Shown piece by piece: positions 1-64,000 of a stretch of DNA of 64,000 bases. The notes under the pieces were generated by a model. It was not told the origin of the DNA and did not search any database. It was given only the letters and a program-made list of their open reading frames with translations. Every line of letters starts with the position of its first letter. The first letter of the stretch is position 1. Source of the stretch: Maridesulfovibrio sp. (lineage in GTDB: Bacteria > Desulfobacterota > Desulfovibrionia > Desulfovibrionales > Desulfovibrionaceae); the NCBI RefSeq assembly GCF_963678865.1, contig NZ_OY787459.1:2012501-2076500 (forward strand), written 5' to 3'. Made by a program: the position numbers and the translations under genes.

Positions 1-1
1 A

Positions 2-463
2 GGCTTCGCGCGCGACTCCATCATGATGATGATGTCCTCCGAAGATTGGAACAAAGTTCTTCAGGTCCATCTGGGCGGTTTTTTCAATGTGACCAAGCCT
101 GTAGTTTCACGCATGTTGCGCAAACGGACCGGACGAATCATTAATATCGCTTCCACCTCTGGCGAAACAGGCGTTGCAGGACAGACAAACTACTCCGCCG
201 CCAAAGCCGGACTCATCGGAGCGACCCGATCGCTGGCCGTGGAGGTTGCCAAACGCAACATTCTGGTCAATGCCGTTACCCCCGGATTCATTGAAACGGA
301 CATGGTGGCAGAACTGCCCGTGGATCAGATCAAAAACCAAATTCCACTGAAAAGGCTGGGCAGCCCGCAGGAAGTCGCCGGAGTGGTTTCTTTTCTCTGC
401 TCGGACAAAGCCTCCTATATCACCGGCCAGACCATTGCTGTTAACGGCGGAATCCACACCTAA
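2..463 (+). CDS. fabG: 3-oxoacyl-ACP reductase (FabG-like SDR), 5' end cut by window
   Basis: NADPH-dependent reduction of 3-oxoacyl-ACP to 3-hydroxyacyl-ACP, presumably during chain building in this locus. The frame is open from base 2, and the residues before the first ATG (GFARDS) match the FabG segment after the NAG motif, so the start lies left of the window. Visible SDR features are the NIAS strand with its catalytic Ser, the YSAAK Tyr-x3-Lys catalytic pair, the NAVTPGFIETDM segment and the C-terminal GQTIAVNGG. The TAA stop is 18 bases before the next ketosynthase, so it is the first visible gene of the lipid operon. Which SDR subfamily it belongs to (housekeeping FabG or cluster-specific) cannot be decided; location favours cluster-specific. 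Confidence 0.9.
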   Translation, partial: GFARDSIMMMMSSEDWNKVLQVHLGGFFNVTKPVVSRMLRKRTGRIINIASTSGETGVAGQTNYSAAKAGLIGATRSLAVEVAKRNILVNAVTPGFIETDMVAELPVDQIKNQIPLKRLGSPQEVAGVVSFLCSDKASYITGQTIAVNGGIHT

Positions 464-481
464 TATTACGGAGATCATTCC

Positions 482-1696
482 TTGTATAAAGTGGCCATTA
501 CCGGAATCGGAGCTGTTTCAGTTCTTGGATCTGACTTAGAATCCATTGCCGATGCACTTCGAAATGGATATTCGGGCATTGAAGTTGACGAAGAACGGGT
601 CAAACTTGGATTCGACAGTCCGCTGACCGGGACCATCAAAGACTTCAATCCCAAAAAGTGGCTCTCCCGCAAGCAACGAAAAACCATGCCCGACTTCGCG
701 GTACAGGCATACGCAGCCGCAAAGCAGGCTCTGGATCAGTCCGGGCTGGCAGAAGAAAATCTTCAGAACGATGAAAGCGGACTTATTTTCGGTTGTGACT
801 CCAGTTGCATTGCCGCCCTTGATCAGGTGCAGTTGCTCAAAGAAAGGGGCGAAACTTCGCTCATCGGCAGCGGCGCTGTTTTCCGATCCATGACCTCTTG
901 CGTAACCATGAACCTGAATACGCTTTTCCAGACCCGAGGTGCGGCCTGGACCATAAGTTCAGCCTGCTCCAGTGGAGGGCATGCCGTAGGGCAGGCCTTC
1001 AATCTCATCGCTTCCGGGCAGCAGGAGAGAATAATCTGCGGAGGAGCGCAGGAACTCAACTGGCAGTCCATGTGCAGTTTTGACGGATTGGGAGCCTTCT
1101 CCTCCCGTACAGCCACTCCCGCTCAAGCCAGCCGCCCCTTTGATAAGGACCGCGACGGACTGGTTCCCAGCGGAGGTGCAGCAGCCATCATGCTGGAGCG
1201 TTACGATATCGCTGAAAAACGCGGAGCCAAAATTCTGGGTACGGTCAGCGGCTATGGTTTTTCCTCAGACGGGGAACATATTTCAGTTCCCGGCAGGGAA
1301 GGTCTGGCAAGGGCCGGAGCCAAGGCACTCAAACAGGCCGGACTGACCCCGGCGGACATAGACTACATCTGCGCCCACGCCACATCCACCCCGGCCGGAG
1401 ACATGGCAGAAGCAGCCAACATCAAAACCCTGTTCGATGAAAATTCACCGCGCATTTCCTCCACTAAATCCATGACCGGACATGAATTGTGGATGTCCGG
1501 GGCAAGTCAGGTAGTCTATACCACAATTATGAACCGTAACGGGTTCACCGCTCCGAATATCAATTTCACGGCTGGGGACGATGATACTGCCGGACTGAAC
1601 ATCCTCACAGAAACCGACAGCCAGCCTCCGCGAAAAGCCCTGCTCAATTCCGCTGGCTTCGGCGGAACCAACTCCTGCCTTATCCTTGAATTCTGA
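482..1696 (+). CDS. beta-ketoacyl-ACP synthase (FabF-like KS), first of three
   Basis: Condensing enzyme for decarboxylative chain extension on ACP. It is 404 aa, the usual KS length. The triad is intact: Cys162 in SSACSSGG, His299 in AHATSTPAGD, and Lys329/His334 in STKSMTGHE. The second His motif is followed by LWMSGASQ rather than the usual LGAAGA, a divergent sequence suggesting a specialised substrate. I chose the TTG start at 482 because the protein then begins MYKVAITGIGAVS, the standard KS N-terminus, with GGAG 9 to 13 bases upstream. The TGA stop overlaps the ATG of the next gene by one base, so translation is probably coupled. The KS assignment is firm; the role in a polyene-like pathway is inferred from neighbours. 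Confidence 0.93.
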   Translation: MYKVAITGIGAVSVLGSDLESIADALRNGYSGIEVDEERVKLGFDSPLTGTIKDFNPKKWLSRKQRKTMPDFAVQAYAAAKQALDQSGLAEENLQNDESGLIFGCDSSCIAALDQVQLLKERGETSLIGSGAVFRSMTSCVTMNLNTLFQTRGAAWTISSACSSGGHAVGQAFNLIASGQQERIICGGAQELNWQSMCSFDGLGAFSSRTATPAQASRPFDKDRDGLVPSGGAAAIMLERYDIAEKRGAKILGTVSGYGFSSDGEHISVPGREGLARAGAKALKQAGLTPADIDYICAHATSTPAGDMAEAANIKTLFDENSPRISSTKSMTGHELWMSGASQVVYTTIMNRNGFTAPNINFTAGDDDTAGLNILTETDSQPPRKALLNSAGFGGTNSCLILEF

Positions 1697-3192
1697 TGAC
1701 TGAATACGATCAAATTGTTGTGGGCGGGGGAATTTCCGGCATGACCTCGGCCCTGCTGCTGGCAAAACAGGGACATAAAGTCGCGCTGGTGGAAGCCTTT
1801 TCCCAGCCCGGCCCAACAGTGCGTGGCTTCAGCCGGAAAGGAATACATTTCGAAACCGGAATCCACCTTATCGGAGGACTGGGGGACGGCGATCCTCTCG
1901 ATATTTATTTCAAACATCTGGGTATCGGTCCTGATCTGGTCAAAATCCCTTTTAATCAGGATGGCTGCGACTGCTTCCGTTTTGAAAAACAGGGGAAACA
2001 AATCTGCCTGCCGCACGGGTATGAACGGGTCCGCCAAGTCCTGCACCGGAACTTCCCTGCAGAAAAGAGTGCCATTGACAAGTATCTGGATCGAATCAGG
2101 ACTATTTTTGATTCTTCATCATTTCTTAATTTCGAGCTGGATTTCAGTCTGGAATCAGCAGTCCATGACGAAAATGAATCCCTAAGCAACTACCTTGATT
2201 CCATAACTGACAATCAGGAACTGAAAGCCCTGCTATGCTGCCACACCCTGCTCTACGGCACCCCGCCGGAACAGGCTCCGCTCACTACCCACGCCCTTGT
2301 TTCCGGGTCATACTTCCGCTCCTCGCACACCATTGAAGGCGGCGGTAAAGCCTTGGCCGATGCGTACCGGAAACAGCTCGAAAAACACGGGGTGGATATT
2401 TTATGCGGAAAAAAAGCGACTCGCATCAGGTATGATGACAATAAAAATTTCAAGAGTTTGAGGCTGGATAACGGCCCCGAACTGCACGGCAGAATCTGCA
2501 TCTGGAGCGCGCACCCTGCAGCCATGCTGCTCGCAGTGGAAGACGGCGCTTTTCGTCCGGTCTACAAACGCAGGATTAATGAATTACAAGAAACCGTGTC
2601 TGCACTGATCCTTTTCGGGATTGCTGAAAATCCCGTGGAAGAACTTCAAGGGAAAAACATCTACCTCTGGCCGGAAACAGATTACAATAAAGTCCTTTCC
2701 GGGAAGACCGGGATGAAGGACAACGCTATTTTCCTTTCCGCTGGACAAACCCTTGGCCGTGGCGGCAGGCAGAGCATTACCGCCATCATGCCTTACGGTT
2801 TAGAAAATTTCAGTAAATGGCAGGACTCCGCTTTAAACGGCAGACCACAGGATTATCTTGATTTCAAATCCAAACTGATGGCCGAATTTACAGAGCAGGT
2901 CTTTACCCGCTGCCCGGAATTGAACGGACAGGTACAATTTATTGATGCGGCAACCCCGCTGACCCTGCGCGACTATTGCCACTCCCCATACGGAAGTATG
3001 TATGGAGCGGCGCATACCGTTTCGCAATACAACCCGCTACCGGCAACTAAAATCAAAGGATTGCTGCTGGCCGGACAATCCATAATTGCGCCCGGAGTCA
3101 TGGGGGCGGTGATTTCCGCTTATCTGACCTGCGGTTTCATCTGCGGGCACGAAAAAATCAACAAGGAACTCAGATGCATTTACAACGCGTAG
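1696..3192 (+). CDS. FAD-dependent oxidoreductase of the phytoene desaturase (CrtI/CrtO) family
   Basis: A flavoprotein with an N-terminal Rossmann dinucleotide motif (VVGGGISGMTSALLL, residues 8-22) and an acidic residue ending the second strand, and a C-terminal segment GLLLAGQSIIAPGVMGAV typical of the CrtI/retinol-saturase superfamily. At 498 aa it has normal length. Such enzymes desaturate, saturate or isomerise isoprenoid or acyl chains. No phytoene synthase or other carotenoid gene is visible, so a lipid-chain substrate is likelier here than phytoene. It lies between two ketosynthase genes, overlapping the upstream one by 1 base and the downstream one by 19. CrtI-like genes are, from memory, part of the gene set proposed for ladderane lipid synthesis; the reaction here is unknown. 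Confidence 0.85.
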   Translation: MTEYDQIVVGGGISGMTSALLLAKQGHKVALVEAFSQPGPTVRGFSRKGIHFETGIHLIGGLGDGDPLDIYFKHLGIGPDLVKIPFNQDGCDCFRFEKQGKQICLPHGYERVRQVLHRNFPAEKSAIDKYLDRIRTIFDSSSFLNFELDFSLESAVHDENESLSNYLDSITDNQELKALLCCHTLLYGTPPEQAPLTTHALVSGSYFRSSHTIEGGGKALADAYRKQLEKHGVDILCGKKATRIRYDDNKNFKSLRLDNGPELHGRICIWSAHPAAMLLAVEDGAFRPVYKRRINELQETVSALILFGIAENPVEELQGKNIYLWPETDYNKVLSGKTGMKDNAIFLSAGQTLGRGGRQSITAIMPYGLENFSKWQDSALNGRPQDYLDFKSKLMAEFTEQVFTRCPELNGQVQFIDAATPLTLRDYCHSPYGSMYGAAHTVSQYNPLPATKIKGLLLAGQSIIAPGVMGAVISAYLTCGFICGHEKINKELRCIYNA

Positions 3193-4403
3193 TCATCACC
3201 GGAATGGGGGCTGTTTCTCCGCTGGGCAACAGGGTGGAGGATCTTTGGAAAGGTCTGCTTGCAGGAAACTCCGGCATAACCCGTATGGAAGAGCTTGACG
3301 CGATAAAAGGATTACGCCCGCGCATTGCCGGCCGGGTTAAGGAAGTAAATGCCAAGGCAATACCCCGCAAAGCCCGCCGAACCATGTCCAACTTGTCGAT
3401 ATTTGCTTCCCTTGCCGCACTCGAGGCAATTGAACAGGCTGGAATAGACCAAGATACGCTGACAGGGGGAAGGACCGGACTTTCCGTAGGATCGACTACC
3501 GGGAGCTCACAGGCCCTCGAACAGTTCTTCAAACTGTACCTGCCTGAAAATTCCCTTGAAGCCATCCGCAGCACAGAATTTTTCAAAATAATGAACCACA
3601 GCGCAGCAGCCAACCTTGCCCAGTTTCTGGGTATCAGCGGACGGGTTATCGCCGCTTCCGCAGCCTGCTCCACCGGGTGCCAGAACATCGGACTGGCAGC
3701 GGAAGCTATTGCCACAGGCAGGCAGGATCTCATGCTCTGCGGCGGTACGGATGAACTGCATCCACTGACCGTGGGAACATTCGACATCATCGAAGCAGCC
3801 TCAATCGCCGAAATAGAGGACCCCGCCAGCGCATCCCGGCCATTTGACGCTAAACGGGACGGCATTGTCTGCTCCGAAGGAGCAGGCATACTGCTGCTCG
3901 AGAGCTATGAACATGCTACGGCTCGCGGAGCTGAAATTCTTGCTGAAATAAGCGGTTTTTCTTCCCTGTGCGACAGCAGCAACATGGCTTCCCCCAGTGC
4001 TCAGGCTATCAACCTCTGCATGGCTGAAGCCTTAAAGGAAGCCGGTATCAACGCGAAGGATATAGACTATGTAAACGCCCATGCCACCGGAACCCTGCAG
4101 GGGGATGCTTCCGAAGCACAGGCCATAGCAGAACTGCTCGGCGATACCGCCCCGGTAAGCAGCCTGAAAGGACATCTGGGCCATACCATGGCTGCCAGCG
4201 GCGCAATCGAAACAATAGCAACAGTACGCATGATGCAGGAAAACACAATAATTCCCACTGCAAACCTGAATATTCCTGCAGAGGAATGCTCGGCAATCAA
4301 CAACACCTTGCATTTGCTGGAAAGACCAATTACATATGCGCTGAAAAATAATTTCGCCCTTGGCGGTATAAATACATCGCTTGTTTTAAGGAGAATACAA
4401 TGA
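3174..4403 (+). CDS. beta-ketoacyl-ACP synthase (FabF-like KS), second of three
   Basis: A 409-aa KS with the complete catalytic set: Cys165 in SAACSTGC, His303 in NAHATGTLQGD and Lys332/His337 in LKGHLGHTMAASGA. The N-terminus MHLQRVVITGMGAVSPLG is the canonical KS start. The gene begins inside the end of the CrtI-like gene and its own TGA overlaps the ATG of the following ACP gene by four bases, so the KS and ACP are made together. Compared with the first KS, its motifs are closer to standard FabF. A locus with several KS genes usually divides labour between priming, elongation and chain-length control; which step this one performs is not visible. Confidence 0.94.
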   Translation: MHLQRVVITGMGAVSPLGNRVEDLWKGLLAGNSGITRMEELDAIKGLRPRIAGRVKEVNAKAIPRKARRTMSNLSIFASLAALEAIEQAGIDQDTLTGGRTGLSVGSTTGSSQALEQFFKLYLPENSLEAIRSTEFFKIMNHSAAANLAQFLGISGRVIAASAACSTGCQNIGLAAEAIATGRQDLMLCGGTDELHPLTVGTFDIIEAASIAEIEDPASASRPFDAKRDGIVCSEGAGILLLESYEHATARGAEILAEISGFSSLCDSSNMASPSAQAINLCMAEALKEAGINAKDIDYVNAHATGTLQGDASEAQAIAELLGDTAPVSSLKGHLGHTMAASGAIETIATVRMMQENTIIPTANLNIPAEECSAINNTLHLLERPITYALKNNFALGGINTSLVLRRIQ

Positions 4404-4654
4404 CCGATGAAGAAATAATCAAACGCATAAATTCCGCTTTAGCCGAGGAATTCGAACTGGAGTTGGATGAAATGGTCCCAGAAGCGGTATTTAAGGACGA
4501 CCTTGACCTCGACAGCCTTGACGCTGTGGATATGGTTATAGTCCTTGAACAGGAATTCGGGATCAAAATCAAAAAAGACGAAGCATTCAAAGCCATCCGA
4601 ACCCTCGGTGATTTGCATTCTTTCATTTTGGCTAAAAAAGACGAAGCCGCTTAG
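4400..4654 (+). CDS. acyl carrier protein, first of two
   Basis: An 84-aa acidic four-helix carrier protein. The phosphopantetheine attachment site is Ser39 in DLDLDSLDAVDMV, preceded by the usual conserved acidic stretch. It carries growing acyl chains between the locus enzymes in the cytoplasm. It overlaps the upstream KS gene (ATGA junction). A second ACP is present at 14482, and a pair of divergent ACPs is characteristic of aryl-polyene-type loci. No phosphopantetheinyl transferase gene is in the window, so activation would rely on one elsewhere. Confidence 0.95.
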   Translation: MTDEEIIKRINSALAEEFELELDEMVPEAVFKDDLDLDSLDAVDMVIVLEQEFGIKIKKDEAFKAIRTLGDLHSFILAKKDEAA

Positions 4655-4684
4655 ACTGTTGATAAAGCCGCCTTCATTCCCACA

Positions 4685-5437
4685 ATGTCCGCATTTCTCA
4701 AACTCATCCTAATTAACGCCGGGATATATCTCAGCATTATTTTATGGACCTTGATCGCGAGTGCAATATCCCCGTTCTGCTATCTGATCTTTACCCGCAT
4801 TCTTAAATGTGAAAAGCCGGAATCCCTGCGAAAAATGATCTGGTATTTCGGATGGATCAGTTCAAAACTGATGTCCATTTTTGTGGACATCAAATGGCCT
4901 GAACAGCGGAAAATGCCAGAGCAGTGCATCATTGTGGCCAACCATGAATCCTTTTTCGACCCCTATCTGGTTTCCTTTCAGCCGCAGCGCAACATCTGCA
5001 TGGCCGTGCGCAACTGGCCCTTTAAAATTCCATTTTACGGATTTTACATGAAGCTTGCGGGTTATATAAATGTTGAAACAGACGATCTGGAAACAATCAC
5101 CAGACAAGCTGAAAAAGCGGTAAAGCAGAAGGCTTCTCTTATGTTCTTTCCCGAAGGAACCAGAAGCGTAGACGGCACCCTGAACCGTTTTCACTCCGGG
5201 CCCTTCCATATTGCCATACAGACCGGCCTTCCCATCGTTCCGCTCTGTCTTACAGGCAGTTTTTGCATGCTCCCACGAGGGCATATGCTCATCCACCCGT
5301 CAAAAGTACGGGGCATGATTCTCGACCCGATTTACCCTCAACAATTCAAAACCAAACCAAATGCGCATATTGAATTGCGCCGAGCGGTTAAAACAACTAT
5401 GGTCTCATGCATTAGGAAAATGCATCAGGAAGCGTAA
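4685..5437 (+). CDS. 1-acylglycerol-3-phosphate acyltransferase-like (PlsC family)
   Basis: A membrane-bound glycerolipid acyltransferase of 250 aa. The N-terminal 35 residues form a hydrophobic anchor. The catalytic HX4D box is His87-x4-Asp92 in NHESFFD, and the phosphate-binding motif is FPEGTRS at 155-161. It probably transfers the locus acyl chain to a glycerol phosphate or similar acceptor. It follows the ACP gene by 30 bases and reads into the lipoprotein gene, with no terminator between. A second acyltransferase of the different LpxL family is encoded at 13535, so two acylation steps are plausible. A housekeeping PlsC role cannot be excluded but the location argues against it. Confidence 0.88.
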   Translation: MSAFLKLILINAGIYLSIILWTLIASAISPFCYLIFTRILKCEKPESLRKMIWYFGWISSKLMSIFVDIKWPEQRKMPEQCIIVANHESFFDPYLVSFQPQRNICMAVRNWPFKIPFYGFYMKLAGYINVETDDLETITRQAEKAVKQKASLMFFPEGTRSVDGTLNRFHSGPFHIAIQTGLPIVPLCLTGSFCMLPRGHMLIHPSKVRGMILDPIYPQQFKTKPNAHIELRRAVKTTMVSCIRKMHQEA

Positions 5438-5480
5438 CAGCTATTTTTCAACTCCCACTATCAAGATGAGGAAATTAAAG

Positions 5481-5876
5481 ATGAAAAATCTCCGTATTGT
5501 TGCTTTTGTACTGATTGTCTGCGCACTTTTTCTCGGCGGATGCAGAACAGCTCCCATTCAGAACATTGAAATGGCCCCGATAGTAGCCGCCAACCAGCAG
5601 GCCCGTTCCATGGAAAGTGTTAAAAATGCCATTATCAAAGGCGGATACAGCCTCGGCTGGCAGATGAGTGATGTCGCACCCGGACATCTCGTGGGCACAC
5701 TGAATATCCGTTCTCATCAGGCCGTGGTAGACATCACCTACACCCCTGAAACATACAGCATCAATTACAAGGACAGCACCAACCTGAAACACAAGGGAAA
5801 TACCATCCACAGCAATTACAATGCCTGGGTCAAAAATCTCGCCGGTGCTATCAACCGAGAACTGGGTCAGATCTAA
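5481..5876 (+). CDS. small lipoprotein, function unknown
   Basis: A 131-aa predicted lipoprotein. The signal peptide MKNLRIVAFVLIVCALFLGGC ends in an LGGC lipobox with Cys21 as the acylated residue; RTAP follows, with no Asp at +2, so outer-membrane sorting is expected. The start at 5481 is supported by GAGGAA seven bases upstream; the frame is open further 5' but the longer versions bury the signal peptide. The mature part is about 110 residues and contains SYSINYKDSTNL and a repeated pattern of short strands. I do not recognise a family. It sits between the PlsC-like gene and a strong hairpin, so it likely ends the first transcriptional segment of the locus. Confidence 0.8.
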   Translation: MKNLRIVAFVLIVCALFLGGCRTAPIQNIEMAPIVAANQQARSMESVKNAIIKGGYSLGWQMSDVAPGHLVGTLNIRSHQAVVDITYTPETYSINYKDSTNLKHKGNTIHSNYNAWVKNLAGAINRELGQI

Positions 5877-5914
5877 AAGACAAAGACTTCAAGAAGACTT
5901 AACAAACCCTGATC

Positions 5915-5957
5915 GCTGTTTTTTGCAGCCCCTTTTAGCGGGCTGCAAAAAAACAGC
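5915..5957. terminator. strong hairpin inside the lipid locus (terminator or attenuator)
   Basis: An inverted repeat: left arm 5915-5931, right arm 5940-5957, identical on folding except for one extra base in an A/T run. The arms contain GCAGCCC/GGGCTGC next to six T (left) and seven A (right), so the structure looks terminator-like when read on either strand. It lies 38 bases after the lipoprotein stop and about 105 bases before the next gene, the only sizeable gap in the locus. It could lower expression of the downstream part or separate two transcripts. Confidence 0.6.
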
Positions 5958-6061
5958 TTTACTGAACGACCTCCTTCCGCCGGATACCCTGACAAAAACG
6001 TCTCCACGGACCTAAGAGCCGTCGTCTGTCGCCATAATTTTCTGAAATTCAGGATACTTTC

Positions 6062-6559
6062 ATGAACCTCCCCATGCAGGCTGAAAAACTGCTGCCCCAT
6101 CGAGGACAGATGCTGCTCATCGACAGTGTTCTCACTGCCGAAGACGAAACCGGAACAGTGCTGGCCGATCTTTCCACGCAGGGCATATCCAAAGGACCGG
6201 ACGGCAACCTGCTGCCACCGTTTTACATTGAACTGGTAGCGCAGGCTTACGCCGCCATATGCGGTTACCGCCTTAAATCCACCGGGAAATCCATTCCTGA
6301 AGGATATCTGGTAGGGGTACAAAAATTCCAGATCATCCCCCAACCGTCTAATAAAAAATGGAACAGCAACGAACTGCTGATCAGTGTACAGACATTAGGG
6401 GACTTTGACGGTTTTGCCGTAGTTGAAGGAACTGTCAGCCGCGAAGGAATCACACTGGCAGAAGGAAGGATCAAGCTCTTCGTACCGCAGGATGAATCCA
6501 TTGCAGAACTGGCAGCGCGGACCAAATCCGGGGAAAACGTATCTTCATGGCAGCTGTAA
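6062..6559 (+). CDS. 3-hydroxyacyl-ACP dehydratase-like hot-dog protein (ApeP/FabZ type)
   Basis: A 165-aa single hot-dog domain. The LPHRGQMLLIDSV segment (residues 11-23) matches the aryl-polyene dehydratase family, where the loop His (here His13) is conserved, and FYIELVAQAYAA corresponds to the central helix, with Glu available as an acid/base. The expected reaction is dehydration of 3-hydroxyacyl-ACP to trans-2-enoyl-ACP, which with no enoyl reductase in the locus would give conjugated double bonds. It follows the hairpin at 5915 and overlaps the LolA-like gene by 13 bases. A second, different dehydratase is encoded at 10107. Confidence 0.82.
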   Translation: MNLPMQAEKLLPHRGQMLLIDSVLTAEDETGTVLADLSTQGISKGPDGNLLPPFYIELVAQAYAAICGYRLKSTGKSIPEGYLVGVQKFQIIPQPSNKKWNSNELLISVQTLGDFDGFAVVEGTVSREGITLAEGRIKLFVPQDESIAELAARTKSGENVSSWQL

Positions 6560-7179
6560 GAAAAACAATCTTGATCGCACTTCTGATGCTTCTGCTGTCA
6601 GCGGGAAGTGTTCTGGCGGATAAACAAGCTGAATTCTTAAAGGATCTGCAAACCAGCTCACAATCAATATCTTCCATCAGCAGTGAGTTCAGCCAGCAGA
6701 GCCATATAGCCCTTTTTGCAGACAATGTTGAATCAAAAGGAAAATTTTACTTTACTCGCCCGGATAACCTGCGTTGGGAGTACAGTGCTCCTTTTGTCTC
6801 CGGTTTCCTGCTCAAAGGACAGCAAGGATTAAAATGGGACGGGACAGCCAAGGAACCGACAGAATTCAGCACAGAAACATCGCCGGAAATGGCAGTTATC
6901 ACCGAGCAGATTCTGGCATGGACAACCATGAATATTCCATGGCTGCAGTCGCTGTACAACATCAAGGTTACAAATTTCAGCCCGGCAGTTATGGAACTGA
7001 CCCCAAAATCAAGTAAGGCCAGACAATTCCTAAACCTGATCCGCATCTTTTTTTCTCCGCAAGCCACCCACCTTGAGAGCATTGAACTTCATGAACCGGG
7101 CGGAGATTACACGAAAATAACTTTTTCAAACGTACAGTTAAACCAGAAAATACCGCAGGATATATTCCTCAAAGAGTAA
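6547..7179 (+). CDS. LolA-like periplasmic lipid/lipoprotein carrier
   Basis: A 210-aa secreted protein with a Sec signal (KTILIALLMLLLSAGSVLA, cut near residue 24) and a LolA-type fold signature: an N-terminal helix with SISSEFSQ, then GKFYFTRPDNLRWEYSAP, the classic LolA strand. Such proteins shuttle hydrophobic cargo across the periplasm. In aryl-polyene-type loci a LolA homologue accompanies an MMPL exporter, and here the MMPL gene begins two bases after this stop. It is therefore probably cargo-specific for the locus lipid rather than the cell's general LolA. Confidence 0.85.
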   Translation: MAAVRKTILIALLMLLLSAGSVLADKQAEFLKDLQTSSQSISSISSEFSQQSHIALFADNVESKGKFYFTRPDNLRWEYSAPFVSGFLLKGQQGLKWDGTAKEPTEFSTETSPEMAVITEQILAWTTMNIPWLQSLYNIKVTNFSPAVMELTPKSSKARQFLNLIRIFFSPQATHLESIELHEPGGDYTKITFSNVQLNQKIPQDIFLKE

Positions 7180-7181
7180 AA

Positions 7182-9572
7182 ATGTTTTCCCGCAAGACGC
7201 ATAATCACGCTGCAGCAGACAGGAAAACACAAAGAAAAGGCGCACTTTTTTTACTGCTTTTCACATTCGTCTGCGCCATTCCCTTGCTTTCGGTTTCATT
7301 TTCCGAAGACATATCGGGTATGCTGCCCACCGGAGAAAAAAATGAAATCAGCCGAGACTTCAAGCTGCTTCAAAAATCTCCCCTTGCCGGAAAAGTACTT
7401 ATTTCCATCTCAAGTGAATCCCTTGGCGAGCTGAAACTAGTGGACGTTGCAGAAAGCATAGCCGGCAGAATGAACTCTCCGTTACTTTCCGTCGAAGACA
7501 ATTCCACCATTCAGCCCCAAGCTGTCATTAATTTTTTGCTCCGGCAGGCACCCAACCTGACCACCGGAAAAGATCTTGAAAAACTGCAGGGACTCACCTC
7601 AACGGAATCGATAAATAAAAATTTAATAAACGCCAAGAAGCTGCTAATTTCCCCGGCAGGAATGGGTATGCGGACCATCATCGCCGCTGACCCGCTTAAT
7701 TTACGTTCAGTTTACCTGCATAAAATAAGTTCACTCCAAAACCTGCCCCGCCTGAAAATCAGCTCCGGGCAATATTTTATTGCGGGAAAAAACGCACTCC
7801 TGATAGTCGGCGAATCCAATATACCCATGACTGATTCCAAGAACGGCTATAAACTTCTGGACCGTTTTCAGGAAATCAAACAGGAAGCTCTAGCCGAAAA
7901 CAATCTCACTGGAGCAGACCTAAACATCGAAATAATGAGCGGGCATTGCTACAGCGTTGCAAACAGTTCGGTCATTAAACGGGATATTCTGACTGTATCA
8001 ATCATTTCCATTTGTGCACTTGGGCTGCTCTTTTTTATGGCATTTCGCAACAGGGGGGCTTTAAGCATCTTCCTTGCGCCGGGAGTTGCCATCATGACCG
8101 GTCTGGGGGTCTGCGCCTTTATCTACAAGGATATGTCTGCAATTGTCATCGGCTTCGGGGCAGTTCTTATGGGTATTTCCATCGACTTTGCGGTGCATAC
8201 ATATTTTGCGCTGGCGGAAAATCCGAATGATGAACAAAGAGCGCTACGCGATGTAAGCAGGCCGGTTCTTTATGGGGCCGCAACCTCATGTGCATCCTTT
8301 ACCGCCCTATATATCTCAGGCATTCCTGGCATCAGACAGCTCTCTGTTTTTTCCGTATCCGGAATAATCGCAGCCTGTTTTTACGCCCTGCTATTTGTCC
8401 CCCGGTTCTGCAATTCTTTTCCCGCCGGAGAAAAAAGACAGCTCGTTTTTCAGGCAAAAGGGAACCCCAAAATCATACTCGGAGCTGCTTTTATACTGCT
8501 CGCAGGATCATCAGTTGCAGCATTAACCAATAATTTTGATACAGAACTTAAAAACCTCGGTTATATTTCCAAAGAAATTTCAAAAACTGAAAGAATTTTT
8601 CAAGAAAAATGGAACCAGATGCGTTCCCGTTCCATGCTCTTTGCTTACGGGAAAACTATGGACGAAGCCCTGAAGAATAACGAGAAAGCATGGGCCGACA
8701 TCAACAAAAATCTTGGAGATGTAAAAGCTGTCAGCATTGCACCGGTATTGCCGTCCGCCATTACTGCACAAAAAAACATCACCAACTGGTCCCGTTTCTG
8801 GCAAAAAAGAAAAGCAAAAACTGAAGAGCAGATTTCCAAGGAAGCCAAAAGTCTCGGGTTTGCTACACATGCTTTCAGCCCGGCAATGAATCGCATTTCA
8901 GAACTTCCCCCGGCCTTGAGCGTCAAATCTTTTCGTGCCAGTCCTCTGGCTCCCCTTGCGAAAATGTTTATCCCTGCAGCAGGCAGTAATGGCGAAAAAC
9001 AAATTATCACTCTGCTACCGGATAACAAAAGAATCATGAATTACTACACTCCCCGGAAAGAAAAAGAACTCGGGGTGCGTCTTGTTTCCCAGTCACGCTT
9101 CAAAGCCACGCTGGAAAAAGAAATGGAGCGGGACATTCTCAGATTCATCACCTGCTCAGGCCTTCTGGTAGCCGCACTTATTTTTATACTTTTCCGTGAT
9201 TTACGGCGAGCATTACTGGCTGTTTTTCCTGCTGTATTCGGGGTGGCGGTGACCTTCGGACTATTGGGAATAATGCAGATTCCGCTGAATATTTTTCACA
9301 TCGTGGCCTTACCCCTTGTCATAGGACTCGGAGCGGACTACGGAATCTTCATGGTTTTTCAGGAAATAAGAATGCCCTCACTATGGACTGTCAAAGCGGT
9401 CAAAATTTCAGGCCTGACCACGCTGGCAGGTTTCGGAGTCCTTGTTTTCGCCAGACATCCCTCGCTCCATTCTTTGGGGACTACTGTGTGTATAGGGATA
9501 ACAGCGGCCCTGTGCTGTGCGGTTATAGTTTTGCCGCATCTGCTGCGTCTGGAAGGAGACGGACATGCATAG
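7182..9572 (+). CDS. MMPL/RND-family exporter
   Basis: A 796-aa inner-membrane transporter of the RND superfamily in the short MMPL arrangement: one TM near residues 20-40, a periplasmic domain, a block of TMs (about 265-410), a second lone TM near 430-445, a second periplasmic domain and a last TM block (about 655-785). Conserved MMPL stretches include GISIDFAVHTYFA in the first block and GLGADYGIFMVFQE in the second; both carry the TM4/TM10 Asp thought to relay protons. It would export the lipid product or a precursor, with the LolA-like protein upstream and the lipoprotein downstream as partners. It overlaps the next gene by eight bases. Confidence 0.92.
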   Translation: MFSRKTHNHAAADRKTQRKGALFLLLFTFVCAIPLLSVSFSEDISGMLPTGEKNEISRDFKLLQKSPLAGKVLISISSESLGELKLVDVAESIAGRMNSPLLSVEDNSTIQPQAVINFLLRQAPNLTTGKDLEKLQGLTSTESINKNLINAKKLLISPAGMGMRTIIAADPLNLRSVYLHKISSLQNLPRLKISSGQYFIAGKNALLIVGESNIPMTDSKNGYKLLDRFQEIKQEALAENNLTGADLNIEIMSGHCYSVANSSVIKRDILTVSIISICALGLLFFMAFRNRGALSIFLAPGVAIMTGLGVCAFIYKDMSAIVIGFGAVLMGISIDFAVHTYFALAENPNDEQRALRDVSRPVLYGAATSCASFTALYISGIPGIRQLSVFSVSGIIAACFYALLFVPRFCNSFPAGEKRQLVFQAKGNPKIILGAAFILLAGSSVAALTNNFDTELKNLGYISKEISKTERIFQEKWNQMRSRSMLFAYGKTMDEALKNNEKAWADINKNLGDVKAVSIAPVLPSAITAQKNITNWSRFWQKRKAKTEEQISKEAKSLGFATHAFSPAMNRISELPPALSVKSFRASPLAPLAKMFIPAAGSNGEKQIITLLPDNKRIMNYYTPRKEKELGVRLVSQSRFKATLEKEMERDILRFITCSGLLVAALIFILFRDLRRALLAVFPAVFGVAVTFGLLGIMQIPLNIFHIVALPLVIGLGADYGIFMVFQEIRMPSLWTVKAVKISGLTTLAGFGVLVFARHPSLHSLGTTVCIGITAALCCAVIVLPHLLRLEGDGHA

Positions 9573-10104
9573 TAACTCAAAAACTTCTTTTCAAAAGTCC
9601 CTGCTGTTCCTGCTGGTTATATTGATGCTGTCCGGTTGTTCCTCACTCAATAAGGTCAACAATATACAGCATAAAAAATCTTCCACCTACCTGCTGCAGC
9701 ATTCTGGAGTGCTCTCCATTGCGGATAAAAGGATGCCCCTGCACGGCATGCTGCAACTTATACCCGAGCAGCGAAAAGCACAGGTGGTCATGATGAACGA
9801 GATGGGCATGAAGCTGCTGGTAGCTGAAATTATTGCCGACGATAAAGGCGGTTATGAATCTAAAAAAATTTTCGAATCACCGTTTTTGCGCTTGATTCCG
9901 CATTTTTATAATGAATCCATGAGCTGCATTTATGAAATGTTCCTCGCTCCGCAATCAGCAACTTCCGGTGCAATAAACATCGTTACCGAGGGCAGCAGGC
10001 AAATCGCCGACCGCAAATTTGCCGCCCATACCATCATTACTGATCCTCAGGGTAATTATACCCTTGAACTGTTCCTTAATTCCGGATCACAAAAGGACTT
10101 TTAG
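9565..10104 (+). CDS. outer-membrane lipoprotein, DUF3261-like
   Basis: A 179-aa lipoprotein with a signal segment LLFLLVILMLSGC (lipobox LSGC) followed by SSLNK. The mature part, with KSSTYLLQHSGVLSIADKRMPLHGMLQL and a later FESPFLRLIPHF, resembles the DUF3261 lipoproteins found in aryl-polyene loci, which I take as LolB-like acceptors; this assignment is from memory of the family and moderately certain. It overlaps the MMPL gene and is two bases from the next gene. With the LolA-like carrier and the exporter it completes an inner-to-outer membrane route. Confidence 0.7.
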   Translation: MHSNSKTSFQKSLLFLLVILMLSGCSSLNKVNNIQHKKSSTYLLQHSGVLSIADKRMPLHGMLQLIPEQRKAQVVMMNEMGMKLLVAEIIADDKGGYESKKIFESPFLRLIPHFYNESMSCIYEMFLAPQSATSGAINIVTEGSRQIADRKFAAHTIITDPQGNYTLELFLNSGSQKDF

Positions 10105-10106
10105 CC

Positions 10107-10493
10107 ATGGAACTGATCAAACAGATTTCTGCCGCAGGCAGTTCCCTTGAAAAAAACGGGACAGAGTACATACGTACATACGTTTTCAATAAATCATTTA
10201 CCGGTTTTGACGGGCATTTTCCCGGAAACCCCATTCTGCCCGGAGTAATTCAGACCCTGCTTGGCCAGAACTCTTCCATGGAAGCCCTTAAACAGCAATT
10301 TCCCCATGAAAAACTTATCTTGCAATCGGTGACCCGCTGCAAATTTCTGCGCCCGGTCAAGCCCATGGAGAAACTGGAGCTTAGCCTGACGCTCAAAACC
10401 AAAGGCCTGAACCACATCTCCATCTGCGTGCTTTCCGTGGACGGAGAAACAGCGGCAACCTACCAACTCATATTCGTACCGGAGACAGTTTAA
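10107..10493 (+). CDS. hot-dog dehydratase (ApeI/FabA-FabZ type)
   Basis: A 128-aa single hot-dog domain with the dehydratase loop GHFPGNPILPGV (His37). This is the second dehydratase-like gene of the locus. In FabZ and FabA the helix after PGV carries an acidic partner four residues on; here that position is Leu (PGVIQTLL), so the usual His-acid pair is incomplete and the protein may use another residue, act in a heterodimer with the 6062 product, or have shifted function. The stop and the next start share one base (TAATG). The family assignment is firm, activity less so. Confidence 0.82.
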   Translation: MELIKQISAAGSSLEKNGTEYIRTYVFNKSFTGFDGHFPGNPILPGVIQTLLGQNSSMEALKQQFPHEKLILQSVTRCKFLRPVKPMEKLELSLTLKTKGLNHISICVLSVDGETAATYQLIFVPETV

Positions 10494-10972
10494 TGGGACG
10501 CAAATCTTATTTCCCGAAGATTGAAGGTGCTCCGGCCCCTTTGAGCCATACAGTTGAACGCAAAGTCCGTTTCGAAGAAGTGGACCCCATGAATATCGTC
10601 TGGCATGGCCGCTACCCCAGCTACTTTGAAGACGGAAGGACTGCCCTTGGCGATCTGTACGGGGTCGGCTACATGGATCTTTACCGCTACAAAGTAGCCG
10701 CGCCGATCAAAAAGATGCAGGTTGACTATATCAAGCCACTCCGCTTCGGGGATACTTTCAGCATCGAAACACTGCTCCACTGGACTGAAGCCGCACGCAT
10801 GAATTATGAATTCATAATCCGCAATGCTGCCGGAGAAAAAACAACCACCGGCTGCACAGTACAACTATTTATCATCGATGAAGAACTGCTCATGTACCAA
10901 CCTGATTTTTATGCTGAATTCTGCAATAAATGGAAAGCCGGTTCCCTCTGTCCACTAAACCGAAAGCTTTAG
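10493..10972 (+). CDS. acyl-CoA/ACP thioesterase (4-hydroxybenzoyl-CoA thioesterase family)
   Basis: A 159-aa hot-dog thioesterase. The VRFEEVDPMNIVWHGRYPSYFEDGR segment is the YbgC/4HBT signature in two parts: the Asp of EVDPMNIV is the catalytic acid and WHGRY-YFE is the usual substrate loop. It would release or edit acyl chains from ACP or CoA. Aryl-polyene-type loci carry a thioesterase of this kind. It starts one base inside the dehydratase stop and ends seven bases before the radical SAM gene, whose ribosome site is the AGGAAGG at its stop. Confidence 0.87.
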   Translation: MGRKSYFPKIEGAPAPLSHTVERKVRFEEVDPMNIVWHGRYPSYFEDGRTALGDLYGVGYMDLYRYKVAAPIKKMQVDYIKPLRFGDTFSIETLLHWTEAARMNYEFIIRNAAGEKTTTGCTVQLFIIDEELLMYQPDFYAEFCNKWKAGSLCPLNRKL

Positions 10973-10979
10973 GAAGGCC

Positions 10980-12374
10980 ATGGCAACTGTTTTTCTAATC
11001 TCCACAAACACCAATGTTGAACCCTACCCGGTATATCCTATCGGCATGTCAGTTATTGCCGGTCCGCTGCACGCGGCAGGACACAAGGTTATCCAGTACG
11101 ACATGCTGGCTGCCGGTAATTCTCTTGAGCATCTACGAAAAACACTGGCTGAAACCACGCCGCAATATGCTGGAATATCCATCCGCAATGTAGACAACGT
11201 AGATTCCTTCACCTCTCATACCAACAAGTACATCTACAAAGCCAAGCTCATAGTTGATGTGCTGAAAGAATCCGGAATCCCGATCATTGCCGGAGGAGCT
11301 GGGTTCTCCCTGCTGCCGGAAGAAATCCTTGAATATACCGGGGCGGACTATGGAATTGTGGGGGAAGGCGAACGCAAGATGGTCGACCTCATCAACAGGC
11401 TTGAGCATGGTGAAACAGCTCCGCGAATTTACGGCAAAGAAGAAGGAATTTCCGGGGCTGATATTCCAATGCCACGCTGGGACCATGAACTGCTGAGCTA
11501 TTATCTTGCTCAGAGCGGGGTCTTGAACGTACAGACCAAGCGCGGATGCGAGCATCGCTGCGCCTACTGTACATACCCTTATCTGGAAGGACGCAAAATG
11601 CGGGTCCGCCCGGTGGATGAAGTTGCTGACGAGCTTGAAATGCTTTGCAAATATGGAGCGGACAATATTTTCTTCACAGACTCAGTGCTTAATGACCGGG
11701 GTGGTCACTATCTGCTGCTGGCCGAAGAAATTATACGCCGGAAGATTAAAATAAGCTGGTGCGGTTTTTTCCAGCCCGGTCCCGTTGAAAATGACCAACT
11801 GGTTCTACTCAAACGCTCCGGCCTGCACGCAATGGAGGTGGGTACAGACGCCACCAGTGATACAACGCTGCAAGCATTGCACAAAAGTTTCAGCTTTGAT
11901 GAAGTAATGGATTTCAATGAAAAATGTATTCGGCAAAGAATCCCCTGTGCGCACTTTGTAATTTTCGGAGGTCCCGGCGAAACCATGGACACGGTTCGCG
12001 AGGGGATCGTAAACATGAACTTACTACGCAATTGCGTGGTTTTCCCCTTTTCAGGGATCAGGCTGCACGAAGGAACTCCGCTCTTTACAAGAGCGGTCAA
12101 AGAAGGTTTAATCCGCCCCGGACAATCGCTGCTGGAACCTTTCTACTACTTCTCCCCCGGCCTTGATAAAGATGAAATGAACGCGGCCCTGATCGAAGGA
12201 TTCAAAAGACGCAGGGATAGACTGTTCCCTCCTGACGAGGGGCAACAACGCATTAACATTATGAAAAAATTCGGATTCCGGGGAATTCTCTGGGATCAGC
12301 TGATAAAATTCGATGACCAGCCCGGAAAGAAAACACCTTCTCAACCAGTCACAGATTCCGCTCATGCAGATTAA
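10980..12374 (+). CDS. B12-binding radical SAM protein, ladderane-locus type
   Basis: A 464-aa cytoplasmic enzyme with an N-terminal cobalamin-binding Rossmann domain (about 1-145) and a radical SAM barrel (about 180-410). The SAM cluster motif CxxxCxxC is Cys190-Cys194-Cys197 in RGCEHRCAYCTYP. In the B12 domain the motif expected as DxHxxG reads DMLAAG at 41-46, so the axial His is absent, as in many B12 radical SAM enzymes. The overall sequence fits the family I remember as associated with lipid loci proposed for ladderane synthesis. Reactions of such enzymes include methylation, ring contraction and cyclisation at unactivated carbons; which applies is unknown. It overlaps the glycosyltransferase gene by 11 bases. 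Confidence 0.88.
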   Translation: MATVFLISTNTNVEPYPVYPIGMSVIAGPLHAAGHKVIQYDMLAAGNSLEHLRKTLAETTPQYAGISIRNVDNVDSFTSHTNKYIYKAKLIVDVLKESGIPIIAGGAGFSLLPEEILEYTGADYGIVGEGERKMVDLINRLEHGETAPRIYGKEEGISGADIPMPRWDHELLSYYLAQSGVLNVQTKRGCEHRCAYCTYPYLEGRKMRVRPVDEVADELEMLCKYGADNIFFTDSVLNDRGGHYLLLAEEIIRRKIKISWCGFFQPGPVENDQLVLLKRSGLHAMEVGTDATSDTTLQALHKSFSFDEVMDFNEKCIRQRIPCAHFVIFGGPGETMDTVREGIVNMNLLRNCVVFPFSGIRLHEGTPLFTRAVKEGLIRPGQSLLEPFYYFSPGLDKDEMNAALIEGFKRRRDRLFPPDEGQQRINIMKKFGFRGILWDQLIKFDDQPGKKTPSQPVTDSAHAD

Positions 12375-13548
12375 ACCGCTAATAGTTATCCCGGTATACA
12401 ACCACGGCTCCACCCTGCGCGATGTCGCAGAGCGGGCCTTGAAGCACGGCGAAGTTCTCATTCTCGACGACGGAAGTACGGACGGAGGGCCGGATGCTGT
12501 TGAGGATATGGACCTCACCGTAATTTCCCACGATGAAAACCTAGGCAAAGGGCAGGCCATCCTCACTGCAGCTGAAAAAGCACGAGAGCTGGGTAAAACC
12601 CACATCATCACCATTGATGCCGACGGCCAACATTTTCCCGAAGAGATTCCTAAATTTATCAAAGCGATCCAACAAAGCCCGGAAACTATTTTCGTAGGCA
12701 GCAGGAACTTTGAAGGGCAGAACGTGCCCGGTGCTGCAAAGTTCGGGCGCAGCTTCTCCAATTTCTGGCTACGGGTCCAGACCGGAATAAAAATAAACGA
12801 CGTACAGAGTGGATTCAGGGCCTATCCCCTTGAAATCTTTTCCGTAGCAAAGACTTCCGAATCCCGCTACGCCTTTGAAGTGGAGATACTGGTCAAATCA
12901 GCATGGGCCGGATACGATCTAAAAGACCTGCCTATTGAAGTCTATTATCCCAACCCGGAGGAACGGGTTTCCCACTTTGATACCTTTAAAGATAATATTC
13001 GCATCTCGCTGCTTAACACCAGGCTGACCATGCGTTCCTTCGTGCCCCTGCCCCACCGTCAGTACGCAAAGGATGAAGAAGGTAAAATAACTCCCATTCA
13101 CCCCCTGCGCTCACTGCGAATACTGCTTTGCAAGGATGAAACCCCGCTCAAACTGGCTATTGCCGGAGCAATAGGTATGCTGCTGGGTACTTTACCGCTT
13201 ATAGCAATGCACTCCATTGCTATCATACTTTTTTGCGGTTTCTTCCGGCTGAGCAAAATAACCGGGCTGGCGGTCAGTCAGTTGTGTATTCCCCCGTTTG
13301 TTCCGGCCCTGTGTATCGAAGCCGGACATTACATGCGCTACAATAAATTCCTGACCGAAATCTCTTTGCAGACCATCGGTTACGAAGCGCTGGACCGTTT
13401 TTATGAATGGGTGCTTGGATCTCTTGTATTGGGACCGCTCTTTGCCGCAATTATAGGTATTACGATTTACATTATGGCATTTACCATTAAACGGTTTTTA
13501 GATATTAAACCGCAGCAGTGTGGAAAAAGTCACCATGAAACGCGATAA
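12364..13548 (+). CDS. glycosyltransferase family 2 with C-terminal DUF2062 membrane domain
   Basis: A 394-aa protein in two parts. Residues 1-230 are a GT2 domain: VIPVYNHGSTLRD at the N-terminus, LDDGSTDGG, and the metal-binding DAD at 85-87 in TIDADGQHFP, like polyprenyl-phosphate sugar transferases. Residues about 255-380 are a DUF2062 membrane domain with three to four TM segments. I chose the ATG at 12364, immediately before the GT2 core; an ATG at 12313 in the same frame adds 17 unsupported residues, and neither has a clear ribosome site. It likely glycosylates the lipid or its carrier at the inner membrane. GT2-DUF2062 proteins are a standard part of aryl-polyene-type loci. Confidence 0.87.
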   Translation: MQIKPLIVIPVYNHGSTLRDVAERALKHGEVLILDDGSTDGGPDAVEDMDLTVISHDENLGKGQAILTAAEKARELGKTHIITIDADGQHFPEEIPKFIKAIQQSPETIFVGSRNFEGQNVPGAAKFGRSFSNFWLRVQTGIKINDVQSGFRAYPLEIFSVAKTSESRYAFEVEILVKSAWAGYDLKDLPIEVYYPNPEERVSHFDTFKDNIRISLLNTRLTMRSFVPLPHRQYAKDEEGKITPIHPLRSLRILLCKDETPLKLAIAGAIGMLLGTLPLIAMHSIAIILFCGFFRLSKITGLAVSQLCIPPFVPALCIEAGHYMRYNKFLTEISLQTIGYEALDRFYEWVLGSLVLGPLFAAIIGITIYIMAFTIKRFLDIKPQQCGKSHHETR

Positions 13549-14458
13549 GAAATGGTCCAGTAAAAGTCTGGCTCCCGCGTTTTTCCACAATTTTTTTTAC
13601 GGGGTGATCAAACTGCTGGGCAGACCGGGGGCATACGCCATGCTCTTCTTTGTGGTTGTCTTTTACTGCCTGCTGCCCGGAGTGAGGAAAAGGCCAGCGG
13701 AATACATCCGCCGCCGTTTTGGAAAACAGAATGCTGCCAGCAAATTGAAACACACCTTCCTGCTCTACTGGAACTTCGGAAAAATGCTGGTGGACCGTGC
13801 AGTACTGCGCATTCTGGGAGATTTCAAAGCCCATGGACCGGATAAAGACATTAGCCTGCTGCAGGAACTCTATGCTGAACACAAACGGCTGATCCTGTTG
13901 ACCGCGCACGTAGGCTGCTGGCAAATGGGACTTTCATATCTCGGATTTCTGGATGCCCCCAAAGCGGTGGTCATGCTCATGGAACGCGGGGATGTGGACA
14001 AACATTCCTTTAAATGGAAAAGCTCGGGCGGAGAAGAAAAGGAAGAAGAAGTAACGATCATCAACCCGGCAGCACCATTGGGTGGAACACTTGAAATGCT
14101 CACTGCCCTGCGTGAGAATTCCGTGCTCTGTATCAACGGAGACCGGACTATGGGAAAGAGCAGGCATAATGTGCAGCTTAATTTTCTGGGCGGGAAAATC
14201 GAACTTCCGATCACTCCGTTCAAAATTGCGGCAACAACAGAAACCCCTGTGGCAATTGTCTTTTCCATCCGCAGCAAGGCAGGGGAAGGGAAATTCCGGG
14301 TAGCACGGGTAATCAACGTGCCTGCAGATACAGGCAAAGGGGAAATCCGCGGTCCCGAAGCTTTCACCCCTTATGCACAACAATTTTCAGCTGAACTGGA
14401 AAAGTATTGTCAGGAAAACCCCTACCAATTCTACAATTTTTTTAACATGTGGAATTAA
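13535..14458 (+). CDS. LpxL/HtrB-type lipid acyltransferase
   Basis: A 307-aa membrane acyltransferase of the lysophospholipid acyltransferase superfamily, with an N-terminal anchor (AMLFFVVVFYCLLPG). The active-site box reads HVGCWQ, that is His-x4-Gln instead of the usual His-x4-Asp/Glu; the rest of the fold is well kept, for example VLCINGDRTMG and PFKIAATTETPVAIVF. The ATG at 13535 has GGAA upstream; a GTG at 13520 in frame would add five residues. The gene starts within the end of the GT2 gene. It probably acylates a glycosylated lipid intermediate with the locus chain. The Gln replacement may alter activity. Confidence 0.85.
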   Translation: MKRDKKWSSKSLAPAFFHNFFYGVIKLLGRPGAYAMLFFVVVFYCLLPGVRKRPAEYIRRRFGKQNAASKLKHTFLLYWNFGKMLVDRAVLRILGDFKAHGPDKDISLLQELYAEHKRLILLTAHVGCWQMGLSYLGFLDAPKAVVMLMERGDVDKHSFKWKSSGGEEKEEEVTIINPAAPLGGTLEMLTALRENSVLCINGDRTMGKSRHNVQLNFLGGKIELPITPFKIAATTETPVAIVFSIRSKAGEGKFRVARVINVPADTGKGEIRGPEAFTPYAQQFSAELEKYCQENPYQFYNFFNMWN

Positions 14459-14481
14459 CGAATCCTTACAAAGAGGCAAAA

Positions 14482-14727
14482 TTGCATACCAAACTCAAAG
14501 AACTGCTGATTGAAGAACTGAACCTCATCGACGTCACCGTCGACGAAATCGAAAACGATGCGCCCCTCTTCGGAGAAGGACTCGGTCTTGACTCTCTCGA
14601 TGCTGTGGAAATCGTTGTACTGGTCCAGAAGAACTTCAACGTTGAAATCAAAAACATGGAAGAAGGCAAGGCTGCCTTCCAGAGCGTAAACAGTCTAGTG
14701 GACTTCATCAGGGAAAAACAGGCTTAA
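14482..14727 (+). CDS. acyl carrier protein, second of two
   Basis: An 81-aa carrier protein with the phosphopantetheine Ser in GLGLDSLDAVEIV. I set the start at the TTG at 14482 because AAGAGG lies five bases upstream and the length is then the family norm; a GTG at 14449, overlapping the acyltransferase stop, would add 11 residues. It differs clearly from the first ACP at 4400, so the two may serve different steps (chain building against starter loading or transfer). It lies directly before a KS and CLF-like pair, the arrangement of a minimal type II synthase. Confidence 0.92.
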   Translation: MHTKLKELLIEELNLIDVTVDEIENDAPLFGEGLGLDSLDAVEIVVLVQKNFNVEIKNMEEGKAAFQSVNSLVDFIREKQA

Positions 14728-14730
14728 GTC

Positions 14731-15921
14731 ATGGACCTTCCCGTCAATATCTGCGCCGTCGGCTGTATCTGTGCCGCTGGAAAGGATAGCCGCGCATGTT
14801 TTGATACCATGTTGCACGGGGATGTCCGGCCCACTTTCAAACCCGGTTTTTCATATGACCAACCCATGTCCTCCCCCGTTTTCGCAGTAAAGCAGGAGTG
14901 GATTAAGCGGCAGGAACAAAATCCCCCGCTGACAGAGACTATAAAACTCCTTTTTCAAGCAGCGGACGAGGCTCTGGCACAAGCCGGACTGACCCCGCAA
15001 AAACTCGGCGGCCTTAAGGTCGGATCCTGCATCGGCTCTTCCACCGGGGCATCGCTTAATTTCATGCCTTTTTACCAGCAATGGCGGGAAGAGAAAGAAC
15101 CGGATCTTAAAATTATTGAGAGCTACTTGTCCTGCAATCCGGCAACAGCCGTAGCGGATAGATACGCCCTGAACGGTCCGGTGCAGACCGTAACCAATGC
15201 CTGCTCTTCCGGCACCGATGCCATCGGCATAGGATCATCGTGGATAAGACAGGGACTTTGCGATCTGGTTATTGCCGGAGGCGCCGACGCCCTGAGCGGA
15301 ATTTCCTACACCGGTTTTTCCCGGCTGATGATCACCAGCCCGGAAAGATGCCGCCCCTTTGACAAAGACAGGCAAGGCCTGAATCTGGGAGAAGGCGCGG
15401 CTACAGTTATCCTTGCAGGGGAAAAAGCCATGCAGGAACTGCAACTCAATTCCATGGCGAAGGTTATTGGCTACGGCACCTGCTGCGATGCCCACCACCT
15501 GACTGCACCACATCCTGAGGGTTCCGGACTGAAACAGGCCATAAACGATGCTCTGCAACGCAGCGGCATAACAGCTTCCGACATAGGATTCATTAACGTA
15601 CACGGCACAGGCACAGAGAATAACGACCGTATTGAAGGTCAGGTCATAAGGGATTTATTTCCCCGCACCACTTTCACAGGGATCAAAGGATTCACCGGGC
15701 ATACTTTAGGCGCTGCAGGAGCTATAGAAGCGGTCATGACTGTAATGTCGCTTAAACACGGGTTGCTAATGCCCACCTCTGGATTCCGTGAGGCTTCGGC
15801 TAAATCAAACGCAATCCCGGTGACCGCAAAATCTTCAATAAAGGCCGAATACGCACTTAGTGATTCACTGGCTTTCGGCGGAAACAATTCCGCCCTTGTC
15901 TTTAAAAAGGGGGCAGCATGA
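14731..15921 (+). CDS. beta-ketoacyl-ACP synthase, third; catalytic partner of the CLF-like gene
   Basis: A 396-aa KS with Cys in TNACSSGTDA, His in NVHGTGTENND and Lys/His in GIKGFTGHTLGAAGA, so the catalytic set is complete. Its stop overlaps the start of the chain-length-factor-like gene at 15918 by four bases, the arrangement expected for a KS-CLF heterodimer as in aryl-polyene and type II polyketide synthases. It also directly follows the second ACP. It is thus the best candidate for the iterative elongating enzyme of the locus. Confidence 0.93.
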   Translation: MDLPVNICAVGCICAAGKDSRACFDTMLHGDVRPTFKPGFSYDQPMSSPVFAVKQEWIKRQEQNPPLTETIKLLFQAADEALAQAGLTPQKLGGLKVGSCIGSSTGASLNFMPFYQQWREEKEPDLKIIESYLSCNPATAVADRYALNGPVQTVTNACSSGTDAIGIGSSWIRQGLCDLVIAGGADALSGISYTGFSRLMITSPERCRPFDKDRQGLNLGEGAATVILAGEKAMQELQLNSMAKVIGYGTCCDAHHLTAPHPEGSGLKQAINDALQRSGITASDIGFINVHGTGTENNDRIEGQVIRDLFPRTTFTGIKGFTGHTLGAAGAIEAVMTVMSLKHGLLMPTSGFREASAKSNAIPVTAKSSIKAEYALSDSLAFGGNNSALVFKKGAA

Positions 15922-16811
15922 TACGCCTAGCCCTGCACGGGATCGGAACAGCTCTAGCAGAAGCCGGAAACAATGTAGATACCTCCGATCTGAATTCATA
16001 TTTTGCTCCCCGCCGTTTACGCAGGGTGGACCACTTCACACGCATGACCATGCTGGCCGGGTGTCGCGCCCTGCATGACGCAGCCGGAACAGAACAAAAA
16101 GACCTCAAGACCGCACTCCCCCTGCCCGAGAACATGGGTATTGTTGTCAGTACCGGATTCGGCCCCTCGCAAACCACTTTTGAATTTCTGGATTCCATAA
16201 TAGACCACGGAGCAGACTGTGCCTCACCGCTGTCATTTTCCCACTCGGTACATAATATCCCGGCAGCGACCATGAGTATTTTCCTGAACAACCCCAAGCC
16301 CAACACCACTATCTGCCAACTGCACGGCCCCTTAATGACCGGGTTGCAGACATCCGCATGCTGGCTGGCAGAAGAAAGAGTCCAGAAGGTGTTGCTTGGC
16401 GTCGTGGATGAAAAAACTCCCCTGCTCGAAGATAACTCCCGCCGATTGCTGGACCGTAAGGCCCCCCGGTGTAAACATCTTCCTGTCGGAGAAGGAGCGT
16501 GCTTTTTTCTGCTTAGTGCAGTTGAAAATGGTGCCGAAGCAAAATACGGAACATTGGAAATGGAGAATCTTTCCCCGCAGGAACTGCAGGAAACAGGATT
16601 ACCCGGTCGGGTCCTTGCCCCAGCCCGCATACTGCCCAGACTGGAAAACCTTCACCTTAGAGCTACGGCCACACAACAGGCAGACACGCCTTGCGCTGCC
16701 GGACCGGAACTTGCCTTTGCCGCGATTCAGGCTATGGACAAAGGAGAAAGCTGCTGCATTGAGCAATGCGGAAACAATTTCGGGCTTATCACCGTAAAAC
16801 CACAAGGCTGA
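15918..16811 (+). CDS. KS-like chain-length-factor partner, Cys replaced by Gln
   Basis: A 297-aa protein of the ketosynthase-like fold, about 100 residues shorter than a full KS. Aligning TICQLHG (132-138) with the NACSSG active site of its neighbour puts Gln134 at the catalytic Cys position, the replacement known in chain-length factors of type II polyketide synthases. The C-terminal His and Lys motifs are missing, although FGLITVKP at the end resembles the last KS strand. It is translationally coupled to the third KS (15918 overlaps its stop). It probably forms a heterodimer with it and sets chain length. It could alternatively be a decayed KS, but the uninterrupted frame and coupling argue against that. 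Confidence 0.78.
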   Translation: MIRLALHGIGTALAEAGNNVDTSDLNSYFAPRRLRRVDHFTRMTMLAGCRALHDAAGTEQKDLKTALPLPENMGIVVSTGFGPSQTTFEFLDSIIDHGADCASPLSFSHSVHNIPAATMSIFLNNPKPNTTICQLHGPLMTGLQTSACWLAEERVQKVLLGVVDEKTPLLEDNSRRLLDRKAPRCKHLPVGEGACFFLLSAVENGAEAKYGTLEMENLSPQELQETGLPGRVLAPARILPRLENLHLRATATQQADTPCAAGPELAFAAIQAMDKGESCCIEQCGNNFGLITVKPQG

Positions 16812-16814
16812 CCC

Positions 16815-17975
16815 ATGACTGCAAAGCTGTCACTTACTGCGCAGGACATAGCGGAAATGATCTCGTCAACGCTACTTGCGGAAATGGATTACAGCCGGAA
16901 GCTGGAATTTTGCACAGGGCAGTCCCTGGCCGGAGATTTTATACCCCTTAATACGATCTTTCAGGACCCGGAAAGAATTCTTGAACGGATCGGAATGCAG
17001 TTCGGTATTGAATCATCACAACTGGCGGGTAAAGACATTAACCTGATGGCGGAACTGATCCTGAATCAAACAGGAGGCAGGCCTTGCCGGGTAACATTTT
17101 TCACATCCGGCAGCACCGGCACACCGGTTCCTGCAGCATCGAACTTCACCGACCTTGAACAGGAAATCCATTCTCTTGCAAGTATCTTCCCGGATCGCAG
17201 GCGGGTGGTCAGCTTTGTGCCCCGGCACCATATTTACGGATTCCTGTTTTCTATCCTGCTCCCCAAAGCACTGGGGGTGCCGAAAGAATACAGCCCTCCC
17301 CTGCCCGGCATGGAGCAGATAAAAAAAATGCGCAACGGCGACCTGATCATTGCCTTCCCGCTGCTCTGGAAAAAGCTTGAAAATCTGGACGGAGTCTTCC
17401 CTGAAAATGTATTCGGGGTGACTTCAACCGGGCCATGTCCGGCAGAAACAATTACTGGCCTGCAGGCACAGGGGCTGGCCCGCATGACAGAAGTCTACGG
17501 TTCATCAGAGACAGGCGGAGTTGGATTTCGTCATGACCCTTCGGGCATGTATACCCTGCTGAGCCACTGGAAAAAAACAGGGGACTCCACCATCGAACGG
17601 ACTTCGGCAACGGGAGACAAACAACAGCATGTCCTGCAGGATCATCTCGAATGGCAGGGAGCCCGGTTCCGACCGCTTAAACGGGCCGACAAAGCCGTAC
17701 AGGTTGGGGGGATAAACGTTTATCCGGCACGGGTGGAAAATTTCTTCAGAGAATTACCTCAGGTCAGGGATTGTTGCGTAAGGCTCATGAGAGCAGATGA
17801 AGGGGAAAGATTAAAGATTTTTATAGTTCCGGCCTCTGAGAAAGAAAACGCAGCCCTTGAAAAAGAGCTGCGTAATCTGGCGATTGATAAACTTTCCCAT
17901 CACGAAAAACCCGGAAAATATAATTTCGGACCAAGCCTGCCCGTGTCAAATATTGGTAAGCTCAGCGACTGGTAA
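16815..17975 (+). CDS. adenylate-forming acyl ligase (aryl-polyene AMP-ligase type)
   Basis: A 386-aa member of the ANL superfamily, shorter than the usual 500. It has the ATP-binding loop FFTSGSTGTPVP (about 95-106), the VYGSSETGGVG motif (about 231-241), the hinge-region RADKAVQVGGINVYP (about 295-309) and a C-terminal SNIGKLSDW that carries the catalytic Lys of the A10 motif. The N-terminal region before the loop is short, as in the ligases of aryl-polyene loci that activate a starter acid and load it on ACP. The natural acid is unknown; no ammonia lyase for an aryl starter is in the window. It is the last gene of the + strand locus and ends two bases from a convergent gene. Confidence 0.85.
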   Translation: MTAKLSLTAQDIAEMISSTLLAEMDYSRKLEFCTGQSLAGDFIPLNTIFQDPERILERIGMQFGIESSQLAGKDINLMAELILNQTGGRPCRVTFFTSGSTGTPVPAASNFTDLEQEIHSLASIFPDRRRVVSFVPRHHIYGFLFSILLPKALGVPKEYSPPLPGMEQIKKMRNGDLIIAFPLLWKKLENLDGVFPENVFGVTSTGPCPAETITGLQAQGLARMTEVYGSSETGGVGFRHDPSGMYTLLSHWKKTGDSTIERTSATGDKQQHVLQDHLEWQGARFRPLKRADKAVQVGGINVYPARVENFFRELPQVRDCCVRLMRADEGERLKIFIVPASEKENAALEKELRNLAIDKLSHHEKPGKYNFGPSLPVSNIGKLSDW

Positions 17976-17977
17976 AA

Positions 17978-18844
17978 TCAGACTGAACAAATCAGCCCCT
18001 TGGATAAATTATCCAGTTGCGGCAGGAACGGCGAACTACTGATTTCATAATTCGCAAAATCCACATAAGACGGCTCCGCGTCAGGGGTTACACTTATTTC
18101 AACCCCCTGCTTATCGAAAAGGATACGCATGGGCACCATCTCCCGCTCACTTTCGGAACATAGGGATTCCCGGCATTCGGGGACGAATACGAACTCCTTA
18201 CCCGAATAATGGCGGGCGGTAATCATACTCAAGGTAGTGCTCACTGCTGCAACCTGTCCCTGATCATCAAAGACAAGTGAATTGGAATCACCGTTGATGC
18301 CCACGGCATCGGAATCATAAGCCGTTATTCTGCCTACGGGCGTATCCAGCGGAGTCGGCTCGGCAGGCTCAAGGGAACGGAGATGACCGTCCCGGCTGAA
18401 GCTGGCTCCGATGCGGGTCTTGATCACTCCAGCCGGAGTTTGAACGCTTAAGGTTTCATCCGGCCAGAGAGTCATGGAGCGCAATGCTCCATCCTCATAA
18501 AAACAAAGACTGATAACTTTTGCGGTCAGCGGACCTGCCGGAGAATCAAAGGTCAGCGGATCTGCCAACTTCCCTTCATCTTCCTGACTCCAATACCCGG
18601 AAAGTTTCCCGTTGAGCGGGAAAACACGTTTCAGCTTTCCTGATTCATGAAAAGTGACCATTTCAGCTTCAATTATTCCCGCCGGAGTATATACCGGAGT
18701 ACGCTCCTCCAGCGGCAAGGATTTTACATTGCCGTTGCCATAGGTCTGCACTGGCTGCAGAGTCTTGCGGCGTAAATCATCAGTGGAATGCTGGGCCACA
18801 AGTTCTCCGGCCTCAGTGGAATAGACACGTCTCATGGTATTCAC
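17978..18844 (-). CDS. repeat-containing protein coupled to nifV, function unknown
   Basis: A 288-aa protein without signal or TM segments. It has three clear and one or two weaker copies of a pattern of about 50-60 residues built on TPAG-I-A, then DG-LRS plus a Leu/Pro turn (for example TPAGIIEAEMVTFHESGKLK, TPAGVIKTRIGASFSRDGHL, TPVGRITAYDSDA), reminiscent of MORN-like beta repeats. The GTG start at 18844 overlaps the nifV stop (GTGA) and has AGGAGGT six bases upstream, so it is translated from the nifV message. That suggests a role with homocitrate synthesis or nitrogen fixation, but I do not recognise a function. Confidence 0.75.
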   Translation of the reverse strand: MNTMRRVYSTEAGELVAQHSTDDLRRKTLQPVQTYGNGNVKSLPLEERTPVYTPAGIIEAEMVTFHESGKLKRVFPLNGKLSGYWSQEDEGKLADPLTFDSPAGPLTAKVISLCFYEDGALRSMTLWPDETLSVQTPAGVIKTRIGASFSRDGHLRSLEPAEPTPLDTPVGRITAYDSDAVGINGDSNSLVFDDQGQVAAVSTTLSMITARHYSGKEFVFVPECRESLCSESEREMVPMRILFDKQGVEISVTPDAEPSYVDFANYEISSSPFLPQLDNLSKGLICSV

Positions 18845-19947
18845 GAGTAGACCTCCTCATCATTGAGCTTGATAAATTCACTGCGGGTCAAAGGCCGTTC
18901 AAGGCGCAGTGAAAGCTGGCGCACGGCTTCGGTAAGGGTGGAAAGAGAGTCGGTTCCGCAATCAATGCCGTATTCATCAAGGGCATTTCGAACTGCGGCC
19001 CGTCCGCTTTTGCCGCCTACTGCCAGCTTGCGGGCAGTACCAACGGACTCGGGATCGTAAGGTTCAAACAGCTCCGGAGATTTGCTCAGAGCATGGGTGT
19101 GCAATCCTGATTCACAGGCAAAAATGTCGGTGCCGACAACTGCCTTGGTTCGCGGGATAGCAACCTTAGCCGCCTTCCCTACCAGCATGCAGGCTTCTTT
19201 CAATACTGCAGTGGAATACCGGGAACTGCCCTCGCGCAGGGTCAGCCTTGCCACCAGTTCCTCTGTGGCGGCAATGCCGGACCGCTCGCCGATACCGATT
19301 ACGGAACAATCTGCGTAATCGGCCCCGGCTTCAAGGGCGGTGAAAGAGTTGGCCGTAGCCATGCCGAAATCATCGTGGCAGTGTACGGCAATATCAATAT
19401 TAACCTTGTCTTTAAATCTATTGACCAGTTTTTCCATGGCAAGGGGAGTCAGTTGCCCCAGCGAATCCGCAAGCCGGACCCTTGAGGCTCCACAGACCTC
19501 GGCATGCAAAGCCATACTCAGGGAAAAATTTCCGTCAGCACGGGAAATATCCTCAAGCCCGACTGAGATATACTCGAATCCGCAATTCTTGGCAGCCCGC
19601 ACAGCTGCTGCCAGCTTACGCAGTATGGCCTGACGGTCAGACCTTAATCTTTTCTCAATATGCAGGTCTGAAACAGGGACTCCGATATTAATACGATTCA
19701 GTCCCAGTTTGCCTGCAGTCTCAATATCTTTTTCTCTACAGGGCGACCAGACACTGAAGGCTGTCTTTCCCTCAAACGACTTTGCATATGCTGCGAACAG
19801 ATCAAGATCTTCTTGTCCTACCCAACCCAGCTCTATCTCATCCACGCCCATGGCGACGAGAGAGGATGCGATGCGCTTGCGGGTTTCCAGATTGAAATAA
19901 GCCCCGAACAACTGTGCGCCTTCACGCAGGGTGGTATCGATCAACAT
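18841..19947 (-). CDS. nifV: homocitrate synthase NifV
   Basis: Condenses acetyl-CoA with 2-oxoglutarate to homocitrate, the organic ligand of the nitrogenase iron-molybdenum cofactor. The 368-aa protein begins MLIDTTLREGAQ, the catalytic-loop DTTLREG of the isopropylmalate/homocitrate synthase family, and has the metal-binding His pair in AVHCHDDFGMA and the GIGERSG segment. I chose the ATG at 19947, with GGAG eight bases upstream; the frame is open to 20013, but that would begin upstream of the predicted sigma-54 start point. It diverges from nifH across 327 bases of shared regulatory sequence, which supports nifV over leucine or lysine biosynthesis. Confidence 0.92.
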   Translation of the reverse strand: MLIDTTLREGAQLFGAYFNLETRKRIASSLVAMGVDEIELGWVGQEDLDLFAAYAKSFEGKTAFSVWSPCREKDIETAGKLGLNRINIGVPVSDLHIEKRLRSDRQAILRKLAAAVRAAKNCGFEYISVGLEDISRADGNFSLSMALHAEVCGASRVRLADSLGQLTPLAMEKLVNRFKDKVNIDIAVHCHDDFGMATANSFTALEAGADYADCSVIGIGERSGIAATEELVARLTLREGSSRYSTAVLKEACMLVGKAAKVAIPRTKAVVGTDIFACESGLHTHALSKSPELFEPYDPESVGTARKLAVGGKSGRAAVRNALDEYGIDCGTDSLSTLTEAVRQLSLRLERPLTRSEFIKLNDEEVYS

Positions 19948-19990
19948 AGTTAATGCTCCAAATGGATTTAATAAGTTCAAAATCCATAAA

Positions 19991-20005
19991 GCATTATTGA
20001 TGCCA
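19991..20005 (-). promoter_or_regulatory. candidate sigma-54 promoter of nifV
   Basis: Read on the minus strand the site is TGGCAT-N5-ATGC, with GG and GC ten bases apart as sigma-54 requires. The -12 half is weaker than consensus. It predicts a start near 19979, giving a leader of about 32 bases before the nifV ATG. Confidence 0.5.
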
Positions 20006-20082
20006 AAACTCACCGTCCGCCTATCTACCTTAATTTATATAAAATACTCTTCTATCTGCCCTTCCTGCACAACCTGCAAAAA

Positions 20083-20096
20083 TGTAATTTCCTACA
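20083..20096. promoter_or_regulatory. candidate activator site shared by nifV and nifH (TGT-N8-ACA)
   Basis: TGTAATTTCCTACA lies about 137-150 bases upstream of the predicted nifH start point and 104-117 upstream of the nifV one, the usual distance for an enhancer site of a sigma-54 activator. A related 14-mer (11 of 14 identical) lies upstream of the nifA-type gene at 33977. The spacing of eight differs from the classical NifA site TGT-N10-ACA, of which I find none here. Confidence 0.45.
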
Positions 20097-20145
20097 ATTT
20101 TGTACTCGTAAATCGAAGTAATCTACATTTTTAGTAGTTTCTTAA

Positions 20146-21102
<957 letters not shown>

Positions 21103-21150
21103 TACTACTTTCCACACCTCCTTAAAAAGCGGCGAGCCCCGACATAAGCA

Positions 21151-21197
21151 CCAAGGTTCTTAAGACCTTTTAAAAAAAGGTCTTAAGCCGCCGGAGG
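21151..21197. repeat. terminator-like interspersed repeat, copy 1 (nifH/nifI1 gap)
   Basis: A 13-bp perfect hairpin (21159-21171 with 21175-21187, three-base loop) of the form CTTAAGACCTTTT / AAAAGGTCTTAAG, followed by GCCGCCGGAGG. The same order of elements recurs at 44955-45024 in an unrelated operon, so it is an interspersed element. Its place between nifH and nifI1 suggests partial termination or mRNA end protection. Confidence 0.75.
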
Positions 21198-21262
21198 AAA
21201 ACCCATCTATTCTAAATGCGCGCAGCGCAACAAATTCCACAGCAGAGCAAGGAGACAAACAA

Positions 21263-21610
21263 ATGATGATCATGGTGAGAGCAATCGTAAGACCGGAAAA
21301 AGCGGATGATGTACTGGCCGCACTCATGGACAACGGCTACCCCGCTGTAACCAAATACTCCGTAGCCGGCCGCGGTAAACAGCGCGGCATCAAAATCGGC
21401 GAAGTAACCTACGACGAAATCCCCAAAACCATGCTCATGAGCGTGGTCAAAGCCGAAGACAAGGACTTCGTAATCAACACCATTATGGACGCAGCCCGCT
21501 CCGGCACCAAGGGTGCTTTCGGTGACGGTAAGATCTTCGTAACCGATGTTGAAGACGTCTACACCATCAGCTCCGGTATCAATGAAGCGGCTCCGGTTGA
21601 GGAGGCTTAG
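21263..21610 (+). CDS. nifI1: nitrogen regulatory PII-like protein NifI1
   Basis: A 115-aa GlnB/PII-family protein. In archaea and anaerobic bacteria NifI1 and NifI2 form a complex that binds NifDK and switches off nitrogenase activity when ammonium appears, sensing 2-oxoglutarate and ATP. Visible features are the N-terminal MVRAIVRPEKADDVLAAL, the T-loop region RGKQRGIKIGEVTYDEIPK, which differs from ordinary GlnB, and KGAFGDGKIFV near the end. The position between nifH and nifD, directly before its partner gene (one base gap), is diagnostic of the NifI type. GGAG lies upstream of the ATG. Confidence 0.95.
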   Translation: MMIMVRAIVRPEKADDVLAALMDNGYPAVTKYSVAGRGKQRGIKIGEVTYDEIPKTMLMSVVKAEDKDFVINTIMDAARSGTKGAFGDGKIFVTDVEDVYTISSGINEAAPVEEA

Positions 21611-21611
21611 C

Positions 21612-21986
21612 ATGAAGGAAATCATCGCAGTTGTGCGGATGGATATGATGAACCGCACCAAAAAAGCCCTCACCGAAGCAGGCATCGATGCTTTCTTCGC
21701 CCACGAGGCCCAGGGACGCGGAAAAGGTTTCGTCAACCCGGCAGTTCTTGAAGGGGTTGAATCAGGATACGAAGAAGCCGCAGCCGTCCTCGGCGAAAAA
21801 GGTAAACTCTATCCCAAACGCGTCCTTACCGCAGTTGTTCCTGAGGAATCAGTGGACGAAGTAATAGCTGAAATTATCAAGGTCAACAAATCCGGCAAAC
21901 CCGGAGACGGCAAAATATTCGTCTGCCCCGTTGGCGATGCAGTCAGAGTCAGAACCGGAGAAACAGGCGCGAAGTCCATCGCCTAA
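21612..21986 (+). CDS. nifI2: nitrogen regulatory PII-like protein NifI2
   Basis: A 124-aa PII-family protein, the partner of NifI1 in post-translational nitrogenase control. It begins MKEIIAVVRMDMMNRTKKAL, has the GRGKGF T-loop region and the GKPGDGKIFVCPV C-terminal motif. The ATG at 21612 has GAGGAGG six bases upstream, and this ribosome site lies within the end of nifI1. The frame is open 66 bases further upstream inside nifI1, but that version has no support. The C-terminal half of the sequence is more standard than its longer T-loop region. Confidence 0.95.
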   Translation: MKEIIAVVRMDMMNRTKKALTEAGIDAFFAHEAQGRGKGFVNPAVLEGVESGYEEAAAVLGEKGKLYPKRVLTAVVPEESVDEVIAEIIKVNKSGKPGDGKIFVCPVGDAVRVRTGETGAKSIA

Positions 21987-22007
21987 CCACTCAAGGAGAC
22001 AGAAATC

Positions 22008-23642
22008 ATGAGTAAGACAAAAGTGGTGCAGTGGGACCCGGCGGACATCAAGGAAGAACTTCTGAAGAAGTATCCGCCCAAAGTAGCCCGCAAGCGCGCC
22101 AAACAGATAATGATCAATGAAGCGACTGAAAGCGAAACACCGCCCGAAATCGTCGCCAACGTAAGAACTATTCCCGGTATCATCACCATGCGCGGCTGCA
22201 CATACGCAGGCTGTAAGGGCGTTATCATGGGCCCCACCCGCGACATCGTGAACATTACCCACGGCCCGATCGGCTGCGGATTCTATTCCTGGCTGACCCG
22301 CCGTAACCAGACCTCTGCCGGTCCGGACGGTGAAAACTACATGACCTACTGCTTCTCCACGGACATGCAGGATCAGGACATCATCTTCGGCGGTGAAAAA
22401 AAGCTCGAAGCAGCCATTCAGGAAGCATATGACCTCTTTCACCCCAAAGGCATCTGCGTCTTCTCCACCTGTCCTGTTGGACTGATCGGTGACGATGTGC
22501 ATGCCGTGGCAAGAAAAATGAAAGCAAAATTCGGAGACTGCAACGTCTTTGCCTTCTCCTGTGAAGGTTACAAGGGTGTTTCCCAGTCTGCCGGTCACCA
22601 TATCGCCAACAACCAGGTCTTCACCCATCTTGTGGGCGAAAACAAAGAGCCTCGCACTGAGGAATACAAAATCAACCTGCTCGGTGAATATAACATCGGC
22701 GGTGACGGTTTTGAGATTGACCGTATCTTAAAGAAATGCGGCATCACCAACCTCGCAACCTTTTCCGGCAACTCGACTTATGACCAGTTTGCTTCTGCGC
22801 AGCATGCAGACCTTAGCTGTGTAATGTGTCACCGCTCCATCAACTACGTAGCTGACATGCTGGAAACCAAATACGGTATCCCCTGGATCAAGGTAAACTT
22901 CATCGGCGCGGAATCAACTGCCAAGTCCCTGCGTAAAATCGGTGAATACTTCGGTGACAAAAAACTTATCGACAAAATCGAAGAAGTAATCGCCGAGGAA
23001 ATGCCGGAAGTAAAAGCCACTGCTGAAGATGTACGTTCCCGTACTGAAGGCAAGACCGCAATGCTCTTCGTTGGTGGCTCCCGTGCACACCACTATCAGG
23101 ACCTGTTTAATGAAATGGGCATGAAGACCCTTTCCGCAGGTTACGAATTCGGTCACCGCGATGACTACGAAGGTCGCCGCGTAATCCCGGACATCAAAGT
23201 GGACGCTGACTCCCGTAACATTGAAGAAATCGAAGTTGAAGCAGATCCAGAACTCTACAAACCGCGCAAAACTGACGGTGAATTGAAAGCACTCGAAGAT
23301 GCCGGTTATGAATTCAAGCACTATGAAGGTCTCAACCCTGACATGGACAAAGGCACCATCATTATTGACGACCTGAACCAGTACGAAGCTGAGAAGCTGG
23401 TGGAAATACTCAAGCCTGATCTTTTCTGTGCAGGTATCAAGGAAAAATTCTCCATCCAGAAGCTGGGTGTACCCTTGAAACAGCTGCACAGCTACGATTC
23501 CGGCGGTCCCTACGCAGGATTCAAGGGCGCGATCAACTTCTATAAAGAAATCGACCGCCTCGTGGGCAGTAAAGTCTGGAGCTACATGAAGGCCCCTTGG
23601 CAGGAAAACCCGGAACTCACAGCTACTTTCGTGTGGGAATAA
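22008..23642 (+). CDS. nifD: nitrogenase molybdenum-iron protein alpha chain NifD
   Basis: A 544-aa subunit that holds the FeMo cofactor. P-cluster ligands are Cys64 (RGC), Cys90 (GPIGC) and Cys155 (FSTCPVG). Cofactor ligands are Cys274 (VMCHRSINY) and His494 (KQLHSYD); the nearby AGHH carries the His that lines the cofactor in the classical enzyme. Residues about 388-445 form an acidic insertion absent from the aerobic, Azotobacter-type chain but typical of Clostridium-like and other anaerobe enzymes. Ligand spacing and Mo-type motifs favour a molybdenum over an Anf or Vnf enzyme. It is 21 bases from nifI2 and 12 from nifK. Confidence 0.97.
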   Translation: MSKTKVVQWDPADIKEELLKKYPPKVARKRAKQIMINEATESETPPEIVANVRTIPGIITMRGCTYAGCKGVIMGPTRDIVNITHGPIGCGFYSWLTRRNQTSAGPDGENYMTYCFSTDMQDQDIIFGGEKKLEAAIQEAYDLFHPKGICVFSTCPVGLIGDDVHAVARKMKAKFGDCNVFAFSCEGYKGVSQSAGHHIANNQVFTHLVGENKEPRTEEYKINLLGEYNIGGDGFEIDRILKKCGITNLATFSGNSTYDQFASAQHADLSCVMCHRSINYVADMLETKYGIPWIKVNFIGAESTAKSLRKIGEYFGDKKLIDKIEEVIAEEMPEVKATAEDVRSRTEGKTAMLFVGGSRAHHYQDLFNEMGMKTLSAGYEFGHRDDYEGRRVIPDIKVDADSRNIEEIEVEADPELYKPRKTDGELKALEDAGYEFKHYEGLNPDMDKGTIIIDDLNQYEAEKLVEILKPDLFCAGIKEKFSIQKLGVPLKQLHSYDSGGPYAGFKGAINFYKEIDRLVGSKVWSYMKAPWQENPELTATFVWE

Positions 23643-23654
23643 GGAGATTTAGAT

Positions 23655-25028
23655 ATGTTACTCAGACACACACCCACAGAAATAAGTGATCGCAAGACAC
23701 TGGTCATCAACCCGGCTAAGACCTGCCAGCCCATCGGCGCGATGTATGCTGCGCTGGGCATCAAAGGCTGCCTGCCCCACTCTCACGGTTCTCAGGGGTG
23801 TTGCGCCTATCACAGATCCATGCTGACCAGACACTATAAAGAGCCTATTTCCGCAGCAACCAGCTCCTTTACTGAAGGTGCATCGGTTTTCGGCGGTCAG
23901 GCTAACATGCTGCAGGCCATCAACAACATCTTCACGGTTTATGAACCCGAAGTAATCGCCATTCATACAACCTGCCTTTCTGAAACCATTGGTGACGACC
24001 TGAACCAGATCATCACCAAGGCCACCAAGGACGGCAAGATTCCTGAAGGAAAAACTGTATTCGGCGCCCCGACCCCTAGTTACGTAGGTTCGCACGTCAC
24101 CGGTTTCTCCAACATGGTTAAAGCCATGGCCCAGTTGGCTGAGCCTACTACTGAAAAGAACGGCAAAGTCAACATCATCCCCGGCTGGGTGGAACCCTGC
24201 GACATGGAAGAGATCAAGCGTATCTGCTCCATGATCGGCGTGAATATCACCATGTTCCCGGATACCTCCGGCGTTCTAAACGGTCCCCTGAACGGTGAAT
24301 ATAAAATGTTCCCCGACGGCGGCGTAACAATCAAAGAACTCAAGGAAGCCGGACAGGCTACCGGGACCATCGCTCTTGGTGAATGGTGTTCCGCAGACGG
24401 AGCCCGCTGGCTTGATTCCAAGCACAAAGTGCCCTGCACAGTACTGGACATGCCCTTCGGCCTGAAAGCAACTGACCGCTTCATTGACGTACTGCGCACC
24501 GTAGCCGGAGCTTCCATCCCCGAATCCGTTTCCTACGAACGCGGACAGCTGGTGGATATGATCTCCGACATGCATCAGTACTTTTACGGCAAAAAGGTCG
24601 CCATCTTCGGTGATCCTGACCAGCTCATCTCCATGGTGGAATTCCTCCGTTCCATCGATATGTGCCCGGTCTACGTAGTCACCGGTACTCCCGGCAAGAA
24701 GTTCGAAAAACGGATCAAGGAACTTACCGCAGACATGCCTTACGAAGTCAAGGTCAAAGCCAAAGGCGATATGTTCCTCATGCATCAGTGGATCAAGAAC
24801 GAGCCTGTGGACCTGCTCATGGGTAACTCCTACGGTAAGTACATTGCCCGCGATGAAGACATCCCGTTCCTGCGCTGGGGCTTCCCCATCACAGACCGTC
24901 AGGGACACCAGTACTTCCCCACCGTGGGTTACAAGGGCGGCCTGAGGTTGCTCGAAAAGATTCTCGGTCTGCTGCTTGACCGCAAAGACCGCGATGCCCC
25001 CGAAGAAAAATTTGAACTTGTCCTTTAA
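23655..25028 (+). CDS. nifK: nitrogenase molybdenum-iron protein beta chain NifK
   Basis: A 457-aa beta subunit forming the other half of the P-cluster site. Ligands are Cys24 (KTCQPIGA), Cys49 (HGSQGC) and Cys107 (HTTCLSETIGDD). It lacks the roughly 50-residue N-terminal extension of the Azotobacter chain, as in other anaerobe enzymes. The sequence LNGPLNGEYKMFPDGG near residue 205 is characteristic of NifK. The gap to nifD is 12 bases and contains GGAG. The downstream gap carries a perfect hairpin, so the level of later nif products may be lower than that of NifDK. Confidence 0.97.
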   Translation: MLLRHTPTEISDRKTLVINPAKTCQPIGAMYAALGIKGCLPHSHGSQGCCAYHRSMLTRHYKEPISAATSSFTEGASVFGGQANMLQAINNIFTVYEPEVIAIHTTCLSETIGDDLNQIITKATKDGKIPEGKTVFGAPTPSYVGSHVTGFSNMVKAMAQLAEPTTEKNGKVNIIPGWVEPCDMEEIKRICSMIGVNITMFPDTSGVLNGPLNGEYKMFPDGGVTIKELKEAGQATGTIALGEWCSADGARWLDSKHKVPCTVLDMPFGLKATDRFIDVLRTVAGASIPESVSYERGQLVDMISDMHQYFYGKKVAIFGDPDQLISMVEFLRSIDMCPVYVVTGTPGKKFEKRIKELTADMPYEVKVKAKGDMFLMHQWIKNEPVDLLMGNSYGKYIARDEDIPFLRWGFPITDRQGHQYFPTVGYKGGLRLLEKILGLLLDRKDRDAPEEKFELVL

Positions 25029-25040
25029 TACAGACCTTAC

Positions 25041-25069
25041 CCCCTGCGGCAGATCATCTGCCGCAGGGG
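25041..25069. terminator. perfect hairpin between nifK and the NifB paralogue
   Basis: CCCCTGCGGCAGAT at 25041-25054 and its exact complement at 25056-25069 around one base (in practice a 12-bp stem with a five-base loop). It is GC-rich and lacks a T run on the + strand, so full termination is unlikely. Partial attenuation or protection of the nifHDK message end is a plausible role. Confidence 0.55.
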
Positions 25070-25085
25070 AGATACGGAGCAAACA

Positions 25086-26216
25086 ATGACCACTTCCATC
25101 TCACATCCCTGTTTCGGCCCCACCGCCCGTGCGTCTGTCGGTAGAGTCCATTTACCGGTTGCTCCGAAAACTTATGCCCGCACCCGTTTCGCACCTGCAA
25201 CCAAACTCCCTGCAGCCATGATGCCCGAAGACGCTGTTGCCTTGCTTGATGAACTGATAGCTTCAGGAAAAAAGATCAAGGTGGTCGGCATTACCGGTCC
25301 CGGTGACCCTCTGGCTGACTTTGATGCCACTTACCGGACTCTGAAAATGGTCAGGGAGAAATATCCGCGCATGACCCTCTGTCTGACTACGCTGGGTTTA
25401 GGCGGAGAAAAATACGCAGCAAAGCTCGCTGAGCTCAAAATTTCCCACATCACAGTACTGGTGGATGCGGTTGATTCAGCTACCGCCGAAAACATATATG
25501 CCTGGATTCGCCCGTCCACCAAGAACATCCCCCTGCCCGAGGCCAGCAAACTGCTCATTGAAGAACAGTCCGCATCAATTAAAGCCTTCAAGGAAGCAGG
25601 GCTGACCGTCAAGGTCAACACTACCATTTATCATGAAAACGTAGCCCAGATAGAAAACATAGCCCTGACAATGAAAGAACTCGGAGCCGACATATTGGGG
25701 TTGCCTTTTTTCATACCTGAAAAAGACAGCGAATTTTCAACCGTAGAAAACGAGGCTGTGGCGACAGCCCGTGAACTTGCGGCAAAACATATTGAACTCA
25801 TGGATCCGTGGCCCAGATGCGGGGCGTCCACCGAGCTGAAAGCACCCACATCAAATTCCCTGCCTAAACCGAGTAACCGTCGCCCCAATGTGGCGGTAGC
25901 CAGTTCCAGCGGGATGGATATTGACCTGCATCTGGGCCACGCCCGCAGAATACTTATTTACGGTCCGCGCGAAGACGGCCTGGCCTGCCTGCTGGAAGCA
26001 AGACAGGCACCGGAACCGGGCGGCGGAGGATCACGCTGGGAAAAACTGGCTGAGATCCTGGATGACTGTTTCGTGCTGCTCTGCGCCGCAGCCGGGGATA
26101 ATCCCCAAAAAATTCTGGCCGCCAACGGGATCAGAACCGTGATCTCCGAAGAAAACGTTGAAGGCACAGTGGATGTGCTCTACGGCGGCGGTAAAAAAGG
26201 CAAATGCAAAAAATAA
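25086..26216 (+). CDS. NifB paralogue lacking the radical SAM cysteines, with NifX-like C-terminal domain
   Basis: A 376-aa homologue of the NifB encoded at 29841. It keeps HPCF (Cys9), GRVHLPVAPK, the GPGDP SAM-loop motif and much of the barrel. But where NifB has Cys30, Cys34 and Cys37 of CNIQCNYC the paralogue has TYARTRFA, and the loop following it is shortened. The HCRRC pair of NifB is reduced to one Cys (PRCGAS). The second half (about residues 268-370; NVAVASSSGMDIDLHLGHAR) is a NifX/NafY-like cofactor-binding domain. Without the SAM cluster it should not perform radical chemistry. The intact frame within the operon suggests a cofactor-precursor carrier or scaffold; decay is the alternative. 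Confidence 0.85.
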   Translation: MTTSISHPCFGPTARASVGRVHLPVAPKTYARTRFAPATKLPAAMMPEDAVALLDELIASGKKIKVVGITGPGDPLADFDATYRTLKMVREKYPRMTLCLTTLGLGGEKYAAKLAELKISHITVLVDAVDSATAENIYAWIRPSTKNIPLPEASKLLIEEQSASIKAFKEAGLTVKVNTTIYHENVAQIENIALTMKELGADILGLPFFIPEKDSEFSTVENEAVATARELAAKHIELMDPWPRCGASTELKAPTSNSLPKPSNRRPNVAVASSSGMDIDLHLGHARRILIYGPREDGLACLLEARQAPEPGGGGSRWEKLAEILDDCFVLLCAAAGDNPQKILAANGIRTVISEENVEGTVDVLYGGGKKGKCKK

Positions 26217-26232
26217 ACACGAGGAGAAGAAT

Positions 26233-26535
26233 ATGGCTACCCCTGAAAGAATGATCATCTGTTGTCAGAGTTTCCGCGCTGCCGGCGCACCGAAAGGCAT
26301 CTGTCACAAGCAGACCGACGGTTTCCTGCAATACATCGAGGAAGAAATTATCGACCGAGGCATTGACGCTCTGGTCGTGGCTACCAGTTGCCTGAAGCAG
26401 TGTGATAACGGACCCATCCTCGTGGTTCAGCCTGAAAACTGGTGGTTTAAGGGTGTAGATTCCGAGGAAGCCATTGATGAAATCCTCGACGGCCTGGAAG
26501 ACGGCGAGCCCTGTGCAGATTATCTGCTGGACTAA
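26233..26535 (+). CDS. thioredoxin-like [2Fe-2S] ferredoxin
   Basis: A 100-aa ferredoxin of the thioredoxin-fold type. Cysteines are arranged as IICCQSF, then GIC about a dozen residues on, and SCLKQC (C-x3-C) in the middle, with GPILVVQPENWW following, the pattern of nif-linked 2Fe-2S ferredoxins of the Clostridium pasteurianum/Azotobacter FeSII-like fold. It could donate electrons to nitrogenase or cofactor assembly, or take part in conformational protection; the sequence does not distinguish. The ATG at 26233 follows GAGGAG; an upstream in-frame ATG at 26158 inside the previous gene is rejected. It is 16 bases downstream of the NifB paralogue. Confidence 0.88.
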   Translation: MATPERMIICCQSFRAAGAPKGICHKQTDGFLQYIEEEIIDRGIDALVVATSCLKQCDNGPILVVQPENWWFKGVDSEEAIDEILDGLEDGEPCADYLLD

Positions 26536-26601
26536 TTAACTCATACATCAACATTTCAAGATTCACGCTTCTGGATTTTGAGAACCACATAGAGGGAGCA
26601 C

Positions 26602-27057
26602 ATGTCGACTACAGTTCATATCCGTAACGCCAACTCCGCTGATCTGATCCCGATGACCGATCTGCTGAAATCACTCTTCTCCATAGAGAAAGACTTTACA
26701 GCGGATGGGAGCAGACAGATGCAGGGTTTGAGGATGCTGCTTGGCAACCCCCGTGCTCGCATCCTTGTTGCGGAAGAACAGGGTGAAGTGGTCGGCATGT
26801 GCACCGGTCAAATAGTAATCTCAACCGCGGAAGGCGGCCCGTCAATTCTGGTGGAAGACGTCGTTGTCCGCACAGACAGGCAGGGGAAGGGAATCGGATC
26901 CATGCTCATGGAAGCTATTCTCGGATTCGCAGAAGAAAACAGAGCAACAAGGCTGCAATTACTTGCAGACTGCGATAACACCCCGGCTCTGAAATTTTAC
27001 GACAAGATAGGCTGGGATAAAACCAGCATGATCTGCCTTCGTAAGGCAAACGCATAG
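26602..27057 (+). CDS. GNAT-family N-acetyltransferase in the nif operon
   Basis: A 151-aa acetyltransferase. The acetyl-CoA pyrophosphate loop is RTDRQGKGIGSMLMEA (motif A, Q/RxxGxG/A form), preceded by ILVEDVVV and followed by a C-terminal NTPALKFYDKIGW motif B. The substrate is unknown; it has no distinctive extra domain. It lies 15 bases before nifE in the same direction, so it is transcribed with nif genes. It might modify a nif protein or a small molecule, or be an unrelated passenger. GAGGGAG lies before the ATG. Confidence 0.88.
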   Translation: MSTTVHIRNANSADLIPMTDLLKSLFSIEKDFTADGSRQMQGLRMLLGNPRARILVAEEQGEVVGMCTGQIVISTAEGGPSILVEDVVVRTDRQGKGIGSMLMEAILGFAEENRATRLQLLADCDNTPALKFYDKIGWDKTSMICLRKANA

Positions 27058-27072
27058 GAACGGAGCAAAACA

Positions 27073-28437
27073 ATGAATGAATACACTATACTAGACGAAC
27101 GTAAGGACCAGATTCACCGCACGGGCGAGGGAGCACTGGAAATGGCCTGCAACCGGGAATCCCTTGCCGGTGCAGTCAGCCAGAGAGCCTGTGTTTTCTG
27201 CGGTTCAAGGGTTGTCCTCTACCCCATAGCCGATGCCCTGCATCTTGTACACGGACCTATCGGCTGTGCTGTTTACACCTGGGACATACGCGGTGCGCTT
27301 TCCAGCGGACCGGAACTGCACCGCCTATCCTTTTCCACCGACCTGCAGGAAACCGACGTTATCTTCGGCGGTGAAAAAAAGCTTGAAGCGGCTCTTGATG
27401 AACTCATTGACCGCCACAGCCCCAAAGCAGCCTTTGTCTACTCCACCTGCATTGTCGGTATCATCGGTGATGACCTTGAAGCGGTCTGTAAAAAGATGAG
27501 CGAGAAAAAAGGTATCCCAGTGCTTCCGGTTCAGTCCGAAGGTTTCAAGGGCAGCAAGCGCGAAGGTTACCTCGCGGCCTGCAAGGCCATGTTTAAGCTG
27601 GTAGGTAAAGAAGATGTCTCCGACGTCTCGCCGATTTCAGTAAACATTCTCGGCGACTTCAACCTTGCAGGTGAAATCTGGATTATCCGTGAATATTTCA
27701 AAAAGATGGGGGTGGAAGTCGTCGCCAACATCACCGGCGACGGACGTGTGAAGGATATCGGGCGCAGCCACGGCGCGGCCCTTAACCTTGTACAGTGTTC
27801 GGGTGCGACATTGGATCTGGCAAAAATGATGAAGGAAGAATACGGCAAGCCCTATATGCGCGTCTCCTACCTCGGCATCGAAGACATGGCCGATTCCCTC
27901 TATCAGGTTGCTGATTTCTTCAAGGATGTCGACCCGAACATTGTCAAGCGCACCGAAGCCCTCGTCCGCGACGAACTCTCAAAACTCATGCCCGAACTGG
28001 CCCGCATGCGTAAAGATCTCGAAGGCAAGAAAGTCGCCATGTACGTGGGTGGCTCCTTCAAGGCCTTTTCCCTGCTCAAGGCATTCCGCCATCTGGGTAT
28101 GAAAGTGGTCATGGTAGGTTCCCAGACAGGAACCGAGGAAGATTACGCTGAACTGGAACGCATTTCCGATCCCGGCACCATTCTTGTGGACGATGCCAAC
28201 CCGCTGGAGCTCTCCGCATTCATCAAGGAAAAGGATGTGGACATCTTCGTTGGAGGGGTCAAGGAACGCCCCATCGCCTTCAAGATGGGAGTGGGATTCT
28301 GCGATCACAACCACGAACGCAAGGAAGCACTGGAAGGTTTCGAAGGCATGCTCAACTTTGCCCGCGAAATCCATTCATCAGCCATGAGTCCGGTCTGGAA
28401 CTTTGTACCGCGCAGAGCGAAGAAAGCAGGAGAATAA
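27073..28437 (+). CDS. nifE: nitrogenase cofactor scaffold subunit NifE
   Basis: A 454-aa homologue of NifD that, with NifN, forms the scaffold on which NifB-co matures to FeMo cofactor. Conserved cysteines equivalent to the P-cluster positions appear in RACVFCGSR, HGPIGCAVYTWD and YSTCIVGIIGDD; the next DVIFGGEKKLEAAL is shared with NifD. VQCSGATLDLAKMM stands at the place of the NifD cofactor Cys. The NifD-type acidic insertion is absent. It is two bases from nifN, and the ATG follows GGAG. Confidence 0.95.
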   Translation: MNEYTILDERKDQIHRTGEGALEMACNRESLAGAVSQRACVFCGSRVVLYPIADALHLVHGPIGCAVYTWDIRGALSSGPELHRLSFSTDLQETDVIFGGEKKLEAALDELIDRHSPKAAFVYSTCIVGIIGDDLEAVCKKMSEKKGIPVLPVQSEGFKGSKREGYLAACKAMFKLVGKEDVSDVSPISVNILGDFNLAGEIWIIREYFKKMGVEVVANITGDGRVKDIGRSHGAALNLVQCSGATLDLAKMMKEEYGKPYMRVSYLGIEDMADSLYQVADFFKDVDPNIVKRTEALVRDELSKLMPELARMRKDLEGKKVAMYVGGSFKAFSLLKAFRHLGMKVVMVGSQTGTEEDYAELERISDPGTILVDDANPLELSAFIKEKDVDIFVGGVKERPIAFKMGVGFCDHNHERKEALEGFEGMLNFAREIHSSAMSPVWNFVPRRAKKAGE

Positions 28438-28439
28438 CC

Positions 28440-29798
28440 ATGACTACCAAGAGTAAAAACTACACATCAACAACTAACGCCTGCAAACTTTGCACTCCCC
28501 TCGGCGCATCACTGGCCTTTCGCGGTGTGGAAGGATCAATCCCATTCCTGCACGGCTCACAGGGCTGCGCAACTTACATGCGCCGCTACATTATCAGCCA
28601 TTTCAGGGAGCCTGTGGATATAGCTTCTTCAGCTCTGGGCGAAAAGCACGCAATTTACGGCGGCGGACCGAACCTGAAGAAAGGCATCCTCAACGTAATG
28701 AAAAAATACGAGCCGAAAGTCGTCGGAGTGGCAACAACTTGTCTGACAGAAACCATCGGCGATGACGTGCCTATGTACCTGAAAGAATTCTTTGATGAAT
28801 TCGGCGACCTCGACCTGCCCGAAATAGTTCAGGTTTCCACCCCCAGTTACAACGGAACCCATATGGATGGCTGGCATGGCGCAGTGCGTTCCATGGTTGA
28901 GCAGCTCTGTACTGAAAAGGCTGAAAATGACGGACACGTAAACATCCTGCCGAACATGGTTTCCTGCGAAGATGTTCGCCACCTCTTTGATATTTGTGAA
29001 GATTTCGGTCTTAAGGCGACCATCCTGCCTGACATTTCGGAAACACTTGATGGCCCGGCATTGGAAGATTATATGAAAATTCCCGTTGGCGGGACTCCGG
29101 TTGAAGACATTAAAAAAATGTCCGGTGCATCGGCAACCATCGAACTGGGACGCTGTGTACCCGCAAAAAGCGGCGGAGCCAGCCTTGAAGAAAGGTTCGG
29201 AGTAACCAATCACCGCATCGGCCTGCCCATGGGTTTGCGCGAATCGGATAAATTTTTTGAAACCCTTGAATCTATTTCAGGCACAGACATGCCCGCCCGC
29301 TATGAACGCGAAAGAGGCAGGCTGATTGATGCCTACGTGGACGGACACAAGTACGTGTTCGGTAAACGGGCTGTCGTTTACGGCGAAGAAGACCTTGTTA
29401 CCGGACTTTGCGCTTTTCTGGCTGAAATCGGCGTTGATGTCATCCTTGCCGGAAGCGGTGCAAAGAAAAAAGGCATGGCTGAAGCCGTGACCGCCGTAAC
29501 AGAAGGTGTAGGCCGAACCATCCCCGAAATACATGAAGGTGTGGACTTTCATGACATTGCCGAAAGGGCTGAAGACCTGAAACCGGATATGCTCATCGGT
29601 CATTCCAAAGGATACCGCTATGCCAAAGCATGGAACGTCCCGTTGATACGTGTCGGTTTCCCGGTCCATGACCGCTTCGGCGGACAGCGAATCCCCACCC
29701 TCGGCTACAGGGGAACGCAGCATCTTTTCGACCGAGTAGTCAATGCCATGCTTCAGAAAAAGCAGGCAGATAACCCGGTCGGCTACGGCTACATGTAA
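28440..29798 (+). CDS. nifN: nitrogenase cofactor scaffold subunit NifN
   Basis: A 452-aa homologue of NifK and partner of NifE. It begins with NACKLCTPLGASLAFRGVEG and has HGSQGCATYMRRYI and TTCLTETIGDD at P-cluster-like positions. Unlike NifK it has the HFREPVDIASSALGEKHAIYGG segment usual for NifN. It follows nifE by two bases, so the pair is co-translated. The neighbouring downstream gene is nifB, separated by 42 AT-rich bases. NifX is not present as a separate gene; NifX-like domains are fused to both NifB-type proteins. Confidence 0.95.
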   Translation: MTTKSKNYTSTTNACKLCTPLGASLAFRGVEGSIPFLHGSQGCATYMRRYIISHFREPVDIASSALGEKHAIYGGGPNLKKGILNVMKKYEPKVVGVATTCLTETIGDDVPMYLKEFFDEFGDLDLPEIVQVSTPSYNGTHMDGWHGAVRSMVEQLCTEKAENDGHVNILPNMVSCEDVRHLFDICEDFGLKATILPDISETLDGPALEDYMKIPVGGTPVEDIKKMSGASATIELGRCVPAKSGGASLEERFGVTNHRIGLPMGLRESDKFFETLESISGTDMPARYERERGRLIDAYVDGHKYVFGKRAVVYGEEDLVTGLCAFLAEIGVDVILAGSGAKKKGMAEAVTAVTEGVGRTIPEIHEGVDFHDIAERAEDLKPDMLIGHSKGYRYAKAWNVPLIRVGFPVHDRFGGQRIPTLGYRGTQHLFDRVVNAMLQKKQADNPVGYGYM

Positions 29799-29840
29799 AT
29801 AATTATCTTAAAATATATATACTCTATTGGGAGAATTACC

Positions 29841-31112
29841 ATGCAGAAGGATACAACCAAACACCCGTGTTTTAACAAAGAAACCGCAGGCTCCTGTGGA
29901 CGTGTACATCTCCCGGTAGCCCCCAAGTGCAACATTCAGTGCAACTACTGCAACCGCAAATATGACTGTGTAAATGAATCCCGTCCCGGCGTGACCAGCT
30001 CAGTGCTCAAACCTTTTCAGGCTGCAGAATACATGGACGCTGTGCTTGAAAAAGAACCGCGCATCACTGTTGCCGGTATTGCCGGACCCGGCGATCCTTT
30101 CGCCAACCCGGAAGAAACCCTGGAAACCATGCGGATGCTCAATAAAAAACACCCGCATTTGATTTTTTGCCTGTCCTCAAACGGCATGGGCATATTGCCT
30201 TATCTGGACGAGCTGAAAGAAATCGGTGTTTCGCATGTGACTATTACCATCAGCGCAGTTGACCCGGCTATCGGAGCCAAGATTTATTCATGGGTCAAGG
30301 ACGGCAAAGTAGTCTATCGCGGAGAAAAGGGCGCAAAGGTTCTTCTTGAGCGCCAGCTCGCAGCAATCAAAGGCCTGAAAGAACGCGGCATCACCGTGAA
30401 GGTCAATTCCATTGTCATTCCCGGAATTAATGACCATCACATCCCCGAAGTTTCAAAGGTCTGTGCGAAACTTGGCGCTGACATCCAGAATATGATCCCG
30501 CTGAAGCCCACTGAAAATACTAAATTCGCTGAACTGCCCGAACCGGGCCATGACATCATCGGTCCCCTGCGCAAAGAAGCGGGCAAAGTCATTGAACAGA
30601 TGACCCATTGCCGCCGCTGTCGCGCCGATGCTGTCGGTCTGCTGGGTGATGACAAATCCATAGCTCTGTGCGGAACCCTGAAATCATGCTCTGAATTGAA
30701 ACCCATTGATGTAAAAGGTCCGCGCCCGTACGTGGCCGTTGCATCTCGCGAAGGGATGCTGATTAATCAGCATCTCGGCGAAGCTCAGGAATTTCATATC
30801 TGGGCTGAAGACGGAAAAGACGGTTTTAAACTGGTAGAAAAACGCCCCGCACCCAAAGCAGGATGCGGCCCGCAGCGCTGGGCCGACCTTGCGGCAACAC
30901 TCTGCGACTGCCGCGCAGTGCTTGCGGCGGCAATGGGTGAAACACCGCAGGAAAAACTGGCTGAAAACGGCATCGAACCACATGTTGTAGGTGGATTTAT
31001 AGAAGACGCCCTGCAGACGGTTTATAGTGGTGGGAATATGAATATTCATAAAGGACGACGCGGTTCAATCGCTGATGCATGCTGCACCGGAACAGGAACA
31101 AAGTGTGGCTAA
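29841..31112 (+). CDS. nifB: FeMo-cofactor biosynthesis protein NifB (radical SAM) with NifX-like domain
   Basis: Builds the 8Fe-9S-C core (NifB-co) from two 4Fe-4S clusters using SAM. The 423-aa protein has the radical SAM triad Cys30-Cys34-Cys37 in CNIQCNYC, Cys43 next to it, Cys10 in HPCF, Cys19, and the HCRRC pair near residue 255, all expected as K-cluster or SAM-cluster ligands. GPGDP is the SAM-binding turn. Residues about 298-410 form the NifX/NafY domain (VAVASREGMLINQHLGEA) often fused to NifB. It is the last gene of the nif operon and is followed by two hairpins. It is the functional counterpart of the cysteine-less paralogue at 25086. Confidence 0.96.
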   Translation: MQKDTTKHPCFNKETAGSCGRVHLPVAPKCNIQCNYCNRKYDCVNESRPGVTSSVLKPFQAAEYMDAVLEKEPRITVAGIAGPGDPFANPEETLETMRMLNKKHPHLIFCLSSNGMGILPYLDELKEIGVSHVTITISAVDPAIGAKIYSWVKDGKVVYRGEKGAKVLLERQLAAIKGLKERGITVKVNSIVIPGINDHHIPEVSKVCAKLGADIQNMIPLKPTENTKFAELPEPGHDIIGPLRKEAGKVIEQMTHCRRCRADAVGLLGDDKSIALCGTLKSCSELKPIDVKGPRPYVAVASREGMLINQHLGEAQEFHIWAEDGKDGFKLVEKRPAPKAGCGPQRWADLAATLCDCRAVLAAAMGETPQEKLAENGIEPHVVGGFIEDALQTVYSGGNMNIHKGRRGSIADACCTGTGTKCG

Positions 31113-31129
31113 AATCTAATTATAATAAT

Positions 31130-31160
31130 AATTTATAGAAATGCTCCGTTTCTATAAATT
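31130..31160. terminator. 12-bp perfect hairpin after nifB
   Basis: AATTTATAGAAA at 31130-31141 and its complement at 31149-31160, seven-base loop. The stem is AT-rich without a following T run. It is the first of two adjacent hairpins after the nifB stop. Confidence 0.5.
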
Positions 31161-31167
31161 ATGCTGC

Positions 31168-31203
31168 GAAGCCCCCGGCAAAGTTGCTCTTGCCGGGGGC
31201 TTC
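31168..31203. terminator. 14-bp GC-rich hairpin, nif operon terminator
   Basis: GAAGCCCCCGGCAA at 31168-31181 pairs perfectly with 31190-31203 across an eight-base loop. It is the stronger of two hairpins behind nifB and the likely end of the nif transcript, though only a weak T stretch follows. Confidence 0.65.
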
Positions 31204-31306
31204 ACCTTTGGTGAACCGGCAAAGATGAATTATCATCCCTGCTGCCCTGTCTAGCATTCTTTTGCAAAAACGATTACATTTACATAAACATTGATCGGAG
31301 CACAAA

Positions 31307-32170
31307 ATGAGAACATTGACCCAAAACATACTGTCGGCCTTATTTATCACACTTATCATCATATCATCCGCTAATGCCGATGACGTTGCCAAGGGAATTA
31401 ACTGTCCCCCCGGCTGGAGCGACAACCAAGCCGCGCGCGGTGACAACCGCGTTAAACAGTGTATCTCCCCCTCGCTGGAATCCAGTGTGGAACTATATGT
31501 TACTCCCGGCAGGAAGATTCCTCTGGACAAGCTGCTGGAAAACTGGATCACCGCCCTGCGGCAGCAGGGATTCCCGCTTGATAAAAAAGTAGCTGAAAAT
31601 AAAGGAAATGTTTCAGGTGCTCCGGCTGTTTTCCGCGAATACAAGGGAAAAACAAACGGCAAAACAGTTGAATCCCTTCTGGCGGCCAGCCGACATAACG
31701 GGATCAATTACATCTTCCAAGGCAGCTATCCCGACAATGACCGCGAAGCCGAACAGCTGGTAAGACACTCTCTCAACACATGGAACTTTCCCGAAGGCAA
31801 CTCCAAAGAGGACACACCATACGACTCCCCGAAAAACGAAGGAACCAGCGGCAGCTTTAAAGATATTGGCAGCTGCTGGGCATGGGGATTATGGAAAGCC
31901 CCTTCAGGAGCATCTGTAGTCATTCTGCCTGACGGAAGAGCTATCTTCGACGGCAGCACCCTGAGACACTGGCGTCCCACGGATAAAAAAGACACGATCA
32001 TAATGGAAATTCCCGGCAAATGGGGTGGCGGGAGCGCCATGTGGACCCATCCCGAGGGACGCTACGACGTGGTGATTCAGGAAGAATTCCCCGAAGCCCG
32101 GCAGATTCTTTTCCGCGAATCATGGGAATACAGCTTTAAAGGTAAGACGTTCAAGGCCTGCCACCATTAG
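31307..32170 (+). CDS. secreted protein of unknown function
   Basis: A 287-aa protein with a Sec signal peptide (NILSALFITLIIISSANA, cut about residue 24), so periplasmic or exported. The mature part has two regions: about 25-165 with NCPPGWSDNQAARG and LESSVELYVTPGRKIPLDKLLENW cut by a charged linker, and about 185-285 with SCWAWGLWKAPSGASVVILP and WTHPEGRYDVVIQE. The latter looks like a small beta-rich domain with many Trp. I do not recognise either. It lies after the nif terminators with its own GGAG ribosome site, and ends in a strong terminator shared with the nifA-type gene, so it is a single-gene unit. Confidence 0.75.
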   Translation: MRTLTQNILSALFITLIIISSANADDVAKGINCPPGWSDNQAARGDNRVKQCISPSLESSVELYVTPGRKIPLDKLLENWITALRQQGFPLDKKVAENKGNVSGAPAVFREYKGKTNGKTVESLLAASRHNGINYIFQGSYPDNDREAEQLVRHSLNTWNFPEGNSKEDTPYDSPKNEGTSGSFKDIGSCWAWGLWKAPSGASVVILPDGRAIFDGSTLRHWRPTDKKDTIIMEIPGKWGGGSAMWTHPEGRYDVVIQEEFPEARQILFRESWEYSFKGKTFKACHH

Positions 32171-32193
32171 CAGTGGCTACGCAGCTAAATGAC

Positions 32194-32232
32194 AAAAAAG
32201 GGCTTTCCACTTCAGGTGGAAAGCCCTTTTTT
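32194..32232. terminator. bidirectional rho-independent terminator
   Basis: A 17-bp perfect stem: AAAAAAGGGCTTTCCAC (32194-32210), loop TTCAG, complement to 32232 ending in six T. The A run on one side and T run on the other make it work for both the secreted-protein gene and the convergent nifA-type gene. Confidence 0.92.
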
Positions 32233-32279
32233 GTCAGCCGCAACCCCGATGGTCACGACAAAAGCCAGTCAGGAAATTT

Positions 32280-33875
32280 TTAGCTTTTTTTCATACGCCG
32301 CAGCCGGGCCCGGCCTTCGGCAATCATTGACTCAAGGCCGTACCGTTTAACTCTGTAGCCCATCTGCCTAGCGGAAAGGCCAAGGGTTTCTGCGGCCTTG
32401 TACTGAATCCAGCCACTGCGCTCCAAGGCGGCAACCACCTCATTCCGCTCTACTTCCTTAAGCGAGGTGCAATGGGGAAGCGCATCATTTGCTGCAGGGG
32501 AAGAGGATTCGCTTCCGGAATTGCCGGGAACCCCACGCTGTCCCGGTGCGAGGTATGATTTAAGGAACTCAAGGGTGATATATTCGGAGTCAGACATAAT
32601 CACCAAGCGTTCCAGCAGGTTCTGCATCTCACGCACATTGCCCGGCCAATCATAAATCATGAGAGAATCAAGGGCCGCCGGAGTAAAAAACATCTTGCGC
32701 CCGTAATCATCGGCCATTTTCTGGATAAAGTAATTCAAAAGCCCGGTAATATCCTCTTTGCGCTCTCTGAGCGGAGGCACGGTGATGGGGAAAATATTCA
32801 AACGGTAATAGAGATCCAGACGAAACTCATTACGTTCCACCAGTACTCCAAGATCCCGGTTGGTAGCCGCAAGGATGCGCACATCAATATTTCGCGTCTT
32901 GTTTGACCCTATCCTTTCCAGCTCTTTCTCCTGCAGGACACGCAAAAGCTTGGCCTGCAGGTTCATGGGGAACTCCCCGATCTCATCAAGAAATATTGTA
33001 CCGCCGTCAGCTTCTTCAAAACGTCCCGGTCTGGTGGATGCAGCCCCGGTAAATGATCCCTTTTCATGTCCGAAGAGTTCTGATTCCAACAGATTTTCCG
33101 GGATAGAGGCACAGTTTACCTTGATAAAAGGATGCTTGCTGCGGTCAGACAACTCGTGGATGATCTTGGCCATGAGTGTTTTACCTACACCGGATTCACC
33201 AAGCAGCAGAACTGTGGCCTTGGTTGGAGCCACTTTCTCCAACTGCCGCTGAACTTCGACCATGGCCGAGCTATGCCCGACAATATATAGACCCTTGGAC
33301 TTTTTAGAAATCTGGTACTTGAGAGAAGTATTTTCGCGCTTGAGGGCAGCTTCGCGCTCAAGGATTTTTTCATTAAGGCTTATGAACTGGCCGATAAGGG
33401 TGGCTACGATTTTCAAAAAATCGATATCTTCTTCCGCTGCAATTTCATCACCGAAAATACGGTCAACATTCAAAACACCGATCGGCTCGCTGTGGAGGAT
33501 AATCGGCACTCCTATGAATCCGGTCTTGGCACGCTCGATCTTGCGGGCCCCGGTTTTGTCCAGAAATAAAGGTTCCTTGGTTATGTCCGGCACAGAGTAG
33601 GGTTCCCCGGTCTGGAAAATACGCCCGGTAACCCCTTCATCAAGACGATAGACCCCCCTCTGCTTCTCCTCAAGAGAAAGACCGTAGGAGGCATTGATGG
33701 AAAGCTGTCTTGTTTCGGGGTCATAAAGGGTCACTGTCGCCCGCTTCATGCTCAGGTTCTCCGAAAGGATACTGAGCACTCCGTCAAGGGCGGACTCCAA
33801 ATCAATCGCCTGCTCAATGGCCTGACATATAGCGAGTAACGCCGAAAGCTTAAGTCCATGCAGTGAAGGATACAT
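32280..33875 (-). CDS. nifA: NifA-type sigma-54-dependent activator
   Basis: A 531-aa enhancer-binding protein: GAF domain (about 18-170), AAA+ domain (about 195-430) and a Fis-type helix-turn-helix at the end ([20 protein letters not shown], starting near 488), characteristic of NifA. Walker A is GESGVGKT (226-233), Walker B GTIFLDE, and the sigma-54 contact loop GSFTGA (Ser for the usual Ala). The linker before the helix-turn-helix has one Cys, not the C-x4-C of oxygen-sensing rhizobial NifA. It stands next to the nif operon and has a sigma-54 promoter ending 12 bases before its ATG. Control of the nifH and nifV promoters is the natural inference. Confidence 0.9.
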
Positions 33876-33887
33876 ATTTGCAGCTTA

Positions 33888-33902
33888 GCAAGGGAAGTGC
33901 CA
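33888..33902 (-). promoter_or_regulatory. sigma-54 promoter of nifA-type gene, close to the start codon
   Basis: On the minus strand TGGCACTTCCCTTGC, an exact TGGCAC-N5-TTGC match. Its -12 base is 33888, so the transcript should begin near 33876, one base before the ATG at 33875. This implies autoregulation and a leaderless or nearly leaderless message, unless translation starts further downstream. Confidence 0.75.
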
Positions 33903-33976
33903 CTTTCTAATTTGAAAATAAAACCTTTAATTTTAGTAAGTTAAAAAAAATACAATTTTGAAGTTATTGACATTTA

Positions 33977-33990
33977 TGTAAATTACCACA
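33977..33990. promoter_or_regulatory. candidate activator site upstream of nifA-type gene (TGT-N8-ACA)
   Basis: TGTAAATTACCACA, 11 of 14 bases identical to the element at 20083-20096 between nifV and nifH, including TGTAA and ACA. It lies 101-114 bases upstream of the predicted sigma-54 start, a normal enhancer position. Confidence 0.45.
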
Positions 33991-34084
33991 CTACAATGAA
34001 CATTAATGGAAAAGTTGGCTCTGATTCTCAGGACATGATATACATTAAATAGTGAAAACCATTTCCTATAAAAATGGAGGAGCT

Positions 34085-36028
34085 ATGCACGGTTGGGCAG
34101 GATGGATTCTACGGATTGATCTGGGCAGCGGAAAAATCAGCAGGAACGCGCTTGATCACTCAATCGCAAAGCAATTCATCGGCGGAAGGGGATTAAATTC
34201 ACTGGTCCTTTTCAACGAAGTCAAACCGCACATTGATCCCCTCGGGGCTGAAAATGTTTACTGCCTGAGCGCCGGTCCCCTTTCCGGGACTCCCCTTGGA
34301 TTAACCAGCCGGGTGGAGGTCAGCACCCTTTCCCCGTATTCCGGTATTCTGGGAGACGGCAACGCAGGAGGATCGCTGGCTTTTATGATGAAACGGGCCG
34401 GACTGGACCAGATTATCATCAACGGACAGGCCGGACGCCCCTGCTATCTGCTGATTGAAGATGATCGGGTGGAATTGATTGATGCCGGAGACCTCTGGGG
34501 ACTTTCTGTCTGGGAAACCACGGATAAACTGCGTGAAAAACACGGCAGATCAGCCAGTGTGGCCTGCATTGGTCAGGCCGGGGAAAATCTGGTCAGGGTA
34601 GCGACCACCATGGTTGATAAGTATGCTTCCGCAGCACGCGGATCAGGTGCGGTACTAGGCTCCAAAAGGCTCAAAGCCATTGTGATTAAAGGCAGCCAAC
34701 GGATTTCACTGGCTGCTCCCGAAGCTTTTAAAAAAATGGCCGACGAAGATCGTGAATTCTTCCGCAACTCGGAGTTCCAGAGCGAAGTGGTCGGACAGTA
34801 CGGCACGCACATCGGCATGATGATGTGGGAGCCGGGGTTCCGCAATTATGAAAAATACTGGAACGGCAACGAAGTACCGGACAAGCTGCGCCCTGAAGCA
34901 TGGAAAGACTTTTCACTGGGCAGACACGGTTGCCACGGCTGCCATGTCCGCTGCAAGGATTACTACCGTATCCCCTCCGGAGACCGGGCCGGTGAGACAG
35001 GCAAGGCCATGGAATACGAATGCATATTCTGCCTCGGCACCAATTGCGGGATAATAGATCCGGTGGCGATCATGGAGATGGAAAACATCTGCGACACCTA
35101 CGGCATGGATGTGCTGGCCCTGGGTAACACCATCGCCATGCTCAAGGATTTATACAGCCGGGGATTGCTGGATAAAAAACTGGCTGACGGCCTTGATCTC
35201 AGTTGGGAAAACCATATCGACCAGATTGAACTGCTGCACCGCACTGCTCTGCGGCAGGGGCTGGGTAATCTCGTAGCAGAAGGTATGTACACCCTTGCCA
35301 AGCGGCTGGGGGGACAGGCCATGGATTATTGCTACCATGTTAAAGGCCTTTCACGCGGCCCCTACCCCAGCGGGGTTTTCTCGCTGGCTCACGCCACCTC
35401 CACCCGAGGAGCCGACCATTTACGCGGGCGTTCATGGGCTTTCAGCCAGCCGGACCCGGATATGTTTCCCATACTGAAGGAACAGGGGATGCTTCTGGAA
35501 AATGTTGATGATGACCCGGCCCCGGCTGTAATCACAGGAGAACGCATTACCACCCTGACTGACTGCATAGGACGCTGCAAGGGGGCGGTGAACAACTGGA
35601 TAAGCGCCATGCCGCTGGTCTGGAAAAAGCCTGTATTTGAAGGTCTGGCGGAACTGCTTACTGCGGCAACAGGAATCGGGTACAATGCCGGGACTCTGGA
35701 ACAGGCGGCGGACCGGGTATACGCGCTGGAACACGCTTTCAACATTCATCAGGGTACCTCCCGCCGGGATGACCGCATGCCCCAGAAGCCGGAAATCCGC
35801 GATACCGAAAATGGAAAGGCCGACCTGCGCAAACACGAAGAGCATTTAAGCCGCTATTACCAGTTGCGCGGCTATGATCTGCAGGGACGTCCCAGCCCTG
35901 AAAGACTCAAGGAACTGGGGCTGGAATTTGTGGACCGGGTTCTAAACGAAAATCCGGCCAACAGGCAATGGGACGGGCCGCCCATGTGGGAACTCGAAGA
36001 CTATCCCCACGGGGGCAAGCGCAGCTAA
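34085..36028 (+). CDS. aldehyde:ferredoxin oxidoreductase family enzyme (tungsten/molybdenum bis-pterin)
   Basis: A 647-aa cytoplasmic enzyme of the AOR family, expected to oxidise an aldehyde to the acid with ferredoxin as electron acceptor. The 4Fe-4S ligands are Cys283, Cys286 and Cys290 (GCHGCHVRC) and Cys494 (TDCIGRC). The N-terminal domain has the usual GGRGLNSLVLF and GPLSGTP motifs, and STRGADHLRGR is the AOR pterin-side motif. The ATG at 34085 follows GGAGGAG; a GTG at 34052 in frame is less likely. The exact substrate cannot be read. The gene stands alone, its stop overlapping that of the adenine deaminase gene on the other strand. A link to nitrogen fixation is only positional. Confidence 0.92.
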   Translation: MHGWAGWILRIDLGSGKISRNALDHSIAKQFIGGRGLNSLVLFNEVKPHIDPLGAENVYCLSAGPLSGTPLGLTSRVEVSTLSPYSGILGDGNAGGSLAFMMKRAGLDQIIINGQAGRPCYLLIEDDRVELIDAGDLWGLSVWETTDKLREKHGRSASVACIGQAGENLVRVATTMVDKYASAARGSGAVLGSKRLKAIVIKGSQRISLAAPEAFKKMADEDREFFRNSEFQSEVVGQYGTHIGMMMWEPGFRNYEKYWNGNEVPDKLRPEAWKDFSLGRHGCHGCHVRCKDYYRIPSGDRAGETGKAMEYECIFCLGTNCGIIDPVAIMEMENICDTYGMDVLALGNTIAMLKDLYSRGLLDKKLADGLDLSWENHIDQIELLHRTALRQGLGNLVAEGMYTLAKRLGGQAMDYCYHVKGLSRGPYPSGVFSLAHATSTRGADHLRGRSWAFSQPDPDMFPILKEQGMLLENVDDDPAPAVITGERITTLTDCIGRCKGAVNNWISAMPLVWKKPVFEGLAELLTAATGIGYNAGTLEQAADRVYALEHAFNIHQGTSRRDDRMPQKPEIRDTENGKADLRKHEEHLSRYYQLRGYDLQGRPSPERLKELGLEFVDRVLNENPANRQWDGPPMWELEDYPHGGKRS

Positions 36029-37728
36029 GATTCTACCCACAACCCGGTAAAATCAAACTTATCCACATCCACCAATCCCCGGTCTGTAAGTTTCAGGCTG
36101 GGGATTACAGGAAGGGCCAGAAATGAAATCAGCATAAAGGGATTGTAAGAACATCCCAACTGCTGTGTAGCCCGGTTAAGCTCCTGCACTCCTTCGACCA
36201 TTTCATCAAGCCCTTTGTCACTCATAAGTCCGGCCACAGGCAGGGGCAATGCAGCCAGCACATTTCCGTCCCTGACAACCACAAAACCGCCACCCATGCG
36301 TACTGTCTCCCGAGCGGCAAGCACCATATCCCTATCATTCATTCCTGCAACAATCAGGTTATGGGAATCGTGGGCCACGGTCCCTGCAATCGCCCCTAGG
36401 GAAAGCCCCAATCCGCGCACAAATCCCGTAGCACAATGACCTGTAGCCCGGTGGCGCTCGATGACTGTAAGTTTGCAGATGTCACGGGCTGGGTCGGCAA
36501 CCGGAATTCCGTCTTCAAGCGAAGGCTCCAACTCCAGATTATCAGTCAGCAACTGGCCGCGAGCAGTGCCGATAACCCTGATCTTGCCGCTGCCCTTTTC
36601 CGGTACGAACATGTTCGCATCAATTTCGGAACCCACATGCATAGAACTGCGGGAGGGCAGGCCGTTACCTGATTCAAAACTATGTTCATCCAGAGTCAGT
36701 CCGTTCAGGAAAACTTCATGGATGGCAAAGTCCTTGAGATCATCCACCAGAAAACAATTGGCCCGGTATCCAGGTCCTATTGCCCCGTAACCGCTCAAAC
36801 CGAAATAGCGGGCCGGATTTATGGAAACCATCTGCACCGCCCTGAGCGGATCCAGCCCAAGGGCCACGGCCCGGCGCAGACCGTAGTCAAGATGTCCGTT
36901 CTCACGCAGGTCCAGCACATTGCGATCGTCGGTAACTATGGAAATGTTATGTCCGTTGAACTCGTTTACCACCCCGAGCAAATCTTCCATATTCCGCTCA
37001 AGAGAGCCTTCACGCATCATCAGATGCATTCCCGCACGCAACTTTTCCCTCGCCTCTGAAACATTGGAGCATTCATGGTCACTACGCGGTCCGGCCAGCA
37101 CATAGGCATTCAGATCAAGCCCGGAAAGCAACGGGGCATGTCCATCAATTACGCGTCCTTTAGCTGCCGCAAGCTTTGAAAGCACCTCCGGGTCATTAAA
37201 AAGGACTCCGGGGAAATTCATCATTTCGGCCAACCCTAACATCCTGTCCGGGTAAAGCCGCAGGAAAGTCTCCACGTCCACAGCGCTGAGCCGGGCACCG
37301 GAATCCTCCAGAGCGGTAGCGGGCACACAGGAAGGAAACATAAAAAATATGGCGACAGGGAGGTCACGAGAACTCTTGAGCATATACTCCACACCGGCAC
37401 GGCCCAGTACATTGGCTATTTCATGCGGATCACAGACCACGGCAGCAGTTCCATGAGCAGACACGGCCTGCGCAAATCGGGGCGGGGTCAGAAGGGTCGA
37501 TTCTATATGGATATGCCCTTCCACCAACCCCGGCAGCAGGAAACGGCCCCCGCCATCATATTCCCGTTCAGCATCATAAGCACCAAATCCGAGAAAAACG
37601 CCTTCCGCGATCCCTACGTCAGCCTCGTGAATCTCCCCGCTAAGCACATTGACCACCCGGCAGTTGCGGATAACCAAATCAGCGCGGCCAGTACCACGGG
37701 CCAAATCAATCATTCGGGAAAGCTGCAT
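36025..37728 (-). CDS. ade: adenine deaminase
   Basis: Deaminates adenine to hypoxanthine and ammonia in purine salvage. The 567-aa protein belongs to the AdeC branch of the amidohydrolase superfamily: LVEGHIHIEST carries the first metal His pair, VCDPHEIANV and GLAEMMNFPGV are diagnostic AdeC motifs, and the C-terminal half contains the AdeC-specific GLGLSLGAIAGTVAHDSHNL. The ATG at 37728 follows GGAGGGG; a longer version from 37764 lacks support. The stop codon overlaps that of the AOR gene by four bases of convergent sequence, and no terminator fits between them, so the transcripts overlap. Confidence 0.94.
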   Translation of the reverse strand: MQLSRMIDLARGTGRADLVIRNCRVVNVLSGEIHEADVGIAEGVFLGFGAYDAEREYDGGGRFLLPGLVEGHIHIESTLLTPPRFAQAVSAHGTAAVVCDPHEIANVLGRAGVEYMLKSSRDLPVAIFFMFPSCVPATALEDSGARLSAVDVETFLRLYPDRMLGLAEMMNFPGVLFNDPEVLSKLAAAKGRVIDGHAPLLSGLDLNAYVLAGPRSDHECSNVSEAREKLRAGMHLMMREGSLERNMEDLLGVVNEFNGHNISIVTDDRNVLDLRENGHLDYGLRRAVALGLDPLRAVQMVSINPARYFGLSGYGAIGPGYRANCFLVDDLKDFAIHEVFLNGLTLDEHSFESGNGLPSRSSMHVGSEIDANMFVPEKGSGKIRVIGTARGQLLTDNLELEPSLEDGIPVADPARDICKLTVIERHRATGHCATGFVRGLGLSLGAIAGTVAHDSHNLIVAGMNDRDMVLAARETVRMGGGFVVVRDGNVLAALPLPVAGLMSDKGLDEMVEGVQELNRATQQLGCSYNPFMLISFLALPVIPSLKLTDRGLVDVDKFDFTGLWVES

Positions 37729-37865
37729 ACCCCCTCCGATGTAAAAACAGTGCAAAAAAATCACTTCGCCCTGATTTTAACACCTTTCAGCCAAGTATGA
37801 CAACCTTGCCTAAAAAAGATCTATGCTCACGGTAAGCAGTGACAATACATTTCCCCATGCACTTA

Positions 37866-37895
37866 TTGACAAGATAAGTCTCTTAAGGCAATATT
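37866..37895 (+). promoter_or_regulatory. candidate sigma-70 promoter of gal operon
   Basis: TTGACA at 37866-37871 and AATATT at 37890-37895, 18 bases apart (6 of 6 and 4 of 6 matches). It lies about 60 bases before galT and just upstream of the putative operator. Confidence 0.5.
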
Positions 37896-37897
37896 TT

Positions 37898-37922
37898 CGA
37901 AAACGTTTGCGGTTACGTTTGC
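37898..37922. promoter_or_regulatory. candidate LacI-family operator of gal operon
   Basis: Contains the 8-bp palindrome AAACGTTT (37901-37908) inside AACGTTTGC and a second ACGTTTGC 12 bases on, both centred on CG as in LacI/GalR-family operators. It overlaps the expected transcription start of the promoter at 37866. The LacI-type regulator at 40338, encoded in the operon, is the probable ligand. Confidence 0.5.
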
Positions 37923-37956
37923 AGAAACCGGAGAAAAGAAAATACAGGGAACAGTA

Positions 37957-39006
37957 ATGAATAAAGAATTTCAGGACTATCCGCATAAAAGGTACAATCC
38001 CCTGACCGGAGAATGGGTGCTTGTTTCGCCGCACCGCACCAAACGCCCATGGCAGGGCAAGCAGGAAAAACCTGCACCCAACACCCTGCCTGCATACGAT
38101 GACAAGTGTTACCTCTGCCCCGGAAACACCCGCAATCAAGGCGCAGCCAACCCTGAATATCAAGATGTTTTTGTTTTTGATAACGACTTTCCGGCCCTGC
38201 TCAATGAATCAGTGGACGATTTCAACGATAACGACGGCCTTTTCAGAATCGAGCCCGAAAGCGGCACCTGCCGGGTGGTCTGCTTTTCCCCCCGCCATGA
38301 CCTGACCATTTCACGCATGAAGCCCGAAGCGGTTCGCAAAGTAATAGACACATGGTGTGCCCAGTATGAAGAACTGAGTACGCGTGAAGACATTGGATAT
38401 GTGCAGATCTTTGAAAACCGGGGCGAAATTATGGGCTGCTCCAATCCTCATCCGCACGGACAGATCTGGGCTACCAGTTCAGTTCCGGTAATTCCTGCAT
38501 CAGAAGATGACCGCCAGCGGGAATATCTGGAAGATAGAGGGAAATGCCTGCTCTGCGCTTATGTTGAGCGGGAGCTTGAAAACAAGGAAAGAGTAATTTT
38601 CGAAAACGATTCCTTTGTCGCCCTTGTTCCTTTCTGGGCTGTATGGCCTTTTGAAACAATGCTGCTGCCCAAACCCCATATGGGTGCAATTAACGAAATG
38701 AATCCGGGGCAGCGTGATGACCTTGCAGATGCACTGGTACGCATGGGCATCCGTTTTGATAATCTTTTCGAGACGTCTTTCCCTTATTCCATGGGAATAC
38801 ACCAACGGCCGACGCGGAACGGAACAGCCGATCATTGGCACTGGCACATCCACTATTACCCGCCCCTGCTGCGCTCAGCCACAGTAAAAAAATTCATGGT
38901 CGGCTTTGAAATGCTGGGCATGCCCCAGCGGGACATCACCGCCGAACAGAGTGCTCAACGGCTGCGTGAGCTTCCGGACACACATTATATGGACCGGGAA
39001 GGATAA
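37957..39006 (+). CDS. galT: galactose-1-phosphate uridylyltransferase
   Basis: Exchanges UDP-glucose and galactose 1-phosphate in the Leloir pathway. The 349-aa protein has the catalytic HPH (His165-Pro-His167) in [11 protein letters not shown], the zinc pair Cys51/Cys54 (CYLCPGN) and [12 protein letters not shown] in the C-terminal half. It is the first gene of the sugar operon, one base before the galK start. No galE (UDP-glucose 4-epimerase) is in the window, so the UDP-galactose epimerisation step must be encoded elsewhere. Confidence 0.96.
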
Positions 39007-39007
39007 C

Positions 39008-40336
39008 ATGCATTCTTTGGCGGCATACCGCAAATATCTGGATCAAGGCGGATTTGACCAAATTTTCAGCCATATTCATTCCAGTGCCAGAATCGATGAT
39101 TCACGTGACCGCATGTCCAGTCTTCTGCACCGCATGCTTGAGAATTTCGGCCGCAACAATATCTGCTTTGCCAGTGCTCCGGGCCGGACCGAAATGGGCG
39201 GCAACCACACTGACCACAACCACGGCCATGTGCTGGCAGCGGCTGTTAATCTTGACTGCCTTGCCGCGTTTTCCAAAGCGGAAAACAATAAAGTGACTAT
39301 CCTTTCCGAAGGCTACAACCCGATCAACATCGATATTTCGGACACCGCCCCCCGCAAAGAGGAAGAAGAAACAAGCGCGGCAATTATACGCGGCGTTGCC
39401 GACGGATTCCGCAAGCAAGGGCTGAAAACCGGGGGCTTCAACGCATGCGTAAACAGCTCCATCCCGGCTGGGGCAGGGCTTAGTTCCTCAGCAGCCTTCG
39501 AAGTCCTGACAGGTCGGATTTTCAGTTACCTTTATAATGAAAGAACAGTCAGCTCTCTCGAAATTGCAAATGCAGCCAAACATGCTGAAAACATACATTT
39601 CAATAAGCCATGTGGATTCATGGACCAGATGGCAAGTTCATACGAAGGCATCCTGTCCATTGATTTTGCTGATCCGACCAATCCGGGAGTTACCCGTGTA
39701 AATCCGGGATTTAATACGGACAACATCTCCCATGGATTTTACGGGACCGGATATAGGCTCTGTGTAATTGATACCGGAGGGAGTCACGCGGACCTGACCC
39801 CCGATTATGCAGCTATTCCGGAAGAGATGTTTCTAGCAGCAAAATGCTGCGGCCATGATCAGGCCAAAGGACTGACCATGAATCAGATTCTAAAAAATAT
39901 AGACCGCATTCGGGAAGCTGCCGGGGACCGGGCGGTACTCAGGTTATTTCATTTTCTCTGGGAGGATAAACGGGCATTGAAGCAGGCCGAAGCCCTGCAA
40001 GGTGGTGATATGGATGAATTTCTGCGGCTTGTTGCTGAATCCGGGCATTCGTCCAGTGATCTGCTGCAAAACTGCTACAGCCCCACCACGCCCAAACGCC
40101 AGCCTATCCCGCTGGCCTTGACTCTTACGGAACTGATTCTCGGCTCACATGGGGTGGCACGGGTTCACGGCGGCGGATTTGCCGGGACAGTACAAGCCTA
40201 TGTTCATGAGTCTGATTTCACCCGGTACTGCCATTCCATGGAAAAGGTTTTCGGATTAGATTCAGTCATTGAACTTTCGATCCGTCAGCCGGGCAATGAA
40301 TTTCTGGACATCCCTGAAAATAGGACGGAATCGTAG
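39008..40336 (+). CDS. galK: galactokinase
   Basis: Phosphorylates galactose at C1. It is a 442-aa GHMP kinase: the galactokinase signature GRTEMGGNHTDHNHG, the ATP loop IPAGAGLSSSAA and the C-terminal RVHGGGFAGTVQAYV are all present. It has a longer N-terminal region (about 55 residues before the signature) than the E. coli enzyme. The ATG at 39008 follows AAGGA, directly after the galT stop; the frame continues upstream inside galT, which is rejected. The next gene starts right behind the stop. Confidence 0.95.
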   Translation: MHSLAAYRKYLDQGGFDQIFSHIHSSARIDDSRDRMSSLLHRMLENFGRNNICFASAPGRTEMGGNHTDHNHGHVLAAAVNLDCLAAFSKAENNKVTILSEGYNPINIDISDTAPRKEEEETSAAIIRGVADGFRKQGLKTGGFNACVNSSIPAGAGLSSSAAFEVLTGRIFSYLYNERTVSSLEIANAAKHAENIHFNKPCGFMDQMASSYEGILSIDFADPTNPGVTRVNPGFNTDNISHGFYGTGYRLCVIDTGGSHADLTPDYAAIPEEMFLAAKCCGHDQAKGLTMNQILKNIDRIREAAGDRAVLRLFHFLWEDKRALKQAEALQGGDMDEFLRLVAESGHSSSDLLQNCYSPTTPKRQPIPLALTLTELILGSHGVARVHGGGFAGTVQAYVHESDFTRYCHSMEKVFGLDSVIELSIRQPGNEFLDIPENRTES

Positions 40337-40337
40337 C

Positions 40338-41360
40338 ATGGGACACATGACTCTCAAAGACCTCGCCCGCAAACTGGGCATTTCTGCATCCACAGTGTCA
40401 CGAGCCCTGCATGACCATCCGGACATCAGCGACAAGACCAAAAAGAGCGTCATGGAAGCTGCGGACAAATACGGCTATCAGCCCAACCCCATCGCCCAGA
40501 GCCTTAAAAAGCAAAGCAGCAAGGTAATCGGGGTTATTGTCCCTGAAATTCGGCACAATTTTTTTGCCACAGTAATCAGTGGTATTGAAGAAGTGGCCTA
40601 CAACGCCGGGTATATCATCATGGTCTGCCAGTCCAACGAGACCCTGCAGCGGGAGATCATGACCACCAAGGCCCTTGCTGCCAACAGGGTGGCCGGAATT
40701 CTCATGGCCATATCTCTGGCGACAACGACTTTTGACCACATGCGCGCTGTGATGCGCCAATCCATCCCGCTGGTCCAGTTTGACCGGGTTGTGGATGAGC
40801 TGGACACCGGGAAGGTGGTCATTGATGATTTCCGGGCGTCCTACCGGATGACTTCCCACCTCATTGACCGGGGCTACAAACGTATAGGCTTCCTTGCCGG
40901 AAGCGAAGGTATTTCCATGAACCGGTTGCGCTTCAACGGTTATCTGCAGGCCCTCAAGAATCACAACGTTACCTTTTACCCGGAACTTAACGTCAACATC
41001 GGAGGCTGCCGGGGCAGCAATGGTAAAGCCGGAGCCGAAGAATACCTGAAAATGGACAATCCCCCGGACGCAGTGCTGTGTATCAACGACCCCGTAGCTG
41101 TAGGTGCATTCTGCCGTTTTCGAGAGGCCGGCTGGCGCATCCCCGATGACATTGCTTTGGCTGGATTCTCCGGTTCACCGGAATCAGCACTAATCGAACC
41201 AGCGCTGACTTCCGTAGCCCAGCCTGCCTTCAAGATGGGTAAAACTGCGGCCACTCTTCTGTTCAAGCAACTTAAGGAAAAAGAAAATTTCAGGCCCGAA
41301 ACCATTACTCTTGAAACCGAACTACTCATCCGGGGCTCGAGCTACAAGGAGAGCAAGTAA
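40338..41360 (+). CDS. LacI/GalR-family transcription regulator
   Basis: A 340-aa repressor-type regulator. The N-terminal helix-turn-helix is MTLKDLARKLGISASTVSRA, with hinge PNPIAQSLKKQSS, followed by a periplasmic-binding-like sensor domain (KVIGVIVPEIRHNFFA onward). Ligand is presumably galactose or a related sugar, judged from galT, galK and galM on both sides. An ATG nine bases further in is possible and would begin exactly at the helix-turn-helix. It is embedded in the operon it is likely to control, giving feedback through the operator at 37898. Its stop overlaps the galM start. Confidence 0.9.
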   Translation: MGHMTLKDLARKLGISASTVSRALHDHPDISDKTKKSVMEAADKYGYQPNPIAQSLKKQSSKVIGVIVPEIRHNFFATVISGIEEVAYNAGYIIMVCQSNETLQREIMTTKALAANRVAGILMAISLATTTFDHMRAVMRQSIPLVQFDRVVDELDTGKVVIDDFRASYRMTSHLIDRGYKRIGFLAGSEGISMNRLRFNGYLQALKNHNVTFYPELNVNIGGCRGSNGKAGAEEYLKMDNPPDAVLCINDPVAVGAFCRFREAGWRIPDDIALAGFSGSPESALIEPALTSVAQPAFKMGKTAATLLFKQLKEKENFRPETITLETELLIRGSSYKESK

Positions 41361-42397
41361 TGGGAGTTTCCTGCAGATCATGGGGTTTTACCCCCGCCGG
41401 AGCAGAAGTGCAGCTCTTCACCCTGAAAAACAGCTCCGGCTGTAAAGCGGACATCTTGACCTTCGGAGCCGCCCTGATCGGGCTGGAAATACCGAGGGAA
41501 GACAACACTATAGATGTCGTGCTCGGCTTTGATTCACTGGAAGAGTACATGAATGACGGCAACTACATGGGGGCTACCGTGGGACGGGTTGCCGGACGGA
41601 TTTCCAATGCAAGTTTTAATCTTGACGGTCAAAAGATCCGGCTGGACAGCAACGAAGGACCAAACCACCTGCATGGCGGCAAAAACGGATTCAGCAGCAG
41701 GGTATGGGAAATTGCAGCCTGCAACCGGAACGAGGAAGCTCCGGCCATTACCCTTTCGCTGCACTCCCCGGACGGAACCAATGGCTACCCCGGCAACCTT
41801 CTTGTTGAAACCACCTTTACACTGAAAGGCACTACCCTGCGCATAGACTACCGGGCCATTACCGACCAGCCAACCCCGCTGAACATGACCAGCCATGCCT
41901 ACTTTAATCTCAACGGGAACGGATGCAAAATCAACAACCATGAATTAAAGCTTCACGCAATCAAATCAGCCGCCACCGACAAAGCCATGATCCCCACAGG
42001 CGAGATTAACAATATTTCCGGCACTGCTGCTGATTTCACACAATTTACTCCGCTGGGTAACACTGCACAGGACCGCTTTTATGTTCTGGACAATGAGCAA
42101 GGAGAACTTGTTCCGGCAGCAATCGGGCGTTGTAATGAATCAGGTCTGGAAATGGAAATCCTCACCACACAGCCCGGAATGCAGCTTTACACTGCAGACG
42201 GCATAGCTCCCGGAACCGCAGGAAAAAAAGGCAGCCTATACGGACCGCGCTACGGGTTCTGCATAGAACCCATGGGCTACCCCGATGCGGTCAACCATCC
42301 CGAATTTCCCTCCGTGATTCTTAATCCCGGAGAAAAATACCATCATTCAACCGAGTACAGGTTCCGCAACTTCACTGCAGTACCTGAAAACGATTAA
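41360..42397 (+). CDS. galM: aldose 1-epimerase (mutarotase)
   Basis: Interconverts alpha and beta anomers of galactose or glucose to supply the galactokinase substrate. It is a 345-aa beta-sandwich protein with GRVAGRISNASF, the GPNHLHGGKNGFSSRVWE motif with catalytic His, and the PLNMTSHAYFNLNG motif carrying the second His. The final QLYTADG and CIEPMGYPDAVNHPEFP with the catalytic Glu are present. ATG overlaps the LacI stop by one base. It is 13 bases from the ABC ATPase gene, so Leloir enzymes and importer are co-expressed. Confidence 0.94.
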   Translation: MGVSCRSWGFTPAGAEVQLFTLKNSSGCKADILTFGAALIGLEIPREDNTIDVVLGFDSLEEYMNDGNYMGATVGRVAGRISNASFNLDGQKIRLDSNEGPNHLHGGKNGFSSRVWEIAACNRNEEAPAITLSLHSPDGTNGYPGNLLVETTFTLKGTTLRIDYRAITDQPTPLNMTSHAYFNLNGNGCKINNHELKLHAIKSAATDKAMIPTGEINNISGTAADFTQFTPLGNTAQDRFYVLDNEQGELVPAAIGRCNESGLEMEILTTQPGMQLYTADGIAPGTAGKKGSLYGPRYGFCIEPMGYPDAVNHPEFPSVILNPGEKYHHSTEYRFRNFTAVPEND

Positions 42398-42410
42398 GGC
42401 GAAATGAAGC

Positions 42411-43508
42411 ATGGCAAACGTAGAACTTAAGAACGTCATCAAACGTTATGGCTCTGTCGAGGTCATCCACGGTGTGGACCTTTCCGTAAATGATAACGAA
42501 TTCATCGTACTGGTCGGCCCTTCGGGATGCGGCAAGTCCACCCTGTTGCGCATGGTGGCCGGACTTGAAGACATCAGCGGTGGAGATATCCACATCGGTG
42601 AACGGGTGGTCACTAATGTTTCCCCCAAGGACCGCAACGTAGCCATGGTTTTCCAGAACTACGCCCTCTACCCGCATATGACCGTTGCCGAAAACATGGG
42701 CTTTTCTCTGAAAATGCACAAAAGGACCAAGGACGAGATCAAACAACGCGTAAATGAAGTTGCCAAAATCCTCGAACTGGAACCCTACCTGCACCGCAAA
42801 CCTTCGGAACTTTCCGGTGGACAACGCCAGCGGGTTGCCATGGGCCGGGCCATGGTCCGCAACCCGGATGTATTTCTATTTGACGAACCACTCTCCAACC
42901 TTGATGCCCAATTGCGGACCCAGATGCGTATGGAACTCCGCAAGATGCATATGCGGCTGAAGACCACCACCATCTACGTAACCCACGACCAGATCGAGGC
43001 CATGACCCTTGCCGACCGCATTGTTATCCTCAAGGACGGCTATATACAGCAGGTTGGCTCTCCGGTGGAAGTCTTTGAAAAACCGAACAATGTTTTCGTT
43101 GCCCAGTTCATCGGCAACCCGCCTATGAACATCCTTGAAGGGGTGCACAAAGTCATCGATGGCAAACGATTCGTGGAGGTAGGCAGCTCCAAATTCCCGG
43201 TGGGAGATCATCAGGGGCCGAACCTCAAGGACGGCGATGCAGTTCTGGCCGGACTGCGCCCCGACTGCATCAAGATGGGTGACAACATCGAGCGGCTGCC
43301 AAAAGACTGGTGGTGCAGCGGTGAAGTCGTGGTTTCCGAAGTACTCGGTGCCCATTCCCTGCTCGAAATCATCATTGACGGTGAAAATGAACTCATCGCC
43401 GAGGTAGAAGGCAGGGTCATAGCCCATCCCGGAGAAACCGTACCCATCGGTTTTGAATTCGACCGCATGGTTCTTTTCGACCCTGAAACGAAAGAGGCTC
43501 TTTATTAG
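42411..43508 (+). CDS. sugar ABC transporter ATP-binding protein (MalK/UgpC type)
   Basis: A 365-aa ATPase of the carbohydrate importer class: Walker [10 protein letters not shown], signature [16 protein letters not shown], Walker [15 protein letters not shown]-loop [11 protein letters not shown], then a C-terminal TOBE-type regulatory domain from about 235. MalK-type proteins of this length energise sugar importers and may serve more than one. It is next to the binding-protein and two permease genes and likely completes that importer. Confidence 0.95.
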
Positions 43509-43537
43509 CGGATTTTAAATGATGAACTCGCCTTGAT

Positions 43538-43593
43538 GAAGATTTAGCGTCTACAGTAATATTGTATGAAAAACATTTACTGTAAAAATCTTC
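43538..43593. terminator. two-part hairpin between the ATPase and binding-protein genes
   Basis: Outer stem GAAGATTT/AAATCTTC (43538-43545 with 43586-43593) and inner stem TACAGTAA/TTACTGTA (43552-43559 with 43577-43584). No T run follows. It probably protects or processes the message so that the binding protein is made in excess, a common arrangement. Confidence 0.5.
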
Positions 43594-43655
43594 TGGAGGC
43601 GACGAATTATAAAGGCTTAAGGATAGAGTAGATTGTTTAACATTTAGGAGGAAAA

Positions 43656-44918
43656 ATGAAACAATCCCTGATTAAATTTTGCTTGGTGTTCGCGGCGGTC
43701 ATACTACTTGCGGTTCCGCAGGTCTCGCAGGCCAAAGAGCTCAAAGGAGATCTTGAAATTTTCTCTTGGTGGGCAGGTGACGAAGGTCCTGCTCTGCAGG
43801 CCCTGATCGGTATTTACAAAGGTCAGAACCCTAAAGTGAAAGTTATTGACGCCACTGTTACCGGCGGTTCCGGCGTAAACGCCAAGGCCGTGCTCAAAAC
43901 CCGCATGCTCGGTGGTGAGCCGCCGGACAGCTTTCAGGTTCACGCAGGTCAGGAACTCATCGGTACCTGGGTTAAGGCCGACCGCATGGAGGACCTTACT
44001 TTCCTGTTCAAAGAGCAGGGTTGGATGGACGCATTCCCCAAAGGTCTGGTCAAACTGATCGGTACTGACAAGGGTATCTGGTCCGTTCCGGTAAACATCC
44101 ACCGTTCCAACGTAATGTGGTACATCCCCGCCAACCTGAAAAAATGGGGCGTTGAAGCACCCAAGAGCTGGGATGATTTCCTTAAAATCGCTCCCAAACT
44201 TCAGAAGCAGGGCATAGTTCCCCTCGCACTGGCCCAGAACTGGACTGCCAACCATCTTTGGGAATCAGTTGCTCTGGCTTCACTCGGAGCGGACAACTGG
44301 GAAGCCCTCTGGTCCGGCAAGCTGAAATTTAACAGCCCTGAAGTAATCAAGGCCTGGGAACTTTTCGGCAAGGTGCTGCAGTACACCAACAAAGACGCTG
44401 CTTCCCTTTCATGGCAGCAGGCTACCGATATGGTCATCGACGGCCGCGCAGCCTTCAACATCATGGGGGACTGGGCAGCCGGTTATATGGTTACTACCAA
44501 GAAAATGGCTCCCGGCAAGGATTTCGGCTGGGCAGCTTCTCCTGATACCGCAGGTGAATTCATGTTCCTCGCCGATTCCTTCGGTCTGCCCAAGGGCGCA
44601 CCCCACCGTGACAATGCTATTGCATGGCTGAAAGTCCTCGGCTCCAAGGAAGGCAGTGATACCTTCAACCCCCTCAAAGGTTCCATCTCCGCCCGCAAGG
44701 ATACCGACCTGAGCAAATACAACGGCTACCTGCAGTCCGCAGCCAAGGACTTCGGTAAAGACCGTGTGGTTGCATCCCTTGCCCATGGCGCAGCAGCAAA
44801 TGAAACCTTCATGGGCGGCTTCGCACAGGTTATGGAAATGTTCTTGAAGACTAAGAATGCCAAGGCAACTGCCATGGCCTGCCAGCAATTGGCCGACAAA
44901 GCCAAAATTGGCAAATAA
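43656..44918 (+). CDS. glucose/galactose-type sugar-binding protein of ABC transporter
   Basis: A 420-aa periplasmic binding protein of extracellular family 1, with a Sec signal ([19 protein letters not shown], cut after about residue 26). The sequence from [18 protein letters not shown] through [18 protein letters not shown] to [14 protein letters not shown] closely resembles the Thermus thermophilus glucose/galactose-binding protein as I remember it. That supports glucose, galactose or mannose as ligand. Ribosome site AGGAGG is strong. The following 171 bases contain a terminator-like repeat before the permeases, consistent with higher expression of this gene than of the membrane part. Confidence 0.93.
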
Positions 44919-44954
44919 AAATTAAAGCTCTGTAAAAAAACAGGGCGAAGCTTA

Positions 44955-45024
44955 CCAAAAAGTTTTGGGATTCTTAAGCCCTTTTCCAAAAGGGTTTAAG
45001 GCCCCCGGCAGCGCCGCCGGAGGC
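44955..45024. repeat. terminator-like interspersed repeat, copy 2
   Basis: Order: CCAAAA-A-GTTTTGG, then a 13-bp hairpin CTTAAGCCCTTTT/AAAAGGGTTTAAG (44973-44985 with 44988-45000, one G.T pair), then the imperfect hairpin GCCCCCGGC...GCCGGAGGC (45001-45024). Copy 1 at 21151 shares the hairpin and the CCGCCGGAGG tail. It follows the binding-protein gene and probably attenuates transcription into the permeases. Confidence 0.75.
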
Positions 45025-45044
45025 ATCCCATTATGAAAGAAAAG

Positions 45045-45068
45045 CCGCGCCGGGAAGTCCCGGCGCGG
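45045..45068. terminator. 10-bp GC-rich hairpin before the first permease
   Basis: CCGCGCCGGG (45045-45054) and its exact complement (45059-45068) around AAGT. No T run follows; the permease ATG is 21 bases on. It may add to attenuation by the preceding repeat or shape translation of the permease. Confidence 0.5.
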
Positions 45069-45089
45069 TCCCAAAAGGGGTAAGGGCAT

Positions 45090-46208
45090 ATGAGGGAAGC
45101 ATCACGGGACAGGCTGAAGGCGTTTTTAACCCTTCTACCATCAATTATCCTTGTCGCCGTTTTCGTTTACGGTTTTATCGGCAACACCATCTGGATTTCC
45201 ATGACCGACTGGGGCGGAAGTGGCTCAATGGCCCTTGACCCGCAAAAAAATTTCATAGGTCTGGACAACTATGTGGACCTGTTCAACGGGTTCCTTTCCA
45301 GCGGTTTCAGGCAGGACCTTGTCAATGCTGTCTACTACTCAATCATGCTGCTGGCCGGGGCTATCGGGCTGGGCATGTTCATTGCCATCCTGCTGGACCA
45401 GAAGCCCAAAGGCGAAGACGTCCTGCGTACCATATTCCTCTATCCCATGTCCCTTTCCTTCATTGTTTCCGGTACTATCTGGCGCTGGCTTCTGGCACCG
45501 CAAGGCGGGGTCAACGTGCTGCCCACCTATATGGGATTCGATGCCCTTAATTTCCAGTGGACTTCATCCACCAAGGCCATTCTAGAATTCAACTGGCAGA
45601 ACCTGTTCCAGATTCTGATCTACATCGCAGCTTTCATTTTGATTATGGTAGGACTTTTCCTGCTCAAGGGAGAACCCGAAAAAGCGGTCAAACGCTGGCT
45701 CGGTCCCGGCGTGATCATCGGTGCTTTTGCATGGCTGGGGGGTTCCCTGCTTCCGGAGGCCCTGTTCATGGAAGAGATGCATGGCTTCAACCTTGCCACA
45801 CTGGGGATCATAATCGCCACGGTCTGGCAGTATGCTGGCTATACCATGGCCCTGTACCTTGCCGGATTCAACGGAATTTCACAGGATCTGCGCGACGCAG
45901 CCATGCTCGACGGGGCCAGCAACACCGATTACTACCGCTATGTCGCCATTCCCATGCTCAAACCGATCACGATAAGTGCGGTTATCATCCTCTCGCACAT
46001 CTCTTTAAAAATGTTCGACATTATCTTTGCCATGACCGGGCCGGACAACGCCCAGACCGGACACCCGGCCCTGAACATGTATATGACCACTTTCCGGGCC
46101 AACGACTTTGCACGGGGCGCAGCCATCGCCATCGTGCTCTTCCTCGTAGCGGGAACATTCATCGTTCCCTATGTAGTCAGCCAGTACAAGCAAAGGAGAA
46201 GGGGATAA
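45090..46208 (+). CDS. sugar ABC transporter permease (MalF-like)
   Basis: A 372-aa inner-membrane permease with about eight TM segments. The cytoplasmic EAA loop is DLRDAAMLDGASNTDYYRY, contacting the ATPase. Between about residues 180 and 250 it has an extra pair of hydrophobic segments (IYIAAFILIMVGLFLLKG and GPGVIIGAFAWLGGSLL), longer than typical MalF-like permeases, a feature I recall in glucose-type importers. It is three bases from the second permease gene. Confidence 0.93.
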   Translation: MREASRDRLKAFLTLLPSIILVAVFVYGFIGNTIWISMTDWGGSGSMALDPQKNFIGLDNYVDLFNGFLSSGFRQDLVNAVYYSIMLLAGAIGLGMFIAILLDQKPKGEDVLRTIFLYPMSLSFIVSGTIWRWLLAPQGGVNVLPTYMGFDALNFQWTSSTKAILEFNWQNLFQILIYIAAFILIMVGLFLLKGEPEKAVKRWLGPGVIIGAFAWLGGSLLPEALFMEEMHGFNLATLGIIIATVWQYAGYTMALYLAGFNGISQDLRDAAMLDGASNTDYYRYVAIPMLKPITISAVIILSHISLKMFDIIFAMTGPDNAQTGHPALNMYMTTFRANDFARGAAIAIVLFLVAGTFIVPYVVSQYKQRRRG

Positions 46209-46211
46209 GAC

Positions 46212-47051
46212 ATGAGTACTACAACCCAGAAATCCGGAATCACTCCCGGCTCCATCCTGCTTTACGGATCACTTTTCGTGCTGGCCCTGTTTTTCCTTAT
46301 GCCGGCTTATATGGCGATTGTCACCGCACTCAAGGACCCGGCAACCATCAGTCTGCCCACCGCATGGGAATGGCCGGATAAACTTAACTGGGCCAGCTTT
46401 CCGCAGGCTTTTAAACTTCTCAAATCAAACATTGCCAGCTCACTGGTGCTGACCGTCAGCGCCACTGCACTTTCCACAGTACTGGGTTCCCTGAACGGCT
46501 ACGTGTTCTCCAAATGGAAATTCAAAGGCAGCGAACTGATTTTCACCCTGTTCCTGTTCGGCATGTTCATTCCCTATCAGGTTATCCTGATCCCGCTCTT
46601 CCAGACCCTACGGGCCATGAACCTTTATGGAGGACTTCCGGGGCTGATACTCGCCCACGTGGTTTACGGCTTACCCATCACTTCTCTGATTTTTCGAAAC
46701 TTCTATGCCCAGATTCCCACCGCTCTGGTGGAATCCGCGAGACTGGACGGAGCCGGATTCTTCTCCATCTACACCAGAATTGTCTTTCCGCTGTCCATTC
46801 CGGGTTTTGTTGTCACCAGCCTGTGGCAGGTTACCCAGATCTGGAACGAATTCCTCTGGGGTATCTGCCTGACCCGCCACGAGGACAACCCCATCACCGT
46901 GGGGCTGGCTCAACTGGCAGGCGGACAGGCCGTAAGCTGGAACCTGCCTATGGCCGGGTCAATCATGGCAGCATTTCCAGTGCTCATGATTTATATTTTC
47001 CTCGGACGGTACTTTATCCGTGGCTTATTGGCCGGTTCAGTAAAAGAATAA
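46212..47051 (+). CDS. sugar ABC transporter permease (MalG-like)
   Basis: A 279-aa inner-membrane permease with six TM segments. It has the EAA loop [20 protein letters not shown] and the C-terminal [16 protein letters not shown] typical of MalG-type partners. It pairs with the preceding permease and the ATPase at 42411. The short gap to the upstream gene (three bases) and to the kinase gene (ten bases) shows one transcript from the permeases to the isomerase. Confidence 0.94.
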
Positions 47052-47061
47052 GAGGCATATT

Positions 47062-47949
47062 TTGACAAAACAATTCTTCATAGCAGGACTTGGCGAAATT
47101 CTCTTCGATGTACTAGCTGATTCCGAAGAGATAGGCGGTGCTCCGGTCAACTTTGCGTATCATGCGGGAAAGCTGGGAGCAGAAGGTGCGGCAATCTCCA
47201 CCCTCGGGAATGACAGGCGGGGACGGCGGGCCACCAATGAACTCATGGACCGGGAGCTCTGCCTTTCCGGGGTCAGCATTGATCAGGACCATGAGACCGG
47301 ATACGTGGAAGCCCAGTTGGATGAGGATGGTGTTGCTACATATTATTTCCCGGACGACATTGCATGGGATCACCTGAAGCTTAATGATATTGCCATGGGT
47401 TTTGCCTCACAGGTTGATGCTGTCTGTTTCGGTACCCTTGCCCAGCGTAGCGAAGAATCCAGAAAGGCAATTCTCACTTTTCTGAATGCAGCACCGCAGG
47501 CCTTGAAAATCTACGATATGAACCTGCGTCAGCTTTTTTATACCAAAGAAATAATTACTGAATCTCTTCATCAAGCAGATGTGCTGAAACTAAACGAAGA
47601 TGAAATAAGGGTCATTGCCCCCATGTTCCAATTGAACGGAAGCGAACGGGATATGCTGAAAAAACTGCATAAGGAGTTCAATCTTAACTGCTCTGTGCTG
47701 ACCCGTGGCAGCAAGGGAAGCCTGATTATCAGGGATAATGAAGAGGTGGAGCATCCCGGAATCAAAATCAAGGAAGTTGAAGATACTATCGGCGCAGGAG
47801 ATGCATTTACCGCATCGGTAGTTATAGGTTTATTGCTGGGTCATCCGCTGATTAAGATCAGTGACCATGCTAATAGACTAGCCGCCCATGTTTGCTCCTG
47901 CAAAGGTGCCATGCCCGCCATCCCAACTGAATTTAAGCTGATCAAATAA
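47062..47949 (+). CDS. PfkB-family sugar kinase (probable fructokinase)
   Basis: A 295-aa ribokinase-family kinase. N-terminal GLGEILFDVL and GGAPVNFAYHAGKLG are the PfkB start and sugar-binding segments, and DTIGAGDAFTAS carries the catalytic Asp and anion hole. Fructose is the most plausible substrate because the next gene encodes an isomerase that could give fructose from mannose. I chose the TTG at 47062, with TAAGAGG upstream. Adjacent to the importer genes it could also act on another hexose. Confidence 0.88.
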   Translation: MTKQFFIAGLGEILFDVLADSEEIGGAPVNFAYHAGKLGAEGAAISTLGNDRRGRRATNELMDRELCLSGVSIDQDHETGYVEAQLDEDGVATYYFPDDIAWDHLKLNDIAMGFASQVDAVCFGTLAQRSEESRKAILTFLNAAPQALKIYDMNLRQLFYTKEIITESLHQADVLKLNEDEIRVIAPMFQLNGSERDMLKKLHKEFNLNCSVLTRGSKGSLIIRDNEEVEHPGIKIKEVEDTIGAGDAFTASVVIGLLLGHPLIKISDHANRLAAHVCSCKGAMPAIPTEFKLIK

Positions 47950-47969
47950 TTTTAATACAGGTTACGAAC

Positions 47970-48641
47970 ATGAAAAGAAGTGAAATCAACGCACTTATCG
48001 CTAAAGCCAAAGATTTTTATGCCGGTCACCGTTTCAATCTGCCCAAATGGGCCTTCTGGGGACCGGAAGATTGGAAAGGCAAAGGTGAGAGTGAAGTAGT
48101 CCGCAACATGCTCGGCTGGGACCTTACCGACTACGGCAAAGGAGATTTCGAAAAGCTGGGTCTGATCCTGTTCACCATTCGCAATGGTAATCTCCAGACC
48201 GGGGACCCGAAACCATACGCGGAAAAAATTATGATCCTGCGTGAGGGACAGCTCTGCCCCATGCATTTTCACTGGTCGAAGCGCGAAGACATCATCAACC
48301 GCGCAGGAGGCAACCTTGTGATCCAGCTTTACGGGTCAAACGAAGATGAGTCTATGTCCGATAAGCCGCTTGATGTCAGCGTGGACGGATTTATACGCAC
48401 AATAGATCCGGGCGGGGAAATCGTTCTCGAGCCGGGCGAATCCATCTGTCTTGAACCGGGCATGTACCATTGTTTCTACTGTGAAAAAGGAACCGGAGAT
48501 GTCATGGTCGGCGAGGTCAGCGCAGTGAACGATGACAATATAGATAACCGCTTTCACGAACCCCTGCCCCGCTTTCCCGAAGTAGATGAGGATGAAGAAC
48601 CGATCCATCTGCTGGTTACTGACTACGCAAGATATGTGTAG
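47970..48641 (+). CDS. D-lyxose/D-mannose-type sugar isomerase (cupin)
   Basis: A 223-aa cupin enzyme with the metal-binding MHFHWSKREDIINRAGG (His-x-His and the following Glu) and PGESICLEPGMYHCFYCE carrying the last His. Length and motifs fit the D-lyxose isomerase family, members of which interconvert lyxose/xylulose and often mannose/fructose. With the PfkB kinase just upstream the pair could convert mannose to fructose 6-phosphate. It is the last gene of the operon, followed by a terminator. Confidence 0.87.
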   Translation: MKRSEINALIAKAKDFYAGHRFNLPKWAFWGPEDWKGKGESEVVRNMLGWDLTDYGKGDFEKLGLILFTIRNGNLQTGDPKPYAEKIMILREGQLCPMHFHWSKREDIINRAGGNLVIQLYGSNEDESMSDKPLDVSVDGFIRTIDPGGEIVLEPGESICLEPGMYHCFYCEKGTGDVMVGEVSAVNDDNIDNRFHEPLPRFPEVDEDEEPIHLLVTDYARYV

Positions 48642-48651
48642 AACGCTGAAA

Positions 48652-48685
48652 AATCCCGGACAGGAGCAGAATCCAGTCCGGGATT
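48652..48685. terminator. terminator after the sugar operon
   Basis: AATCCCGGAC (48652-48661) and its complement (48676-48685), 14-base loop, followed by ATTAATTTTAATCC. It lies between convergent genes, the isomerase and the Hpt-REC gene, and can serve both. Confidence 0.75.
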
Positions 48686-48710
48686 ATTAATTTTAATCCT
48701 TCAGCATCCG

Positions 48711-49670
48711 CTAAGAAGCAATTAATTTAAAACGCTCCAGTTGCTTCTGCAACCTATCAAACGTAACGGGCTTGATTATATAACTGTCCGCCTGACATTC
48801 ATAAACAGCCTTGTGGAGGGTTTCGTCATCGCCCAGACTGCTGACTATGAAAATTTTTGATTCCTTACCGAATGAATCCAAATTCTTGCTGCGTTCCAGC
48901 TGCCGAATGGCCTTACAGGCCTGCAGGCCGTCAATATTAGGCATCATTATATCCAGCATGATCAGGTCAAATCTGGGGCAGTTACCGGCAAGACTTTCCG
49001 AAACGGCCTGAATGGCTTCAACCCCGTCTTTAGCCACATAGCAGGGCATATACCTAGAAAGAAAAGTACTGAGAATCTTACGGCTGGAAAAATCGTCATC
49101 CACTATCAAAGCCGTCGGCTCTGCCCTGAGTCTGATTTCCTCTCCATCTGCAGCGGAGGGAAGATCTGTCTTTGCGGCCTTCTCTACCTCTTTAGCAGTC
49201 AGCCCTTTTACGCTCTGTCCTGCGGGAACCGGTTCAGCCCCCCTGTCTTCGGAAACACGCTTCCCGGAAGAGGATACACCTGTCTGGGAGTCCATTTCCT
49301 CTAGAAGCCGATATCCTGAGCTGAAATCTATTTTGTCATGACCGTTTTCAAGAATACAATCAAAGGCTTCATCAATACGGTCAAAGCTTTTGAGCAGCAC
49401 AGAGATTGCTGTCTTGTCCACTTCCCTTTTACCGGAACGAATATCCGAACAGGCATCTTCAACTCTGTGTACAAATCCTGACAGTTCCATCAATCCCAAC
49501 ATGGAAGAATTGCCTTTGATACTGTGCAACACCCTGAAAATGCGGTCCAACGAATCCTGATCATGCATTTCCTCAAGATTCAGGATATCCTGCACTGCCA
49601 GCTCTGCGGCTTCGCGACACTCATTGACAAACTCGGCAAGAAATGAATCCGGATCAAATCCCTCACTCAT
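48711..49670 (-). CDS. Hpt-REC phosphorelay protein
   Basis: A 319-aa protein with an N-terminal histidine phosphotransfer domain (about 5-110; phosphorylatable His49 in LHSIKGNSSMLGL) and a C-terminal receiver domain (about 185-315; Asp240 in IMLDIMMP), joined by a Ser/Glu-rich linker. It has no output domain. It is likely an intermediate that moves phosphoryl groups between the histidine kinases and the receivers around it. The ATG lies inside the end of the upstream CheY-like gene (eight-base overlap), so the two are co-translated. Confidence 0.92.
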   Translation of the reverse strand: MSEGFDPDSFLAEFVNECREAAELAVQDILNLEEMHDQDSLDRIFRVLHSIKGNSSMLGLMELSGFVHRVEDACSDIRSGKREVDKTAISVLLKSFDRIDEAFDCILENGHDKIDFSSGYRLLEEMDSQTGVSSSGKRVSEDRGAEPVPAGQSVKGLTAKEVEKAAKTDLPSAADGEEIRLRAEPTALIVDDDFSSRKILSTFLSRYMPCYVAKDGVEAIQAVSESLAGNCPRFDLIMLDIMMPNIDGLQACKAIRQLERSKNLDSFGKESKIFIVSSLGDDETLHKAVYECQADSYIIKPVTFDRLQKQLERFKLIAS

Positions 49671-50067
49671 CTTTAATAAGTCCTATTTCCTTTAACTTAG
49701 CAGTCAAGGTTTCCACATCCAGCGGCTTGGTTATATAATCTGTGGCTTCGCTCTTATTAAAAGCCTCAAATACAGTTTTCACATCTGAAAGAGCTGTGGC
49801 CATAATTATTACAGCTTCCTTAGCAGGTGCCACATTAAACTCACGCTCAATTTCCCGAATTTCCCGAGCGGCATCCAGCCCGTTCTTCTCCGGCATCATG
49901 ATATCCATAAATACATATTGATATGGAGCTTTTTCATTCAGAGCTTCCTTAAAAACTTCCAGAGCCTCACTCCCGTTTACTGCAACATCCACTTCCCCAT
50001 ATTTTCTGAGAAAAAATTGCAGAAAGTTACGTGAGGCAAAATCATCCTCGGCAACCAGTATTTTCAT
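49663..50067 (-). CDS. CheY-like single-domain response regulator
   Basis: A 134-aa receiver domain with the acidic pair at ILVAEDD, the phosphoacceptor Asp55 in VFMDIMMPEKNG, a Thr in IMATALSD and Lys in YITKPLD. No output domain, so it acts through protein contacts or as a phosphoryl carrier. Upstream lies the histidine kinase gene at 50162 (95-base gap) and downstream the overlapping Hpt-REC gene, a compact set for a multi-step relay. Confidence 0.93.
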   Translation of the reverse strand: MKILVAEDDFASRNFLQFFLRKYGEVDVAVNGSEALEVFKEALNEKAPYQYVFMDIMMPEKNGLDAAREIREIEREFNVAPAKEAVIIMATALSDVKTVFEAFNKSEATDYITKPLDVETLTAKLKEIGLIKDE

Positions 50068-50161
50068 TATGCCACCTCACTGGCTTGGATTACGAAAATC
50101 ATTACTCAACACTATCACTCCAAACCCTTTTCTTCAAACAACTTCTCGTAACAAATATGTA

Positions 50162-51802
50162 TTATTCCTCTATTCCCGGAAATTCAATAAACATAGAGGT
50201 CCCTTTTTCACGGGAAGTTTCAAAATAAATATGTCCGCCCATGGTTTCAGTTATAAGTCTGGCTGAATATGTCCCCAGCCCGGTTCCTCCTGATTTATTG
50301 GCTGTCACGTATTTATCAAAAAATGTTTCACGAATTTCATCCGGGATTTCACCTATATTATGAATGTGCAAAAGCACATTACTGCCCTTACGTCTCACCT
50401 CGAAAATGATAGCTTCATTTACCGGAGAAGCTTCCACTGCATTTTTTAAAAGATTGGACAAGAGTGAATAGGTAAGGAATTCATCGCAACGGACATTAAA
50501 TGAATAACTTCCGCCCACATCCTTACCCTCAAACTGTTCCCTGATTACAAGCTTCTTGTAATTTACCAGATCGAACAAATCCTTGAGAACTGACCGGGCA
50601 ATGGCATAAATATCGGCCACAGCAGGGCGGTATTCATAAGTTCCGCTCTCCATTTTATAAAGATCAAGCGAAAGGTTGATCATGTTCAGCAACTTATAAC
50701 CGGAGGTCTGGATATATTCCAGAATCTCGCGCTGGCTTTCGTTGAGTGGAGCATCGTCATCCATCAGCAATACTTCAGGCAGGCCGATAATTCCATTCAA
50801 AGGCCCTTTCAAGTCATGGCGCATGATGCGGTCGACATCTTCCTTAAGTGCGGCCAGCTTTTTCTGCTCGGTAATATCGATAAAATTTTCAACCATGTGC
50901 AGTTTGCCATTGATCATGACCCGGCTGACAGTCTTCTGTATCTGGATTTCGCTGCCGTCTTTTCGCTTAATAGAAAACTCTCCAGTGTGCTCGTGCTTCC
51001 CTTGATGCATTATGGGGCAATTGCCCCGCAAAGAATCACGGATCACTTTAAAGCACTCTTGACCTATCAGTTCTTCCCAACTCAGTCCCAGCATTTCCAG
51101 AGCCTTGGGATTGGCTTCTACAATTTTATAAGTATTGGCTTCCACAACCATTACACCGGCCTGCATGCCGTTCAGGGTCACATCCAGCCGGTCATAGGCA
51201 TCGGCAAGTTCAAGGGTACGTTGTTGAACCTTCCGTTCCAACTCCAGGTTATGATTGCGCATAAACTGGTGGTTTTCACAGTTTTCCAGAGCATTGACCG
51301 CCGAAAGCATGAAAACGGAAAAAAGTTTAAGGGTTGTATCCAGAATATCATGCTTGTTCTGGAGCATCAGCCCGACAAACATGCCCCGCATCCGAAACGG
51401 AGTGGAAAGTGAATGGAGAAGAATATGTTTTTCTCCTGTGGAATCAAGAAAGAATACTGGTCCGTCAGACTGCAGCGCATAGGCAAAAGACTGGTCTCTT
51501 ATCAACGAATTGACTTCTTTATCCAGCACTGTGGAGGAAAGATCAGGATAAGACCGGGCCTGCACGAAATCCTGTGTTTCGTTGTCCACAAGATAAATCG
51601 CACAGGACTTAAAAGGGATCATACGGTTGGCACGAATACATATTTCCTGCAGCAGTTTTTCCAGAGAAGGCTGCTCCTGAGTAAGGCCCGTGATCGAACC
51701 CAGCTCCCGGGCCAGATCAAGGGCATCCATAGCGGCGGCCTTCTCCTCCTGAAGAATCTTAATCTGCCGACTCTGAAAATTTATCAACGTTTTATCGTCC
51801 AC
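50162..51802 (-). CDS. GAF-PAS sensor histidine kinase
   Basis: A 546-aa kinase without TM segments: coiled-coil start, GAF-like domain (about 40-180), coiled coil, PAS domain (about 205-320) and kinase core. The H-box is RIMRHDLKGPLNG (His near 335), and the ATP lid GTGLGTYSARLI. I place the start at the GTG at 51802, one base after the stop of the HDOD gene, with GGGGGG upstream; a TTG at 51823 in the same frame is possible. The kinase core resembles that of the REC-kinase at 54348. Signal unknown; cytoplasmic. Confidence 0.9.
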   Translation of the reverse strand: MDDKTLINFQSRQIKILQEEKAAAMDALDLARELGSITGLTQEQPSLEKLLQEICIRANRMIPFKSCAIYLVDNETQDFVQARSYPDLSSTVLDKEVNSLIRDQSFAYALQSDGPVFFLDSTGEKHILLHSLSTPFRMRGMFVGLMLQNKHDILDTTLKLFSVFMLSAVNALENCENHQFMRNHNLELERKVQQRTLELADAYDRLDVTLNGMQAGVMVVEANTYKIVEANPKALEMLGLSWEELIGQECFKVIRDSLRGNCPIMHQGKHEHTGEFSIKRKDGSEIQIQKTVSRVMINGKLHMVENFIDITEQKKLAALKEDVDRIMRHDLKGPLNGIIGLPEVLLMDDDAPLNESQREILEYIQTSGYKLLNMINLSLDLYKMESGTYEYRPAVADIYAIARSVLKDLFDLVNYKKLVIREQFEGKDVGGSYSFNVRCDEFLTYSLLSNLLKNAVEASPVNEAIIFEVRRKGSNVLLHIHNIGEIPDEIRETFFDKYVTANKSGGTGLGTYSARLITETMGGHIYFETSREKGTSMFIEFPGIEE

Positions 51803-51803
51803 C

Positions 51804-53027
51804 CTACCCCCCGAATATGGCAAGAATATCGGTAATCTGCCGACGGGCCTTTAAAACCGAGGTCGCCAACGCTCCCCCCGGAAGCCCCAGAACATCCCAA
51901 GCTCCCGGATAAGGAGCACCGACAAGTCCCGGACCGTCACTGCCGTACTGCATGGCAACAGCCATCATGTCTGCAACGGAACAGATAGCCGACTCAATTG
52001 AAAGCTCCCTGCTGCGGTCGCCATGATGACCGGCGACACCGACAATCAAAGAAGGAGGAAAATTCCAGTGCTCAAAAAGCTCTCCGGCCAGTTGGCAATG
52101 GTCAAAACCGAAAACCTTTACCTCCGCCTGACACCCTGTCAATCCATGAAATTTACACAATCTGAATGTCAGGCTGATCTCGTCCGGATGATGCTGCATC
52201 AGGACCAACCGCCCCAGATCATGGAGCATACCGACCACAAAACATTTATCCTGTGATGTTCCGGGAATCTGGGAAGCGAAAATACGGCAGAAGACCGCGC
52301 AGGCTAATGAGTGTTTCCAGAAATCAGCCATGGAAAGAACATCGGCACCAGAGCCTTTGAAAGACTCCATCACCGAGACGCTGAGTGCCAACTGACAGAG
52401 TCCGCTTGTACCCACAAGGGAGACTGCCCGGCTCAAGGATTCCACCGGAAGACTGAATCCGTAAAGCGGGCTGTTCACCAGACTGATGAGCTTGGCGCTC
52501 AATCCTGAATCTTTAGAAATTATATCCGCGAGGCTTTCAGAGGTTGCAGTAGGATCATTGAGCGCGTTCATGATCTTGTAATAAATATCCGGGAAGGAAC
52601 TTAGCCGGATTCCGCTGGTCATGAAAGCTGCGGCATCGGCATAAAGGTGATCCTCAGGAATGTCACTCAACTCGTTACCGTATTCCGGAAGAGGTGGAAG
52701 CGATAGATTCTCTGACAGCATTCCGGCGTAACGCTTAACGCAAATTCCTTTCAGCAGCCGCACAGGTTCTGAATCCTTATTCACATTGGCAAACAATCGC
52801 CCGGCATATTCTTCGGCGCGCTCTACAAGAGCAGGGTCGAAATCGCTATCATTTTCTCCGCCACCGGAACCTTCGACCTCCACTTCGCTGACACCCCAGA
52901 TATTGAAAACACGCAAATGCTGTTCTTCAATAACCGTACCGGCAGCAAGCAGAAATCTTCCATTGGCACCTTTTACGTCCTCAGCCAGACGCATTCCTGT
53001 CTTGATATCACCTACGAATACTTTCAT
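51804..53027 (-). CDS. HDOD-domain signalling protein
   Basis: A 407-aa protein with an N-terminal domain of about 60 residues (KVFVGDIKTGMRLAEDVKG), a linker, and an HDOD domain (about 140-340) including KDSGLSAKLISLVNSPLYG and MLHDLGRLVLMQHHPDE. HDOD domains resemble HD phosphohydrolases but usually act as protein-binding modules in signalling. It is directly followed by the histidine kinase gene, overlapping the regulatory region of its start, so the two probably work in one pathway. The C-terminal 70 residues contain AGHHGDRSRE. No catalytic claim is made. Confidence 0.87.
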   Translation of the reverse strand: MKVFVGDIKTGMRLAEDVKGANGRFLLAAGTVIEEQHLRVFNIWGVSEVEVEGSGGGENDSDFDPALVERAEEYAGRLFANVNKDSEPVRLLKGICVKRYAGMLSENLSLPPLPEYGNELSDIPEDHLYADAAAFMTSGIRLSSFPDIYYKIMNALNDPTATSESLADIISKDSGLSAKLISLVNSPLYGFSLPVESLSRAVSLVGTSGLCQLALSVSVMESFKGSGADVLSMADFWKHSLACAVFCRIFASQIPGTSQDKCFVVGMLHDLGRLVLMQHHPDEISLTFRLCKFHGLTGCQAEVKVFGFDHCQLAGELFEHWNFPPSLIVGVAGHHGDRSRELSIESAICSVADMMAVAMQYGSDGPGLVGAPYPGAWDVLGLPGGALATSVLKARRQITDILAIFGG

Positions 53028-53181
53028 AGAATTCCCCGCGATTAAAAAAACAGACTCAGGATTTATCCTCCACCATAAATTATTTAGAGCAATTATTAAA
53101 GGACAATCGGAATTTATACTCTACTGCACAGCAGGGTGCCAGTATGACAATGCGGCTTTTCAACAACCAGACTAATCCAGC

Positions 53182-53844
53182 TTAAAGTAACGATACAAGA
53201 TCAGCAGGAGTATCCAGCACAATATTGGCACCGGCCTTGATCAGTTCTTCATCGCCACGAAAACCCCACCCCGCTCCAATGGAAATCATTCCCGCGTTAA
53301 CGCCGGTTTTGATGTCCACATCGGAATCACCGACAAACAATGTCTGTTGTGGCGAAACTCCCATGGCCTTAGCAAGCTTAAGAGCCGCATCCGGTTCGGG
53401 TTTGAGCGGAACACCTTTGCGCCCGCCGCAAACTGCAAAAAAATCAACATTCGGCAGGAACTTGCTGACCGCCTCCACTGTAAATTCATGAGGCTTGTTG
53501 GAAAGTACGGCCAGCTTCTTTCCGCAGGACGCAAAATCAGCCAGCACTTCAGGAATCCCGGCATAAGGTTTGGCCACAGTATTGAGCCCCTGCCCGAATT
53601 CTTCAAGAAGCACGGGGACAAAACTGTCATATACTTCCTGAATCTGTTTTTCTTCGGGAAGAACCCGCCAGGCCAACTTCTTTGCCCCTGCCCCAACGAA
53701 TTTACGGTAAGCATCAACAGGGTGGGTATCAAATCCCATACGTGAGAGAGCGGCATTACCGGCAGAAGCTATCTCACCAAGTGTATCAAGCAATGTTCCG
53801 TCCAGATCAAAAATCACAGCGGAAAAATCAAGCGAACTTTCCAT
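53182..53844 (-). CDS. HAD-family phosphatase, phosphoglycolate-phosphatase-like
   Basis: A 220-aa haloacid-dehalogenase hydrolase. Motif I is FDLDGTLLDT, motif II VLSNK, motif III Lys in KPEPDAALKLAKAMG, and motif IV VGDSDVDIKTG, in the arrangement of the Gph/PGP group with an alpha-helical cap. Substrate could be phosphoglycolate, beta-phosphoglucomutase substrates or pyrophosphate; I cannot decide. It lies between the HDOD gene and a + strand receiver gene, unrelated in function as far as seen. Confidence 0.88.
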   Translation of the reverse strand: MESSLDFSAVIFDLDGTLLDTLGEIASAGNAALSRMGFDTHPVDAYRKFVGAGAKKLAWRVLPEEKQIQEVYDSFVPVLLEEFGQGLNTVAKPYAGIPEVLADFASCGKKLAVLSNKPHEFTVEAVSKFLPNVDFFAVCGGRKGVPLKPEPDAALKLAKAMGVSPQQTLFVGDSDVDIKTGVNAGMISIGAGWGFRGDEELIKAGANIVLDTPADLVSLL

Positions 53845-53958
53845 ATTTACAACCTAATATTATTTAAATGTTTACGATCTATTTTCGACAACATATTGCA
53901 TTCAATAAAAAAAAGAGGTACTCGTTATAGTACTATCCAGTATATTATGGAGACTGCT

Positions 53959-54342
53959 ATGCTAAACACAAACGCAAGCGTACTTATTGTAGACGACCAT
54001 CAGTCCATGCGCCGCACCGTTGCAGATATTATGCGCATGCTGGGCTATTTCAACATCAAATATGCAGAAGACGGACTTATGGCTCTAGAACAGCTCAAGG
54101 AACACTCTTCAACCAAACTGGTTCTGTTGGACTGGAATATGCCGCGCATGAGCGGCCTTGACTGCCTGCGGGAGATACGTAATTCCCCGGAATTAGAAAA
54201 AATTCCTGTAATAATGGTCACAGCAGAAGCCGAGCAGGACCTTGTGGTCGAAGCCGTGGCTGCAGGAGCCACCAATTATATTGTCAAACCATTCACTCCT
54301 GCAACACTGGAAAGAAAGCTCAAAGAGGTCTTTCCCGGATAA
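53959..54342 (+). CDS. CheY-like single-domain response regulator
   Basis: A 127-aa receiver domain. IVDDHQSMR gives the acidic pair, LLDWNMPRMSG the phosphoacceptor Asp, MVTAEAE the Thr and IVKPFTP the Lys. It is close to chemotaxis CheY in form (QSMRRTVADIMRMLGY). The ATG at 53959 has GGAG six bases upstream; a longer start at 53947 is possible. It is the only + strand gene in this signalling block and converges on the REC-kinase gene, five bases apart. Confidence 0.92.
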   Translation: MLNTNASVLIVDDHQSMRRTVADIMRMLGYFNIKYAEDGLMALEQLKEHSSTKLVLLDWNMPRMSGLDCLREIRNSPELEKIPVIMVTAEAEQDLVVEAVAAGATNYIVKPFTPATLERKLKEVFPG

Positions 54343-54347
54343 AAAAT

Positions 54348-55400
54348 CTACCGTGGAATAACGACAGACACAGAGACCTCATTGTCAACGCTATCCATAA
54401 ATATATCGCCCTTATGAGCCTGCGCGATGAGTTTGGCGGAATAGGTTCCCAAACCTGTTCCCCGATCTTTTCCGGAAGTGGCGTACTTGGCAAAAAAACG
54501 ATTTTTTATATCTTCCGGAACCATTCCGGGATTATGAACGGAAATCCGCACAGAATCATCCGTCTGCTGCAGGCGGACTCGGATCGTTCCCCCCTTGGGG
54601 CTGGCATCTACTGCATTTCCTACAAGGTTTCCCAACATAGAATAGCAGAGCAATTCTTCCCCGAAAAACATGAACTCCTGCCCGGGGACAGCCGTGCTGC
54701 CTTCAATTTCCAGCACCAGTTCCTGTCCGCGCATTTGGGCAGTATCCTCATACCCGAGAAAAACTTTACGCACCACTGCGGCAAGGTCAAATGATTCAGG
54801 GACAAAAGAATAAGTCCCACGCTCCATTTTAAAGAGGGCGGTGGACATGTTGATCATGGACAGCACAGTATATCCGGCATCCTCAATACGCCCGAGCATA
54901 GACTTGATATGGTCATCAAAATCCCCGGACATAAGAATAAGCTGCGGCAGGCTGATCACGCTGGTCAACGGTGACTTGAGATCGTGGCGCATGATCCGTT
55001 CAACATCTTCACGCATACGCACAGCTTCCCTGAGTTCAAGATGATTCCTGACCCGGGCCTTAACGATATCAGGATTGAACGGCTTGGTAATATAATCAAT
55101 GGCTCCGAGAGCAAGCCCTCTGGTTTCATCTCCGGCTTCACTGAGGGATGTGACAAAGACAACAGGGATATCTTTGGTCCGCTCCTCAGACTTCAGGCGT
55201 TTGATGACCTCATAACCGTCCATCCCCGGCATCATCACATCCAGAAGAATAATATCAGGTTCTTTTGAATGTGCCAGCTTAAGAGCCTTTTCACCATCTT
55301 TGGCTGCGATTATGGCGTAATCGACCTTAAGCAGATCCATGAGAACATGAAGGTTTTCAGGCGTATCATCCACTGCCAGCACGGTTGGTTTATGGCTCAT
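54348..55400 (-). CDS. REC-histidine kinase (receiver fused to kinase core)
   Basis: A 350-aa protein: receiver domain (about 1-120; Asp54 in ILLDVMMPG) directly followed by a histidine kinase core (His139 in RIMRHDLKSPLTS; ATP lid GTGLGTYSAKLI). No sensor or TM region, so its input is phosphorylation from another kinase or relay. The kinase core shares its unusual RIMRHDLK-PL H-box and the TGLGTYSA lid with the GAF-PAS kinase at 50162, so the two are paralogues. It is 12 bases downstream of the HD-GYP gene and co-transcribed. Confidence 0.9.
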   Translation of the reverse strand: MSHKPTVLAVDDTPENLHVLMDLLKVDYAIIAAKDGEKALKLAHSKEPDIILLDVMMPGMDGYEVIKRLKSEERTKDIPVVFVTSLSEAGDETRGLALGAIDYITKPFNPDIVKARVRNHLELREAVRMREDVERIMRHDLKSPLTSVISLPQLILMSGDFDDHIKSMLGRIEDAGYTVLSMINMSTALFKMERGTYSFVPESFDLAAVVRKVFLGYEDTAQMRGQELVLEIEGSTAVPGQEFMFFGEELLCYSMLGNLVGNAVDASPKGGTIRVRLQQTDDSVRISVHNPGMVPEDIKNRFFAKYATSGKDRGTGLGTYSAKLIAQAHKGDIFMDSVDNEVSVSVVIPR

Positions 55401-55412
55401 ATCCGATTATCC

Positions 55413-56492
55413 CTATTTTTTAAGGGTTTTCCGTTCCTCGTCAAAATCAGCGAATTCAAGTGCTATTTCCCTGAATTCCTCCTGAATTTTCAAAAAAATA
55501 TCAGTCAAACGCGGATCGAAATGGGTCCCACGCCCTTCGGAAATTATTTTTACCGCCTTTGAGTGCGGGAAAGGTTCTTTATAAACCCTTTTGGAAATCA
55601 ATGCGTCGTATACATCGGCAATGGCCATGATCCGGGCGGACAAAGGGATATCCTCCCCGGAAATACCACGCGGGTAACCGCTACCGTCCCATTTTTCATG
55701 GTGGGCAAAGGCAATTTCACGGGCATGATGCAAAAAGGAATTTCCGCCCAAAGCCTTTTCGGCCCCGGCCAGAGCATCAGAGCCGAACTGTGAGTGCTTT
55801 TTCATTTCCTCAAATTCTTCAGCAGTGAGCTTACCCGGCTTAAGCAGGATGGCGTCGGCAACACCCACCTTACCCACGTCGTGCAGAGGGGCGGAAAGGT
55901 AAAGGGTTTCAATCAGTTCTTCATCCAGCTGGGATGCGAATTTTTCCTGTTTCATGGCATGCTCAGCCAGAATTTTCACATAATTCTGGGTTCGGGCAAT
56001 GTGTCCCCCTGTTTCAGGATCACGCCATTCTGCCATGGTTGCCAGACACTCAATGGTGACTTTTTTGACCAGAGCGAGCTCTTTAGTGCGTTCCTTGACC
56101 AGTCTTTCAAGATTATCCTGATGTTCCTTTAGATCCAGCTGATTCTTGACCCGGGCTTTAACAAGCGCCGGACAGAAAGGCTTTACAATGTAGTCCACCG
56201 CACCAAGCGCAAGCCCCCTTGCCTCATCTTCCTCCTCCATGAGTACGGTGATAAAAATAACGGGAATATCCTTTGTTCGCACATCGGCTTTCAGCTTCTC
56301 GCAGACTTCGTAACCGTTCATTCCCGGCATCATTATATCAAGCAGGATTATATCCGGGCGGGGCTTGTTCATGGCCAGTTCAAGAGCTTTTTCCCCATTT
56401 TTGGCCGTGACAATGGCATATTCGCTTCTAAGAGCCTCCATCAAGACCTGTAAATTCTCCACCGTGTCATCAACAATAAGTACCTGTTTCAT
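55413..56492 (-). CDS. response regulator with HD-GYP domain (c-di-GMP phosphodiesterase type)
   Basis: A 359-aa protein with receiver domain (about 1-120; Asp52 in LLDIMMPGMNG), a short helix and an HD-GYP domain (about 150-345). HD motif LHDVGKVGVAD and HHEKWDGSGYPRG are intact, so cyclic-di-GMP hydrolysis is expected, controlled by phosphorylation. It is three bases after the large hybrid kinase gene, whose phosphoryl output is its likely input. Confidence 0.92.
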   Translation of the reverse strand: MKQVLIVDDTVENLQVLMEALRSEYAIVTAKNGEKALELAMNKPRPDIILLDIMMPGMNGYEVCEKLKADVRTKDIPVIFITVLMEEEDEARGLALGAVDYIVKPFCPALVKARVKNQLDLKEHQDNLERLVKERTKELALVKKVTIECLATMAEWRDPETGGHIARTQNYVKILAEHAMKQEKFASQLDEELIETLYLSAPLHDVGKVGVADAILLKPGKLTAEEFEEMKKHSQFGSDALAGAEKALGGNSFLHHAREIAFAHHEKWDGSGYPRGISGEDIPLSARIMAIADVYDALISKRVYKEPFPHSKAVKIISEGRGTHFDPRLTDIFLKIQEEFREIALEFADFDEERKTLKK

Positions 56493-56495
56493 AAC

Positions 56496-59400
56496 TTAAA
56501 CCTGCTTATCGCCAAGCGAATCAAGAATAGCCCGTGCTTCATCACGGGCCTCATCCGTTTCGAAATCATCCATAGCCTGAACCATTTTCCGGACCGAATC
56601 CAGCATATCCGTCCCGCTGACCATCTTTTCAAGCTCTCCGGCAAGCTCCATGGCCTGAGCGACATTTTCATCGACCAGAACAACAAACTGCTCCAGCTTT
56701 TCCTGTAATTCCCCTACATCCGGGAAATTACCTTCGGCTTCAAAAGAACCCTGCCATGATTCACCTGAGGCAGCGTTGCCATCCGGTTCAGGCAAGAGTT
56801 TATCCAATGCTTCGGCAACAATATCCATCCGGGCAGACATGTCCATTAATAAATCATCCTGTTCGGTCCTACCGGCCCTGAAAGCTCGCTCGACTTCCCC
56901 GGCTGAAAGTGAAAGATCATCCGCACCGAGATTTGCAGCCACCCCTTTTACTGTATGAGCGGTGCGGGTTGCGGTTTCAACATCACCTGAGCGCAACTGC
57001 TCGCGAATGTCTTCCACTGCCCCGAGATACTTGGCACGAAACTGTGTAAGCAGTTTTTTGTATAATTCACGGTTACCGGAAACCTTGACCAGACCGGACT
57101 TCACACTGATTCCCGGAACCCCTTCAAGAGGCAGACTGCTTTCGACAAGCTCCCGCTCCTTGAGCTCAGTGCTGGAAACATATCCATCAGGAAATTGCCG
57201 CTCACCGGGAGTTATCCATTTTACAAGGGTAGCTATAAGTAGATCAGGATCGATCGGTTTGGTTATATGATCGTTCATCCCGGCTTCCAGACTCTTGTCC
57301 CGGTCACCGGTCATGGCATGGGCGGTCATGGCGACAATTGCCAGCTCATCAGCACTAATACCCATCTCCCTGATTTCCGTGGTTGCGGAAAGACCGTCCA
57401 GCTCCGGCATCTGAATGTCCATGAAAACCAGATCATAATTATTTCCCAAGACACTTTGCACTGCTTCCCGGCCATTGTCGACAACATCAACAACCATGCC
57501 TGCTTTCTCAAGCAGTTCAACAGCTATCTGCTGGTTTATTTCATTGTCTTCCGCCAGCAGAACCTTTGCCCCGCGTATTTCATTCAATCCTTCAGGTTCC
57601 TTGGAAAAAAGCAGTGCCCTCTTTGTTTTCCGCTCTACATCATGGCCGAAAACTCCCATGATGGTATCGAACAGGACGGACTGGTTTACCGGCTTAATGA
57701 GGAAAGCTTCCAGCCCGGCCTCTTCGGCCTGCTGCATAATCTCTTCCCGGCCATAGGCGGTGACCATTAAAATTTTAGGTAACTTATGACCACATTTTTT
57801 TTCAATCAACCGGGCTGTTTCTATGCCGTCCAGACCGGGCATTTTCCAGTCCAGAAGAACAAGTTCGTACGGTTCGCCTTCTTCGGAAGCCCGCTTGAGA
57901 ATATCCACGCCTTCCTGACCGGAAGAGGCAGTATCAACTTTGAAACTCATGCTTTCCAAAGCCTCAGACAGGATTGTCTGCGCCGTGGGGTTATCATCCA
58001 CTACCAAGGCCCGCAGGCCGCGCAGGTCTGCGGCAGGGATATAACCGGCCGAAACCACCTCTCCTTTACCCAGTACGACGGTAAATGAAAAAGTTGCCCC
58101 CTGTCCGGGCCGACTCTCCACCCGGATATTACCGCCCATCATTTCCACAATCCGCTTGCAGATAGCCAACCCCAACCCGGTACCGCCGTACTTTCGGGTT
58201 GTCGATCCGTCCGCCTGAGAAAAAGATTTGAAAAGCCGGCCTATCTGCTCTTCAGTCATTCCGATACCTGAATCAGTAACAGAAAAGAACAGGGTCACAT
58301 GCTCATCAGTCTCAGCCTGCTTTTCCACGGAAATGACAATATCGCCCTCATCTGTGAATTTGGTGGCATTGTTGGCAAGATTTATGAGCACCTGCCCCAG
58401 ACGCAGAGGGTCACCGACCAGATAGTTGGGTACATCTGGGCAGACATGGAAAAGCACTTCCAACCCTTTTTCTTCAGCTTTAACCGCAACTACATTGGCA
58501 AGATTATCCATGGTTTCATCCAGACGGAAAGGAATATTCTCCATCTCCATCTTTCCGGCCTCGATTTTGGAAAAATCAAGGATATCGTTGATGATACCAA
58601 GCAGGCTATTCGCCCCGGAGCGTATTTTTGTAAGATAATCATGCTGCTTGGCAGTGAGTTCTGTCTGCAGAACCAGATGGCTCATACCGATAATGGCGTT
58701 CATGGGCGTCCGGATCTCATGGCTCATGCGGGCCAGAAAATCACTTTTTGCCCGCGTGGCCTCTTCTGCTTTGTCACGCGCTTTAAGCATTTCCTGCTCG
58801 GCTTCCTTACGCATCAGCACTTCCCCGGCCAGCCGCCTGTTGGCCCGGACAACGACAAACAGAATAATCCCGGCCACACTTCCTATACCGAGAACAATTT
58901 TAGCCACCATCCACAAATTGATTCCACTCTCCACCCGCAGGCTGATCCACTTACGGATAACTGCTTCGGACTCCCTTTCGGTAATGGAACTGATCCCTTT
59001 ATTGAGGATTGACAGCAGGTATGGAGACATCTGCTTGCGCAATGCAAATCGAAGCTGACGGGTAATGGGAAGCTGCAGGGCCACTTTAAGATTGTACAAA
59101 CCATTCTGGTTGATCAGATACCCAAGCACTTCAAGGGTACCCACATAAGCATCGGCCTGTCCCTTAGCCACCATTTTCAATCCGTTCAAAGCGCCGGAAA
59201 CAGGAATCAGATTCAATTGCGGGTAATTGGCTTCCAGATATTTGTGGGCAGCATTGCCTGCGCTGACCCCGACCCGCATCCCGGCCAGATCCTCCACACT
59301 GGAAATAAAAGGCATATCCTGCTTGACCACTACAACTTCGGAAAGATTGATATAAGGATTGGAAAAATTCAAAAACTGTTTGCGTTCCGCTGTTTCACTG

Positions 59401-61826
59401 GCTGCGGCAAGCATGTCTGTTTTGCCATTACGGACCAGCTCAACCGATTCACTCCACTTTTCAGTGGGCACCAGTTGAAGGGAAAGTCCAGTGCGATCCG
59501 CCACCATACGCAGCAGGTCCGCGGAAATACCCTCATACTGCTTTGAACGGGGATCAATGCGTTCCAGAGGCAACCAATCGGGGTCAACGCTGAACCGGAT
59601 CACCGGACTGGTACGCAGCCAGAGCTGTTCATCCCGACTGAGGTCAACCCGGCGTTGCCTGCCTTCCCCGGTCCACTTTTTAAGAATTTCACGTTCTTCT
59701 TTCCGGCTTATTGATTTCAAGGCCCGGTTAAAAATAGAAGTCAGCTCTGGCCAGTCCTTACGGACCCCGATAGCCAGCACAGATCCTTTCCTCTTGATTT
59801 TTCCCTGCACTTCCAGATTGGTCAGCAGATTACGTTCAATAAGGTAAACGGCCACGGCACGGTTACCTACGTAGACATCAGCCTCTCCCTGGGACACAGC
59901 CTCCAGTGCCGCTAGGGTATCCGGGAATTCTTTGACCAGTGCAAGGGGGTAGTTTTCACGAAAATATTTTACATTAAAAAAACCGCGCTCAAGGGCAATG
60001 GTCTTATCCGCAAGGTCTTTTTCTGCCGCTGATTCAGGACCATCGGTACGTCCCACAATCACATGGGGAATAACCATATAAGGATCTGTAAAGTCCACAA
60101 ACGGTTCACGGTCCTTCTTCGGGGTCACGTCCATAAGAGCATCAATGCGCTTTTCCTTGACCGCTTCAAGATTCTCCTTGAACGGCCCGGCAATAATCTT
60201 CAATTTTTCGCCCAGACGTTTGTTGAGCAGCTTTATGTAATCAACACCCAATCCTTCCGGTTCACCGCGTTCGTTCGCGTAATCAAGCGGAGGCCACGCA
60301 TTCATGACCGCAATTGTAATCTGCGGATGTTTATCAAGCCATTTCAGATCATCCGCGCTCAACTTGAAAGAATTGCTCTCCGCTGAATAGTAAAGCTCTT
60401 CAGGATCAGAGACCCAGCGTTTTTCAATATCAGCATAAACCTGATAGGGAATCGCATTGAACCCGGCCTCTATTTTTTTTTCCAGATCGAGACGTCCCTT
60501 GAGTACCCCAGCCCTGATAGAATCGGAAAAGACGGTCTCAGGTACTTTGATCAAAACCCCTTTCATCTGCCAGCTTTCCAACTCTGCTCTTACAGGAAGA
60601 ACCTCGTGAAAAAGGGCATCCGCCTTACCTTGTAAAACAGCCAGCACTAGGCTCTCGCCGTCCGGGTAGGGTACGGCTTCAATCTGCGGGAATTTCTGTT
60701 TCAGATAATTCTGTTGAAACGAACCATCCAGCACAGCTACCTTTTTCCCGCCCAGTTTATCCAGTCCGCCGGGCAATATCCGGTCAGCGCGGAAAAACAA
60801 GGCAGTATCCACTCCAAATAAGGGCCTTGAAAAATGAAAATATTTCTCCCTCTCCTTTGACATGAACAATCCGGAATGAATATCGGCATTGCCGTTTTTG
60901 ACCGCTTCTATGGTCCCGGTCCAGCTGTCGGGCATGAAATCAACCGGAATTCCTGTTTGCGAACTCCACGCCCTCCACAAATCAACCAGAAGTCCGGCAG
61001 GTTCTCCATTTGGGCCAAGCAATGAGAACGGCGGATAATCACGGTCCAGAGCTATGGTCAGGCTTTCCGGGTCACGTCCATGCGCGGCTGCCACCCATTT
61101 ACGGTTTAAAGACCGTTTTTCCTCAGTTCTGAGGCCGCTCATACCTTTATTGACGGTGTCTAAAATCTGTTTCCGGCCTTCTGGAACAGCCACCCGCCAA
61201 TCATTACGATAGAGGGGCTGTCCGGGTTTATAATGGAACTTTGAAATAAGGTTGTTTTCTCTAAGGTAGGAAAGGCCCACCAGAGTTTCGGCGACGAAAA
61301 CTTTCAACTTGCCATTTTTGAGGTCTTTCATCATGGCATCGAAATCAGGATATTCGACAAGAATAGTTTCCGGCTGCTTTTCGCGCATGAATTCTTCCGA
61401 CAGATCACCTGAAATAACCCCAACCCGGTAAGCGGAAATATCGTCATTATTCTCCACGGGAAGCGCTTTATGATAAAAAATATGGGTATCGCTACGGCAT
61501 AAAGAAACTCCGAACTGCAGGTATTCATCCCGTTCTTTGCTGTAGAACAGTCCGGCATGGGCATCAGCTTTCCCCTCCCGGAGCATACGCAGGGATTCTT
61601 TCCACGGAGCGGGTTTAAAATTCAGATTTGTACCGCTTGCTTCTGCCCAGAACTTCCAATAATCCATAATCAGGCCATCCGCCCCGCCCTCGCTGTTCTG
61701 GAACTCAAAAGGGGCGCAATCCTCGCAATAGACCACCGAGAGGGAATCATCCGGCTGCTCAGCAGCAAAAGCACCTTGGGCTGAAAACAAAAGCAGAAGA
61801 ACAATAAAGAATCTAGTCAAAACCAT
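56496..61826 (-). CDS. BvgS-like hybrid histidine kinase with four tandem solute-binding domains
   Basis: A 1776-aa inner-membrane sensor. Order: signal segment (1-22), four bacterial extracellular solute-binding family 3 domains (about 28-245, 252-473, 500-722, 738-965), one TM (about 972-993), coiled coil, kinase core (His1036 in [12 protein letters not shown]), two receivers (Asp1326 in VLLDWKMPG; Asp1470 in FMDIQMPE) and an Hpt domain (His1624 in TAHTVKG). BvgS has two binding domains; four is larger than the types I know. The ATG at 61826 has GGAGG nine bases upstream; the frame extends to 61895. The HD-GYP regulator gene follows directly, suggesting output through cyclic-di-GMP. Confidence 0.92.
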
Positions 61827-62165
61827 CAGGAACATCCTCCCGAGAAGCACTGGAACGGAATAAGAAACGAAAAGGCGGAATATAATATTATGCAAGATAG
61901 CTAATACCGGACCTTATGTAAACAAAAGTACATTATAATCCTCAGTACCCCCAAAAGAATCATCTACTTCATCAACCAACATCCTTTTTCAGCAGTCTGA
62001 ATCAAAAGATTAACAGTTAAACCTGCGGTTGAACTTTTCGCTTTTACAACAAGCACAAAAGGTTAATGTCACTAAAAGACAAAAAAGTATTTTACTGTTC
62101 AATAGTAATTTCAAAACCTAACTAATTCCGGTTGAAAACAGCGGGCTATAACTATAAAAGCAGGC
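61827..62165. other. AT-rich gap between divergent hybrid kinase and Crp/Fnr genes
   Basis: About 340 bases hold no gene I can support. It must carry the promoters of both flanking genes; TTGAAA at 62132 with a TATAAA-like sequence 15 bases further is a weak possibility for the crp-like gene. No FNR-type palindrome or strong hairpin was seen. Confidence 0.5.
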
Positions 62166-62864
62166 ATGCCGCATACAGATCAGAACAAAAAAGAAGTACT
62201 CGAAGCCCTGCAGGCAGACATCAACTTGAGCCGGGCGGAGATTCCAGCTCTGGTGGAGCTGGCAGGCAAAACCAGGCGCATGCATTTCCGCAAAGGCGAG
62301 TTCATTTTCAAGGCAGGAGATGAATCAAACAACTTCTGTCTGGTGGAAAGCGGAAAAGTTATCCTTTCCAAAGAATCTCCTTCCGGCAAATCATTTACCT
62401 ACCTCGTCGCTACAAAGGGAATGACGCTGAACGGCATCACCTGTTTTAAATCGGGACCGAGACTTTTTACTGCCCGCGTAGTGGAAGAGTCATCCATCAT
62501 CACGATCCCCTGCTGCGAATTCAGAACGTGGGTTGAAGACACCCCTGCAGTTGCCATTGGCATTCTGGGAACAATGGGAGAACTGCTGGACGGTGCGTAC
62601 ACCCGCATTATTGACCTCATTGATGAAAGTGTGGAAACACGCATCCTCAATGTTCTGAACATGCTTTCCACCCGTATCGGCCCTGAACTTCCCCTGACCA
62701 ACGGGGATCTGGCCGAAATGGTTGGAACTTCACGGGAAAGTGCAGCCAGAGTCATATCCAAATTGCAAGAAGCAGAAATTGTTTCCAAATCACGGGGCAG
62801 CATCACCATCCTCAATAAGGAACAGCTGGAGCAGACAGCATCAAGTCCCTTTTTCATAATTTAA
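62166..62864 (+). CDS. Crp/Fnr-family transcription regulator
   Basis: A 232-aa regulator: N-terminal cyclic-nucleotide-binding-like domain (about 25-140; RKGEFIFKAGDESNNFCLVESG) and a C-terminal winged helix (about 165-220; LTNGDLAEMVGTSRESAARV as recognition motif). There is no N-terminal Cys cluster as in FNR, so it does not bind 4Fe-4S that way; heme or nucleotide ligands are possible, as in other sulfate-reducer members. It stands alone before the DUF190 gene. Target unknown. Confidence 0.9.
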   Translation: MPHTDQNKKEVLEALQADINLSRAEIPALVELAGKTRRMHFRKGEFIFKAGDESNNFCLVESGKVILSKESPSGKSFTYLVATKGMTLNGITCFKSGPRLFTARVVEESSIITIPCCEFRTWVEDTPAVAIGILGTMGELLDGAYTRIIDLIDESVETRILNVLNMLSTRIGPELPLTNGDLAEMVGTSRESAARVISKLQEAEIVSKSRGSITILNKEQLEQTASSPFFII

Positions 62865-62962
62865 ATTTTCACCCATCAGTGACCTGCATCATTGTTCAGA
62901 TCATGCTTCCGTTATAAATCCTGTTTAAGTGATTTCACCAGACAACAAACAGGAATATATCT

Positions 62963-63274
62963 ATGCAGGGTTATTTAATTACTTTTTTCACTCAATTAAA
63001 CCGGGAACAGGACGGTATGCCGATTGCCGACTGGCTTATTGAAGAAGCCCGAAAGATCGGAGTACGCGGAGCCACCCTTTTCAACGGCAAGGAAGGATTC
63101 GGTCATGACGGACGCTTTCACTCGGGCAGCTATTTTGACTTTGAAGATCCACCACAGTTAGTGACCATGGCCCTTAGCGAAGATGAATGTGATAAACTTA
63201 TGTCCCGCCTGAAAGAAAGCGGGCAGCGTATTTTTTACACCAAATCAAAAGCCGACTTCGGATTTACAGCTTAA
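62963..63274 (+). CDS. DUF190 family protein (PII-like fold)
   Basis: A 103-aa protein of DUF190, a family with PII-like ferredoxin fold: QGYLITFFTQ at the start, ADWLIEEARKIGVRGATLFNG (two segments) in the middle and KSKADFGF at the end. DUF190 genes often stand beside fluoride or other ion channels, but here the partner is a DUF554 membrane protein 64 bases downstream. Function is unknown, perhaps ligand sensing. Confidence 0.8.
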   Translation: MQGYLITFFTQLNREQDGMPIADWLIEEARKIGVRGATLFNGKEGFGHDGRFHSGSYFDFEDPPQLVTMALSEDECDKLMSRLKESGQRIFYTKSKADFGFTA

Positions 63275-63338
63275 ATCCAAAGATAATTACCTTCCGCCAT
63301 CCGGCAGACCATTCTTACAAAATTAAAGGAATCCTATT

Positions 63339-64000
63339 ATGATAGGACCATATATCAATGGAGCAGCACTGCTTGCGGGCAGTGTTGCCGGGGCTTTGAT
63401 CGGCCCGAAACTGAATGCCAACATCCGAACCCGCATGCCTATGGTTTTCGGTTGCGCTTCCATGGGACTTGGCGTGGCAATGATCGTAAAAGTAAAACTG
63501 CTGGCCCCGGTGATGCTCGCCCTTGTTGTCGGTTCACTGCTTGGCGAAATCATCCAGTTGGAAACTCTGGTTCAGAAAAGCGCAGCAAAGGCAAGGGTTG
63601 TGATTGAAAAAATGACCCGCCCCAGCGGCGACATTAATCAGGAAGAATTTCTGGATAAATTCGTGGCCCTGCTGGTCCTGTTCTGCATGAGCGGGACTGG
63701 AATCTACGGATCCATGACAGAAGGAATGACCGGGGACCCGACCCTGCTCATTGTCAAATCCATCCTTGATCTGTTTACCGCGCCCATATTCGCATCCACC
63801 ATGGGATTTACCGTTGGCATACTGGTCTTTCCGCAATTCATGATTCAAGGTTTGCTGTTTCTGGGAGCATCCATGATTCTACCCCTGACCACCCCGGACA
63901 TGTTGGCGGACTTCTCATCCTGCGGCGGGCTGATCATGCTGGCTACAGGCTTCCGTATCTGCGGCATCAAACAGTTTCCGGTGGCGAATATGATCCCGGC
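63339..64000 (+). CDS. DUF554 family membrane protein, 3' end cut by window
   Basis: A membrane protein that runs off the right edge; about 220 residues are visible from the ATG at 63339 and the frame is open throughout. It begins MIGPYINGAALLAGSVAGAL, then GPKLNANIRTRMPMVFG, and has repeated hydrophobic segments with small residues (LALVVGSLLGEIIQLE), consistent with DUF554 (YdfK-like). AAAGGA lies upstream of the start. No function is known to me. Confidence 0.8.
   Translation, partial: MIGPYINGAALLAGSVAGALIGPKLNANIRTRMPMVFGCASMGLGVAMIVKVKLLAPVMLALVVGSLLGEIIQLETLVQKSAAKARVVIEKMTRPSGDINQEEFLDKFVALLVLFCMSGTGIYGSMTEGMTGDPTLLIVKSILDLFTAPIFASTMGFTVGILVFPQFMIQGLLFLGASMILPLTTPDMLADFSSCGGLIMLATGFRICGIKQFPVANMIP

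Follow-up and report, generated by a model that had tools for sequence, protein, structure and literature searches.

An aryl-polyene-type locus with a TsrM-like B12 radical SAM protein in the sulfate reducer Maridesulfovibrio sp.

Gene content and layout of the locus

Which lipid is made by a locus in which aryl-polyene-type genes stand beside a CrtI-like flavoprotein and a B12-binding radical SAM protein with a ladderane family name? We addressed this question in the sulfate reducer Maridesulfovibrio sp., using a stretch of 64,000 nucleotides (hereafter the window). Pfam and NCBIfam scans, together with the comparison with E. coli described below, resolved the locus into 20 genes, all on the + strand. 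The 19 genes that an earlier note had listed in one direction were all present, one of them, a DUF3261-like lipoprotein, with a weak assignment; an ApeA-type lipoprotein (5481–5876) had been overlooked, so that list was incomplete. The gaps between genes are almost nil, as the note had said, for most of the locus, with the exception of 5877–6061. The 5' end was correctly placed outside the window: FabG begins 259 bases to the left of it (window −259), and extension further leftward reached a GGDEF protein as the next family-matched gene, indicating that the left end of the locus is near.

The radical SAM gene was found in 9 of 16 sampled congeners, and the gene order was identical in all nine stretches as far as each reaches (all 20 genes are seen in six, and in the other three a contig or stretch end interrupts the locus). 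The locus is thus not a chance assembly. Parts of the gene order were seen again in named loci of other phyla, and many related loci encode one or two additional radical SAM proteins and another ketosynthase (KS).

Correspondence with the aryl-polyene locus of E. coli

We compared the locus by phmmer and reciprocal best pairs with the aryl-polyene (APE) locus of E. coli CFT073, apeA–apeR (NC_004431, L175; 18 genes). Matches to this reference were obtained for 16 of the 20 window proteins, and 14 of the 18 E. coli genes formed reciprocal best pairs with window genes. Together with the KS tree described below, these pairs bear out the aryl-polyene match proposed in the earlier note.

The two loci share a set of chain-building genes. 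FabG (window 1–463, start at −259; L003:14242–14964; 240 aa), a 3-ketoacyl reductase assigned by Pfam, is the reciprocal best hit of ApeQ and scored 311.9 bits with the general FabG model NF004200, above the cut-off of 273. Two acyl carrier proteins with PF00550, ACP1 (4400–4654) and ACP2 (14449–14727), are reciprocal best hits of ApeF and ApeE, respectively. The FabA/FabZ-type dehydratase (10107–10493; PF07977) pairs with ApeI at 18.5 bits (hhalign 97.3%), and a second dehydratase (6062–6559) pairs with ApeP (hhalign 98.6%), its PF22817 score of 23.5 bits lying below the cut-off of 27. A 4HBT thioesterase (10493–10972; PF13279/PF03061) is the reciprocal best hit of ApeK. The AMP ligase (16815–17975), the reciprocal best hit of ApeH, lies near the 4-coumarate-CoA ligase family and reached 272.1 bits with TIGR02372, below its cut-off of 334.7.

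Pfam and NCBIfam scans with alignment revealed three ketosynthases with catalytic residues and one KS-like protein without them. In a quick tree of 85 rows, KS2 (3174–4403; reciprocal best hit ApeR, 312 bits) grouped with ApeR (SH-aLRT 99) and KS3 (14731–15921; reciprocal best hit ApeO, 178 bits) with ApeO (SH-aLRT 95). KS1 (482–1696) is a second ApeR-type ketosynthase by Pfam, its ApeR score of 193.7 bits and the tree, with C/H/K/H intact. The ApeO-type KS3 adjoins a KS-like chain-length factor (15918–16811; PF13723, alignment and tree) in which C/H/K/H is changed to H/S/A/D, an arrangement expected of APE loci. The predicted role of this protein corresponds to that of ApeC, and its orthology to ApeC is weak: single-sequence search with phmmer gave no match to ApeC, and the hhalign value of 93.9% for ApeC was exceeded by those for ApeO and ApeR, so that it fits ketosynthases better.

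The attachment and export set (ApeD, ApeJ, ApeL, ApeM and ApeA) is likewise common to both loci. A PlsC-type acyltransferase (4685–5437; PF01553), a LolA-like periplasmic carrier (6547–7179; PF03548) and an MMPL/RND exporter (7182–9572; PF03176) are reciprocal best hits of ApeD, ApeL and ApeM. The 131-aa lipoprotein at 5481–5876 pairs with ApeA at 75 bits; it had no NCBIfam match, and the longer frame 5361–5876 had no Pfam match. The single ApeJ of E. coli corresponds to two window genes, a GT2 glycosyltransferase with DUF2062 (12313–13548; PF00535 and PF09835; reciprocal best hit ApeJ) that represents its N-terminal part, and an LpxL-type acyltransferase (13520–14458; PF03279; ApeJ 31 bits) that represents the other part; gene order also differs. 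The DUF3261/ApeN-like lipoprotein (9565–10104) had no Pfam or NCBIfam match and no phmmer match to the E. coli locus, ApeN included, and was aligned to ApeN by hhalign with 74% probability.

In contrast to the E. coli locus, the window contains KS1, the CrtI-like flavoprotein and the radical SAM protein, and lacks the ApeB methyltransferase and ApeG. Neither ApeB nor ApeG had a match in the window or, at phmmer E ≤ 1e-3, in the related loci L035–L054, L064–L155 and L176–L200, many of which are cut by their flanks. As far as is known, ApeB is not present in every APE locus. The available text of one study calls ApeGLMN conserved across APE loci (PMC8253772).

Flexirubin-type loci of Bacteroidota come close in some genes: the window FabG scored 319.1 against the FlxB cut-off of 340, and LolA 120.9 against the LolA2 cut-off of 125, both just below. 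Several Bacteroidota loci with a relative of the radical SAM protein (L149, L151 and L152) have FabG, KS1, the ACPs, LpxL, KS3 and the chain-length factor in common with the window. Unlike flexirubin loci, the window is not accompanied by a DarB: of two FabH-like genes in the Maridesulfovibrio genome, the one scanned reached 49.1, below the cut-off of 450 for StlD/DarB.

The B12 radical SAM protein and the CrtI-like flavoprotein

The radical SAM protein (10980–12374) belongs to NCBIfam TIGR04072, 'rSAM_ladder_B12', with 678.6 bits against a curated cut-off of 360. The next families were BzaD (TIGR04385, 194.7 bits) and TsrM (TIGR04428, 140.9 bits), and the protein remained under their cut-offs of 450 and 500. 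BzaD is associated with C-methylation of an aromatic ring. TsrM is a tryptophan C2-methylase (PDB 6wte) with the same B12 and radical SAM domains, and the family profile aligned with its residues 5–419 (E 1.2e-59). The predicted model of the window protein (pLDDT 92) had TsrM chains as its four best PDB matches, with a query TM of 0.80 and an E-value of 1.8e-29, compared with query-normalised values of at most 0.69 for the other matches listed. By target-normalised TM, TsrM (0.66–0.71) had no lead over MgmA (0.71) and AprD4 (0.69).

Arg69 of TsrM sits under the cobalt, according to the text available from PMC8992657. It corresponds to R69 of the window protein. When the 101-row branch of the radical SAM tree is taken together with L075, 101 of these 102 rows have arginine there; it was also found in 7/7 sequences of the branch that holds anammox copies and 3/3 of an anammox paralogue, and in 0/6 of the other anammox enzyme. 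The Fe-blocking Glu273 of TsrM is replaced by Val236 in the window protein, and by V in 85 and I in 14 of the 102 rows; with its loss, the chemistry of the TIGR04072 protein may differ. On sequence and model, this enzyme looks more like a methyl-adding than a ladderane-building enzyme. We infer a cobalamin-dependent C-methylase that may act on the aromatic head or the polyene and replace ApeB. Given the further radical SAM proteins and ketosynthase in many relatives, it need not be the lone substitute for ApeB.

A rival reading, which we regard as rather unlikely, keeps the APE-type polyene and dispenses with the methylase: the radical SAM enzyme would cyclise, rearrange or dehydrate the chain, or shape a sugar head. 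The missing Glu273 makes such radical chemistry possible, and OxsB and the diol dehydratase AprD4 are also structural neighbours, the latter with a target-normalised TM near that of TsrM. Against this reading stand the retained Arg69 and the lead of TsrM in E-value and query TM.

The CrtI-like FAD oxidoreductase (1696–3192; PF01593, 67.6 bits) remained below the cut-off of every NCBIfam family among the best 25 of 31, including the phytoene desaturase family TIGR02734 (64.1 bits, cut-off 238.1). Its model was nearest to the gamma-carotenoid desaturase 4rep (query TM 0.76). It may desaturate, isomerise or reduce a polyene double bond.

The predicted lipid and its alternatives

Judged from gene content, the product is probably an APE-type polyene lipid that is exported to the outer membrane and involves a B12-dependent C-methylase. 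The ApeH-like ligase would load an acid, probably aromatic, on an ACP; the ApeR-like KS2 would start the chain, and the ApeO-like KS3 with the chain-length factor would extend it by malonyl units. In every round a double bond would remain after the action of FabG and the ApeI/ApeP-type dehydratases, and the locus has no enoyl reductase to remove it. The thioesterase would then release the polyene acid, GT2, LpxL and PlsC would attach it to a lipid anchor, and MMPL, LolA and the ApeN/ApeA-like lipoproteins would move the lipid to the outer membrane. The earlier note had inferred a polyene built by these genes and altered by ladderane-type enzymes; the reciprocal pairs and KS tree support its aryl-polyene half, and the ladderane-type function of the radical SAM enzyme was not supported.

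The missing enoyl reductase is no anomaly, since enoyl reduction is not required for a conjugated polyene. A source of an aromatic starter was looked for in the genome, and neither an aromatic ammonia lyase nor UbiC was found, which counts against the aryl-polyene reading. The missing lyase by itself is no anomaly either, because 4-hydroxybenzoate, loaded by ApeH, is the starter predicted for the E. coli APE in the available text of PMC8253772. The same two missing genes agree with an alternative that we consider unlikely, namely that a fatty-acid starter is extended into a polyunsaturated fatty acid or a polyene lacking an aromatic group. It also draws on D. psychrophila, which has a syntenic cluster and for whose C31:8/C31:9 hydrocarbons Rattray et al. 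proposed a fatty-acid starter route (PMC2649909, in the part available). However, 4-coumarate-CoA ligase is the nearest family of the AMP ligase, and the glycosylation and export genes suggest a lipid of the cell envelope. Two FabH-like genes of PF08541, the family to which OleA presumably belongs, occur in the genome: one lies beside FabG-ACP-KS genes (L004), and the other scored best with FabH-type models and had no ole-like neighbour in the surrounding 3.3 kb. OleA-type hydrocarbon synthesis is therefore unlikely here, which further counts against this alternative.

To our knowledge, ladderanes are general in anammox genera. We sampled 17 planctomycetes with hydrazine synthase (HZS-alpha) and inspected the gene set in six of these genomes. 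Although ladderanes would be expected throughout, the TIGR04072 cut-off was passed in only 3 of the 17, and these three copies fell in a 7-row branch separate from the window's 101-row branch. A CrtI-radical SAM pair occurred in 15 of the 17 and belongs to groups other than the window's; in the trees, neither the CrtI-like nor the KS proteins of the window grouped with those of the HZS-bearing planctomycetes. The radical SAM and KS phylogeny that the earlier note had proposed as a check thus separates the window from the anammox enzymes. Published clusters of this kind in Desulfotalea psychrophila and Kuenenia were proposed for ladderanes and, as described in the available text, resemble the window in Fab genes, SAM radical enzymes, phytoene-dehydrogenase-like proteins, a glycosyltransferase, a ligase and a membrane protein, whereas the window has one radical SAM protein; ladderanes were absent from D. 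psychrophila, which has the syntenic cluster (PMC2649909). The accessible portion of another report places antiSMASH 'ladderane' clusters in Desulfobacterota and other phyla, with ladderanes not demonstrated there (PMC9902471). The ladderane link drawn earlier for the radical SAM protein stands as a family name and is not supported as a function, its best matches being the methylase TsrM. We consider it highly improbable that the enzyme makes ladderanes or other cyclobutane lipids by folding a polyene in a radical cascade of the kind suggested for anammox bacteria, the TIGR04072 score and the 'ladderane' clusters of other phyla notwithstanding.

For the methylated APE-type lipid, we tentatively extend the reading beyond this locus: it is possible that TIGR04072 generally denotes a TsrM-like B12 C-methylase in place of ApeB, and that non-anammox 'ladderane' loci form one class of methylated aryl-polyene-type outer-membrane lipids. 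If so, this class would be large, mostly from anoxic habitats, and spread over at least 10 phyla by record titles. The comparison offers a concrete alternative to the 'ladderane' label on clusters outside the anammox group, and for the ladderane search in anammox bacteria it makes the CrtI-radical SAM pair a better pointer than TIGR04072. The methylase reading, if true, would place B12 chemistry on a polyketide-type polyene, in an envelope lipid of anoxic habitats. Aryl polyenes are usually explained as protection against reactive oxygen, a function that is not obvious in such habitats. One carrier of the locus type is Flammeovirga sp. SJP92 (L151), from a genus not known to be strictly anaerobic, which speaks against explaining the replacement of ApeB by anaerobic life alone. 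In the related loci L041 and L098, the chain-length factor is followed by a PagL-like gene, a point in favour of the APE-type reading.

Gene content and aryl-polyene likeness

The locus comprises 20 genes in the same direction on the plus strand of a genome held in one contig of 4.35 Mb, and Pfam and NCBIfam matches place its ends at a FabG gene starting at window position -259 and an AMP ligase gene ending at 17975. The earlier note had named 19 of these 20 genes, overlooking a lipoprotein gene (5481-5876), and its placement of the 5' end outside the window was borne out by extension to the left. Just upstream of the locus lies a GAF-PAS-GGDEF gene (window -2173 to -689; 12328-13812 of L003, the upstream stretch of the same genome), and a small ORF with a lipoprotein-like start was seen in the sequence between this gene and FabG, at about -620 to -450. 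The downstream side holds a minus-strand gene pair (17978-20013), the second being HMGL/homocitrate-synthase-like, and nitrogenase genes. The scan upstream of FabG detected no promoter and a terminator-like count equal to the shuffled mean. Across both strands of window 1-18200, fewer promoter-like sites were counted than the shuffled mean (8 against 16.5) and more terminator-like ones (38 against 23.7). The window gave zero Rfam matches at the gathering score. A 1799-aa hybrid sensor kinase with four SBP_bac_3 (solute-binding) stretches is encoded elsewhere in the window (56496-61895, minus strand).

The proteins were compared by phmmer with those of the aryl polyene (APE) locus apeA-apeR of Escherichia coli CFT073, with gene names following parts of PMC8253772, including its Table 1. 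Matches were obtained for 16 of the 20 window proteins, and 14 formed reciprocal best pairs, the weakest at 18.5 bits, with E-values valid for 18 to 20 sequences only. The CrtI-like protein, the TIGR04072 protein, the DUF3261-like protein and the chain-length factor had no phmmer match to the APE locus; ApeB, ApeC, ApeG and ApeN had none in the window. By profile comparison, the DUF3261-like protein reached 74% with ApeN, and the chain-length factor reached 94% with ApeC, yet ApeO (97%) and ApeR (98%) were higher. A ketosynthase (KS) tree of 85 chosen rows, including one ordinary FabF of the same genome, was built by quick search with SH-aLRT support only. In this tree KS2 (3174-4403) grouped with ApeR (SH-aLRT 99), and the group of KS1 (482-1696) adjoined KS2 and ApeR (SH-aLRT 99). 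KS3 (14731-15921) grouped with ApeO (SH-aLRT 95), and the chain-length factor (15918-16811) fell within the group holding ApeC (SH-aLRT 95), ApeO and ApeC both being among the long rows. All four catalytic residues are intact in KS1-3 and none is present in the chain-length factor. The reciprocal pairs and the KS2/ApeR and KS3/ApeO groupings uphold the APE likeness proposed from the sequence. We limit our claim to a locus that works like an APE locus, short of membership in the strict sense, because the E. coli locus has ApeB and ApeG and the window locus lacks a phmmer match to either. As to the starter unit, neither an aromatic ammonia lyase nor UbiC was found in this genome.

The B12 radical SAM enzyme and the CrtI-like protein

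The B12 radical SAM enzyme (10980-12374) scored 678.6 bits against TIGR04072, above the cut-off, and the next families, BzaD and TsrM, were each far under their own cut-offs. Its AlphaFold2 model (pLDDT 92 from 39 sequences) resembled the tryptophan C2-methylase TsrM most: the four best PDB matches of the predicted structure were TsrM chains at a query TM of 0.80, with the next best at most 0.69, and target-length TM values for the model were 0.66-0.71 for TsrM and 0.71 for MgmA. A profile of 22 relatives aligned TsrM residues 5-419. In TsrM, Arg69 keeps the lower cobalt face free and Glu273 bars AdoMet from the cluster, as stated in parts of PMC8992657; other enzymes carry Asn or Trp at the lower cobalt face, according to passages of PMC13331322. 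Counted along the alignment, Arg69 corresponds to R69 of the TIGR04072 protein, whereas Glu273 is replaced by V236. Because Arg69 is present and Glu273 replaced, the alignment suggests that the enzyme would have the former feature in common with TsrM and would not be barred from radical chemistry. R was found at position 69 in 101 of 102 rows (a 101-row branch of the radical SAM tree plus L075) and in 7/7 and 3/3 rows of two other groups, and in 0/6 rows of the radical SAM enzyme widespread in anammox bacteria; position 236 was V in 85 and I in 14 of the 102 rows.

In E. coli, ApeB is thought to methylate the aromatic head of the APE, as described in parts of PMC8253772. Neither the window nor the related loci searched yielded an ApeB homologue, and we infer that the TIGR04072 enzyme replaces ApeB. 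We only tentatively suggest that it may be a TsrM-like C-methylase acting in place of ApeB, and that the 'ladderane' loci outside anammox bacteria may produce methylated APE-type lipids, mostly in anoxic settings; our confidence is reduced because one carrier is Flammeovirga, a genus not regarded as strictly anaerobic. In the literature searched, the term TIGR04072 was absent and no paper was found that connects aryl polyenes with this family of radical SAM proteins. We likewise found there no description of the gene-by-gene correspondence to the APE locus, of the disagreement with the anammox gene set or of an active site like that of TsrM.

The CrtI-like protein (1696-3192) stayed under the NCBIfam cut-offs for CrtD (98.6 vs 549.7) and crtI_fam (64.1 vs 238.1). 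Its model (pLDDT 83.9 from 8 sequences) was structurally nearest to the gamma-carotenoid desaturase 4rep, with a query TM of 0.76 for the prediction, and a polyene is a plausible substrate.

Comparison with anammox bacteria

Ladderanes are regarded as general among anammox bacteria. Hydrazine synthase alpha (PF18582) was searched in 294 planctomycete genomes and gave some match in 57, from which we chose 17 anammox candidates with one or two matches at E<=3e-19 in ORFs of 809-844 aa; hydrazine synthase alpha is the sole marker behind these candidates, and the bins may be incomplete. Radical SAM matches (E<=1e-20) occurred in 17/17 candidates. The TIGR04072 cut-off was exceeded in three (440, 418 and 412 bits), and ten, including these three, had a protein below the cut-off at 300-340 bits. 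A CrtI-like protein was present in 15/17 (E<=1e-10, 25-28% identity). In all six genomes fetched its neighbours include genes for an ACP, for KS and dehydratase proteins and for a radical SAM protein that falls in a different group, and in the other nine the coordinates placed a radical SAM match adjacent to it.

The radical SAM tree (123 rows) and the CrtI tree were both quick searches with SH-aLRT only, and both carried a warning of meeting long branches. In the former, the window's 101-row group (SH-aLRT 95) excluded the three anammox TIGR04072 copies, which formed one group with four Desulfobacterota loci (SH-aLRT 99), and the widespread anammox enzyme was distant from the window group. 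In the latter, eight usable anammox proteins formed a single group (SH-aLRT 99) and the window protein lay in a 16-row group of its own phylum (SH-aLRT 94, not starred). The CrtI tree omits the third planctomycete bearing TIGR04072, its CrtI being split across two frames in L180, and the row L187_CrtI_4353 (14 bits), which sat on a very long branch, was disregarded as a chance match.

PMC2649909 describes clusters of the window kind for Desulfotalea psychrophila and similar ones for Geobacter and Pelobacter; in the same passages, D. psychrophila is described as being without ladderanes. Ladderane synthesis by the window locus is unlikely because of these data, namely TIGR04072 in 3/17 candidates, the trees and the D. 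psychrophila report. The ladderane link drawn by the earlier note held in that the TIGR04072 cut-off was passed, but the trees put the radical SAM and CrtI-like proteins apart from those of anammox bacteria. Anammox CrtI-like proteins produced in E. coli yielded no lycopene, according to parts of PMC4790861, and passages of PMC9902471 report clusters that antiSMASH labels 'ladderane' from Desulfobacterota as well as from further phyla. Head-to-head hydrocarbons were set aside: PF08541 in the window's genome corresponds to two FabH-like genes, and the one inspected showed no sign of an ole cluster.

Four stretches of the window's phylum (L050, L051, L052 and L053) hold another kind of locus: their radical SAM proteins cluster with the TIGR04072 copies of the anammox candidates, and the KS proteins of L051 and L053 likewise fall with the anammox TIGR04072 loci. 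These loci are better suited than the window for comparison with anammox bacteria.

Distribution and variation of related loci

The radical SAM gene was present in 9 of 16 sampled congeners and in none of seven genomes belonging to the family's other genera. Relatives at E<=1e-40, not all of TIGR04072 type, were found in 113/297 genomes of the phylum sample and in none of its ten family members; a related locus nonetheless occurs in L112 from Halodesulfovibrio (Desulfovibrionaceae). On stretch L201 of congener G297, the left-hand neighbour (as far as window -2311) ends at 9306 and the right-hand one (from 17982) at 9345; the locus is therefore absent there together with the GGDEF gene, as a single block of ~20.3 kb. 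In five of the nine carrier congeners this neighbourhood could be judged: the GGDEF gene also adjoins FabG in G299, G306 and G311, and in G309 and G310 the 0.85-1.0 kb next to FabG holds no such gene. A c-di-GMP link of the locus is possible because this gene is absent together with the locus in G297 and stands beside FabG in the former three.

Among named genomes, at least 565 stretches encode radical SAM relatives. The best 80 of these, chiefly metagenome bins and some showing hardly anything besides the radical SAM gene, included the nearest named relative among the matches listed, from Desulfovibrio sp. UBA2564 (85% identity), which marks the window's genome as that of a sulfate reducer related to Desulfovibrio, and came from Thermodesulfobacteriota, Lentisphaerota, Verrucomicrobiota, Kiritimatiellota, Omnitrophota, Planctomycetota, Nitrospirota, Acidobacteriota, Elusimicrobiota, Bacteroidota and others. 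Carriers recorded under strain names include Victivallis vadensis DSM 14823 (L134) and Flammeovirga sp. SJP92 (L151). All four scored (L103, L105, L117 and L151) exceeded the TIGR04072 cut-off. A census covered 79 fetched loci of >=16 kb with a radical SAM match >180 bits, congeners included, a few genomes being entered twice and many loci cut by their flanks. It counted a KS3-type match in 69, LpxL in 63, GT2 in 60, a chain-length-factor match in 59, LolA in 51 and MMPL in 48. Of the 23 places with sufficient upstream sequence, 19 (8 of them congeners) had CrtI next to a KS2-type gene; L035 is a 20th place, with CrtI inside a longer frame outside the script count, and L054, L124 and L143 lacked CrtI there. 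In contrast to the window, many relatives have an extra KS3-type gene and one or two extra radical SAM proteins.

Two loci inspected in detail, L041 and L098, have a second KS-like partner. Directly 3' of their chain-length factor lies a gene of the PagL type, a lipid A deacylase family (L041:17452-18048; L098:17456-18037), a neighbour that hints at an outer-membrane lipid as the anchor; further downstream, L098 carries a BtrH_N/DUF4872 gene. L124, an Elusimicrobia bin with a radical SAM relative, has opposite-strand frames that match E. coli ApeC and ApeN directly.
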